Positions 1 through 64,000 of a stretch of 64,000 bases of DNA are shown piece by piece. The DNA lies in NCBI RefSeq assembly GCF_000003815.2, contig NC_049987.1:12112778-12176777 (forward strand), read 5' to 3'. The DNA is from Branchiostoma floridae (taxonomy: Eukaryota; Chordata; Leptocardii; Amphioxiformes; Branchiostomatidae). A program made the position numbers and the translations under genes. Below the pieces are notes generated by a model. The model had not been told where the DNA came from, did no database searches, and saw only the letters and a program-made list of their open reading frames with translations. Within the stretch, counting starts at the first letter, position 1. Every line of letters begins with the position of its first letter.

Positions 1-778
1 ATCTGAAGGTTATGTTTATTACGAAGATCAAAGGAAGTGGATTCTGATACTTGGCGTTGTATTAAATCTCTTATATTTTGTCCACTTTGACCATGAATGG
101 TGTTATAGAAAATTGAATAATATGGCGGCGGTCAGTTTTTCCCATCCAGGTACGGCAAGGAGAGAAGAGTACGAAGGCGCCCTGATACATGATGCCATCA
201 GCTGTAGTTAAAGAGTATTCATATTGTACACGTTCGATGAGTGGAGAGTCTAAAGAAGTGCGACCGTGCCAAACTACGCTGCCATATTCGAGTAGGGGAC
301 GGATACAAGATTTTTACAAGTATATGATTTTTACAGCTTTACAAGGAGCTTAGATTTAAGTTTACTGGAGATTGAAACAGTTTTATATGCATTGGCTAGC
401 ATTAAAATTTTTTATTCGGACGCTCGCATCAGTTTTTGGATTCCAAGAACATGTCATCCATATAATCAAATCAACATAGCCTTACCTAGTCGGAGGGTTG
501 GATGTGGAGGAGGACTGGAGAGTTTTGTTTTGTTACGTACTTTTTCTCTCCTCCCTGATTTTATACTGTACGATTATAATGAATTCGGACAAGATCGATG
601 AGATTACAAATAGCTATATCTTTCACAGAATAAACATGTGATACACTCTAGCTTTCAATGTTCTGTATTCATGACATCGTCGCCATGGAGCCACTTGATA
701 TTTGTAAGTCCTTATCGTTGCCATGCTTCAGGGGCACTGCACACCGCCTCCAACACAGTTGTCCGCTTTGCTAACGTT

Positions 779-873
779 GCCTGGTATCCAGCCGTAATTA
801 TAGCTCCCGAGTCTCTTCTCTGCGAAGAGGAGAGAAGAGACTCGGGAGCTATAATTACGGCTGGATACCAGGC
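779..873. repeat. 42-bp-arm palindrome with flanking direct repeats
   Basis: Arms 779-820 and 832-873 are exact reverse complements of 42 bp around an 11-bp spacer. The ten bases ttgctaacgt occur immediately outside on both sides (768-777 and 876-885), as a target-site duplication would. It reads as a tiny foldback or MITE remnant; no coding capacity. A hairpin-forming origin by replication error is the alternative. Confidence 0.8.
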
Positions 874-1158
874 TATTGCTAACGTGTTTGCAAAGTTCAG
901 ACCTTGAAGTCAGGATTTACGACGTGTTTGTCTCCTACAAAATCCATTTGTGATTTCTAACTTGGCAAGTTATACCGTAGGTAGCATGTACATACTCCGT
1001 GACATAATTATGTTTGTCATGCTGCGTTGTGTTTTCTTTCATATTGAGTGTGAGATAGTGTTGATTATGGTTTCACCAGTATTTGTTACCGAACCTGGCG
1101 TCTTTGTGTGTATTGTGTTTAGTACTAGGTTGATGTTTGCTTGACTGTGTGCTGTCAA

Positions 1159-1345
1159 TATAACGGACTATAACAAAACGAAATATAACGACACGGAATA
1201 AACTGTTACAAAACGGAAAGTTAAGGAAACGGAACGAAATATAACGAACTATAACAAAACGAAACGATAGTAAACGAACTGTAACGAAATGCAACGAAAC
1301 GAAACGTAACAGAATGTAACGACGTGAATAAAATGGACAAAACGG
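1159..1345. repeat. Degenerate AAC(G)A-rich short tandem repeat
   Basis: The plus strand repeats words such as aacgaaac, aacaaaac and aacgaacta with irregular spacing over nearly 200 bases. The minus strand reads as a long low-complexity ORF rich in Arg, Phe and Ser, which is an artefact of the repeat. Confidence 0.7.
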
Positions 1346-3216
1346 TACGAAAATAAACAAAATAGAACGAAAAATTAATGAACAGCTGGCAACACGTCGT
1401 GCACAAAACAACCAGAGAAAATCACACAGCATTTGCTTGGCAGTATCCAATTACCGCGAGCCGTAAAGCAAACAGAGGCAACGCTTACCTGGTCCACAAT
1501 ACCGGAAACACGTGAATGCAGCAAAACGGAACATCACCCAGCTTCAATATACCGTCTGAGTAACAACACCGAGGGACTTCGAATTTGACTGTATAATCCC
1601 CCTGTCAGCATGAGTAAAAATGTTATTGATGATATAGAAATCAATAAAGTCATTTGAAGATAAGATTCGGGGAGAAAAAAAATACCGACATTCAGCTGGA
1701 CTCGATCCGACTTCCTCACAATTCTAATAGAAACCGCCAAACCCACTTTCTTATGCCACTGAGCCACGGAATACATTCTTCATTATCGTCGTTGACTAGA
1801 GCCTTTATACATGACGGTGCGTGATTGCGCAACGAAAACAAAATTAATGATCGTGTAAAAACTTGTCATTGTTCCATCTTTACAGTAAACGGAGTATTTA
1901 CACATGGTGTTTAAAACTGAACCTAGCTCGAAAAGATTAATATGCAACGTTATAAATATATGCTTCATTGTTTCCCTGCGTTCTTGAATAGTACGTAAAC
2001 GACTGTACTGCCGGCGTGCGGGTGTTAGGTCAATCAGTAGCGCGTCTGCATTGCGATACATGGCTGCCAGAAATGGCGCCGGTTCGATTCCTACGTTGTC
2101 TTACATGTATCTTATGTGTGAATCTGCAATAATAATCTTACACATTTACTACGCACTTTCAGCATTCTCCAGAGAAGCTCATATGTTATCTGTACAAAAT
2201 TAATAAGTAACGTTAATCCATGTTGGAAGTTCTAATATTACATTTTGCCGACTAAAACGGACCCAAAATAGAACTGACCTAATTTTACAACAGCTGTCGT
2301 AACAGCTTGTCCTAATATATTCAACATTTAAATACCTATAGTACATTAAGGACGTTATAGATATTTTTTTATTCAATGATGACATACACAACCTTGTCTA
2401 CATCCTTGATGTTTCTCTCGGTGCTTGATGGCTTATTTTACTTTTACTCTAAGGTGCTTGAAAAGACCGAAATTTCCATGCCCCGACGCACGGTGTTTAT
2501 AACCAGAATCCATGTAAAACGCGGAGCTAGTACATATACCAGAGCACGTGGTACCCCTAGATGTCAATCATTCCGGTAGCCACGGAAACAATCACCACGG
2601 TGACGTGCGTCGGCTTGCCGTCACTCACCGGAGTTGCCATGGCGCCGGACTGTCTCCGAGTCAGCCATTTTTGTTTCGGTAGTCTTGGCAACGTTACTTG
2701 TCGTCAAGGCAACTATGGTAGGCTTCCAGTCGTGATAAAAACACAACCCGATTCCAACTTTCTAGTCGTTATTCATGCGGATTTACGTCGTAAGGTGGAA
2801 CAGGTGGGAAAATGGTCGTAATTCAGTAGGGAATGTCCCACCTGACGACTGACTTACACCCCGTTCACGACCCGCAGGAAAATTGGTCAGCCATTCACGA
2901 CCCAAACACTGCTGTGGGCCAAACACGACCGACGACCTATTCACGCCTAATGTTTGACTGATCAACGACCTGCTCGAGCACTGTGTTTCAGGGGGAGGGG
3001 CCTTTTGCAGTTTGGCTTTGTGTTAGACTAGAGCTCATCCATGCTTCTTGGAGGCTTTGAAATTGTAATTTTAAAAACCTGCATGGATTGCTTACACAAG
3101 CAGCTGGATTCACTGTTGAGGAGCAGTGCCCTCAAAAGGACGTCCCTACCTGCGCCAAAAGAACTCTACTCTACTCATGCCCTTTAAAAATACACGGGTA
3201 CAACTTTAATACAGTT

Positions 3217-4306
3217 TAGCCTCCTTCACCGGCCTCTCTGGGAAGCTTGGCAATTTTTTTTGGGGGGGGGGGGGGGGGCGGTAGGTGGATTCGCGATTTT
3301 TAACCGGGAATATGCCGGGAAAGGAATATATGCCCGGAAAGGAATATACACCGGAAAGCTTGTACGGGCTAGGCGAAATCGGCTTCCCAGTAGGCCTGCT
3401 ACTCTTCGGTATCTACAAACGCAATAATGATTAAGAATGCCTTTCAGACGGCCAATTAATGTATTCGCGAGAAGTTATTCACACTGCCGCGAGAAGTAAT
3501 TCACACTTCAACGTTAATAGTGCACGGCCACCCCGAAGCGTGCCACAAACCTACGTAACGTTACCGGAAACCGTGCACACGCTGCCTGCCTTTGTCACTT
3601 CCAGAGTTACAATAATTGATACAACAGTTTGAATAATTGATACACGTGCAAAACTTACATTTCAGATCAGTGTCAAACATTTTTTCCAGTGGGTTTAAAA
3701 CATACTTTCATACGCCATCGATGATCCGACCGGCAATCTGAATGGGGAGGGGGGCGAGAGCCATAAAAAGACGGTCGCTCGATCTCGAAAAATACGATAG
3801 GGAGCGACTTGCCTTGGCCAGTAGCAAGGCCAACAAAACAATAATTGCCTTCGCAGACCACAGCAATGGCCAGGGATAGTCCTTCCCTCAACTCGGGGAA
3901 GCTCTTTCGTACATGATGGGAAGTTTCAGCGGAGTTTTTCTACGGTAAGTACTCGTTTTCAAATGAGCCGTGACCCGACAACCGTTACAAAGTTACGGGT
4001 CATCGCGCAACGGGTTGTGTGCCGGGCTGCCAGTGCTGGACGCATTTATGACGGGAAGTTCGCACATCCATACCAAATGGTGATAAGTGTTTTTTAATAG
4101 GGCTTTGTAGATACCGAAGAGTAGCAGGCCTACTGGGAAGCCGATTTCGCCTAGCCCGTACAAGCTTTCCGGTGTATATTCCTTTCCGGGCATATATTCC
4201 TTTCCCGGCATATTCCCGGTTAAAAATCGCGAATCCACCTACCGCCCCCCCCCCCCCCCCCCAAAAAAATTGCCAAGCTTCCCAGAGAGGCCGGTGAAGG
4301 AGGCTA
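3217..4306. mobile_element. 1.09-kb DNA transposon, 203-bp terminal inverted repeats, 9-bp target duplication
   Basis: Bases 3217-3419 and 4104-4306 are near-identical inverted repeats beginning TAGCCTCCTTCACC. Flanking sequence AATACAGTT is duplicated at 3208-3216 and 4307-4315. Each repeat holds a run of about 17-18 G (or C) and a degenerate internal motif (ccgggaaaggaatat repeated twice). A 9-bp duplication with long inverted repeats is the classic pattern of Mutator-like elements, though no MULE transposase is present, so the superfamily is only suggested. The interior (3420-4103) carries a decayed helicase-like reading frame on the minus strand. Confidence 0.85.
3673..3915 (-). pseudogene. 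Relic of a RecQ/DEAD-like helicase N-terminal fragment inside the transposon
   Basis: The minus-strand frame reads SFPELREGLSLAIAVV, then a Walker-A-like stretch (FVGLATGQGKSLP). In RecQ-type helicases the Q-motif and motif I have the form FxxLRxxQxxAI...GxDxxxxxPTGxGKSLxxQ, so order and spacing fit, but the motif Gln is Leu here and the frame ends soon after. No later helicase motif is visible. I infer cargo or the remains of an autonomous parent element; a chance match is possible. Confidence 0.45.
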
Positions 4307-4529
4307 AATACAGTTCACTTTCAGGATGAGTACAAACAACGGGCAATCAGAAAAAAAAGGCTCCAATACTGTCTTATAGCCTGGTTTGGTTTGCTCACGC
4401 AAATAAATATCTGCAGAAGAAATACTAACAAAAGGTAATGTGATTTTGCTAAACAAAACCAGTTCTCCAGAGTCTATTGTTTGTAAACAATGAGCAGGTT
4501 TATCACGACTACTGAAAGCTTTGTTTGGT

Positions 4530-4850
4530 TGTTGATAATGTTGTTTTTCTAAACAGTATGTGTACCCCAGTGGTTTGTGACCCCATCTCTGGACTAAGAA
4601 GTAATGAGTCTGCACGTCATAGTCCCTCACCCGACATGCATGCTACCGGAAAGGGTCACAGTCCTTATGATGGGGTGTTGTGCTCTGATTTACTGGTCAT
4701 TTTGCTTGTCTAAAAGAACTAGGGGTACAAATTCTGAACCTGTACATAGAGTCCGTATTCACTGTCATGACCAGTTGAAGATTAGCTCTTCTGTTCATGA
4801 AGATGATTTGACTTGACTGATTATGATTTGAGATAACTTTCTAAATTATT
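4530..4850. repeat. Diverged SINE-like dispersed repeat (copy 1)
   Basis: This stretch aligns by eye with 6900-7180: both share the order 'gtcacrgtcctta...', 'acctgtaaa/acatag', 'gtcac/tgaccagttg.agattgagct', and end near 'tttgagatnactttt'. The other copy has a tRNA B-box-like gttcaaatcc, so the family is probably tRNA-derived. It sits just 5' of the STK40 start exon. Confidence 0.5.
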
Positions 4851-4874
4851 TCCATTCTGCACAGCCCGGGCAGT

Positions 4875-7800
4875 ATGAAGAGGAAACATCCAGACCCAGA
4901 TGGTGACATCATCACTCCATCCTCCAGCGGGTTCAACCAAGATGTGGAGGGGTGTCCGTATCCTCTCTACTCTATCAAGAGGGCAGGGCCTTACTTGTTA
5001 GGTACACTATTAGTATTGCTTAGTTTTCTATCCTACAAAAGAAGCAAAATGTTTGATCTAACTCCTGTGTGATTTCAATATTTACACACATGATCTGTTT
5101 GTATATTAACATCTGTATTCAACATTTTGGCAGGTCCTAGACTTGGAAACTCTCCAGTACAGAGCATTGTGCAGTGCTTAGCAAGGAAGGAAGCAACTGA
5201 TGACTTTTACTCAATTAAGGTTTGTGTGGCAGATTTGTATAGTGATTTTGCAGTGATACATTTTACAGCATTTGAAATTGAAAAGGAGATCCCTATAATT
5301 ATGCCTATAATCTCATGTAGTCACGTCGTTATTGTCTCCTTGTTATTGCATCAGATCCTGACCCTGGAGGATGGCAGGAGAGAGACCCAGGATGACAAGC
5401 AGGGGAAGATGTTACTCCACACCGAGTACTCCCTACTGTCCCTGCTGCATGATCAGGAGGGAGTTGTGCATCATCATGGACTCTTCATGGTGACTTGCTC
5501 TGTTTTTTTTTAATGCATTTTATACCCATTAAAGGTGGCCTTCATGCCTTTTGACATATTACATCATAATCTTCATTATATCTTCCCCAGACCTTAGAGC
5601 CTGTCATGCCTTTTTACATAGAGCGTAATCAGTCGTTTTGATTCTGTTTACGTAGCCAAATTGCTCAAAGTTAGAGATCATCTTGCAGTCTACATCAAGC
5701 ATACTTGGCATCTGAACTTTGAATAAAGCAAAGATAGCCTCCGTGAAAGTAATATGCTAGTAATATGTACATGTACATGTAGCTGCTGCCATTTCTGAAT
5801 GCAGCATGGAGAGTTGACAGTATCTCACCATGCAGGCCAACATAAATCTATAATTTTTGTCATTTTATCAGAGTAAGGCATTATGTTTAGCAATGTAATT
5901 ATACAAGAAACAACAATTTATTTATCTTTCTTCATCACACATGAAGGACAAAGCATGGGAGCCGCCCACAGATGCCTCCACCAAGCAGCTCGCAGACCGA
6001 CCCGGCAGGATCAGGAACCGGTTGTGTCTGGTTCTGGACTGCCTGTGTGCTCACGACTTCAGCGACCAGACGGCAGACCTCATCAACCTGCAACATTACG
6101 TCATCAAGGAGAAGAAACTGTCCGAGAAGGAAACCATTGTGATCTTTTATGACGTAGTCAGAATTGTGGATGCACTACACAAGGTGAGAGTGTATAACTT
6201 TTTGAACATTGTATTGTGAACATAAATGAACTGATTTTCAGAACAAATAGAATAATGTATAGAGGCAGCACTAGCTTTTCTAAAGGACATTTTATTCACT
6301 AAAAAGTGGAGATGTCATCAGAAATGTTTTCTGGGAAATAAAGAGCATACAATAACTATTCTTTTTTTTTTTCAGAAAAATATTGTTCACAGAGACTTAA
6401 AACTGGGCAATATGGTTCTTAATAAAAGGTGAGTACATAAAGTACCTGTATACGTATCAATTTGCATCAAGCTGCCACACATGTTGGAGGTCAACTAGTT
6501 TTCTCTCAAGACTATTGTAAGTTTGATCATCTCAAATTGCTTCAATCAATTTTCTTAAGTCTCCACTTATCATAGATGGCCAATTTGTTTTTCAACTGAG
6601 CTTGTCCCCATCCCAAGTCTACTAGGTCTTAAAGAAAAATCTACTGTTGAAGAACAAATCACTGAAATGCATTTGTCTATAAGAAGAAGTTCCAGGTATC
6701 TAATTCTGCAGTGTGATCTGTTTGTGTTGTAGAACCAGAAGGGTGACCATCACTAACTTCTGTCTGGGGAAACATCTGGTGTGTGAGACAGACCTGCTGA
6801 AGGACCAGCGTGGGAGTCCTGCCTATATCAGCCCTGATGTTCTCAGTGGTGAGGAGTGTTATGTAGCATGTTCATACTGGAGAACAGTATTATACACATA
6901 GTCCAGTGTTAATCGATCATGCTTCTGGCCTAGGAAGTCATGAGTTCAAATCCTAGCTTTTGCCACTCGCCAACTTGCACACGACAGAGTCACGGTCCTT
7001 AGTAAGGAATGTTAAGCTGTGGTCCACTGTTTATTGTACTTGTTAAAAAGAGCTAATATAATCTCTCAGGCACAATGAACCTGTAAAGTACTGTACATAG
7101 TGTCTGTCTTCTTTGTCACAACCAGTTGGAGAGCTGAGTTGATTGAGCTAAACTGGTTTGAGATCACTTTTAGTTGTCACTTTCACCTCTGGCACATGGC
7201 TTTGCTAGGTAGATAATGTCGTCAGGGGGACAGTCTAGTATGGGGCTAAAACAAAGTAATACATGAACATGGATTGATTATAATCATACTTGATCATACA
7301 AATATACATACAAAGTTTACCAGCGGTAGTGTAACATCTAATTAGGTTAAGGAAGGTCATTGTTGAAAATGAGTATTGAAGAGACTTGTAGAAATGTCAT
7401 TTCCCCCTGTGCAGGCCGACCGTACCTGGGCAAGCCCAGTGACATGTGGGCGCTGGGTGTGGTGCTATTCACCATGCTGTATGGACAGTTCCCCTTCTAC
7501 GACAGTGTTCCTCAGGAACTCTTCAGGAAAATCAAAGCTGCAGAGTATAATGTACCCAAGTGAGTGATGTTTGTACAGTGCTTTTGAAATATACATATTG
7601 TATCAAGGAGTATTGCAAGAAAGGGTGTCAAAATTAGCATGATCTTTAGTTTTAGGTCCTTTCCATCCTCTTCATTATAAACCTACATGTAGTCTGATGG
7701 TACACTGGAATCTGGCACGCCGTATTGTCCACCGGAGTGGAAAATATGGAAAATGCTTTTTTTTTTTTGATACTTTTTATCAGTTTGCTTCAATTAAATC

Positions 7801-9970
7801 CATTTGTCCATATGTCCATATTCGCACAGCAAAATTTCGTGCAACGTTGAAAAATGTTTTAACAAAACAATTTAATTTCTTTTAATCTTAAGACCTTAAT
7901 GAAGTAGTCTGACATGAATTATGTTAATCATAAAAGCCACTCCTAGCAGGAAAGAATAGCATTGCAGGAAACTAGATTTTAAAGTGGCCACCTGTCCATA
8001 GTAAGTGAAAAATATCCATTTGAGTTAAACATGTTAGTCCATTCTCATGTTTTTCTCGTCAGCGATGGCCGAGTGTCGGACGCCATCTCAACCCTGATCC
8101 AGAAGCTGCTGGTACTGGACGCTGACACCAGACTGACCGCAGCACAAGTTCTGGACTACCTCAGTACAACCATAGCCACATGGTCAGGCTTACTTTGTGT
8201 CCTCATGGTCTTTTATAGCATTGATTCTTTCAGTTAGAAGGTCTAGATTTGGTAACAATAGTTTTGAATGCAATGCATCAGACTATTTCTAAAACTATAT
8301 AGAAACTAGGGGTATGTGTAACATTGGTTCACCTTTATCCACGGGGTAACCTTTATTCGTTGTTTTAAAAAACAGGGTATTAAGGGATATTGAGTCGACG
8401 GACTGCAGTTTCAAACTGCAATATTTTCAAAATGTTACAGTTCAAAACCACTGTCCGTCGGCTTCATAACCCCTAAATATTCTGTTCTTTTACACAACGG
8501 ATATAGTTACGCGTTGGTCTCAGGCCCGAGAGGTTCCGGGTTCAAATCCGCTTGCCGTGTCACCGATCTTGTGCCCTTGGGAAAGGCACTTTACACAACT
8601 TTCCTCACCTAACTCAGGTGTAAATGAGTACATAGCTGCGGCTAGTGGCAGTGACAGGCCTTTGTTGTGGTGACAGGCCATAGGGGCATGTTCGGGCATG
8701 ACGCACCCGCCATGACACACGAGTCAGGGGTAGGAGGAACCCCTTGCATCCTTGGTCGGAAGTCCTCCTAGGAGATGGAAACTCCAAATGATAAACCTGC
8801 ATCTGCTGGGGCCGTCTTACGTGGCAAAACAGTTCTGTCCCTGTAGGACTTAGTGCACCAGTAGACGAAAGGGTGGAGAAGGAAGTGCACACCCCTCCTT
8901 CACTTTAAAAAGTCACGTGCAGGCCAGGCAGACTGGTCGTCTAATCAACCTGTCTGCCTACCATTGATCTTCGGATACGAAGAAACAGCCATCATATAGG
9001 TTACCCGCGGATATAGGTGAACTAGTGTTAATTATCTTTGATAAAAAGAGCAACAGAAAGGGTCTGTAATCAAATGCTGTTGACAATGGTTAAGCTAATA
9101 AATGCTTTAAAAATCTTCACATAAGGCACTTAAAATATGTATAGTGTTCTTTGTCACAGCTGTAGTTTTCTGGCTCTCAAAATCACAAAATGAGATTATT
9201 TGGGATACATCAAGGAGCCATTTTTATTGATAACAAAAGTGTTTTTTTGGTCCCCAGGCAGTCTATGTCAGCCATCACAGGCCCTCTCCAGGTGGTACCG
9301 GACATTGATGACCAGCGGGAGGGAAAAAACCTCAACACTGACAAGAAAACCTGGGACTTGGATCAACCTGGACAGGTATGTTCTGACTGTCAAACATGTC
9401 AAGCATAGATTCCTTTTTCAAGTTTTTGACTTTCATTAGTTTAAGATAGAGTCCTTCCTGCACCAGAGAATGCATAGGGCGGTGCCCATCTCTTTCAATA
9501 GCTCTTGGGCCTCATGGCTTTATGCAATTCACTACAGCACGGAGCTAGTCCACTGGTAGTGGTGCGTGTTCAAATTCCATACACTTTCCCAAATGCTGGA
9601 TGCTAAGCAGAGAAAGTAGTATGTGCCATTTTTTAAATCTTTGGTATGACCTGACCAATTGCAGGCAAGCACTCTATTCACCTGGCCACTGTACCAGAAG
9701 ACTTATTAAAACCTGTCTCTAAAGTTTTGGACCAGCAACATGTCATTGACTCTTTCTTTACCTCAGTCTCAGGCCGGTGACTTTGAGGCTAAGATGCAGC
9801 ACGCTCACGAGGAGTACCTCCTGAAGGGAGACCAGAGGAAGATCCTGCAGCCTCGGAGACGTCTGGCCAGCCAGCCTGTACCGGTCAGGCGGCTCAGTCA
9901 GGACGCTCGGCCTCTGACCCCTGCACAAGTACAGGCCTTCAGACATCTTCTGCAGCCGAGCCAACAGTAG
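4875..9970 (+). CDS. STK40: STK40 (SgK495-type) serine/threonine pseudokinase, complete
   Basis: Ten coding exons join in phase: 4875-5001, 5134-5219, 5355-5489, 5947-6183, 6376-6428, 6733-6848, 7415-7559, 8063-8182, 9258-9375, 9767-9970. The product is 446 aa (human about 435). The kinase-like domain keeps HRDLKLGN (about 200-207), the activation-segment SPAYISPDV and the SDMWALGVV helix, but the DFG metal-binding motif is replaced by NFC (about 221-223) and the glycine loop is atypical, so it is expected not to bind ATP normally. In vertebrates STK40 acts as an adaptor for the COP1 ubiquitin ligase; the tail motif VVPDID (about 352-357) is conserved and fits a COP1-type VP site. The residues around 117-140, before RLCLVLDCLC, differ from human. 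The start was chosen as the first Met before the conserved KRAGPYLLG block. The last acceptor could also lie six bases on (9773), removing two residues. Confidence 0.95.
6900..7180 (+). repeat. Diverged tRNA-derived SINE-like repeat in STK40 intron 6 (copy 2)
   Basis: Contains gagttcaaatcct, a good match to a Pol III B box, near 6949-6960, followed by a body that resembles the repeat at 4530-4850. No clear target duplication remains, so it is an old copy. Confidence 0.5.
8319..9030. mobile_element. MITE of about 230 bp interrupted by a SINE
   Basis: The ends are inverted repeats: left (8319 on) taacattggttcacctttat, right (ending 9030) the complement of taacactagttcacctatat, both followed by ccRcgggtaacc. 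The left part holds an internal hairpin around the words gtcgacggactgcag and ctgtccgtcg (8393-8465). The continuous MITE is split by the SINE at 8511-8993, in STK40 intron 8. Confidence 0.65.
8511..8993 (+). mobile_element. tRNA-derived SINE, about 483 bp
   Basis: A tRNA-like head ends with the exact B box ggttcaaatcc (8539-8549). It is followed by the module cttgggaaaggcactttaca, which from memory is common in marine invertebrate SINEs. The flanks ATATAGTTAC (8501-8510) and ATATAGGTTAC (8994-9004) are a near-perfect target-site duplication. No A/T-rich tail is obvious. It inserted into the MITE at 8319-9030. Confidence 0.7.
9465..9700 (+). repeat. Dispersed repeat shared with 31195-31420
   Basis: In the intron before the last STK40 exon. 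The words gcatagggc.gt, tagctcttgggcc, ctagtccactgg, gtgttcaaat and acactttcc.aatgctg occur in the same order in the importin 3' region at 31195-31420. gttcaaattcc resembles a B box, so a SINE origin is likely. Confidence 0.5.
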
Positions 9971-10985
9971 TTAACTCACACCCCGGCTAGTTTGTACTAT
10001 CAATTCAGCTATCTTAAAAAAAAAACGAGACAATACTTTTACAGTATCACCTCACAATAATGTCTGAGGAGTTTTGTGCATTTTTCTTGGGAATCAAGTT
10101 GTATAGTGTCATCCTTGTTTTGAATAGTCTTGTTCTGAATAGTCTTGTCCAGGTAGTGCTCCCATTTTGTCCTCCCAAGTTTTACTAAATCAGAAATCTG
10201 TGCCTCCATTCAATAAGTGATGCTAGATAGGTTTGCAGAATTTGAAATTCTTGGATTTTTTTGTGTTGTATTAAATGTGCACAAAAGATTATGGTCGTAA
10301 TTGGTGTTTCATAGTTACCGCAAGTGTAATGCAATGTGTATCTTTGTACAGTCTTGCACAGATGAAAGATACGGAATATTTCAGAAGTAAGGCACTGTAA
10401 GACGATGGTATGGAACTTCTCTAAAAGCAATCATCGTAACTGTAAGCCCTTTTCAGGGTCACACAGGAAAATGTCATGCTGCATGTATATGTGTAAGATA
10501 ATAGTATTTTAATGTATGAATTATGATAAAGAGTTATATGTGTGCAAATCATGGTGCTGCTGTATACAGATCTTTGTAGTAAATTAAAAGTGTATTGTTG
10601 CATGATTTGCAGAAAAATATGAATTAATGTACAGCACAAGTGTGTAATCTAAATATCACTGTAACAAAAAAAGATGAGAATTATCAATATAATCAATATT
10701 TGGTGTCCTGAATACATGAAAATATGTAACTTATAAATCAATCTGTAACAAATTTCTAGCATCTCCTAGTATTTGACTCTACATTGTACGTTTGACTGGA
10801 ATTGTAGCTAACTTATTATGATGAGGTACTTGTCATGTGTCAGCAGCAGTTTTGCAACATCCAGTGTCTGCCTTAGTAGTATTCCCCATACCTACTGTAT
10901 GGAATAGGTGACCTGTGGAACTGAAGTTACTGGATATTTGATTGTACAACACCTGTGTGTCTGAAATAAAAGTCTATATTTGTAT
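9971..10985 (+). terminator. STK40 3' untranslated region with poly(A) signal
   Basis: Non-coding sequence after the stop leads to a single clean AATAAA at 10965-10970, so cleavage is expected about 15-25 bases later. The convergent ZUP1 poly(A) signal lies only some 220 bases further on. Confidence 0.65.
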
Positions 10986-11192
10986 ACAACTTATCTATTG
11001 TTTGTTTTTTTTACAAGTGGCAAGTTTGTTATGCCAATTAAAAACTTCTGGCAAAACTACTCATGGATGCTGATGATACCCTTCTTCTTGGTCAATACTG
11101 GAAACATCATAATATTTGCCAGTACTAACCACACAAACTGCTTTTATGTAATGAAACTAAGGGGTCTGTACTTCAGCTTCTTTTGACAACTC

Positions 11193-12822
11193 TTTATTCA
11201 TCACCAACATACAGCTTCAGAGAATTATCCACACATACGGACAATATTGCACCAGCCTTTATAAAAAAATTGAGCATAAAAAAATAGATGAAATAATATA
11301 CACACCCAATCAAGGGTGACTTTTAACTTCAATAAATGTCTCAAAATATCTTCATATTCCATGATATAAACATGCAGCAGCACTTCAGTTGTAATTTTTC
11401 AGTGGCAATTCAGTCTACATGAGGTATCATGAGATCAATTTCTTTTTTCAACATTGCCATGGAATACTCTTGCTAGCTAGTCAGCAGCTCAAAACATAAA
11501 AAGAAGCATCCATGGTCACATTCATCTAGAATTTGCAAACAGGAACATAACAAAGGAGTTAGCACACTCGCTTTTCAAACATTGGTTTCCATGGCATGAG
11601 ATCTCCATGGTTACAGTTCTCTAAATGACAGCAAGACTATCTATGTTTACAGTGTTTCCTTGGTATCACTGGCCGTTCAGTCAAGCATTGACGCGGGTTT
11701 TCCTTTGTGAACCTTGCTGTGCACAAATGTAATATTCAAAGGCAAAAAGGTGACCAAGATCATTGCAGAATATAGATTTCTTTTTTGTTGTTGCTGTTTC
11801 ATTTGCTATTGTATTGAAACTTCAGTAACACATTGTAACACATCTAACACCTACAAAATTTACAGTACTTGTAGTTGCAAAAGTATGGAAAAATTTCAGT
11901 TGTAAATGTACAGAAGAAATGCACATCATACATACTATCATCAATATTGCCACAACAGTCTTGTGCGCAATGCAGATCACCAGCATCAATACTTTATTTA
12001 GTACTACATTACACTACCTTTAGACACCAGACAATAAACTTGGCTCATACATCTTTCAGTGTTGTACTTTACACCTAGCTTATCTTGTAGCATGTGAACA
12101 GTTATCATGCATCGTATCAAACAATAAACCTGACATTATTGTAACATATTGCCAAAGTGTCATCAGTTTTGTGAGGTCATCAGTTTCCTTGCATTTCAAA
12201 GTTCCCTACAGCACCCCTGTACTTGTCTATCACATCCAACATCAGTGTACATACATGTAGACCTATCAGGGATCACTGTAGTGATCTGTAGGGAACCCTG
12301 AAATGTGAGAAGAGAGAAGGTTCCAGTGTGGATATTCACTTTGTTTCCAAGATTTTTTGACATCTGGAATTACAACCACAGGTAACTGTTATTTCAGCAT
12401 GAGAAGAATGACATTTTCCTCACTTATATATGATATGAATACTGCCATAGATAGCAATGGACTTTCTATTTAAATTTATTGTAATAAATATGTCATTTTC
12501 TAAATTGACATATAAAACAGTTTGTTCTGAGTGAACCAATCTACTGGATATTGGTCGGTATAATTCTTCATTCAGTTGAGTTTATCAGATCAAGCAATAA
12601 TTCAATGTGCCAGGTTAACTGCAAAATGTACACCTTGAGTTTGCTTCTTGTCTGCACAAAAATGAATCTAGCTGTGCAGTGCAACAGGACATTACCACTT
12701 ACAGTACATTGTTATTCAAAACACTACTTCACTGTCTGTTGACTAGTTTTAGAACTGTGCTTTTCCACTTGTTGTTAAAGGGAGGTTTTGGTCCAAGTCG
12801 TCCGATCTTACACCAGAGGCAT
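11193..12822 (-). terminator. Probable ZUP1 3' untranslated region with poly(A) signal
   Basis: On the minus strand AATAAA occurs at 11198-11193, downstream of the ZUP1 stop. No coding exon is seen between. The length of about 1.6 kb is inferred; other AATAAA-like words in the stretch could end the transcript earlier. Confidence 0.45.
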
Positions 12823-15800
12823 CTATGGTATTCTCACTGACTGGATCACTTTGGCTCCCTGCAAAAAAAATCAGAAAAAATAAAAGTGTTTCAAGATTCT
12901 CTGCTTTTAGTTACATCAATACAATCAAGATTCTCTGCTTTTAAAGTTAAAGACAGGAATGTTCAGACAGTTTCAATGAAATAGTTAAAACATACATGTA
13001 TAATTACTAGAGTTCACCTTTACCAAATGACGTTACCTTTTATGACTGACACGTTATAAATCTTTATCATTCTATCTTGGCAATGAAGGCTATTGTAGCC
13101 TTTTCTTTGCAGTTATGTAACTGACAGGTTCTGGAGTTACCCTGTCTACAAACATACACACAAATGGTATCAAAAACAAAAACGAAGGTAACAATAGAAA
13201 CAAAAAGGGGAGTGGTATCAGAAGACACATTCTCCAACTATTTCCATGGAACCACAGAGTGTATCCTCACCTCCACCTCTCTGTTACTGAGAACGCCCCT
13301 GATGGCCACGATCTGGTACTGTCTGTGCTTCAGCCCGCTCATAGTCCTGCGCAGCACCCTCAGCTGCGTGCCCGTGATCTTCCCGTGGGCCAGGGGCTCG
13401 ATCTGCTTGGGGTTGTGCCCTGGGTCAAAGATGAGAAGCCTTCCACTACCATCAGCATGTTCCTCATAGCCAATGATGGTTCTACTGTGACCTGTAAAGA
13501 ACATGATAAAAGTTGATTGTATACATGTTCATTTGAGTATGATAGCATATTTAAAAGTAAACAGAAAACAATGTGATGCTCTACATTATTTGCACCATAA
13601 TTCTAATACTGATACTTGAAATATTTCATAACAATACAACACAACGTGTCTGGTTGAACATTTGCATTTCACAATAGAAGGGGATTTTTGAAGTGATTCA
13701 AGTTTGCAGTAAAGTTGAATCAATTTTGCAGTACACTGTAGTAATGCATTAAAAATGTCATGAATTCGTAGTGGAAAGATTACTGCAAAAACCTATAAAA
13801 AAAAAAAGAAGGTAACACGAGCATTTCAACAGTCACAGAATCTTCAACTATGGATACAGAATCTGACTTGCCCCTGAATCTGTGGAGAATTTTGTGGTAT
13901 ACATAGTATTTCTCTAACTGAAAAAAAATGAAGAGTGGTCAGACCTTGGTGCTGCAGGTACAGCGGGTGTTTCCCTCCGGCCCCCTCCTGCCGGAAATGG
14001 TTCTTTGTCCAGTCAAACAGCTGAGGGTGGGAGCCGTCTGCAGCTGTGGGGTGGTGGAAGTCAACTACTTGTGCTCTGGAAAAGAAAACAGCAAAACATA
14101 AGTGCTTTAGCTGTATTTTCCTTGTAAGGTACCATAATAAAACTATCCTCAATGCTCATTCAAAAGGGATCCAACAATAATTTCAAGCAACAGTCTAGAA
14201 TATCATATCAAGACTGATCTTTCACTTAGGTAAGAAAAACAACTGCTAAAAACCAATCGAGTGAATTAGATATGGCAAAATTGGCATCAAGAGATTTTCA
14301 GAATTAATTCTACAACCAGCATTGTATATACTGTTAGAAGCAAGAAAGACCAAATATTAAGTATGTGGTCAAAGTTATTCAACACTATTACAAGACTTCC
14401 CAGCCAATAAAACATTACTGACCTTACTCCTAAGGAAGAGAACAGTGCAGCTACTTCAGTGGCACCGATCCACTTTCTGGTATTTCTGAGTTTCCCCCCG
14501 AGCTGCTCGCTCCCCTCCCGGTCGAACCCCCGGCTCCACGCCTCCTCGATCATCTGCTGGATCTTGGGGATGGATGGCATGAATGAGATGCCTGCAAAAC
14601 AGTGGGGAAGTCTGTTCAGCCTCTTTCAACTGTGACTATTATCTATCTACTACTTTATGCACCGCATAGTATGATCATTCATAGTGAACCGATGCATATT
14701 CTTGAACTCTCTGCTTTGGATTAATCATGTTAGACATGTTACAGTATACAAATTTTACAAGCCTAAAACTTTCAATGTGATACCTTTAAGAATACATACA
14801 GTTCATTTTTATACGCGCTAGAACTTTCATCTTGTTGTCTACAATATTAAAGTCTAAGAAGAAAATCATATGTACTGACACAAGCTACACAGGTTAGTTT
14901 ATTATTGAAATTGAAATCAGAAATGTCTACAAACACTTGGACTGTTTAGGATCAAGTCCTGATCTGTTGCTACAAGTTATAATTAAGAAAAAGCAAGCTA
15001 CTAAATATAATAAGCAACTGCTGCTGTAAGAATTCGATCCTGGACCAACATTGTACTAATCTCTCCTCACTTTTGACGAGTACATCTCTATAGGCTGGAT
15101 CTCTGAAGAGTGCTGACAGCATCATCTGGATGTTCCTGTATCCGCAGCCCCAGCCTTTATCCCCCCAGCTGGAGCTGAAGTGGTCCACGCTGGCAGCCAG
15201 GAACACCTGCCGGACACCATAGATCCCAGAGGCATAGGCAGCACGCAGTCTCTGCACAATGCCTGCAGAGACCAGCATAGGAGAGTCTTACTACAGCTCA
15301 CAGGAATACCATGGCGCAAAGTTAGGAGGTGAAAAGACAGTTAGTACTAGCCTGGATGACAGACTGTCTTCAGGGCCTACACAGGCCAAATCCCTGGCTC
15401 TTGGGGGAACATGACCCAAAGAAAATTCTATATTATGCCTCCTTGAGTTAGACACATAATAGCATGATCAATGTTATTGAGAATGATATTATTGAGATCG
15501 TGCTGGGAGTCTTGTATCCTGGTTACAGCAGTACACACTAGCAGCTTAACGTCATACTAGCAGCTTAAAGTTAAAACCGAAACTCCAAAACTGAGTAATG
15601 GTGTACCATTCAATCAACTAGCAAGAATTTCAAGACAGAAGTAAAAGATAATTATCTTATTCTTAAAACAAGTATTCACAGGTTAATAGAACACAGACAA
15701 AAAATCCTTGTCACTATATATGAAGAGAATGAAACAACAACTATTGTATTACTGGACAGTGCTGGCTCCCACACAAAATACAGTCTACTGTACCTCTCAC

Positions 15801-18202
15801 ACAAGACTTGCCGTCGTCCTTTCCTGAGCTCAGTGTCTGCGCCATCTCAGCCTTCTTCTTGTGGTACTCCATGGTGCTCATCTGTCCCCTCGCCACCGCT
15901 CGCTCCATGTGGGTCATGGACTGGCTGCGATAGTTCCCCTGGTTATCCATCCCGTATCTCGCCTGTTGGAGGAATGGACTTAAATCTTATACGAGTGTAC
16001 TATAACTGTAACATACCACAACCAGAATAAAGGAAAAGGAATGATGTATGTTACTATATATGATATCACAGTTGGAATGGGACCAGGGCTGCCTCCAGCT
16101 TTAAACTTTATCCTGCCCCACTCATCGCTTGGAGGCCCAAGATGTTCATTTTTCTTGCTCAATCTGTCATTTTAACCATATGAAAATTTTCTTTTCATCA
16201 ATTCTATGTCATGAAGTTTGCTTTTTGGGGGTAAGGGTGTAATTTTTCTCCGTCCCAAAAGTTGAAGTTTTGTCCTAGGACAGCCCTGAATGGGACAACC
16301 AAACAAACAGAATACTTACTTACTTGATACTTGTTAAGGTCTACTACTACTTCTGCTACTGTAAAAGTGTGGTAACAACATACTTCTTTATAGCTATATT
16401 TGTAGCTATCCTTAGTGTTTAACATAACTAGACTTTTTATTGTTAAGAATGACAAAACTTTCTTTGTTGTAGATTTTGGGGCAGCAATTACCATTCAGCA
16501 CCAGGGACAGAGCTACACTGATTGGTCTAAACATAGATCCTTGATCTAATCATACAGATGGTACTTTGTCTAAAACGTTCAATACCACTGGGGCTAATTG
16601 AAAAATTAATACAGAGATACAAAGGTAAAGGATAATAACCTGGAGTCTTCTGAACTCCTCTTCTTCTCTCTGTTTCCTGCGCCGAGTCTCTGCCTCTTCC
16701 TGTTCCTGCAGCTGTGCAGCCAGGGCATGGTCAGAAAGCTCTGGGGATAACAGAACAATGGTTACAGATAATGATTCTCAACTAGAAACATACCTATCAT
16801 TCAGGTAGATAAAGTGGATTTGTGATGATAACAAGTATTATCTATCAGTATTATCACTTCTGGATAATCTTTTTAGCTAAGTTGACTTACCGGTAATTGA
16901 TAGATGATTTGATATGTAGATTTTGGGTGATGGCAAATACAACTGAGAACTACTTGGAACATCATGGACATGTTGCATGAATTGTGTGGCAGAGACAATA
17001 CTGTACTTACCTCTCTGTTCTTCCTGGAAATGCCCTTCCACATGTTGTGCAAAGAGGTCCCCCTCCAGTCCTTGCAGCCCACACATGGGGCACACCGTGT
17101 CATTGTCGAACTGTGCCATGTTGGATGGCCCTGCCTTCTCAGGACTCAGCAGGTCTGCATGGGCCCTGTTTACATGAGCATTCAGATCCACAGGAGGAAT
17201 GCCCCTAATGTTACAGAACGGACAACCTATCTCTTCATCCTCAATCCTTGATGCTAGGGCACCAAGTTCACTGTCAGTTATGTTGATGTTGGCCTTTTGC
17301 TCAGACGTTTTCATGATCTTACTCTTTGGGATGTCGACCTTCTTGTGAGGATTTCCAGTCTTGGGTCCAGAATGTACCTTGCCATTTTCCCCATTATGCC
17401 ATGGGTGTGGGTTGCCATGGTGAGGGTTTCTTGGAGAGGTATTTTCCTGATTTCTGTTGGAATATTTGATGATGGACTCTGGGGATAGACTTTCGCTGGT
17501 ACTAGTGGTAGGGGAAGAATCTGTGGACAGACCATTCTTTGCATACTGCGTCATAGGGGAATCTTTCTTTCTGGGGTTTCCATGACTGTCATTGTTGAGT
17601 TGTACATGATTATCATTTTCAACGTCATCATCACTATCACTAACATATTGCACGTCACACTCTTCCAACCGCCTTCTTTTGTCACTACTTCCTTCAAGTT
17701 CCTCCTCTGACTCTGAGTCTGCTGCTAGGGTGCCATTGTCTGACCAAGATTTACTCTTCACCACAATCCTTTCTCTTCCTTTTGCACCTAGGTCCCCATC
17801 ATCTTCACTTCCTTCATCATTCTCACAAACACTCATTCTGAATTCTTGGTTTAAACAAGCACCATCCTCTTCTTCTAGTGACAGTGCTCCATCCTGTCTA
17901 AAGCAACTGTCTCGAGTGTCTGATGTTTCCTTTTCCTCCTCAGTCTTTTCACCATTCCTCTTCTCTCTCTCCATCTCCTCATCAATGAACATGGCCTCCT
18001 CCATACCAATGTCCATGTCATCTGTGTGTACCGTGTTGATGTGGAGCTCCATCTCATCATAGCTGACACCGCCCAGGGTACAGAACGGACAGGAGATGGT
18101 CTCCTCCTGATGTACCACCACCATGTGAGACCTCATGTCAGGGTCAGTCAGACCGTCCTGTCCACACAGGGCACAGGTGTACAGCACGGGCGGAGCTGCC
18201 AT
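12823..18202 (-). CDS. ZUP1: ZUP1 (ZUFSP) zinc-finger ubiquitin-specific protease, complete
   Basis: Eight coding exons in phase (minus strand): 18202-17011, 16740-16640, 15962-15794, 15262-15071, 14591-14423, 14075-13945, 13491-13271, 12858-12823; product 736 aa (human about 578). ZUP1 is a cysteine protease that cuts long K63-linked ubiquitin chains in genome maintenance. Four C2H2 fingers are visible: about 10-31, 38-59, 327-348 and 371-391. An acidic, low-complexity linker (about 60-320) separates fingers two and three and explains the extra length. An MIU-like helix (SDHALAAQLQEQEE) follows at about 400. The C78 papain-like domain keeps the catalytic Cys in GWGCGYRN (C527), His in GHSRT (H653) and Asp in FDPG (D674), plus WIGATEV and QHQG. 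The last coding exon is only 11 codons plus stop, ending in IP as in human. A 5' untranslated piece runs to an acceptor at about 18233. Confidence 0.95.
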
Positions 18203-18779
18203 GGTGATGATAGGGTTCAGGCAGTGTAGACTACTTTTGTGGGGGAAACAACAACAAGAAATTAGGATAATTGTATAGATTACATATCAGGTGTCATAAT
18301 TGGTAACTTGAAGAAGGGCAAGCATGTCTAATTTGGGATTTTTTCCGGAAAGAACAAAATGGCTTTTTAGTCACCAGGACAACTTGGCAAAGCCCACTTG
18401 GCAAATTCATGACAAAAAGATGAAGACCAAACCAATGAGGTTTGATCATTTCTTGACAAATGTAAACGTAATCTTGTGATTTGTCTCACAAATTTATAAA
18501 GTTATAGCATTACATAAGCCATACTGAACACAACAAAACTGACTAAACGTTCTTGATGAAACGAAAACTTCCTCTATTAAAAATCTGGGCCACCTGCAGC
18601 TGCACCGACCCTCCCACACCATCTGTGAAAGTTTATCAACAAAAATGATGGATATCAACACAATCAAACTATATACCTGGAACAAGACACTCTGACAATT
18701 TCCTTCCGGCTGCGAATTTAATATTTGCCATCGATACGCACGCAGTAGTTTGAACATGCACAAATATGAACCGGGAATT

Positions 18780-18910
18780 TCCCAAGAGAAACGAAAATTA
18801 GTTTTATGTCGTCCGCCATTTCCGAATGCCGAAGAGTAAATAAACCGCACTTCCTGATTGGCCCGAGCCTCCACTTGGGCCAATAGAAATCGGCGTAACA
18901 TACCAAGTCG
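18780..18910 (-). promoter_or_regulatory. Probable ZUP1-side promoter of a divergent pair, paired CCAAT boxes
   Basis: Two oppositely oriented CCAAT boxes lie 18 bases apart (ATTGG 18857-18861, CCAAT 18880-18884), beside an ETS-like cacttcc and a gccatttcc word. ZUP1 reads left and the importin gene reads right from this interval, so a shared divergent promoter region of about 600 bases is inferred. No transcription start can be proved from sequence. Confidence 0.4.
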
Positions 18911-19259
18911 TGGTTTGCCGCAATGAACTTGGATTTTCTCTTAAAATTTGTATTGTTCCTGTAGAAAACTCAGTACACCATTTGTCGTTTTGTGCAGGGA
19001 TGCGTTTTCTATTTCACAACGACAAGACAGTTCGCGAAGTTTCTTACTCATTTTCACCACTCATTTGGGCATATATAAAACTGTAAATTTTGACACCAGA
19101 ATGAGCACTCATGCATCCCGGAGTTTTTGTTTGTTTTTGTCTTAGAATATTCAATCATATACTTTATATTATATTCTGTTAGCAAAATTTATAATTTTTA
19201 CACTCATGATATGATTTTTTCTTAGCATGAAATTACTACAGGAATTGATTGTTGATTGA

Positions 19260-19420
19260 TTTCAGTCCGTTCCAGTTCCGACTGAGACGTTTGGGGTCTT
19301 GCAAACACCTCAGTATTCGCGCATGCGAACTACAGGGAGATCGCGAAACAGCGGAGTCAGGGAAGGAAGCACGTTGTACTGCGACAGGCAACATTTTCTC
19401 GCAATTTCTGGCACAAAAAG
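19260..19420 (+). other. Probable non-coding first exon and promoter of the importin-alpha gene
   Basis: A consensus donor (aaaag|gtgagt) at 19420/19421 ends a CpG-containing stretch with an NRF1-like gcgcatgcg at 19319-19327. The first coding exon at 22696 begins after an acceptor eight bases upstream of the ATG, so a non-coding exon is required upstream. The left boundary is not defined. Confidence 0.45.
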
Positions 19421-22400
19421 GTGAGTTTCCCACATATTTTCTGTCAGAATGTTGTTAAGCAACGACTCTTGAATATGATATCAAAGGATTATGAGTAGAA
19501 GGCAGGAAAGGCGAGCAAAAAGAAGTTGGATTTTGACTTGGCACAACGACCGGCTGAGCTGACGCACGTCCCCACTGCAGTCGTCAGATCACTGGATCGC
19601 GATTTAGCGGAATTTTTCCTCCAAAATTTCACACACAGACCTAGGCGACTGTCACGACCTACGTCTAGCCATGAGGAACTTAGTAATTCAGGCAGTAGCG
19701 TTTTACTTTGGTTTAGAATTCATTGACCCTATTGAGAAATTCCCAGGCACGTACCTCCTGTTCACTTGCCCATTCGATCAAAGAAAAATGGTTCCCTAAA
19801 TGAAAGTAGGGTACGAACAAAATATGATGTTAGTCACCTTTTTTAGTCCACTTCACTCGTATGCGAAGATCTGCTCCAAATTCACAGTCATCGTGATGTC
19901 AGTTGCATAATGTGAACCAGTTGCGAGCTGCACGCTGGCGTGAAAATTCGAGAAATATGGGCGTGAATAATTGGTGTGTGCAGGGTCGTTTCTGGTTGAG
20001 GACAGCTAGCTACAGCCAGACGAAACCCAAAATGATATCGACCTTGCTCGGGCCCAGCAGCCGATCACGCACCACACACCCAGCCCAGTTTCCGACTGGA
20101 CAGAGAATTGAACGGTTTCCAACCGCACATATATTCTGACGTCTGCAGTTCCGGATGACTGTTTAGTGATATTTGAAACAGTATTTTATATAAACATAAC
20201 CTGTCGGTCGTACGGCAACGGTAATTTACACCCCTTTGTCGTTTGTGATAGCCATCAAATTTGTTCAGCCTTGAATTATATTCATACAAAGAACATGGCA
20301 CAGGGATTCAAGTTATGAAATATACCAGTTACTGCACCTCTCAGAACCCTGCTTTATGAACATTTTTGTCTTTAATTTCCACGGATGGCTGACTTCCTAA
20401 TAATGTTCTGTGAACTGGTAAAAACCAGGTGGTTTTTCAGTTAAAACATAGCAACAATGGTACTAATGAAACAAACAAGAAGCACTGCAAACATTTTCAT
20501 TCTGATTTTAGCCAACATGTTTAGAAATAAAAATTAATGCATTTTTTATTGATTATTATATTTAGTCTGTAATTCTGGTTGATTAAATGCATCTATACAA
20601 TAGCCCCAGGGACTATAGTATGATGTCAGAAATTATGCATGGATGCAAGGACATAGTAGAATTTGGATCCAAAGATCTTAAAAGATAAGTACCTAAATGG
20701 AGAAGGGGGTTGCCTCTAAATGTATAATCACTATGTTTGAATTGAAATGCCCACTGATTATACTTTATAGCTGATTGGGAATTACACAGATATAAACAGC
20801 TTATCACCATTGCGATGAGGAAAAAAGCAGGCTCACATCAAGCCTATCCCTGAACACACACCTCATCCTCTTTGTTGACCATCTCATACGACGGAAAACC
20901 CGGGTAGCAAACAATAAAAACATGAACGGTATTCAGGAATTCAGTCACAAGCTAATTTGAAAATTCAAACAAAAGGTCATAGCAGGACATGACGTCAATG
21001 TAGCCACAGTTGTAATATAATCTCAACAGACAAGTTTCATAACAGTGGTCACTTTTCGATATAGAAATGCACTAAGTAAGATGTATGTGAAGTGACTTAA
21101 TATGCAGGTCAAATGACCTATTGAATTTTATGTGCATCTGGTCCAATAATGTATTGAAGTACATGTTGTACAAGGTATCCAACATTGTGCCCTTGACTTG
21201 AGGTTTTGAAAATGAGCATTTAAATTTTCTCTATCTGTATCTATATAGCCGACATAACCACCCTTTGGCGTAACACACCAGATTATTTTTCAGACATCTC
21301 GTAACAGATCCCAGCCATGAAGGCTACACGAGTGGAATTGTAAATAAGGCATACTTTTATATAACCCCGCTTATCACTCACTTCAGAACACTGTAAAATA
21401 CTTCACCGTCTATACCCTGGATGGTAGGTGGATTTGATGGCATCAAGATAATGCCACATTAAGAACAGAAGTCTGTATATCAAGATTACCTTCAGGAAAA
21501 TTTCCTGAAAACCTGTCTTCCAAAGAGTTGCATGCATTAAATTTCCAGTCTATAATCTCAAGTTCACGGAGAGAAAACGCATAATGATCCCTCAGAACCT
21601 GCAACGTCTTGTGGGTTCAAGCTGGATGGCATTTTCTCTGGCAGGGCTCTGTTGTAGACATTGTCTGAATGTCAATTTCGTACGATATTCTGGAGACATG
21701 TTGGAGTGTCTGTGTTATTTTCAGCTTGTAAAGTCTAATGTTGCAGTACTGTAGATTTTGTCAAATCTCATCCATTGACCATCAATGTTTGTACATCAGT
21801 TTTTGCTCATATTATGTGCAGTAGGGAATGATTGAAGTCAGGGTCACAGGCTCATAGCTTACCAAATTGTTTCATTATTTCCCAGCTATCAGATGAACAC
21901 TATTTAGTTATACTAGTATCATAGTATATGTCATTTCTTCTTGTGCTGTAATGTGCACTGTACTCAGTGATGCTTACACATTCAAGCATTTTAATTTTGA
22001 TGGCTTTGCAAGTCAGATTTTGTCCTTTACATAGCTATTGTTTTGTCAGTGAATTTGGCGAAATGACATTCAAGTGAACATTTTAAGTGTTTAAAATATC
22101 ACTATACCTTTTTATAGTACAATATATGACGAGATTGTGATGGTCGGTCCATAGACGAATACTACCAGAAAATAGCTAAATTAATGGCAGAAAAGCTCTG
22201 CAATGCTAGTGATATACATTTTCCTGAAAGCAAATTATGTGTGTATCATACATTGTCGTGATACTACTCCTGTAATGGCATTTGTACTGCCCCAGGCAGA
22301 GAGTGTTAATGGTCTTCTAAATCCTTGGCTGAGACTGAGAGTGAGAGGGTGCCCATAGGGGGAATTTTATGTATCGTTTTGCTGTTGATTTATACCTTCT

Positions 22401-22695
22401 ATAGTAAGTGATCTGTGTTACTAGTGGTTTCAAGAGTTTTACTTTCCAGAATTCTGTACCGCTTTTTTTCAATGAGGCAAGTCATGTTTCTTTTATCAGC
22501 AGACTGATTTACAAAGGAAGAGAATATTTTCAGACAGTGTGCCAATACTATAAATATATTATGTAAGAAATAGTTCCACCATAGATAGAAACAAATTTGA
22601 TACTTAGTACCCACTCTAGTTTCAAGGATGGCACGAGGGTTTGTGTTGTGATGTTATCCTGAAGACCTATGATCTGATGGACCCTTTTATTTCAG
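19421..22695 (+). other. First intron of importin-alpha gene
   Basis: No coding exon is recognisable. It contains a short dispersed repeat at 21235-21281 that recurs at 30218-30264. Confidence 0.45.
21235..21281 (+). repeat. Dispersed repeat fragment (copy at 30218-30264)
   Basis: ctgtatctatatagccg, then ataacc.cc.ttYggcg and taacacaccag are shared with the second copy. Both copies lie in importin introns on the same strand. Confidence 0.65.
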
Positions 22696-22703
22696 AAGTA
22701 AAG

Positions 22704-25700
22704 ATGGCATCCTCAGCAAAGGAGAACTCTCGAATGAAGAGCTACAAGAACAAAGCACTGAACCCGCAGTGGATGAGACGAAGACGTGAGGAGGAGGGGG
22801 TCCAGCTACGCAAACAGAAGAGAGAACAGCAGGTAAATATCCATGTCCTGCCTGAACCCGGAACTAGTTTGAACAAGACAAAAAATTACTGTCGTTGCCA
22901 ATGTTCATTTCCCTGTAGTTAAACTCTATAGTTGGTCACTGCAATCATTTTTTTTATCGTATTTTGATTGTTTTGCTGCTGAAAGTTGTGAAAACTTGTT
23001 CTATTTTCTACTCCAAAAGAACTGCTGCTAGTATAATTAGAACAGGCTTTTCAACATGCATGGTCTTTGGTTGCCATAATTTTAACTTTAAAGTTTAATG
23101 TCTGCACAAATTCCCTCTGGTGTGAATCCTTTTACTGATGTTTCGCGGTAAAAAGTGTCCGCCAGTCTGCCATATGCAGATAACAATAATGATTTGTCAC
23201 CCACCCTGGATTTAGCAGACGTCTGACAATAACCAATACCCATATATGTTTGGTCATGCTACTGAGCAGACAGGGTAGAGATATTGATTCTTTTTGCCAG
23301 GGAATTTTTGACACCCATCTTTGATAACTTGCCAGTGGCATGTGAGCATGTACCAGACACTGCATGATTGATGTGCCTGAAACACCCAGAGATTCCGTTT
23401 CGGTTGACATTTAAAAAAGACTAATATATTTGCGCTTCCATTATTGTACGGTATTTAAAATCATTTTGGCAATAGTATCTGTAATCTTTATGACTGGTAA
23501 CAATGGGATATGTGACGAAACCTATGGGCAGCTTTCTACTTTCTTACAATGTTACAATGTTACATACTTAAGGGAATATAGTGATAACTCTCTGGTTCAA
23601 AGCTTGACTTGTGATTTATGGGCATGTTTTCCGAAGAATGAAAGGATAAGATAAAAATAAAAAATACCCTCTTGGGCTCTCTTAAAAACCTTAAAGCTAC
23701 ATCATTCATAGTCAAAAAGCCTTGGTGTCTACATGTTTGGGAAGATGAAAGATAAACATCCTTTGAAGCTATCATACACATCCCTACACATCTTCGTAGC
23801 CTGGAGGGAAGTTTCATAGACTTGCTTTAATCATTCTGCCCAGCTTGTCATTTCATGGTGTCTGCAAAAAGCCATGACTGCCTGTAGGCATCAAGCATAT
23901 ATCAGTGCATTATGGCAGTTATAGAATTTGTTGGTTGAACATGGAACTCACTACTCAATGTGATTCACTGTAATTGTTTTGGTAGTCATGAACAGCACTT
24001 TTTCTATTACACATCCTTATACTTATTTTGCACCAATTTCAATTTTGTGTGTATAATATATATTTGAATAATTAGAACTAGAAGGTAAACTTTGCACCAT
24101 GGTTTGAGGATAATAAAAGACAGTTAAGATAAACCATTCTAGAAATTGTGTAACTATGACAAGAGGAAACTACCAGTACAAATTTTTACTACAGAAATAA
24201 TTACAAATTATTGAAAAACAAAGGAATCATAATCTATAAGGAACCTTGATTCAAAATGACAGGCTTCACTTCAGTTTGACTGTCAACATTGACCCATCAA
24301 TTTTTGTTTTATTAACAGCTGTTCAAGCGTCGTAATGTGGACATCCCCGCAGATGACAACTCCCCTGGGATACAGGAGCCCTACATCTCCTCCTCACAGG
24401 TAAGCCTTCATCCACAGACAGATGCTTCCATCCATGAGTACAATCTTGCTGCAAGATTGAATCATTTTCAAATGCCAGTTTGTAGTTGCACAAAATGCAT
24501 GTTAATGTATGTAAGTAAAACACAACATCATGTATCCTTTTTGTACAAGAATATAGGGAGTATCTGTTGGAATGGTAAATAGGAAAGACTGGTGAATATC
24601 GATGTTTTGTATTGGTAGCATTATTGTCAAAGTTGGATAAAGTGCTATAGCATTTCCATAAATTTTTTCTCAATAATTTCACTTAAAACATCTCTTGGAC
24701 ATCAAATACTTTTATGTTAATAACTACAGATACAAGTTTCATAGCTAAGATATGACAGTCATTTGTAGGGCTGTTGCAAAAATGAAATTGGGCTGAACCA
24801 ATGATCATAGTGTAAAGAACAAAAACAGAGAGCGAAATTCTGAACTGGAAAACATTTTTTCCATATCGATTACTTGCCCTCCCAAATCCTCTCTGCAACA
24901 GCCCATTTCATGGCAGTTAGTTGTCTTCCCTCCCATCACAACTTCATTAGTCTTGATCAATATCCTTTTTTTGTTTGGGTTCTCCTCTACCAATTCTCTG
25001 TCTCCTGTCTACTTCCTCGTGGTTGTGCGTGTCTTCTTGCGGTCTGTCTGTCCGTCTGTTCTCAACGGGACTAACTGGAACCCACGCGGTTGTTCTTCGC
25101 TCCTCCACGGGGACTCCCCTGCCCGCGCAGGCCCCAGTATTCCCCACTTCCCCTCTGTACTCACCCACACTGGAGGAGGTAAGTTGGAAGTGTAAAACTA
25201 AAGTCATGTCTTTTTATTTTAATACTTAATCTGTAGTATAAATCCAAATCTGTATGACATCTGTTTTTATACTATACCAATCAAAAGGTGTTGGATGAAC
25301 CTAACAGTTTGTGTGATATCTGGTACCAAATCGTACCACTAAGAAGTGATTTAATTGTTTCTATCAAAAGACTTGCAGCGTTTCTCACTTACTTATATAA
25401 TTGATAGTTTAAAAGTGCATGGATTGAGTGGTGTTCTTTGTGTCCTGGTACTATCTTGGTAGCCACAGCCTCTCTACCTTTCTGGTTTCTGTTCTTCTGC
25501 TTCCTTTTCTTTCCTTCGTTTCTTTCTGTGCGTCCTTTCGTCACATTTATGATTTTGTCATTCACTAACATAATCTCTGCTGTATTTGTGACAAATGTTA
25601 CATGATGTATTGGTGTGTATGTTGAAATTCATGCTTATGCAAAAATGTCTTTTTCTTCTAGTTCTACAAAGTTTGATTCTGCTTGTTTAAGTGTTGTCTA

Positions 25701-28700
25701 TGTAAGAAGTTGTTCCTTTGTAAAGACTTGCAGGTAACCTGGGTATTAATCTGCACCACAGAATGTCTGGAGAATGTAACTTACAGTTGGTATGTAAAAC
25801 TATGTACCCATACTGTAGCTTGAATTTCAACTCTTGACCCATGTAGGGTGGCATTATGCCAGAGATGGTGCAGATGATCTACAGTGAGGACCCTGAGCAG
25901 CAACTGGCTGCAACTCAGAAATTCCGGAAACTCCTTTCCAGAGGTTAGTATTCACCCCATTCACACTCGTACCTCAAGGAACTGGTCCTGTTTTTTATAT
26001 CACTGTTGAAACCTGCCGTGCTCACTGACTTTAATTGTATTTACATAAGGAGACAAAAGTCAAGGAGTATATCACCTGCCAACAGAATTTGAGATATTGA
26101 GATATTTTTCATGTACAATTGAATTCTACTCGAGACTTCCATCACTTTTCTGTCAGGAAATGCCATTTTGACTTTAAGTTCATGAATAGTAAATCAGTGG
26201 ATAGCAAAGTTCTTTTGCACAACCAGTGTTGGTACCTAGCTGACATTTCAGTGACATCTGTCACCTTCCTTAGGGCAAATGCCAATAGTTAAGTTAGGGA
26301 CCACATTCTTCATACTCCAACAGCAACACCTAACTGCAGTACTACAAATTTAAACCCGTTAGTATTTTCTTAAGGAATATTACCTTTCTGGTTATTATCA
26401 AAGGACTTCATTATCCTGTATTTCTTATTCTTGAGGTTGAAGTTTCTTCATTACAATATTATGTTTTTTTTGTACTGTAAATGTCTGAATTGCCCATTGT
26501 GCTGTTTCAGAGCCCAACCCTCCCATTGATGAGGTGATACAGACTGGCATTGTGCCAAGGTTCGTGGAGTTCCTACAGAAAGAAGGGAACTGCACGCTCC
26601 AGGTAGGCACGCTTCAGGTACAGCGCACCTTCCTTTATTCTGTTCATACCAAAAACTTTCCTTGTTTTCCATCAACCCATAGAAGCCTTCTTTGAAAAAC
26701 AAACCTTTTAAGGTAGAGATTTGCTTCTGTTTTTGACCAGGTTGGAAAACCTAAACAATTTTAATGTGTTTTAACGTAAGTTGTATGTTGTAAAGCAGAG
26801 TTGATGGAAAACAAAGAATTACTTTTGTTGAAGTTATCAATGTTCAACTTTATGTAAATGTGAATTCTTCGTATGATCAATTTTTAAAAATAATTGTATG
26901 GGAAATATAAAATTGATATCTAAGCGTTCTAACCATTGTGTGACAGAAGGCAATGTGTTAAGTTTTTTTTCTAGCTGTATATTTTTTTAAAAGCTGCAAT
27001 TGACAAAGGTACAGTATTGCTTTATATTGATCACAAGAGAGTAGTTGCTTGTTAAGTAAAGAAAATGACTATTTCATCATAGTTTCAAAAAGCTTACTCT
27101 CTTTTCACTGTAATCAGTGCAAAGTCCTTCATTTTTACATTTCGAGGAGGAGGAAGAAGAATTTTCCAGTGCTCCATTCCACTTCTACAAAATATTCCAT
27201 GATTCCTTATCACTACTTCATCTTGTTTGATATGAATTGTCCTTTTTAGGAACATTGTTGCAAATCCGCATTCTGCCAGTTGTAGATCTATTTATGTCTA
27301 TCAGGGGTTTTGTAATGTCACTATACTATATCTCTTGCTGTTTGGGTTTGAGAGTCATGAAAAACAGCGTAATAAACAATGCCTCATATTAACTTTGCTG
27401 TGCCTTGTTTCCCCCAGTTTGAGGCTGCGTGGGCCCTGACCAACATCGCCTCCGGCACGTCCCTACAGACCAGGGTGGTGATCGAGGCTGGAGCTGTGGA
27501 CATCTTCATCAGGCTGCTGGGCTCCGAGTTTGAGGATGTGCAGGAGCAGGTACAGCCTCACTCTGCAGTTGCCTAAAAACAGTCATCATGCAACTTACCA
27601 GTTAAAATGAGTTACCTTACTGCAGATACCTTGTATGTTCTCCATTTGAGATTCCTTTACCAGTGATAAATGCACCGGTTTCACAATAGCAAAGCTGCTG
27701 TCACTGTATACTGTTCATTTGTACTTTGATTGGAAGCTGCTTGTGAGCTTTCAGAAGGCTTTACCATTTCTTCCAAAGGTTAGGCCTTCAAATTAGGGAA
27801 AACAAAGTAATCCATTTGTTACTTTGTAGGTTCACAAAAGAGCAAAATGAACAAAACATAGGTGAGAACATTTCTCTTTGCCAAGTCTCCATCAGTCCAT
27901 GGCAGAGGTATCCAGAGCTGTCACACAGGTTTTCACTTTAGTATTGCTTGCATACATGTATGTACATTCTGTCACAGCCATGTGTATTAGCATTGTCTGT
28001 AACAGTAAGTGATACTGATAAACAATGTTTCCTTATGTTCCCAGGCTGTTTGGGCCCTGGGTAACATTGCCGGTGACAGTCCTGAGTGTAGAGACTTTGT
28101 ACTGGACCAGGGGATCCTGACGCCACTGCTGCAGTAAGATCTCCTGTTTTCCTATCTTGAGAGAGTAACTAAGCCTACAGTGTTTTACATGACTGATTGC
28201 AAGTAAGCCAATAGCAGTCAGTAGAAAGTGTCATACTTGTACTGTATTTGTCAAGTTTGAGTTGTTACCCTTCACTCTGCTAGAATCAGTACAGATTTGG
28301 TTCCAGAAGGCTACTTCAGACAGGAGAAGGGCAATGCAGTACTTAGGACTACCAGGAGTGACATGTCCCTGTTGTTTCTACAGGCTGCTGACCAAGTCCA
28401 CCCGGCTGTCCATGACTAGGAATGCAGTCTGGTGCCTGTCTAACCTGTGCAGAGGGAAAAACCCTCCACCAGACTTCACCAAGGTGGGGCATCACAAACG
28501 CTTGCCAAAGAGTGTTCTTCATCTCAATTTAGTGATGTTTCATATTGTTACAAACTTCATTTTCAATATTTGATAAATCATTAAAATCTTTGTTTTTGAG
28601 TGGTGGAATGGATGGCTAGAAATTCGGGTATTACACACATCGAGTGGTCAAGTGAATTATAACAGTCCTAAACTGTGTAATACTGTAAAAATCCTTGAAA

Positions 28701-31115
28701 CTTTAACATGTACACTGCTTGTACATGTAATTTAAATTTGTTCAGACAGGGGTCCAAATGCATTCTTGGTAATTATTAAAAGAAACATTCTTCTTGAGTT
28801 TGTGCAAGAAATTTGCCTAAAGTAGAGATATGATCATGTCTGAAGTATGATTGTGTTACTATCCCCAGGTGGCGCCCTGCCTGCCAGTCCTGGCCCGTCT
28901 GCTCTTCAGCAATGATAACGATGTCCTGGCGGACGCCTGCTGGGCTCTGTCTTACCTGTCTGACGGACCCAATGAGAAGATACAGGCAGTTATCGACTCT
29001 GGTGTCTGCAGAAGACTCGTGGAGCTACTCATGTGAGTTATGCATGGATATCATATTATGGATAGTCAGTGTATGTAACAATGATTACTTAAGACTTGTC
29101 CTATGTACTCTTCATGATTACATACAGTTTGACAGAAATAAAAAAAATAAGAAGCTTGAAAATGTTCTTAAAAATTGATGTGTAATGTTTCAGGCATAAC
29201 CATCACAGTGTTGTATCCTCTGCCCTGAGAGCTGTGGGAAATATAGTCACAGGAGATGATGTTCAGACCCAGGTTAGTCACAGGATTACTCTCTGTAGAA
29301 GACATTCACTAAATAATTCTAATTCAAAGATAATCTTAGTGCTAAACATGCTGTTGTCCTTAGGTGGTCCTGAACTGCTCTGTGCTGCCTTGGTTGTACA
29401 TGTATATTGTATCCATGTGAATGATGTACCTGTTATCTGTGGGTGTTCTCGGACTGCTTGTTTATACATGCATAAATAATGTATCCATATGAATGTTTTT
29501 CCTGTTATCCACAGGTGATTCTGAACTGCTCTGCACTCCCTTGCCTGCTCCACCTGTTGAACAGTCAGAAGGAGTCCATCCGGAAGGAGGCCTGCTGGAC
29601 CATCTCCAACATCACCGCTGGCAACAGGGCCCAGATACAGGTAATTAGCCTGAAAACAATAGGATGAAACAGTTCTCTTTTTTCATATAAATAGATTAGA
29701 ATAAATCTAGCTGTACATAGCTTTGATGTCTTCTTACAACCATGTATAATTGCCAACAGAACATGGTATGTTCCCTGTGTGGTAGTGCTCTAATTAAAGT
29801 TGTAGTGTAAATGAAGCAATGCCAAATGGGTTGTGTATGTTTTTGACATTTCTTGAACGAGGCTTCTTGCTTATGCCCTAGGCTGTGATCGATGCAAACA
29901 TCTTCCCTGTGCTGATCGAGATTCTGAACAAAGCTGAGTTTAAGACCCGCAAGGAGGCTGCCTGGGCGATCACCAACGCCACATCCGGTGGGACCCCAGA
30001 GCAAATCAGGTAAAAGTCAACAAAAACTTTTAGTATAAACGGTAACATAAACAAGTGCTGCCAAAAGACTATGTAGCCTTTGGGGCAAAAGAGTAGAATG
30101 AGTATGATGTACAAGTCATGTCAACTTATTTGAGATGATCTGACCGGGAGAGATCATCTCTCTTTATTGTCTACATTTAAATACGCACGCTTCATTCTCA
30201 GCATCTGTATCCTGTATCTGTATCTATATAGCCGGTATAACCGCCGTTCGGCGTAACACACCAGCTTAACGATTGTTGTATAATGATTGTTGAAACATTT
30301 CTCCAGGTTCCTGGTGGACCAGAGTTGCATCGGTCCCCTGTGTGACCTGCTGACAGTCATGGATGCCAAGATCGTGCAGGTGGCCCTGAACGGGCTGGAG
30401 AACATCCTCAGACTGGGAGAGCAGGACGCCAAGATGAACGGCGGAGTCAACCCTTATGCGGTCATGATAGAGGAATGTTATGGTAAAAGAAGAATAAAGT
30501 TGCGACAAATTTCTATCATAATGTACAAAGTATGGAGAGCAAAGCAGAACACAGTCGTTAGTAGGAGATTCCTCAAATTCACCCCTAAGAGTTTTGAAGT
30601 AGGAGCCTTAGTACAGTGAGAATAGATGGAGAAGCAGTGAAAGATTCATTGCTGTGTAACCACGTTGTTCACTCACTCACTAACCGGTTTAGAGTCTATG
30701 GTTCCCCATCTTAAAAGGGTTGGATGTTGCAGTATTTGATTGTCATTCCGGTCTGATTGCTGATCTCCAGCTGCTTCTGTCAAGGGGGTTGACCTTTTGC
30801 AGGTTCAGTTTTCAAATATATTCCTTGACATTGTCTACCCATCTCCTCTTTGGGTGACCACGTGGGTTCTGACCCACTACAGACATGGTAAGTTGTATCT
30901 CAATATGAATTTTCTCATCCCTAGGCCTGGACAAGATCGAGTTCCTGCAGAGTCACGAGAACCAGGAGATTTACCAGAAGGCCTTTGACATCATCGAGCA
31001 CTACTTCGGGACGGAGGACGAGGATGCAAAGCTTGCCCCTCAGATGGACGAGAACGCCGAGCAGTACCAGTTCAGCGCCGATCAAAATGTTCCAGCTGGA
31101 GGTTTCCAGTTCTAA
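22704..31115 (+). CDS. KPNA1/5/6: Importin subunit alpha, KPNA1/5/6 class, complete
   Basis: Fourteen coding exons join in phase: 22704-22832, 24319-24399, 25131-25178, 25847-25943, 26511-26602, 27418-27549, 28045-28133, 28384-28483, 28869-29032, 29194-29272, 29515-29640, 29882-30009, 30307-30482, 30925-31115; 543 aa (human KPNA1 538). It is the adaptor that binds classical nuclear localisation signals and joins importin beta. The IBB domain (about 10-55) has the basic runs RRRREEEG and RKQKREQQ. Armadillo repeats follow with the W/N NLS-binding pairs at about W154/N158, W196/N200, W239/N243, the usual [10 protein letters not shown] variant in the middle repeat, then CWTISN and AWAITN. The acidic tail GTEDED and final FQF resemble KPNA1/6. 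The start, [15 protein letters not shown], places it in the alpha-1 group rather than KPNA2 or KPNA3/4. A 16-residue exon (25131-25178) forms part of the IBB-ARM linker. Confidence 0.96.
29353..29514 (+). repeat. Two decayed tandem copies of an importin exon start
   Basis: Exon 29515-29640 starts acag|gtgattctgaactgctctgc. The same junction recurs at 29362-29383 (ttag|gtggtcctgaactgc) and, more decayed, at 29440-29457 (gtgttctcggactgct). The words cctgttatc and gtatccatRtgaatg lie between copies in matching places. Spacings are 79 and 72 bases. The first copy keeps an acceptor and an open frame for some 18 codons before TGA, but no donor matching the real exon. Confidence 0.75.
30131..30160. 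repeat. Short hairpin in importin intron
   Basis: gagatgatct and agatcatctc form a 10-bp inverted repeat around a short loop. It directly precedes the dispersed repeat at 30218-30264 and may be the edge of the same element. Confidence 0.5.
30218..30264 (+). repeat. Dispersed repeat fragment (copy at 21235-21281)
   Basis: Same 47-base core as the copy in the first importin intron; see that entry for shared words. Confidence 0.65.
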
Positions 31116-34100
31116 GTGAGAAACTTAAAAAATGAATGAAATATGTAACAACCATTCTTGTCCATGTCAAGTCTAAACTTTTCCTGTACCTACTGGTGCA
31201 TAGGGCAGTAGTACCAACTGTTTTGATTATAGCCCTTGGGCCATACAACTTTGTGGAATTACTACTGCAGCAGGCTAGTCCACTGGCACTCACTGGTTGT
31301 GTGTTTTCAATGACAATACACTTTCCTGATTGCTGAGTGTTAATCTGAGAAAACAGGTACTATTTTAAACTCTTTGGCAATATCTCAGCTGCAATTGAGG
31401 CATCATTCATTGTTGGTTGATACCTGATAATTGAGGTTCATGCAGTTGAAACAAAAAGTACTACCCAAAATAACTGCCCCAAAGTAACCTTTCCCATATT
31501 CTGTTGTGTGTTTCAGAATCAGCCCCAGCGAGAGAGCCTGGAGAAGTCTGGGCTCTGCCGTTAGCAGCAGGCCATCTTCATCAATGCCTCTCTTCTTAGT
31601 GTGCGAGCGAGCGTGTGAGCGGACGGACGAACGTGCGAGAAAGCAAGACAGGGCGTGCCAGAGTGAGTGAATGAGAGATAAACTCTTCAGCCTCCACTGT
31701 CAGAGGAGCCTGCGCAACCAGCCAACTTCCTCCCTCAAAATTCCACCTGGTTCCAGACTTCCCTTCCTCTGCGGAATTCCCTGACGAGTCTTGGACTGAA
31801 CAAAGATTTGGGAAGGTCTGCAGAATCAAGTTGCAGTACAAGGAATTAAAGGAGTCTGGAACTCAAGAAATGATCAAGATCTTCAAGGTCCAAGCAAAAT
31901 TCCGAGGAAAAAGGAATTCTCAACATTTGGAAACTTTCTGCAACCTTGAAGTGGAGAAACGGTGATTCAAGATGAAGAAATACTGCAACAACTTAAGAAG
32001 ACTTTGACAATATTAAGAAGAAAAAACACCAAAAAAATGGGAAAACGTCAAGCAAGAAATGCAAATTCCAGGATACTTTCATTTTTACAAGGAAAGAAAT
32101 CAAGTTGGTGCCTACTGGGGGCCCAGGTCCTGCCATTGATCCTGCCTCTCCCATCCTGCGAATGAGTGTGAATGCTGTGCATGGAATAAATGACATGTAG
32201 AAAACTTAACTTAGTAAACCCAGGGTCACAGCTTTATTACGTTCAAACTTCACAGTAGGAAAAAAAAGGAGGAAACATCTCATATAAGCATGAATATACT
32301 TGTAGGTTATGTATTTTGTCATCAAAAATCATATGTCTTATTTTTCTGGAATTTATGGAAGGGTGGGCTTAAAACAAATGACTTTCTCCAAGTAGCAAAA
32401 GAAAGGGGAACAAAAAGTCAAGAAAACAGCATGCTTCTTTTCTCAGAAGAAACCTCAGTTCTTGGGTGGAACTGAAGTTCCCTTTTAGATTCAGGAAGTG
32501 TTGTTAAGTCCAGGCCAGAAGAACACTGTAGGTAAATAGTATTATACAGGCAGGGCATTCTTGTTTGAGTGTGGATTTCTGTGCAAGCATGCTGCATACT
32601 GCTATTGAGATGCAACCATACCTCAGAAAATGATAGAAATCGTACCTTATCCTGCCATTGTTTACTTTGTTGCCATTCAGTTACCTGGGAGTTAGGCAGT
32701 GATGATTAATCCCAACTATGGGAAAACATACTTACAGTTAAGTAGGCTTCTTCATGGCAAGTATCTGTTCAGGGAGGATTCATTCTTCTGTGATTTTAGA
32801 CTAAGGTTGCCAAAAAAAATTGTAGCAAAAGAGTAACAAAATGTTAAAGAAAAGCATTGCCATTGCATTGCATCAAACATGGTGTAAAGTTGTAAAACAA
32901 TCTCTGGCAATTATGGATCCTCCTTGGACTGTGAAGTTCAATAGTTTGTTTGGGGTATGAGAGATGCAAAGATCTAGGAAAGTAGACAAGTTTGAAACAA
33001 GGTCTTTTAACATGCTGCTGAAATATTTGTACTTGTGTGTTGCACATGGGATTTTGGGACCAGTTTTGGAGGAAAAAACACGTGAAAAAAATGCTGGCAA
33101 CTTTTTTGTAAAGAAGAATGCCAAAGAAACTTTTGTCAGTGAAATAAAAGAAAACTTGTTTGAAAAATGAGGGAAAAGTAGAGCAGTTAAAAGGCCTTAG
33201 AGGCTCCTAAGAGCCAGTACTTTATAGATAATTAGTGTTGAGTGTGTGGCATGATGATACAACACACATGCATCGCATGCAGACACACACAAACACGCAC
33301 GCATACACGCACACATGACATACATACAGAACAAATACATGCGTGTACACACTGCATACACAATGTGCCTATAACTACAGAAACCAGACTCATTGTAGCA
33401 TTATCCCTAGAATTAAAAGTGGAATTTCTGTTGACAGATTCATAAGTATTTAGTAGTTGCCCAAAAGGCTTTTGCCTTGTGTGCAGATGACTAAGGGATA
33501 CTTACTGTTTGTTATTAGGTTTATCATGAAATCATGTGACCACAATGTTGACAGGTGTTTTAGGCTTCACTTTTCCGTGTGTACCTTTTTGCTTCAATTC
33601 GAGCATTGTGCCATCACCTGAGTAAATTCTGGCATATTAGCTTTCTATATGGAGTTGAACAAGGAACATATGAAGACAGACTACAACAGTCCACATAGGT
33701 GGATAAAGGATCTTCCATTTTTTTTACTCCATGCATCTTACACATAAAGCATTTTCTAATACGCAAACTTACAGAACAGTATATGTGGCTATGTTGATAT
33801 ATTGTATAGCAGAAAGACATGTCCTTCTGGGCAGAACTTTGGTCAGCAAACAATCATTTTGGATGAAACCAGCTTATTGAGTTTAGTTTGCCTTCTATTA
33901 TAGCCATCCTGTAGTGATGTACCTTGATAGCATTCTGCAGTCCTCCAGTCTGAGTATCTGGATGATGTTGTGACTACCTTGACAGAATGTACACAGCTGT
34001 AACTGTCATTGGTATGTTACTCCAACAGTGTTCCCAACATCTTACACTTCCCACCCTGATCTAAAGATCAACCATCAGACAACCCTTGCAGGATTTTGTT

Positions 34101-37100
34101 TTTTTTACAAACATTTGTTAGAAAGTATTACAACCCCGTTTATTATTAGATAATGCCATATATTTCTGTCAGGGTTGTCTTTGGGATATTCTGTTCTTAG
34201 GAGAGGGTGGGAAGAATAGAAGCTGTTGTCAATGCAATAGTCAATCACATACATATAAATGCAGTGCCTGAAAGGTCCATAACTATTTCTGTTAGTCTGT
34301 TGCCCTCAAGAACTGTTAAGGTACCTTACGTTTCTACACTACTGTATTAGTGAATTAAGTAAATTGTATTTCCTTCCATTTGTACAGTATTTAAAGATAT
34401 GTAAAAGTTCTGCAACAAAATGTGGATTTCGAAGCAGACAGCCAAACAAGCCCAAAAGGCAAAAGTCACACTATGCAAAAAGCAGAAAGGGAAATTTACG
34501 GAGCTTCTAAAAAAACTTGTTTATTCATAAGTACAAAATTAAGATATTATGTGATATTTTGAGCCTCTATATTTTGGAGATTTCAGTGTTCCAATTGTAT
34601 TCTTGTGTTGTATCAACATTTCATAACATACTGAGTCTATGATACCGAAGATTACAGACATTCTCAAACAATTCACTTGGCAATAAACATTACAATCACT
34701 CAGGCAAATATTCCTAGTACCAAAAGTGTCTCATTTTGTTGCAAATCAAGTCAGGAGAATGTTTGGTTTCAGTTTGCAGTTCTAAGCCTTGTCAGTAGGT
34801 GTCTCTTCTGTAATGTGTTCCTACAGATTTATCATGATGGCAGGGTGACTAATAATCTTCGTGCAATCACATGTTCCTTTCAGTACATAAGGAAAATATG
34901 TATAGACTATCTTTAACTAACATATAAGTTGTTCTGTGGATACCAGATTATGTCAATATGCATTTACTGGATTGATAATTTAGCTACCCAAATGGCATGG
35001 AACCTTTTTGGTTGTTTGCCTTTGTTTAAATGTCAGTGTCAAACACATCTGTTGAAAACAGCTTCAGTACTTTTGAAACAATTTCTTTGACAAAAGTCTT
35101 GAAAACCTAACTGAGGAAAAGCAATGTGGTGATTTTATGTGTTCATTTGGCTAATGCTGTCAAAAACACCCAAAAATGTCATCAGTGAACAGGACTGTGT
35201 TACTACATATTTGAAGTATTTGGTAGGACCAGACCATTAAATGCATTATGTTTGTATCATGAGTTACCTGCTAAAAGTTACAGCATTAACAGAGCCACTT
35301 TGTATGCACAGGACAGCTTAGAACTTAAGTCAATAACTACAGTTTATATGGTGCTGTGTTGGTAATCTTGAAAGTCTCAGTATTTATTGCTATATTGTGA
35401 AACAAATTTACCATATCATGGTCAACGTCACATTCTATTGCAAGAGACAAAGTTTTTTTTAGAGCTTTGTATTATTTCTACATATGTTGAAGCCTCTTGG
35501 GAAAGTGTGAGGTTGTCGAGGGGTTGTCTTTTCATGACAGTCAAACCTTGAATATTTCCTTGTTCCTAAAGTAAGCCCCTTCTGATAAAAATTTTGAATG
35601 GATCAATTATTACTACAGCTTGGCTGTTCAGGGAGAATCCGAAGATCCATAAATTGCGTGTTACTGCTAAATTTACCTTCGTTATTTTGTGAAAATATTT
35701 TGAAAAAAGGATTGAGATTGTCCTTCTAACGTTTGTTTGGTGACTACTGAGTGTAGACTCAATGTATTAACCACATAAAGAAGGGAAAAAGAAGACTTTT
35801 GTCTAGCCTGGTGCTAGGTTGTATTTGCTATGTGAAAACAAATAGCCCCACGTCCAAGGTGCTGTCAAACCTGCACCAAAGCAGTGCAGAACTCAAAACA
35901 AATTGTCCATGTCTGCAGTGCAGTCACTTATTTTTCAGGAATCCAGTGAATTAGTTCAAAATGTATAGAGTCCCTTACCATTCCTTCATGCCAGTGCTAC
36001 GAAATTTTAGTTGACAAAAAAGTGTTATAGAAACTCTTGTCAAACAATAGATAACTTTCTGCGTTTGTATTAATGCTTTTGTAACTCTTTATATTCATGA
36101 TAGTCAAAAGTAACTGCCTTGTGAAAAGACTACTGCTTGAGAGTTCCGGTCAGCAGCATTGAAAAAGTGTGATGTCATTAAAACGTTATGTGATAATTGA
36201 AATATACTAGACTGTTGGAATACCAAAGGAAAATAATTTTTGTGTACCCAAATTTTTGTTTGGAAATTAATCCAATTAAATGATCAATCACCATTTATGA
36301 TATCACTTCCTAGGGAAGCAAAACCTCGTAAGATGTTCGGTAATCAGGGAATGATTGTTCCATTCTTACTGTGCTGCACAGAATTCTAACAAATGTTCGA
36401 TCAATTATCACAAAATTGATTCCACCTTAAGCAATTTGTGTGTATTAACATATTCTTTTCCCATCACTCTAAGATAGCTAATTATGTTGAGTTTGTATGT
36501 TGGTATATTAGATAACATGCCTTTTGATCACTAGCTACCATGGGGTGCCAATATGATTCTGATTCTTGTCATTTAGGGACTTCTGCTCATTACTTGATGT
36601 TGAAAAGTGTATAAATCTGTAGAGATGTGACATCACTGACTGGGTGACATCACACCACCTTCTTAATTAGCCTTGTGACCTTTCACCCACCTCTTAGCAA
36701 CTGTGCCAATGTACCTGTGGTACCAGAGTGATACCATGAAGACAGAAATTTGTATTTCCTTGACTCTAGATAATGTATTTATTTTGGAAAACACTGAACT
36801 GTATCATAGATCCAAACCTGTTCCATTCAGTTCAACGATGTACGATCATCTTGAGCAAGTAATGCTGCTACTACTTTCTAGCCATGATGCAATTTTTGTA
36901 CTTTTGACAAATTGACGCTTTTGACGGAAAACGACGTGTATACTGTACCTGACGACCATATGTAAGGAAAGACTTGACAACATGTAACTTACACAAAAGC
37001 TCACTTACCAGACAGCTTTTGTCTTCTGTTTGTAAAGACTTGTGAAATTGTAAAGGAGACCAAAATGTTGCCTGGATTGTGAGTTAAACAGTTCCCTGAG

Positions 37101-37530
37101 GTACAGGGATGTGCCCATGTTTCTCACCAAATTTTGGACAGGTTCTAGCTAGTCTTTTAAAGTATCTGTCCACATTGGTTTAACATTATCCATGTCAGTA
37201 TGAAGCTGTATTATGGCTGCCATGGAACATGGGCTATCCCTGTTGAGTCCTGATCACCCCTATTGTCCTGCACATGGAACAGTCCTGAAGTAAACCACCA
37301 TAAAAGACAAACTCTTCTTTCCTTCTTAAAATATAGTATTTCAAGAAACCCTAGGTGTCATGCTTTGGACTGTTCCAGTACAAGCATAGGGTGGGTCAGG
37401 GTGTTCAGGAAACATAAGAATACACTCAGACATACAAGACACCAACAAGATACACACACACACAAACACCACACACATAACTGTGTGTATCTCTTGTATG
37501 AATGAATAAAGCTTCTTGCATAGAAAGTTT
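31116..37530 (+). terminator. Importin-alpha 3' untranslated and downstream region, several poly(A) signals
   Basis: No coding exon is recognisable over 6.4 kb. AATAAA occurs at 32185-32190 (giving a 3' UTR of about 1.1 kb) and again at 37505-37510, just before the opposing signal of FAM162. The T-rich plus-strand character across the interval suits a long alternative 3' UTR but does not prove it. A diverged repeat (31195-31420) shared with STK40 intron 9 and a CA-rich patch (33275-33365) lie inside. Confidence 0.4.
31195..31420 (+). repeat. Dispersed repeat shared with 9465-9700
   Basis: Second copy of the SINE-like family; gcatagggcagtagt, tagcccttgggcc, ctagtccactggc and acactttcctgattgctg occur in the same order as in the STK40 intron copy. 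Confidence 0.5.
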
Positions 37531-37723
37531 TGAGCCAGATGTATTCATGTCTGCCATTTGTTGTTTTATCTACACTAGTGATCGAACATAGCATCAGAAA
37601 AGCATCACTAATGTAGGATTTGACACTTTGAACATCATATTAGAGACTCCTGTTTTGAAGGTTAAGAGAAAGACTCAGAAATAGCACAAAAGAAGCAAAC
37701 AGACCAGAAATCCTCAATACACT

Positions 37724-39379
37724 TTTATTTTTCTTGGGAGTCTGAAATATTGAAAACTGGCAGTGAACTGTATTATTTAGCCTTGACACATCAGAAGGCA
37801 AGCATAGGTATTAAGAGAAATACAAGAAGGCAAACTACCGATACACGCTGTGCTTACACGTTGAAGAAGCTATCTCGCCTCTTATCTGGTCTTAAGTGTA
37901 CATGTTCAGGATGGGTACTGGTACAGAAAATTCAAAACTACATTTGTATGTTAGCTAGAAGCTGTTATTGGTTGCCATACATTGTACTTTGTGCGATTGT
38001 TGAGCAATAACTTCATTCATTCAAAAAAATTCCCTACAAAGGAATCTGTTGAGTGGCATATCCGACTCCACTGGCATTTCAAAATCCAATCTTCAAGTAC
38101 ATGTGTGAACATGACTAACTGCCTCCGTATGTTTGACTGTAGAAACTTGGTAGAAATGACTATAACCTTTACTTTGCTCTTGTTACTTTCTTGGACCGGT
38201 AAGCCCCAAAATGTGTGGATGGCTGGCGATATACTGTGTCCATGTACTAATTGGTCCAAAATCTGGTCCACTGATTTTTTTCAGGTCCGTTTTTTTTGTA
38301 CCGCTCCAAAAATATAAAAAAAGACTCTGTAGCTGGAAGTTACCCTTCAGTCACAGAGTAATAAACGGTTTTGCACCGGTATAATGTAGCAGTACCCACC
38401 CTAGTACAAAGCAAATGACAACTACTTGACATCTCACCTCCATTTAATATAATCAACATCAAAGTTGTACCCTAATTGTCATTAGCTACATGTACATGTT
38501 GGTCAATGACCCCTATAGTGGTCCCCTATATCTACAATGTATATAGACTTTGAAGTACAACCTGCAAACATGCATTGCCACATGAAAATATATATATATA
38601 TATATATATTTGGTGATTCTGGAGTATTTCTTTAAGGGTATATTGAAGGCCAAGGGCAGATCACAGTTGCACTGTGCAGTACAGACTCAGTGAATGAATG
38701 TCACTACAATCCCTGGTTATTTTCCTAATCTTTTAAGGATAGACTGAATTGGTCTCTCTTTTTTTTAAATTGGGACAGGTAGTATGTAATCTTATGTGGT
38801 CTTGCCAGAATTCTGGGTTTATAATAATTTGGAGGTGGGGATAGACACAACTGAGCAAGACCAATGACATTATCATATTGGTAAGACAGCGAGTGCTGGT
38901 CTGTTAATTTCCCAATGAATAAGGCTCCTCCTTTGCAACTGTGACACATGCCCTGTAGTTACATTTTAACAATTAGCCTGCAGTGTTCTCACCAGGATTC
39001 ATTCACAGCAAAGGGGCATCAAGCCAACTGGTAAACAATGCAGGTGGAGCACACTGTATAGGGTGTCTGGGGGAATCTGCCCCCTCAGAAACACTATTTT
39101 GTGCATTTGGAGGGCCAATATTTAGTGAAATAGAGCCAACAGTTTTTTTTTAATTGTTACAAATCAACAGAAAAGTGCCCTTCTCTGCTTGAAACACAGC
39201 ATAGGGACCAAAATCACAGCATTGGGGCCTGCAGAGAACACTGGCCTGTGATAGCACCCAAGGAGGTTATACAGGCTCCTTGTAGCACCCTAGATTTGTT
39301 CCAAACTTGTACTGATTATGACGTTAGGCAGCAGGGAGAAGGTTTATGTCTTCTGGTGATCCCTGTCACACCGAGTCAT
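37724..39379 (-). terminator. Probable FAM162 3' untranslated region
   Basis: Minus-strand AATAAA at 37729-37724 follows the FAM162 stop with no intervening coding exon. It ends about 210 bases from the distal importin poly(A) signal, so the two genes are closely convergent. A microsatellite (TA)n lies at about 38588-38610. Confidence 0.45.
38588..38610. repeat. (TA)n microsatellite
   Basis: Uninterrupted alternating TA of about 22 bases. Confidence 0.85.
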
Positions 39380-39976
39380 CTATTTCTCTGCTTCTGCTGC
39401 TGCCTGGTCTGCCATCTCCTTCTGCTTGTCTGCTCTCCTCTGCAGATTTCTCTTCAGCAGGGACTCCCCTCTGTCCCGCTCGGACCGACCCCACATCGCC
39501 ACTCCAAATGCAGACACGAAGGTCAGGATGACTAGCAATGTTGACACATACACACGCATCTTGTCTTTGGCAGCTGTCAGCTCATCATACCTGCAATACA
39601 GCGTAATGACTATGCTGATAATAATAACTAAAAATGCCACCATGTGCCAAGGAAACTGCAAATGAATATAGACAATCTTTAGTATAACTTGGTTTCATAA
39701 TCACATTTGCTTTGACGCATGATTGTACTACTTTCTACCCCAGTAAGGAAAAGCCAGGTATCCAAAGCTACTGTACCTGCTGAGTCTCTTTTTTCCTCTT
39801 CACACAGGATGAAATGCACTCGGCAGCTATAAATAATACCAGCCTAAGTAAGAAATACTGTTAAGTTATTGTTACTTACGAGACCTCTTTTGGGATGTCA
39901 GCTTTAGATGGGTAGCGGCCTGTGAAAACCAACATCCACTTCTCCTTGTCAGTAGGCATAAAGCCAGGCATGCTGC
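39380..39976 (-). CDS. FAM162: FAM162 (HGTD-P-like) mitochondrial protein, C-terminal two exons
   Basis: Two minus-strand exons join in phase: about 39976-39880 and 39590-39380. The first encodes PTDKEKWMLVFTGRYPSK and an IPKEVS end; the second starts YDELTAAKDKMRVYVS. This matches the FAM162A/B core, where PTDWQKK...GRF...IPETVS is followed by AAKNKMR, one membrane helix and a basic-acidic helix. Here the helix is about STLLVILTFVSAFGVAMW, followed by a charged tail ending AEAEK. Human FAM162A is a mitochondrial protein linked to hypoxia-induced apoptosis. The acceptor of the upstream exon is uncertain (39976 or 39982), and the N-terminal exon with the mitochondrial targeting sequence was not found; the assembly gap at 40435-40534 lies where it could be. 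Divergent from MIX23. Confidence 0.85.
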
Positions 39977-40434
39977 CTGCAGCTGTGGATGAGGAAGGAA
40001 ACAGTGCCATGGAGTGCCTTGATAGCCTGGTTATAATCTCCAAGCAGATCCTACAGTCTACACATGCCTTGATAGCTTATTGTAGTTCCAGTCTACTCGA
40101 ACGACACCCAGAGGGCTAACACTTTGAAACCACATTTTGTATGGAAGTTTTCTGTCACAATCTTTGACAGATTCTGCAATGCCTCACCTATATAAGAGGG
40201 CATGACTATCCAGGTTTCTAACATCTGTGCTGTTGTAGTGTTCAGGCCATATGATATTTTATTAAGCTCCCTGGAGCCAAACGGTCATGGGATTGGTGAG
40301 GTGAGGCGAACGTTATAGAGGTAAAACTGCCTTCCCCCCAAGTGATCATGCCCAATATAAACAAGTACCGGTAAATGGCTAGTCAGAGTTATAATAATGG
40401 TGACAGAAGTCCTTAGTCAATTAAATGGCTAGTC

Positions 40435-40534
40435 NNNNNNNNNNNNNNNNNNNNNNNNNNNNNNNNNNNNNNNNNNNNNNNNNNNNNNNNNNNNNNNNNN
40501 NNNNNNNNNNNNNNNNNNNNNNNNNNNNNNNNNN
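40435..40534. other. Assembly gap of 100 N
   Basis: A run of exactly 100 N, a conventional gap size. The left edge carries a short repeat (taaatggctagtc at about 40375 and again at the gap edge), so the break may be a collapsed or unresolved repeat. It falls between the FAM162 exons and the MIX23 start. Confidence 0.98.
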
Positions 40535-41189
40535 TGTCCGCCAGCTTGGTTAGTCTGTAGGTCATGCACGTTTGCTTTTAGAAATGACCTTGACGTAATA
40601 TCTAGGTCAACGATGTCTACGTGACAGGTATCCTGGGCTGTTGCCGTGGAAAAGGTTTCGAAACGGCTGAGTCACTTATACGTCATGTGTGTACGTGCAT
40701 CAAGACATCAACCCCAAGGCCTCCGTAACCTGAATATTCCCGATATTGTGTGTACACACAGAATACGATTAGACGGTACCACTACTTCAAGGAGGATATT
40801 GCAAGTAAATGGCTTTCTTATTAGAGCAAAAAGGAGAGCATTGTCACATGCTTATAATAATCAGTATCTTTAATATATATTTTTTGTGTATTATTCTTAT
40901 CAAGTCCCAGTTTTTGTTGAAATATATAAAATTATGATATTCGCATTTTTAAAGTTCCCCCTTTTAGAATCGTAGTATCCCTAGTTCATTGACCTCGTTT
41001 CCAGGATTTTTAAAACTCTGTAGAACTTTTGTTTTGCTCAATTCTACATTCCCCGCGAAGGATTACATATAGAATATTTCCTCTGTACTGATATCCAAGT
41101 GTCCAAAATATCACTTATCATCAAAGAATCACTCTGTGTCTGAAATTTTCGACAAATCTTTGCTGGAAATCATGGGAAAGAGATTGGTT

Positions 41190-41240
41190 AGCCTTGCGCA
41201 CTAACCCAGTGCGCAGTTTTCAAGACCAAGATGGCGGCCC
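41190..41240 (+). promoter_or_regulatory. MIX23 promoter-proximal motifs
   Basis: TGCGCACT (41195-41202) and AGTGCGCA (41208-41215) form an inverted repeat resembling paired NRF1 half-sites. The start codon lies in caagATGGCGGC (41227-41238), the form of a YY1 site overlapping a start codon. Both motif classes are known in promoters of nuclear genes for mitochondrial proteins; function here is inferred. Confidence 0.4.
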
Positions 41241-44200
41241 CCAGTGGTGAAATTTCTGTGACCTGCGAAGATTTCTTGGAGTTTCAAGTGAGTTTTCGGA
41301 CGTCTTAGGTGTTCAAAGTGTATCGAGAACAATGGCATTGCTATTTTTGTACTTGCCATGTTTGTTTTACAAAATATTATGGACGTTCGTGAAGTGAAAA
41401 CGGTTGCATGATGAGTATCATTTCATGCCCTTCCCCACATACACATGGCTAAGACTAACGTTACACAAGGAGATTATATAACCTCCTTGGACTACAGTAG
41501 AAACCTCAATGATTTTGTTGGCCAGGGATTCATCCTTCGTATCAAAACCATGATTTCAGCCAATGAACTAGCAATAGACAGGTCACACGGGCTTAGGTCT
41601 AGAAGTTGAAGCACAAAATATTATAACTTATAATAGTTGTATAAGATCTTTTCAAGATTTCACTACCACTGTATTGTATGGTATGGTATGGGCCGACTAC
41701 TCTCTCTTCGCAGCCAGGGGCTGGATTGCGAGGAGCTTACAATAAGCGGGGCTAAGTCGTAAGGGTCTGAAATGGCAGCCTGTATACAGCGCCTAATGAC
41801 CTCAATACGACAGTAATTACCCCAGGTGCGGCCAGGGACTGTAGGTTTTGAACCACTCACACCGCACCATGTCACGTGTGGCGGGTTCTTTAACGTGCCT
41901 GGGGTATGGCTCTCTCCAGACACAGGACCAAAATTTTACGTCCTATCCGAGGTTTTATGCAGTGGTGACAGGAATTGTAGGTTATATGTCAAAAGGTAAA
42001 GGCCCCCTATTACTGTACCGATTCCGAAGACTGTATGCTTAAAAATGGAGGAAGGTCCGCTTTCTAAGAGGACTGTATGCTTGAAAGTCGAGGCCTGTCC
42101 CTATTCGATTGGTCAGGGTGAGACAGCTTTAAGCAACACATTGAGAACATAAAAGCTTGGTAGTCTCTTAGAATTTACCCATTCAACAACAATGACGTCA
42201 CAGTTACTGTAATTTAAGGATTGATCTTAATCATAATGAAAATGTTCTTTTCCACCACAGGAAGCACTGAAGAAGTACCGCACCATAGATGACAAGATTG
42301 TGTACCAGCTGAACACTGCTATCCCCACCAACTCCTTTGCAGACAAAGTCAACGCAGGGACACAGTGCAAAAGCCTTCATGATGAGGTGACTTTTATTTG
42401 TCATAGAAAATGCCATCTTACATAGATTCTGTGCTCAAAATCCTTTTACTAGCCAGGTAGCCCAGGCAACAACCCAAGTCAAAAGACAGGTTGCACTATT
42501 AATAGTTCAGGTTGCCCCACTTCCAAGTTATTACTTCCTTCAAATCAGCTACTTGTCCATTATCTTTTCTTCCAATCACTTGTAACTATATATGTTTTAT
42601 GTTAGTTACAGAAAAGTGTATGCATGTAGGTAGGGGAAAAGCGGGGTAAACTGCGCTACCTTGGTTTAGAATTAAGTTGCATGAAGCATAATGTATTTGC
42701 ATTTGCAAGTTAGTGTTTCAAGCACTGCATAGATTGATATTCAACACATATATTATTCCTTTGGTAAAAAATGTCATTGTAAATTGAATTTTGTGTGCCC
42801 TAATCAGTTCAATGTCAACCGTAATGTAAACATTAAACACACTGCCTTAAACTTAAAGCTAATATGAATTGTTTTTTTTTCTATCTTTTTGCCAGCTGTC
42901 CCAAGGACATGTCCAGCGGGAGAACGCAATAAGGAAGTGTATCCACCAGACGTCTCAACAGGTGGCCAAGCTGAGGGAGGCTCGAGAAACTGACCAAGAC
43001 AACATCCAACTTCTTAAGCAGCTCAGAAAGGAACAGACAAAGGTAGTATTTTTAGATACTCTTTAGAGATAACAGGATTGATTCATACTAATCACAGCTA
43101 ATGGATTATTCTCATAAGAGTTTATCAAGCCAAGCCGACCCTGGGATAGAACTAGGCCCACAGATCCAAGGAATTGGATCTAGATGGCCAAGCAGCGGGG
43201 TTGCTTAAACCGCTCGACCATGGAGACATGTCTAGTAGTACCGGGTAGTACATTTATGTTCAGGAAATCTTAATGTTATACTTTACATTAGATTTCAATT
43301 ATTTTGTGCGACTATTATTTACAAGTCTCCTTCCTACAACTTCCAGACACATAGATACCTTAAGGCCCCCTCTCACTTGACGTGCGGCACGCTTGCGGCA
43401 TTGCTGCGTTCGAAAACGCAGATGTACCCCCACGGAACCTAGAGGTGCCGCAAACAAACCTAGAGGTGCCGCAAGCAAACCTAGAAGTGCCGCTTGCAAG
43501 TGCGACGTTTTTTTAAAAGTTTAAAAATAACGCAAGTGGCAAGATGCTGCAACAGTGCCCCAACGGTGCCCCAACAATGCCCCCACAGTGCCGCCACCAT
43601 GCCCCAAACAGTATCAAGGATATATTGTGCCTATTTTACACCAAGAATCAAAAGTAAACATCCTTTTATTACCGAAAAACTATTTTAGATGCATTTCTAA
43701 TAATTTTACAGCGGTTTTGGATCCAGTAAAAAAATTGCGAATTCCACAAAACTTACCTTGTATCCGTATTCAGAGTTAAGTTAAAAATACATCTTTTGAT
43801 TTATTTAATGGATTCTATACTTGAAAACAAAAAATAAGTAACTGGTTTATTGATTAACCTACGGATATAGAGAAAAAGATTATCGTACAACATTCAAATA
43901 GAAATTATTTATGTTGGATGATAACGAGTTTGCGTTTGCGTTATAAGGTTGCAATCATTGCTGGTAGCCTGCCGCCGATAAAATACAAAATTGCAGTCAT
44001 TCGGACCGATGGGCCATATCTTTCTCACTTTTTACAAATATGATAGACTTAGACATCAATAGGCTGGCAAGCCATCCGCAGACAATGAAAATACTCCGCG
44101 TCATACAAAAAAGTATGAAATATCAAGCATTTTCATTTTAAAAATTTGCAAAATTGGTGAATAAACATATAAACATACATAATCACACATAACGTTACAT

Positions 44201-45189
44201 GGTGCAAAACGTACACATCGATTCAAATCTGGTATATGGTTCGTGTCCGTTCATTTGGGTCATTTCCTTTACAGTAAAAGTCTTTCAAGGTTATTTATAG
44301 CATATGTATCATATAATTCATTATCATAAGGGAAATCTTTTTCATTATAAATCTCATTTTGGGGCATTCTCATCATTTTACAGTGATTTTTAATAAATTG
44401 ACAACGCTGCAATTGTCAATAACATGTTCATTTAGTCTAGAAACGCAACAGTGCCCCACGTCAGTGTGAGTGCAAGACAAAATCGGTGAAATTAACACAA
44501 CAGTGCCGCAGTGAACGAACGCAGCAATGCCGCAAGCGTGCCGCACGTCAAGTGAGAGGGGGCCTTTAGTAGTATTACAAATTATGTCTTGACTGCATAA
44601 CATTTTTTTTATTTTCACATTCCAAGACTTGTTGTCAACTATATATTTACCCAATGCACTGTGTTTTAAGCCATCCCCGTGTATCCTTTTCCCCCAGCTG
44701 AGGTTAATGCAGCAGGAGATGAACGTGGAGGAAGTGGTCAGGGACAGGTCATTAAAGGTCAGTCGCAACTTCGTCTTCCTCAGAATTTCAGCCATTGAAT
44801 CAAGTTGCCAAATTTCAGACATGAAGTGTAGAATACCATGTGTCACCACCACCAGTTGTTTCTGAGGCGTAGACTATTTCCTTAGATCTCCTACAATTCT
44901 GGATTCTATGATGTTGTATGATGTGGATATACATCTAGTGTTATGTCTTGTAATATCTTAGGTCCAATTGTTTTGTGGTTAAGTGGTTTGGGTAGCTTAA
45001 TTCCTTCCTACTTTTATTTGAACCATGTTGCTTAACCAAGGTTGCTGATACAAGTATTGAGTCAGAGTTTTATATAGCTTGACATTAAAAAGCCATCTGA
45101 GGAAGACCCTTACATCATCATGTGATTTTTCCTTCCAGATTTTCCAAGAACGTTGTCGAACATTCTACAAACCACCTGCCTCGTCCTGA
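41231..45189 (+). CDS. MIX23: MIX23 (CCDC58) mitochondrial intermembrane-space protein, complete
   Basis: Five exons in phase: 41231-41287, 42261-42386, 42896-43042, 44698-44757, 45139-45189; 146 aa (human 144). The order MAAPSG, CEDFLEFQ, RTIDDKIVYQLNT, QCKSLHDE, LLKQLRKEQTK, EMNVEEVVRDRS and ERCRTFYKPP matches the human protein throughout. It is an alpha-helical protein with cysteines at about 12, 55, 76 and 136, in line with the CX(n)C intermembrane-space class to which MIX23 belongs, where it is reported to support protein import. Intron 3 holds a tRNA-like sequence and a 1.2-kb transposon, intron 1 a dispersed repeat. Confidence 0.96.
41683..41960. repeat. Dispersed repeat, MIX23 intron 1
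   Basis: The segment with gggccgactactctctcttc, ccccaggtgcggccaggga, gttctttaacgtgcctggg and cgtcctatccga reads like a high-copy repeat I recall from lancelet and other marine invertebrate genomes. No ends or target duplications were found. Assignment rests on memory, not on a search. Confidence 0.4.
43126..43235 (-). repeat. tRNA-Leu/Ser-like pseudogene or SINE head
   Basis: On the minus strand ggtcgagcggtttaagc is a good type-2 tRNA D-arm and A box, and ggcctagttctatcccaggg resembles a T-arm and B box. The distance between them allows a long variable arm. A clean acceptor stem is not evident, and the T-loop reads TTCTATC rather than TTCRANC, so it is scored as a pseudogene or SINE head, not a functional tRNA. 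Confidence 0.45.
43363..44565. mobile_element. 1.2-kb non-autonomous PIF/Harbinger-like transposon
   Basis: Terminal inverted repeats of 50 bp (43363-43412 and 44516-44565) are exact, starting AGGCCCCCTCTCACTTGACG. The flanking TTA is duplicated (43360-43362 and 44566-44568); a 3-bp TWA duplication is the Harbinger signature. No transposase frame remains. Just inside the left end are three 21-base copies of cctagaggtgccgcaaRcaaa (about 43438-43499) and further gtgccSc words at both ends. Lies in MIX23 intron 3. Confidence 0.8.
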
Positions 45190-45645
45190 CCATGGTAGTT
45201 CTGCCTGTACTCAGGACAGATGTAGTGAGATAGATAGTTAACTTTTCTCAATATCTGTTGTTCTTACACTGCAACAGATCAGTTTCATCAAGTAAATAGT
45301 TGTCCAGTTTATTTTGGTAAGAAATAACTTTACAGGGAGATCGTTAAACACTAGCAACAATTGTGACCCAAAAAAAAGACAGGTCATTTTCATACCAATG
45401 TTGATTATGTGGAGCAACGGAGAAAGTATTTTGATCTTTTCTTAAGTTACATACAAAGAAGAGGGTGACCTTTGTCTAGTCAACACTTAACAAATATCAT
45501 TACTGTTTCGTATAGGATGTTAAGACCCATACAGTGTTGACTCTTGTGAAATTTCTGCTGCCATAGTCATATAAAAAGTACTTTTCAGTCATGAACTCAC
45601 ACATTTTGATGGATACAGTTACTCCAATAAAAATTAATAAACATA
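45190..45645 (+). terminator. MIX23 3' untranslated region
   Basis: Two AATAAA words at 45626-45631 and 45636-45641 follow the stop by about 440 bases. The RPF2 stop on the other strand is 335 bases beyond, so the 3' ends are close or overlap. Confidence 0.55.
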
Positions 45646-45975
45646 TTTTATGGAATATTGTTTCATGTACATTTTGTATTTGTGTTTGTTCTTATCTGAT
45701 ATACTAGTAGTAGTTACATTAGAGTGAAACATAGACTGTGTTATGTTCAACATACAACAGCACATGTACCCCCGCACATACATGTAGTTTCCAAATTAGT
45801 TTCCAAACTCCAAATCCTTGTGTGACACGTGGTAGATGTACAACTCTTCAGGTTTACAAACATCGTAATATACAATTTTGAGGTCTGTGAGTATTTCACT
45901 CCTGAAGAGCCTTTGGGAAAGTCAAGTGCATGTGGCACCACTTAGTATTATGCAAAATGTTTTTAAAGTAAAATA

Positions 45976-48900
45976 TTAGGTCTCTTGAGCAGAAGGTTCT
46001 GAAGACTCAGTTTTTGCCTTCTTGGCATTCTCCTTGTCGCTCGGAGCTTGTCTCTTCAGCCCCTTCATCTTACGGGTCTGCAGCTTACTGAAGTCCTGTC
46101 TCTCCATGTGGACACGCCCCATCTTAGCACCAAACACGTCTGTCTTCACATTCTTCACCTTCTTAGGCTGAAACAGAAAGGAGACGTCTTCAGAAAAAGT
46201 GGATAACACATATCACAAACACACCTATGTTTAACAAGCACCCTACATGCACAGCCTTCCTCTATGCATGATATGTCAGAAGTCAGAACTGCCATTTACA
46301 AAACCAAAGGGCCTTCATAGTACATGTAGTAAACAATGCTCCAGTACAAAAACAGCTCAATCTACAATCTATTGATCATAAAAAAGGTTGATGACAAAGA
46401 TTCTGTTTCTCTACTTTTTTTATCACTCATCATCAGTAACTTGAGTTTACAAAATGGAAGAATTTTATAAACAGAACAGTATGAGTGAAATTTTTCTGCC
46501 ATGTATTATGGTTCACTTCTAAAGGACAGATAGTTGAATTCTATACCTTGCCCTTCTTTGGCTTCTTGCAGGCCTTTTTGTAGAGGTCATCTGAGGCCAG
46601 TCGTGTTCTCCGAACCTCCAGGTCCAGCGCAGGGCCGATCTCGGACAGCTCGACACGGGGGGTACGGCTTCCGGACTTCTTCAGGAGGACTCTGGGGGGC
46701 AAACACAATGTAGATTACAGAGGTCACACACAATAGGACTACTCATATATACTCTACAAACACCTCTTGGAGTTTGTGACAAATGTTCAGTGTTAAAGAA
46801 CCTAGACAAGGGACCAGTTAATTACTGCTCCATGGAAAATCAAGCCACAACAGTACACAGGCGCTGGAACTGACATAGAACAATTTGTAAGCCTTTTCTC
46901 AAACTGCATATTTCAGAAGTCATCCCATCTATACTAGTATCCTGCAGTAGTAGCCTGTGTTTACACAATCTCTCACTAACCCCCTCCCTGGGCGGCGGCA
47001 ATTGTAGGGCCAGCTGCTAGGGGCGAGATTTTAGTCAGGGTCAGGCTACCTGCAGTAGGCAATGTGGCTTTTTGACCCACCGGTCAGCAACCATCAGGTA
47101 CTCACTTGTAACTCCTGACCATGACCTTGCCGTCCAGTGCTGTGAACTGCAGCACATGTTCCAAACCCTGCAGCCGCACGTTGTTGGCCTTCACACCTCG
47201 GAAAAAGTCTGGGGACACAAAAAAACAGCTTTTGTAAGAGAAAAACGCCTCTCTCAGTCTCTGTCCACAAAGCTCCACAAATATCTCCGTAAATGAACAT
47301 GAATTACAATGGTCATTTCCAACATGATTAGTTTAATCAGGCCCACCAATCAGCATGTTCTTGAGCCTCCTGTGCTTGTGGTCCTGCTCGAAGGCCTCCC
47401 CTTCAAACACCAGGCAGGGCTTGGTTCCCATGGCAATCTTCTCTGTAGGGAAGTCCTGCATGGACCTGAAGTGGGTCACGCCCAGCTCTACCATGTCTAA
47501 CACATGGTGGTCATACAGGCGCCCTGAAATACACACAGAGTACTTTGTTTTATTAACTGCGACAGCTACTCTTCCAAGAGTAACAAATTACACAGAAAAC
47601 ATTGACACTAGGCATAACATACATAGCATACAACATTACAACATCCCACAATACGCGACAATCCAATCTCGTTGGGAGGTCTCGCGAGACTGTAATCTGG
47701 CCGCGCGCGCGCGTGATTTGACAGTCGGACGGTAACAGCCTTTAGCAGCCCAGCGGCTAACAATGGCTTCTCCCAGCATCGACTCGATCGAGTCAACTTC
47801 AGAGATTCGTTGTGCTATTATTTGGCAACATCCGCCGGTAAATCGGCATGCCATGAGCAGATAATATTGTTGTGAACCTATGGACTCGATATCGTGCTGT
47901 AAATTTGCAAATTTCTGGTCATTTTCACAATTTTTGACGGGCGGTTTATGCTTGCTTGTCGTGAGAAAAACGTGCATATAGGCGCGTCGCCTTACTTGTA
48001 GTTACTCGGATAAGTTTGGCTCAAGCTGTAAAAATATCCCACAAAAGCTTACAAGTACCATCATTGGATCCTTGTAGATCCAAACTCGTAAGACTTTCGG
48101 CGATTTTGACCGTAAATTAGTCGATGGCAACATATCGGCCTTTGGGAGTTTACGCGTACGTGAGTTGGGGAGGGGGGCGTGTTTCCGTGTTCGTTTTGAT
48201 CAAGACGGGGTCACTTTTCCGACTATGTCTATGATTTCAGTTTTCGCCGGATGAAACTCCACAAAAACGTGAACATATCGATGTAGGGTCCTTCTGGGTA
48301 GAAATCTAGCATGGTTTCGGCGGCTTTGTGGGCAACTTTTTATTGGTTAACTTCATACGTGATGAGTGGGTGTGTCTGCAAATGTATAACGTTTGGCATT
48401 TGCTGTTCTTTTTCAGATCAACGCGTCGCGATCGAAATTCACATCATCAGGGAAATACTACAAATCATATGGATGCAATAGCCGTATTTCATGTTTTATA
48501 AAAGATGTCTTAACATATGTTCTTACTCGATCTCGTAGAGCTTTGCAACTCATGCTTTTGAGAAATGATAATTACATGTATATATCATTAGTGTTTTTTC
48601 CTAATGATAGACAAGTTCTCACAGCATTTACAGTATTGACGAAAATAAGCATCCGATAAGTAATACTTTTGGGAAATGGTAATGTTTCATACACATAATC
48701 ATTCAAATGTACATTGTATTAAAATGTGAACTTTCAACATCTCTGACTGTTTTTGTGTGGCATAAAATGTTTTGCAACAAATGAGACATCGTCCTACTCA
48801 GACCTAAGACAGGTAAGCCGTAAGGTGTCCACTTCCCTGTGCTATACATAGTAGTCCACTGTATTCTGCCGATGCAGTGGTCTGGACACTCTGCATCAAC

Positions 48901-51859
48901 AATCAGTCTTTCTTCATACATACCATAGAGTTTCTTACCTCCTTTGGCTCTTTGAGTGAACAGCTCCGGTAGTATGGCTGTTTTGTGAAAGTGGTCAAGC
49001 TTTGGGATATTCTTCTTCTGCCATTCTGAGTCTACTTTAATTCGTTCGCAGAATAAATTATCCCTGCAAAAGTAGACAACGAAGTCCGCCCAATTTAAGT
49101 TACAGCAATAGACATTCCCTTGCACTTGGTGGTGGTACCTGTGTGACGTCTTGAGTGCTGCATTGCTGTCTACCTTTGTTCTTTGGACTGCCTATTTTAG
49201 CGTGAGTCCTTTCTTTGAATGGGGACACAATGAATACACGAATGCGTTACTGGAAATACATGCAGTAGATGTACACATTTCCCGTTAAAAAGTATAAAAA
49301 CGCACATTTCTAATTTCATGTTCATGGTGAAATTATCCCTTCCGAGCTGTCTTTTTACCAGACAATCCCAGTGCTTAAGTAACGTGTTATCATCAAGTAC
49401 ATTTGGGGGGATCTTGAAAAATATGATGCATGTTGGCACTTTCTCTTCATTGACACACTTGGACTGACGGCTATTGCATCCATATGATTTGCAGTATTTC
49501 CCTGCTGATGTGAATTTCGATCGCGACGCGTTGATCTGAAAAAGAACAGCAAATGCCAAACGTTATACATTTGCAGACACACCCACTCATTACATATTAC
49601 GTTAACCAAAAAAGTCGGCCACAAAGCCGCTGAAACCATGCTAGATTTCTACCCAGAAGGACCCTACATCGATATGTTCACGTTTTTGTGGAGTTTCATC
49701 TGGCAAAAACTGAAATCATAGTCGGAAAAGTGACTCCGCCTTGATCAAAACGAACGCATATACGCGGAAACACGCCCCCCTCCCCAACTCACGTACGCGT
49801 AAACTCCCAAAGGCCGATATGTTGCCATCGACTAATTTACGGTCAAAATCGCCGAAAGTCTTACGAGTTTGGATCTACAAGGATCCAATGATGGTACTTG
49901 TACGCTTTTGTGGGATATTTTTACGGCTTGAGCCAAACTTATCCGAGTAACTACAAGTAAGGCGACGCGCCTATATGCACGTTTTTCTCACGACAAGCAA
50001 GCATAAACCGCCCGTCAAAAATTGTGAAAATGACCAGAAATTTGCAAATTTACAGCACGATATCGAGTCCATAGGTTCACAACAATATTATCTGCTCATG
50101 GCATGCCGATTTACCGGCGGATGTTGCCAAATAAAAGCACAACGAATCTCTGAAGTTGACTCGATCGAGTCGATGCTGGGAGAAGCCATTGTTAGCCACT
50201 GGGCTGCTAAAGGCTGTTACCGTCCGACTGTCAAATCACGCGCGCGCGCGGACAGATTACAGTCTCGCGAGACCTCCCAACGAGATTGGATTGTCGCGTA
50301 TTAGAAGTATGGCACTAACAACAAACAATCCTCATACAAAATATCATTTTATCGCAAAATCAACCATAAAGAAAGGATCTACTGTTTGACTAACGGTATG
50401 TTTAATAAAGGGTCACTGAACTTGCATTTGCCAAGAACTCACCAAGTACAAGGTTGTTTGGTCTTTTCTTGCTGTGGGAGCCAAACAGGAACAGGGAAGA
50501 GTCGTTTTTCTGGGAGAAAAACTCCTGGAACACATAAACACACAAGTCATGTATTTATATATTGTCACTGGCAAACAAAATGAGCTGAACAAATTTTATG
50601 ACAGGCATCACCATCACTGGATTCTTACAGGAGTGACAATATACTTATACAGTGTACTTACTATTGAGGACTGGTCATCAAATGGTCTCATGATGTTTTT
50701 TCTGCAACATTAGAAAACAAAATTGAAAAAAAAAAAGTGTCACAAAAGCCTCAGCATTAAAGAAGAAACTTTTTAAAAAAGACAAAGTTACTTATGACAT
50801 GAGTCAAATGACAATGGACCTACCTTTTGAATGTGATGGCATTTGGTTTCTTCAGTAAATACTGGAAAAAGACAAGAATGGAGATGTTGATAACCATATC
50901 ATAGTTCATTTCATCTGCTCTTTAATGGCTTTTGATGACATGAAGGTTTTGCCTCTTAAATAAGTTGGTTCAACAAAAAATCATCTTAAGAGGAATGGTA
51001 TATTTCATTTCTGGTAATGTAAAGGGTTCAAGGAAATAATTGCAAGTAACGTACCAGTTCCTTGAGCACCTGAGTGATAGTCTCACTGGTGTGTCCCCCC
51101 TTAATGAACATCGCCACCTTGTCATTCTCCTCCAACTTTGGCGCTCTCACCTCCAGCCCTCGCTTAGCTGCCTGGGTTTTCGGTTTTCTGCAGTACAAAA
51201 GGATTCATCATTATACATTGCAAAGGTTACCTTCACATTTTCTTGTGGACAAAAGCGCCTGGTGACCTAAATAACGGTGACATAAAATAACAACACTACT
51301 CCCTGGAATTGCCATTTATATCATTAGCATTCAGACAGGACAATGTTTGGAAATCCTTCTAACGTTATACCTTGAAATCTTCCAAAATGTATTGTAGACT
51401 TGTGCTTGTATGAAATAGATCTGGAAGATAATAACACATCTGGTGTATTATTTGCAGCCAGTGCGTTACATCACCAAGAAATCTGGAAAATCTCTTCTTC
51501 ACTGTGACACTAGTAACATTATGAATTGGATAGTCTTGTGCACTGTGCAGGATGACAAATGTTTCTTATTGTTTCGGGTTGTTGTGTATGTTCGTTGTTG
51601 TCAGACTTGGTGTTTATCATAATTTAAAGAGCACGTGTGGAAAAATTATAAGAGGGGAGGGGGGCACGCGTTAGACAGCCTGAAAAGAAGTAACACGCCG
51701 TTATCCTTTGACCCTATTCCAAAATAACTTTCTGGAAAGATCCTTTGCTGATCTAAATTATCTAGCTTTCATGTACATCCACATAAGTATCTGAACTTGT
51801 TAGAAACTACAAGGATTTTAAACAAGTACTTACACGATTCTTTGCATGACGGTCGCCAT
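45976..51859 (-). CDS. RPF2: RPF2 ribosome production factor 2 homologue (Brix domain), complete
   Basis: Nine exons in phase (minus): 51859-51834, 51187-51055, 50861-50824, 50701-50662, 50524-50443, 47523-47347, 47208-47106, 46691-46547, 46167-45976; 311 aa (human 306). RPF2 works with RRS1 to bring the 5S RNP into pre-60S ribosomes in the nucleolus. The Brix domain shows KPKTQAAKRGLE, IKGG, NIMRPFDDQSS, SLFLFGSHSKKRPNNLVLGR, YDHHVLDMVELG, GTKPCLVFEG, DFFRG and SYKVLLKKSGSRTPRVEL, all in human order. The lysine-rich tail includes GRVHMERQDFSKLQTRKMKG, nearly as in human. Intron 5 (47524-50442) is enlarged by a 2.65-kb transposon; another intron holds a 98-bp MITE. The start is the first Met upstream of the conserved KPKT block. 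Confidence 0.95.
46951..47048. mobile_element. 98-bp MITE in RPF2 intron 7, intact target duplication
   Basis: Ends are TAGCCTG and CAGGCTA, and CCTGCAGTAG is duplicated at 46941-46950 and 47049-47058. The interior (ccccctccctgggcggcggcaattgtagggccagc) recurs in opposite orientation at 52543-52643. Confidence 0.75.
48703..49190 (-). pseudogene. YqaJ-type recombinase/exonuclease domain fragment
   Basis: The minus frame reads LKTSHRYHHQVQGN, then WADFVVYF, LFCERIKVDSEW, IPKLDHFHKTAILPEL. The order Y-x-x-QVQG, DFVV, ERI-x-x-D-x-x-W, L-x-x-F, LPEL is the C-terminal half of YqaJ-like nuclease domains found in many animal transposon-linked proteins. The nuclease's upstream catalytic acids are absent, so it is a remnant. 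The frame continues past the domain to 48703 and is open. Confidence 0.65.
49330..49535 (-). pseudogene. THAP-type zinc finger exon fragment
   Basis: After an acceptor at 49535 the minus frame reads GKYCKSYGCNSRQSKC, then IIFFKIP, LKHWDCLVKRQLGRDNFT. This fits the THAP start: C-x4-C, a phenylalanine-rich strand with FxxxP, then a W followed by a helix with R/K. The final C-x2-H is not obvious. THAP domains serve as DNA-binding heads of P-like and Kolobok-like transposases. Confidence 0.55.
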
Positions 51860-52135
51860 TTTCTGCAGACACAAAATAGCGCCTCTAAGCGGTCAATGAA
51901 ATTAATGCAGGCTTTAGTTGGTTGCTAATCGGAAACGGTTGTATCTAGGAAATATACGTCAAATGCAATTGTTTTTATTACATTTCTATCTTACGCCAAA
52001 CATACAAGGAGTAATATAATGGAATTTAACCCGTTAAACCCGTGGAAGTGGCATTTCCAGTCTTGAACAGTGCTTTTACCTCTTTATGTGATACTACCAT
52101 GACAGATAGGTGGCGCTTTTGACCTACTGCTGAAC

Positions 52136-52205
52136 GCGTCATGCAAGTGCATGCAGTGATGCTGCTGTTTGCGTCATGCAAGTGCATGCAGTGATGCTGC
52201 TGTTT
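52136..52205. repeat. Exact 35-bp tandem duplication
   Basis: 52136-52170 and 52171-52205 are identical, starting gcgtcatgcaagtgcatgca. It lies upstream of the RPF2 start, between RPF2 and the NJMU-R1 3' end. Confidence 0.9.
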
Positions 52206-52426
52206 AATAGGCGGTTTCTTACTAGCGGCTCATATGTTGTTAAAATAAGGAAAGTTGCTAACGCTGTTTTTTTCTAACACCTATAATTGTGAATAAGAGA
52301 CTGGTAAGATAAATCAGTAAATATCGGATTTTTATCCCATTGTAGAGACTGAATCGCCTTCAAATAAATCAATGTTGTCTTATTAATACACAATTGTTGT
52401 ATATATGAAGTACCAGTTGCATCAAA

Positions 52427-53072
52427 TTTATTTGATTGTAGTATTTTTTACACCAGATCAAATACAAATGTACAACAAAACACTGTAGCAATACACATCA
52501 TGAAAGGAAAACCCCAGTGATACAGAGTACAGGTAAAAAAAACTAGCCCCTAAAATCGCGCCCTTAACGGCCGGCCCTACAATTGCCCTCGGGGAGGGGG
52601 TAATTAACTCCTGCCAGCAATAGCTTGTGTAAACACAGGCTAAAAAAAAAATAACAATTTTTTTTACATTCAACTAAACTTCTGTGATCTACTATACATT
52701 AAGAAACAAAACATGTCAAAATTCCACTTCAGGTGTTTATATTGGGTACAAATATGTACACAGTTGTTTCAGAAAATTCTAATTACATTGTATCTACGAA
52801 AATGTTAACCCTTTGATGCTGTCAGTGACATATACCCCATATCTGTAAAGGCACTGTTAAATTACAGTGATGGTCACATGAACAAGTTAAAGGCACATGA
52901 CAAGACCATCATTTCTGTATTACCTTGTACTACCTTCCCTCTTCATAAATATTCCAATAACTTTTATAAAACTGATTGCTAATTGCACTTGGACGTTTAA
53001 ACACACTATTGTACTAAAGTAAGACACTCATTCCCCTTGTCGTGTATCACAGCTAGTACTTATGATTGTACA
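52427..53072 (-). terminator. NJMU-R1 3' untranslated region
   Basis: Minus-strand AATAAA at 52432-52427 follows the stop by about 640 bases. The region includes the inverted copy of the small MITE (52543-52643). Confidence 0.5.
52543..52643. mobile_element. Second copy of the ~98-bp MITE, opposite orientation
   Basis: tagcccctaaaatcgcgccc at the left and gtgtaaacacaggcta at the right mirror the copy at 46951-47048, with diverged centre. Both flanks are A-rich, so the target duplication cannot be judged. Confidence 0.65.
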
Positions 53073-53736
53073 TCACTTCAGGTGATCTTGTAACACTTTG
53101 AGCACATCTTGTGAGTCGAGACTGGCAAGACCGGGGTCATTCATGACGGCTGGCGACTGTAGCAAGTTGTGTCCACAGTTCTGAGTAAAGATTAGGCAAC
53201 GGTAGAGAGCGTAGTGGTCCGTTTCTGCCTGTAGGATCAGGCGCTTGAAGGCGTTCATATCCTGAATCACCTGCAGTTTGAAGTTGTCCAACATCTGTCT
53301 GACCTGGAATGCACTCACACTGCTGGCACTCAGAACCTTCTCTCCCCAGTTCTTACAAAACCTACTGACAGTCTCACAGCTGAACTTGTGTTCTTCTCCT
53401 TCTAAAGACAACACAACAGCGTTTTGCTCCTGGCTAATGGAATGGACCATGCTGTTGTCAACCTCGATCAGGGGTTGGTCGCTAGGTGGGGCAGGTTGGT
53501 CGTCAGGTGTGGTGCTAAGGAGGCTCTTAAGGCTGCAAGCGGTGACAAACTTCTCCGTGTCCTCCTTCAGCTGGTCATCTTGATTTGGTCCTTGGAAGGT
53601 CAGCTGGCAGCCTGGAAGATAAACATGGAATTAAGAGAGAGAAGTTGTAAGACAAATGTAAATATATGAATCAGTAATTTATCCAATGAGCTTTGCATTT
53701 GCCCAATTATATGAATCAATGAAACAGGTACATCAA

Positions 53737-53783
<47 letters not shown>

Positions 53784-56286
53784 TATGATAGGAATATTTT
53801 CTCAAAATGATAGCAAGTCAGTCTTTGATCTGTGTCATGAAACACCTTTTCATCCCACCCTACTGATCACATCTACTGATCCAACCATTGCTAACAACCT
53901 TTAATTATGGGTACACCACAACAGTTTTAACTGCTTAGAATTGCTTGGTGAATTAAGGCTTAACAAGCTTTTGCCCATCTGCTGATCCAGCTATTGTCTA
54001 TTTAAGATCTTTCATCGCGGGTACACCACAACAGTTCTAACTGTGTAAGGCTCACCTCACCATACAATCTAACATTGTAGAACAGCTTTTCCCAACCCTA
54101 CCACCCACCTGTGAGCCCAACATGCAGCAGGATGGAGACATCCTCCTGGAACCTGGCGGGGCACCTGGTGGTGTAGCCGGTCACCTCGTCAAACCACCTG
54201 GCCAGCTGCACCCGCAGCTCCTCCAGCTGTGACATCCAGGCGTCCAACAGGCTCAGCAGGCTGTGGAGAGGGACAGTAAATCATGTGTGAGATTATTGTA
54301 TTTCTAACACTGTAGAGACCATATATAAATTGTGTATCATTGTTTTTTTTAAAATTGCAATCGGTTGGTAGAATCCCATTCCTGGCTGTTTGATAGCCGC
54401 ATCTGCAAATGGGATCGTCCGTTTACAGGTGCGACGTTCGAATTGTTCGAACGTTTTCAATAAACTTCAGGAGTTGAAATTGTCCAGGTGTGTTTTCTTG
54501 TTGTCCGTCTGTACTCCTTACATTACTCCTTCCGTGAGGGACTCTTGTCCCAAAGAACTAGGGAAGAACATCTACCCCTCTTACACATGGACTGTCAGGA
54601 AGGGTGCATTTCTGACATAAAATTTCATTTAGATTCCATTGTTCTGAGAAGTTTAAAGCTTTCTGGACTCCTAAAGCTTTGTCAACGTGAAAAGTGGTGG
54701 AGATAAGGAATCCAGGCACCTGAAGCTGAACTTGTCCAGTTCTGATCTGAAGAGGTCGAGAGGTGATGAGACAGGGTCCACCAGACATACGATGTACCGG
54801 TCCATGCACACACTGGCCAGGGTGGGGGATGTACTCAGCTCTGCTATTTCCTGCATCATAATGGTGATAATACAATAATTGATCAGTATATAGAAAATCA
54901 AGAAACACAGCAAGGTGAGGAGATGCACTAGGCTATCACCTGCATCACTAACATCAAATTGGTCTCAACCTCTTAGTCTTACCCAATGAACTCTGACCTG
55001 TCTCACCTGGCTGCTTCAGCTTGTAGCTTGACGTGCCAGGCCAGCTAGACAGGCCAGCTAGACAGGCCTGGTAGACAGCTCAGCATTTTCCTCAAACCAG
55101 TACTCTGACCCCAGTAGCCACGATTTCTAACCTTTAACTGTGACCTTTTCCACCTCTTACCTGTACCTCCTCCGCCGGGTGCTGTACTAGAAGTCTGTAG
55201 TAACAGACGGACCCTCCCTCCCCAGCCCGAGCTCTAACCTTTAATCTCTAACCTTTCCCCTCTCACCTGTACCTCCTCCCCCGGCTGCTGCAGGAGTCTG
55301 TATTAACAGGCTGACCCCCCTCCCCCAGCCCGAGCTCTAACCTTTAACCTTTCCCCCTCTCACCTGTACCTCCTCCCCTGGCTGCTGCAGGAGTCTGTAG
55401 TAGCAGGCTGACCCTCCCTCCCCAGCCCGAGCTCTAACCTTTAACCTCTGACCTTTCCCTCACTCACCTGTACCTCCTCCCCCGGCTGCTGCAGGAGTCT
55501 GTAGTAGCAGGCTGACCCTCCCTCCCCCAGCCCGATGTCCAGGTTTGTCACACTCCCACTGCTGGCGTGCATCAGGCCCCTGCTGAGGCGCTTCACCATG
55601 CTGGCCCTCAGCTCCACCTCGTTCTCAGCCTTCATGTTGGTGGCCACCACGGACAGGCTGAAGTTGTCCCCGTTGGGGTCAGGCTCCGGCGGGTCGGCTG
55701 GGTCGGGGTCGGCAGAAGCCTCATTAGAGGATTGTTCCTGGGAATGTCTTCTGTGAATAAGGTTTGGAAAAATAAATGAATGAAAACATTAGTACATTGT
55801 ACAAAGAAATGCATAACGTTATAGACTTGATTCTTGCAAATTAATAACATTTCATTTTTCTGGGTATAACGTCACATCTTCTACATTCCAACCAGTAATT
55901 GATTAAGTATGAATTATTTATCATATGATAACACATTGTATCACAAGCTTTTGTGAAGTGCGTGAGGTGAAAAGTGACCCAGCCCACTTTTTATTGATTC
56001 CATATTGATGATGAGCCTGTAAAAGATTAATAGACACTCTGATTAATTGCTGTCTGATTTCTTGATGAAAAGGATAGGCTCAAGTTTCTTCTTCATGCAT
56101 GACACTTCATTCTACAATAAGTACAGATATATAATCCAACACATCAACGTTAATGACTCACACACACACAGACAGTCAGTATGGACCCCAAGAGTTCCCC
56201 TGCCACCTGTATCTATGCCTGACATACCTGTTGACGTGGCAGGTGTATAAGGCATACAGATGATCCTTCTCTACATCTTCACTCAT
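53073..56286 (-). CDS. C17orf75: NJMU-R1 / C17orf75 homologue, WDR11-complex subunit, complete
   Basis: Five exons in phase (minus): 56286-56228, 55750-55468, 54850-54720, 54260-54109, 53611-53073; 387 aa (human about 396). Shared landmarks with human C17orf75 are DHLYALYT near the start, GDNFSLS (about 47-53), a variable stretch then TN, VKRLSRG (72-78), ACYYRLLQ (about 101-108), YIVCLVDP, LELD-type SELDKF, a CPARFQE segment, and near the end RFCKNW, LDNFKLQVIQD, KRLILQAETDHYAL and FTQNCG. The human protein associates with FAM91A1 and WDR11 in a complex that helps golgin-captured endosomal vesicles reach the trans-Golgi. No catalytic motif or membrane helix is seen. The intron after exon 2 carries tandem copies of that exon's end. 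Confidence 0.9.
53740..53781. repeat. (TA)n microsatellite
   Basis: About 41 bases of pure alternating TA just upstream (on the minus strand) of the last NJMU-R1 exon. Confidence 0.9.
55012..55085. repeat. Short direct repeats (ggccagctagaca)
   Basis: ggccagctagaca occurs twice in tandem, next to partial copies (caggcctggtagaca). In NJMU-R1 intron 2, adjacent to the larger array. Confidence 0.6.
55151..55540. repeat. Four-unit tandem array carrying the NJMU-R1 exon 2 end and donor
   Basis: The words ctgtacctcc, ggctgctgcaggagtctgta, caggctgaccctccctcc and cagcccgagctctaaccttt recur with anchors at 55161, 55267, 55364 and 55468 (spacings 106, 97, 104). On the minus strand every unit holds about 60 bases of the exon end plus an intact donor (gtacag|gtgag or gtaag). 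The 55468 unit is the one whose frame joins to the next exon. Confidence 0.85.
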
Positions 56287-56760
56287 CCTGGAGCTTCTAC
56301 TCTCCTGTAGCCCTCTGTTTCAACTCCGATTCCTTCAAGTTTACCCGTAAATCTAGCTCTAATTTGTCGGGAAAATTTGGACGAAACTTGACCAGTAAGT
56401 TCCAGGTTGAACTTTCACCTGTGACCTATAGGTCGAATTCCTCCTACGCATGCGCCGTTACGTGTGATCATAATATCGAGCCGAAATTTCCCCAGGCTTT
56501 GTTTGGGCCTGAATTTCTCGATTTATGCAGAAAAATATCAGATTGTGCGCCTGTGGGACTCCGGTCCTGTTTCTCCAACAGTTGTTCCCGATTCAAAGCC
56601 CAGCGGGAGCCGGAGTCGTGACAGGACGTGCACAAGGCGTGGGCGAGCGCGGAGCGAATATCATTTTTGCCGGTGGAGGTTTTTGAACCAGCGTTGATGG
56701 CCGAGGCTGCGGGTTGTGGGCTCCCCGTACTGTCGGGCTGAACACCGCCGTCCTGCAGAC
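56287..56760. promoter_or_regulatory. Bidirectional promoter interval, NJMU-R1 (-) and unidentified gene (+)
   Basis: The two start codons are 475 bases apart, head to head. The interval is CpG-richer than its surroundings and holds an NRF1-like cgcatgcgc at 56447-56455. No TATA box is evident. Shared use is inferred from layout. Confidence 0.45.
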
Positions 56761-56876
56761 ATGCACGCCCGGCTGGAGCACGCCCCCGTGGCCCGCAGCG
56801 ACTCCACCATCCACACGCTGTCCTGGAACGGCATCATCCCGGCCAGTGAGCGGGAGAAGTCCGTGGCGCGCCGGAG
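56761..56876 (+). CDS. Probable first coding exon of an unidentified gene
   Basis: An ATG in a GC-rich context opens a 38-codon frame, MHARLEHAPVARSDSTIHTL..., ending EREKSVARR before a consensus donor (ccggag|gtgagt, 56876/56877) in phase 2. Codon use is strongly G/C-ending like the other real exons here. I do not recognise the protein and found no second exon in the remaining 7.1 kb, so the rest would lie beyond the window behind a long intron. It could also be a non-coding first exon with a chance frame. Confidence 0.5.
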
Positions 56877-59405
56877 GTGAGTGCTCTGCTCTATCCGGTC
56901 TCTGGTCCCAGCTGGGCTGTCATACTCACAGCGACATATGCGGACAACTAGACGTGAAAATTTATTCTACGTACTCCGTATTATATCTAGATCATAACTG
57001 CCCAGTCTTAAGTGAGTCAGTTTTATCCAAAACCCTCCCTGATTAAATAACACAAGTCGTAACGTTAACCGTATTTGGCCAGGCAGAAGACTGAAGGATG
57101 TTGTTTTTATTGACGTCGTCGTCTGCAGAACAAATAAGAAAATGGCCGACCTTCTCAATTATTTCCGTACAAGCCCAGGACGACATTAGCACACAGAGTG
57201 GGTGTGCTGCCTTGTCCTACATGCCTGACTGTAACACACCGGGAGGTGATCACATCAGCATCGATCCGAACCGTCCGGAGACGGGCAGAAATGTGGGGGA
57301 AATTGCTCTTGACCCTGGATAACACTGGCTATGAATTTTAAGTGGTATACTATACTAGCTATACTGATATTAAGTTATGTTGTGCCTCTGCGCCTTGCTA
57401 CCATTCTGTACCGAGCACCAGTGTGTAACGAACCCCAGCATATCTATTGTGTCTTACAATTTCTGCTTATTGTGTCTTGCAACTTCTACTTCAACAGCAT
57501 TATGATTTATATACTGATCCTGCATGGTACCATAGGAAAGAACATAGATATGAAAAGGGCAAAGAGACAAGCCATGCCCCCTGCAAGCTATTATATTAAA
57601 CATTGTGACTGAGGTCCACTGAAAATCACATTGTACTGGTGGCCAACTTGGTACAGCAGGACAAAATCACAGGGCTATTGTGTAACATGTAAGGTGATCT
57701 CTACTCCTGGGAATATGTTGTGTTCCCTTAAGGGGTTATTTGCATGTCTGAGGCTGGACCTACAGGAGCTGTGGGGAAAAGTCACCACTGGCACTGAGCA
57801 TCACCCCAAACATCCATTTTCAAGTATTCAAAACTCTACTCTACTCTTAAATGTTCATCACCCTTGCAATTCCTATGATGATGTTCTTGTCAATGACCTG
57901 TGACAAGAATGTATCAGCCATGGACTGTTGGTAGAAATATAGTTATAACTTAGAAAATAGTCAGAAATAAAAGTAAGAAAGGCATCACCTATTAGTTACA
58001 CTAGCCTAATCTTGGAATTTTGGTATGAAAGCCCTTATGTAAACAAAACAAATGACCATTATATATGACACAAGTTAACACCCTTCTATTCTTCATTCTT
58101 TCTTAGACTCCCAATCTTACAATGAGATAATCACATATCCTGAGGGACTACAGTAAAGTGAAATCCTTTCTTCAGACCCAAACACCTTACTTCAGTTTCA
58201 AGTGTATTTTTGTTTTGACTAGATTTTGTCATGCAACAAAGCTTAGTTCAGTTGCTGGTAAAATGTTTCTACCCCCCTTAAACGGTTTATGTGGGAACTT
58301 CATGTAAACGTCACGCACATCAATGTTATGTCAACACCAGGCTGGTGGTGTATAGAGGAAGTTTCCCCTCTATGTTTTGAAAACAGTGTTGACAAAACTG
58401 AGATGATTGATTACCTGAGGTCTTTCATCCTTATTACAGGGATCAAATTGCTTGTGAATTTGTGATATTTTGAGCAACAATACCCTACTTGATACAATTG
58501 GTCACATGCATATTATACTGTTCTGTGTGTGATAATCCATGTTGTCTGGGCTGCAACTTTGTATGTTTATGATACATGCAGAAAAGCTCAACCTAGACTG
58601 AGTGAGTGAGACTGAAAGATGTTGACATTTTTTGCTGTTACAAAGAGGTCCTTTTATCAAGAGGACAAGACAGCTGACATTTCAGAAGACGTCATGTGTG
58701 AGTGACTTGAGTGATGGAGAGTGGGATCCTGACCCCTGAGCTGCTTTAGAAGCCATGTCTTTAAGAGTATGACGCAGAGCTGCTGACGTAAGCTGGGACA
58801 AGTTTATCTTAGCTCCGGCACATTTTAACTTGAATGGGCGCCGAGCTCAAGGGAGCAATCTTAAAGGCACCTTAAGAGCTACATGAACGTAGACATGACG
58901 TTGAACATATACTAGTATAACTAGCACACTTTATGGTTCAGCCTGTGGCAAGACAAATGTAAATGTGTATACCATTTGGAATACTCAAGTATATAAAGTG
59001 TTTGATGACGTCTGCCTTACCCAAAAGGACCTTGGTGTTCAGATGTAGGGCGGGCAGAAGTTCAAGAATATATGGGCCAGATAATGCCCAGATTGGTTTT
59101 ATTGTACAATGTACTCCCAATAGAGCCATGTTTGATTCTATTATTTTCCAGGTTTTATCTTTCAAGTGATTTGCAAGGCATATGTATGGTATTTGCATAT
59201 CTTTATGGCTTCATAGTTGAACTGACAGTGAAACAACATAAAGTGGAGTGAAAGAATAAGATATTTAACCTTTACTCACTGCCTTACGCTGAAACCAACA
59301 AATCTTGCGCCACATGTAGGGAGATGGCTACTACACATAATTGACATGCTGTTTGATTATCAGCAGCCATATTGATAATCTGTGGGAGGAAGTTGAGCAC
59401 CTTAA
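56877..59405. other. Likely first intron of the unidentified gene, no feature recognised
   Basis: No frame with conserved motifs or paired splice sites was found. A frame at 57098-57322 is open for 74 codons but has no recognisable similarity. Confidence 0.4.
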
Positions 59406-60350
59406 AGGGGAACTAAACCTTTTCTTGTAAAGCATTCTGCAATATTTTAACTACATCAAAAAGTCCAGTTTTTACTTGTTTTACGTTAGTCCATCATAGA
59501 TTAGCGTTTCCACAACATTTGAACTTCGCGGCGTTTTGTTGTCGAGCCCGGGAAGTACCGCGACCTTTGACCTCTGTGACGTAATCCGACCACCAACCTG
59601 CCCCAGCTCGCACGTCCAGCACACATCTTGACTGCGCGGGAACTTATCGTATAAATAGAGTTTTCCAGTCCGGCTTTCTCAATCGAGGACTTGCCAATGT
59701 GGACCGTAACTTGTGAACTCTTCATTTAGAGTTTGTTACGACCTCGTCTGTGGCACAAAACGTATTACGGACGTACGAAAATAGGAGATTTTTTTTCCCG
59801 CGAGTTCGTCCAGCTGAAATGTGGGGAGGGGGCGCAATGCCTTCCTGCGTAGTTTGTAGTAACTCCAGCAAGAAAGGTTACAACATCGGTCCCGTCCCAT
59901 TCGACGACGCTGACAGCCTCGATAAGTTCTGGATGTGTCGACGGGGCGACAAAAGTAGCTCCAACGGCGCGCGCGCCGCCCTCCCCAGTCTCATCGGCCG
60001 ATCTCTCTGGGCGCCTGGGCAGGTAGTTGTACGGAGTTATATTCTGTGGGTCAAACCCCTCGTACTTCTCAAAGCCCTCAAACTCGTTTACTCCCTCCAA
60101 GTCGCCGGAATCCATCATTGGGAGAGTAGCGTGGTGACAAAGCCGTGGTATAGCGTATTGGCATATTTAGCAGTATGGAGGTTGGCGGTCGGAATACATC
60201 ACAGAGGTCAAAGGTCGCGGTACTTCCCGGGCTCGACAACAAAACGCCGCGAAGTTCAAATGTTGTGGAAACGTGTGGGACGTGTTGTGGGACTTTTTGA
60301 TGTAGTTAAAATATTGCAGAATGCTTTACAAAAAAAGGTTTAGTTCCCCT
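59406..60350. mobile_element. 945-bp TTAA-flanked inverted-repeat transposon (Kolobok- or piggyBac-like)
   Basis: Ends are AGGGGAACTAAACC and its complement, with TTAA duplicated at 59402-59405 and 60351-60354. The inverted repeats extend about 190 bases (59406 to about 59600, and about 60178 to 60350) with a diverged patch near 59465-59505. TTAA duplication is shared by Kolobok and piggyBac. The interior has frames open on both strands; the minus one resembles the N-terminus of transposon-linked proteins. Confidence 0.8.
59765..60118 (-). pseudogene. Open frame inside the TTAA element, possible transposon protein N-terminus
   Basis: The 117-codon frame starts MMDSGDLEGVNEFEGFEKYE and continues to NITPYNYLPRRPE. 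An acidic start followed by an I-x-PY-x-x-x-P motif is, from memory, typical of proteins linked to Kolobok-like elements in lancelets and cnidarians. It lies entirely within the element. The overlapping plus-strand frame (59820-59950) has a CVVC motif and is an alternative. Confidence 0.35.
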
Positions 60351-60354
60351 TTAA

Positions 60355-63300
60355 CCCCCTGTCTTGATAGTTGCAACTGCATCATCTCCATGACAAGGAG
60401 AAGGGCAGATGAGTTGCCAGTGGCTCTATTGATGTCAGTACTGGTAGGATTACTTGTGGTGTGAAATCATTTAGCAGTCACAAAAGGACTGATCTTCTAG
60501 TTATTCTGTCAGCAGCTTATTACCTGGAAAACTATTGTAATGCTGGCTTCAGTTATGACAGTGGAAATGTATGCACTGCAGTAAGACTAAGAGATCCATG
60601 ATATATATGTATATGTATATGTATATATTTTGTCCCTAAGATGTCTTTGAAACTAAAGATAAATTGGTTGATGAAACTATTTTACTTAGTGTATTTTCAA
60701 GGTTCTCCTCACCTTTCTTATGGAAATCTCATGATCCTTCCACCCAGTTTCCCTCATTTTCCCACAGTGCCTGTCCATTCTAGTGTGTCCCTCAGGCAGA
60801 AAGATTGTTACCAGATGGACCAGGAGCATGGCTTACAATGGCAGGTTACGTGGGGTCATAGGAGGTTAAGGACCTTCATTGTTAACCAATTGTCCCTTAT
60901 CAGACATGAATCTCTTACTGAGTGTTAAAATTTTAGCTTACACCTATCCAAATTCCTGATCATTATGACCCTGTGAGCTCCTGTTTTTGTTCTTTGTGTG
61001 TGTTTACACTAAATACTACTGACCTTGTTTTGTTTATTGCATGTAGACTGGATTTATGCATGCAATCATCTCAAAACAGTTTGAGCTTCAACTGTAAAGG
61101 AGAAGACAGCAAAGAAGATGCCTTCCCATCCACGTGTTTTGATAGATACCACTGTTGTTTGTAAAATAATTCTTTAATCAGTGACTCTTAAAACACGTAA
61201 AACATGTTCCTCCAAATTTTTCTCATACATGACTGATGAACCTCTTCAACGATACTCTGTTGTTTAGCATTTCAAACCCCCATGAATGATATTCTCTGCT
61301 TCCCATCTTGCCCTCACTAGGCTCAGTTGTAGTTTACTTGTTGTTGTTTTCATAACTAAAAATTGATTGATTACAGGTTCCTTTGATACGTACATGGCCT
61401 TGTCACGTTTACAGTCTGTTCACTTGAAGAACCTGTTCCAAGGACAAGTGGCATGACCATACATAACTCTATATTGGAATGTTGAAAAAATTCTGTCAAT
61501 AACCACACTTTACCAGTTATGTTGGGTTTACATGCACACTTAAGGCTATCTGGGGCCCACAAATACTGCAGAACTATCATCCCAGGTCTTTGCACAACCA
61601 TAAAATTCCTCTTTGCACTGGAAAAAAAAGCTATCAATATCCTGATATTATCCCGATATTGCCAGTCCCGGTATTACAAAATATAATGTGTAAAGTGGGA
61701 CTAAAGCTCTCCTACTGTAGGCCAGAGTAATTTATGTACACAGCCTGACTGTGGATGGTCCAGGGGTTGTGAATAGGAAGCTCACTGGCCCATATCTGGG
61801 TCTATATGCCTGTCTGGTGCTAACTGTTGCTATGGAAACCAGGTAAATACATGTCACACACAATAGGTCAGAATGCGTAGTCCACACGTGGCCAGAAGTG
61901 TGAGAACTTACTCAGCTCTTCCGTTATTTTTGCAGTTTCAGGAAAAAGATCGGAGTTGTCAGAAATTAGCATGTACAGTACTTCATTAAAGATTCATGTA
62001 CACTGGCAAAAATGGACAAAGGGGTTACCAAACATAGTTATGGTATGATACGCAATATGAGCACCCCATATAAGTTATGATAGCTAGGATACTTAGCAAC
62101 CCGGCGTACAAAGAAAATGGTTATCCAGTTCCTGACATACATATTGCTGTCCTTCAGTTATGTTGTCTCCATTTATAGAACCAAGGAGGAAGTAGTCATC
62201 ACATTGATCACAGTCATCATGGGATGCAATAAAGGTATGAAAATGAATATACAGGGAACACAAGTAGAGCAGGAATCTGTCCCAAAGGGCTGATTTAGCA
62301 CATTTGGTTCATTCATTTAAATCCTGATGTGAGGTTACCAGGTAATACATGTATCATGGTGTGATGGAAATACTCAGAGGAACATTCAACAGGAAAGTAG
62401 GTCACACATGTCCAAGGGGTCACCTGTTGTCCTTGGTGTGCTATTTCTAGAGAAGAGATGACATTCTTTTCAGGGTTGTTCTCTCCCTCCTAAGTTGAGC
62501 ATTGGCTGGGTCGGCTACGATGTGCATGCATTTTGTGTGTATGTTAGTCTTAATAAAAGGTACAAATACCATATAAATAAATTTCTCCTTGTAGGTAGGG
62601 TTTTCCATTAGGAAGAAATTATTATTCTCCAAGCAGAGGTTGGGTCGTTGGGGTAGCTAAAATCCCAGTCACTACTACCCTTGCGATCCAACTTCATTTT
62701 TGTGCAACCACCTGGCAACTTCCCTACAAACTGCAGATTAAGCATGAAGCATGTCACTTGTATAGTTAGGAAACTATACTGCCATTATCAAGATTTGTGA
62801 TCTATGATTACTGCTATATTCATGTGGAACATTCCTGTTACTAACTAAGATAAATGTTTGCCTACAAGCTACGGACCATTATACATTAGATTGACCAAGT
62901 GTGCCATTCAGATAAGTAATGGTATGATTTTCACTAACATGTAATGCACTATTGCTCATCATTTGGTGTAGAGACATTCAAATGGGCCATGCAATGGTGG
63001 GAAATACATTTGAAATGTGATTTCCACATGGTAATTGCTGATTTGAAATGGCTGGAAATAAGGTCACTTAGATGACATCAAAAGTTTCACACCCATACTG
63101 AAATATTCTTCTGTCATCATCCAATCAAAACTCAGAACTGCCAATGACATCAGCAAAGCTATGTTTGACGCACAATTTTTTTATTTCTTTCCTTGCGGGT
63201 TTTCTCTTTTTTTCCCCTTCGGAAACATCCTGCATTTTCATGGAAAATGTGACAGCTCTTTAACTTCAGTAAAATTCAACTACCAAGTCCATAATGCCAT

Positions 63301-64000
63301 AAAACAAAATTAGACTCTTCCCCTCTGGTTATGTTCAAGTTTTATGGTCTGGAATTGCATGCATGCAAATAGTCTAGAGGTCTTTAATATGAACCTCTTG
63401 CTATTAAAGGGAATCTGTAATGTTTTGTGGACAAGGATTTTGTTACTAAAGTAAATCTCCTGAATGGTTATGACATCTTCTGGCTTCAATTTCTGGCAGC
63501 ATGATATATTCCTTAGCGCTGATGGCATGTTTAAGACTGCCATTTTATCATTTCCAACTCCACATACACAATGTGCCCACAGGGATAACTATCTGCACTA
63601 AACACTCGGTCTTGTGTATGCAGGCAGATATGGAGTGGTTTATATGAATATATGTTATAAATTCCATTTGATATATGAATATGATCAGGTAGACTTCTAT
63701 CAAGTCTGAACATCCAGCCAAACATAATCTGGTATGTTTGTGTGTCTTGCAAGGATTAAACATCGTATATCATATGCAAGATGCAGTGTCCTATTGATAT
63801 ATCACACTCACATAATGTTTGCAATTTTCGTAGCAGCCTATAGACTAGAAGACCAATTATGCGCACCACCTCTAATGTTGTGCATGTAATAACAGCCCAG
63901 GTGTGAAATATCCAAGTCCCGAGGATAACAAATTATTACATCTATTATTCATTGTCGGAGGCACCAGATACACAGAATATCGAATTGCATCTACTGAAAA
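60355..64000. other. Intronic or intergenic DNA, nothing recognised
   Basis: No phased exons, RNA genes or clear mobile elements. A short (TATATG)n patch lies at about 60600-60630. Confidence 0.5.

Follow-up and report, generated by a model that had tools for sequence, protein, structure and literature searches.

A lancelet gene block with STK40, ZUP1, an importin alpha gene, FAM162, MIX23 and RPF2, and its probable relation to human segments at 6q22, 3q21 and 1p35

In vertebrates, cargoes are partitioned among the import receptors KPNA1, KPNA5 and KPNA6, and for this reason the dating of their expansion matters. The lancelet has been used as an unduplicated outgroup to the 2R genome duplications of vertebrates (Simakov et al. 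2020, PMC7269912); synteny is described there as conserved and the lancelet as free of large-scale duplication, and one lancelet segment is set against several human segments, each with a part of it, as is the case for the gene block reported here. That study is concerned with chromosome-scale linkage groups, whereas the present block is not named in its available passages. A second described system is the paralogy of human 1p34-35, 6q, 8q and 20. The pairs NKAIN1/NKAIN2 and RSPO1/RSPO3 are divided between 1p34-35 and 6q21-22, additional members of these families being located on 8q and chromosome 20, and in the available NKAIN, RSPO, KCNQ and RIMS rows the families of 1p34-35 and 6q have their other members on 8q and 20 rather than on 3q21 (PMC6585022). 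The authors of that study regard the region as 1/2/8/20 with the chromosome 6 members translocated, and they argue against whole-genome duplication and for small-scale duplications. The 1/6/8/20 quartet referred to below is our own reading of their table. KPNA6 (1p35.1) and KPNA5 (6q22) fall in the first two arms of this paralogy together with the paralogues HDAC1/HDAC2 and MARCKSL1/MARCKS, whereas KPNA1-FAM162A-MIX23 sits at 3q21, which is neither 8q nor 20.

The window analyzed here is a stretch of 64,000 nucleotides of the Branchiostoma floridae genome (C9:12112778-12176777), located on a contig of 25.4 Mb that is referred to as C9. Seven genes were modelled from open reading frames and splice sites in this intron-rich animal DNA (Table 1). 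STK40, ZUP1, the importin alpha gene (KPNA), FAM162, MIX23 and RPF2 follow one another in that order within positions 4875-51859, the two ends being the model start codons of STK40 and RPF2. All six genes that the initial annotation had named within one 47-kb block were recovered by gene models, Pfam profiles and Protein Data Bank (PDB) matches. No paper describing this block was found in the open-licence literature, and the block is a new instance of a well-known pattern, namely pre-2R gene order with complementary vertebrate copies. It provides a compact and checkable case of tight gene order that has persisted from the time when lancelets and vertebrates diverged, and in which the vertebrate copies complement each other.

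Table 1. Features of the 64,000-nucleotide window, with positions counted from its first letter
Feature	Position	Strand	Details
STK40 orthologue	4875..9970	+	10 coding exons; Pkinase 2.3e-36; PDB 5l2q STK40 2e-159
ZUP1 (ZUFSP) orthologue	13238..18202	-	Zinc-finger exon 17011-18202 and C78 peptidase exons
Importin alpha, KPNA1/5/6 type	22677..31115	+	13 coding exons; second in-frame ATG at 22704
FAM162	39380..40061	-	Two 3' coding exons, 39380-39590 and 39880 to ~40010-40061; PF06388
Assembly gap, 100 N	40435..40534	.	Upstream of FAM162
MIX23 (CCDC58)	41231..45189	+	Five coding exons, all introns phase 0; PF09774 2.2e-15
RPF2	45976..51859	-	Nine coding exons, start codon at 51859; Brix 2.1e-51; PDB 8fl0 1e-99
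Njmu-R1 (C17orf75) homologue	53076..55750	-	Partial model; adjoins RPF2; absent from the list in the initial annotation

Assignment of STK40, ZUP1, FAM162, MIX23 and RPF2 to their orthologues was made by profile or by best named match. PDB matches were reported by molecule name; the chains matched are human proteins. For STK40, the runner-up kinase in the PDB stood at 4.1e-33, far behind the best match, in a model with one uncertain internal junction (after HHGLF), for which the second-ranked site was used in the protein searched. ZUP1 was matched by Peptidase_C78 (5.5e-52), zf-Di19 (7.5e-10) and the ZUP1 structure 6fge (5.2e-98), and the Brix score of RPF2 rose from 145.7 to 175.1 bits after two short exons were added to its model. 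FAM162 (DUF1075, 1.5e-23) and MIX23 were identified solely by their Pfam profiles; no relatives of FAM162 were found in the PDB, and MIX23 had chance-level matches only in that database (best E 0.36). The upper end of the second FAM162 exon lies at ~40010 according to the model and at 40061 according to the reach of the profile match. A 5' exon of FAM162 was not found with the one candidate tried (41206-41359), which overlaps the first exon of MIX23 on the opposite strand; the construct containing it, in which the next exon was also short by a few residues, gained no profile match and scored lower (81.6 bits versus 83.7 bits without the candidate), and the candidate was therefore rejected. The 100-N assembly gap may contain the absent exon.

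Five stretches of the window are free of gene models (1-4862, 9971-13237, 18203-22678, 31200-39301 and 55798-64000), and six-frame scans of these stretches returned no Pfam family at E 0.01; such scans could overlook a gene made up of short exons. Nothing in the window reached the gathering scores of Rfam, and no tRNA was found there. STK40 and ZUP1 are convergent, ZUP1 and KPNA are divergent with 4475 bp separating their coding ends, KPNA and FAM162 are convergent, FAM162 and MIX23 are divergent, and MIX23 and RPF2 are convergent and 787 bp apart. The orientations that had been proposed for ZUP1/KPNA, KPNA/FAM162 and FAM162/MIX23 agree with these models, and the human genes are probably oriented in the same way.

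The importin carries an N-terminal IBB domain (4.6e-27), Arm repeats (1.9e-95) and an atypical C-terminal Arm (Arm_3, 8.1e-25), an architecture that it has in common with the KPNA1/5/6 subfamily. Its best PDB matches were importin alpha-7 (KPNA6; 2.5e-247, 824.6 bits) and importin alpha-5 (KPNA1; 2.7e-239, 798.2 bits), and identity over the aligned part was 80% (372/464) with KPNA6 and 78% (357/457) with KPNA1. Unlike the subfamily with its three members, the lancelet yielded one copy of this type, which branches before their split. The phylogenetic tree included the window protein, the PDB sequences of KPNA6, KPNA1 and part of KPNA5, and two outgroups from fungi, a thin sampling in which two further KPNA1 chains were left out as duplicates. 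The KPNA5 fragment comprised 160 C-terminal letters, and three undisplayed residues in it were entered as X. The window importin was placed outside the KPNA1/5/6 clade with UFBoot support of 100 (five taxa) and 99 (six taxa, with the KPNA5 fragment). Grouping of the window protein with KPNA6 was rejected by the AU test with five taxa (p 0.0048) and with six (p 0.0018), as was grouping with KPNA1 (p 0.0039 and 0.0061, respectively) and with KPNA5 (p 0.016), a single arrangement of the other copies being tried per grouping in the six-taxon test. KPNA1 and KPNA6 agreed with each other against the window protein and Neurospora at 13 sites, versus 3 and 2 sites for the alternatives.

The expectation that the lancelet importin branches before the KPNA1/5/6 split was borne out by these results, and its converse, a grouping with just one of KPNA1, KPNA5 or KPNA6, was rejected in every case (AU p 0.0018-0.016). 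Judged from the protein sequences, the split appears to be younger than the divergence from the lancelet line, which dates the expansion relative to the lancelet-vertebrate split; the tree shows no more than that. The three possible splitting orders among KPNA1, KPNA5 and KPNA6 were indistinguishable (AU p 0.67, 0.48 and 0.48), so that no congruent topology was obtained. The higher score of KPNA6 relative to KPNA1 fits slower change of KPNA6, as read from branch lengths, and not closer kinship.

Copy number in the lancelet genome was estimated by profile searches of 513,431,437 bases in 431 contigs, and the counts are lower bounds. IBB (PF01749) was found in at least two places, the window importin and C9 at 7.17 Mb. 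Aligned pieces of the second importin alpha (7.166 Mb of the same contig) share 50-61% identity with the window protein, and we take this importin to be of KPNA2 type. PF06388 had two matches across the genome, both of them exons of the window FAM162 gene, and a second FAM162 gene was not found at the level of this profile search. This pre-2R outgroup accordingly has, as minimum counts, one FAM162 gene and one KPNA1/5/6-type importin gene plus one more divergent importin gene. Duplication younger than the split from the outgroup is indicated by the KPNA tree.

Published gene lists were used for the human and amniote maps. Human 6q at 113.6-117.8 Mb includes MARCKS, HDAC2, COL10A1, TRAPPC3L, RWDD1, RSPH4A, ZUFSP, KPNA5, FAM162B, GPRC6A and RFX6 (PMC4754774), and FAM162B, KPNA5 and ZUFSP are together on chicken chromosome 3 (PMC8130382) and on cattle BTA9 (PMC5070821). 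KPNA1, WDR5B and FAM162A lie on human chromosome 3 at 122.12-122.46 Mb with CCDC58 in an overlapping interval (PMC8809958); KPNA1, WDR5B, FAM162A, CCDC58, CSTA and CASR are named as proximal at 3q21 (PMC12869084), and chicken chromosome 1 carries the row CCDC58, FAM162A, KPNA1 (PMC12937304). Human 1p35.1 has KPNA6, HDAC1, MARCKSL1, LCK and TXLNA (PMC8269103), a gene list for the KPNA6 region of the pig is given in PMC6504931, and KPNA6 is the sole block gene in the accessible portions of these two lists. Three placements given in the initial annotation are in this way found in print, namely ZUP1-KPNA5-FAM162B at 6q22 and KPNA1-FAM162A-MIX23 at 3q21, each in human and chicken, and KPNA6 on 1p34-35, printed as 1p35.1. 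The available gene lists of PMC10103394 and PMC7205035 are unordered and give no position for STK40, and the accessible text of PMC11741684 on 3q21 yielded no gene placement. Just two of the three human loci carry at least two of the block genes tightly. STK40 is presumably at 1p34.3, ~4 Mb from the importin gene, and RPF2 presumably at 6q21, ~5-6 Mb from the importin gene. The chance of a given trio landing within six genes is 2.7e-7 in a naive random-order calculation, and chance is therefore dismissed as the origin of the two tight trios in human.

In our judgment these observations are probably best explained by an ancestral block of ordinary housekeeping genes, which the lancelet would retain in unduplicated state and in an order near that of the chordate ancestor. 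The chromosome with this block would have been copied in the vertebrate stem by large-scale (whole-genome) duplication, and the copies would then have shed different genes, the 6q copy retaining ZUP1-KPNA5-FAM162B, the 3q21 copy MIX23-FAM162A-KPNA1, and a third copy, at 1p35, KPNA6. Duplication followed by unequal gene loss would leave a different subset of the block at each human locus. STK40 (1p34) and RPF2 (6q21) would fit the same history at megabase scale only. The copying was presumably genome-wide, and 3q21 presumably belongs to the same quartet as 1p35 and 6q22. The earlier proposal that three human segments stem from one lancelet block therefore stands as regards the importin and both trios, is loose as regards STK40 and RPF2, and is tentative as regards the membership of 3q21. 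Its description of the window as an ancestor was wrong, this being the genome of a living relative that keeps the unduplicated state.

Human 1p35.1 and 6q22 share KPNA, HDAC1/HDAC2 and MARCKSL1/MARCKS (PMC4754774, PMC8269103), and 3q21 and 6q22 share KPNA, FAM162 and, beside the trios, CASR/GPRC6A (PMC4754774, PMC12869084). CASR and GPRC6A are related, and both are reported missing in amphioxus in the available part of a GPCR survey (PMC2246102), so that the pair is not traceable to one lancelet gene. Among the families shared in the accessible lists, KPNA alone was seen at 1p35.1, 6q22 and 3q21; three importin loci are known and no fourth was identified. The suggestion that the human loci form one paralogon is accordingly supported pairwise for 1p35.1-6q22 and 3q21-6q22 by the extra gene pairs, and the three-way relationship is one that we infer. 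Four marker families were also located in the lancelet genome, with OSCP1 on C9, the contig of the window, EAF on C10, and taxilin and AMD1 on C177 and C170, both of which are taken as unplaced contigs. The human site of OSCP1 is 1p34.3, beside STK40, so that its location on C9 speaks in favor of the shared history, and the human copies of EAF are at 3q13.33 and 3p24. Against a single three-way paralogon stand the position of EAF on C10 and the lack of 3q21 in the available rows of PMC6585022; the site of Njmu-R1, which we take to be at 17q in human, counts against the preferred account.

The position of EAF on C10 rather than C9, together with the fact that 1p35 shows only KPNA6 among the block genes in the accessible published lists, also agrees with a history in which one or more smaller block duplications and translocations, instead of two whole-genome duplications, gave rise to the copies of the importin and FAM162 genes, 3q21 being a displaced fragment outside the 1p/6q quartet. 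The same holds for the absence of 3q21 from the places of the families joining 1p34-35 to 6q, and for the small-scale duplications concluded by the authors, in the available parts of PMC6585022. We consider this history unlikely, though a serious competitor, because chicken already has the two trios on different chromosomes (1 and 3), which means that the event predates amniotes, and because CASR/GPRC6A, HDAC1/HDAC2 and MARCKSL1/MARCKS carry the paralogy past one small block. Far less credible is a secondary clustering, with the genes assembled within the lancelet lineage and an independent origin of the human linkages; it would suit the neighbour Njmu-R1, which presumably lies elsewhere in human, but it is opposed by the recurrence of ZUP1-KPNA-FAM162 and KPNA-FAM162-MIX23 in human and chicken, at a naive chance of ~3e-7 per trio. 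The extensive internal gene-order change described for lancelet chromosomes in accessible passages of PMC7269912 would also be in its favor. With duplication of an ancestral block and unequal loss as the preferred account, the question raised is which quartet includes the 3q21 importin segment.

The wider neighbourhood was surveyed over 100 kb on either side of the window using a codon-scored scan and a Pfam/PDB check. Matches of the scan within the window fell on known exons in 35 of 49 cases, and readings in the flanks are therefore treated as leads unless Pfam or PDB agrees. Such support was obtained for a protein kinase (read as TTK-like), the tail of a cadherin, a helicase (read as senataxin-like), and MYM zinc fingers together with DUF3504 (read as ZMYM-like), and an SFPQ/NONO/PSPC1-type protein was also recognized (SFPQ 1e-51); the names TTK, senataxin, ZMYM and SLC22 are our readings of domain matches. 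A TULP4 call was weak (5e-6, below its cut-off), and the MRPL19-like gene had no Pfam match. Human counterparts of the senataxin-like and MRPL19-like genes are assumed to be on 9q and 2p, sites that, like that of Njmu-R1, count against the preferred account. ZMYM-like MYM-finger pieces lie next to the SFPQ/NONO/PSPC1-type gene at C9 12.216-12.257 Mb, ~40-80 kb past the right end of the window, and a long reverse-transcriptase-like ORF of a retroelement is present at C9 12.2748 Mb.

Human ZMYM-DBHS pairs are presumably located at 1p34.3, 13q12 and Xq13, and on this basis the ZMYM and DBHS genes near the window could represent a second multi-way block of the same linkage unit. It is conceivable, although we hold it only tentatively, that the window is part of one chordate linkage unit with 1p34-35, 6q, a split segment comprising 3q21 and 13q12, and Xq13 as its post-2R copies, and not 1p/6q/8q/20. 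The counterpart of 3q21 is on chicken chromosome 1, as is that of 13q12, and such a grouping, if true, would explain the presence of KPNA1 at 3q21.

The observed/expected CpG ratio of the FAM162/MIX23 interval was 0.72 (slightly raised by the N gap), compared with a median of 0.38 for the window, and that of the 500 bp before MIX23, which are free of N, was 0.74. The ZUP1/KPNA interval had a ratio of 0.64 overall but values of just 0.29 and 0.24 for the 500 bp beside each gene, so a shared promoter is unsupported there. For the single pair FAM162/MIX23, the head-to-head arrangement, perhaps with a shared promoter, might have helped to hold the two genes together.

The Njmu-R1 homologue was recognized by PF15053 on three of the four pieces searched (3.9e-26, 3.2e-17 and, short of its cut-off, 7.8e-4). 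Given its presumed human site at 17q, either the shared neighbourhood stops at this gene or the gene has relocated. About four tandem copies of ~97 bp are present at 55126-55535 and hold part of a Njmu-R1 exon and its splice donor, which we read as a partial exon duplication. An inverted repeat in an intron of RPF2 (47650-48485 / 49467-50302) has nested arms of 541 nt (99%), 147 nt (95%) and 113 nt (96%), encloses ~1 kb and resembles a fold-back element, with CpG ratios above 1.2 in windows at this repeat. Another inverted repeat was located upstream of STK40 (3215-3419 / 4104-4308; 205 nt, 100% complementary), and an inverted-repeat element with arms of 95 and 65 nt (97-98%) was located at 59402-59599 / 60179-60354.
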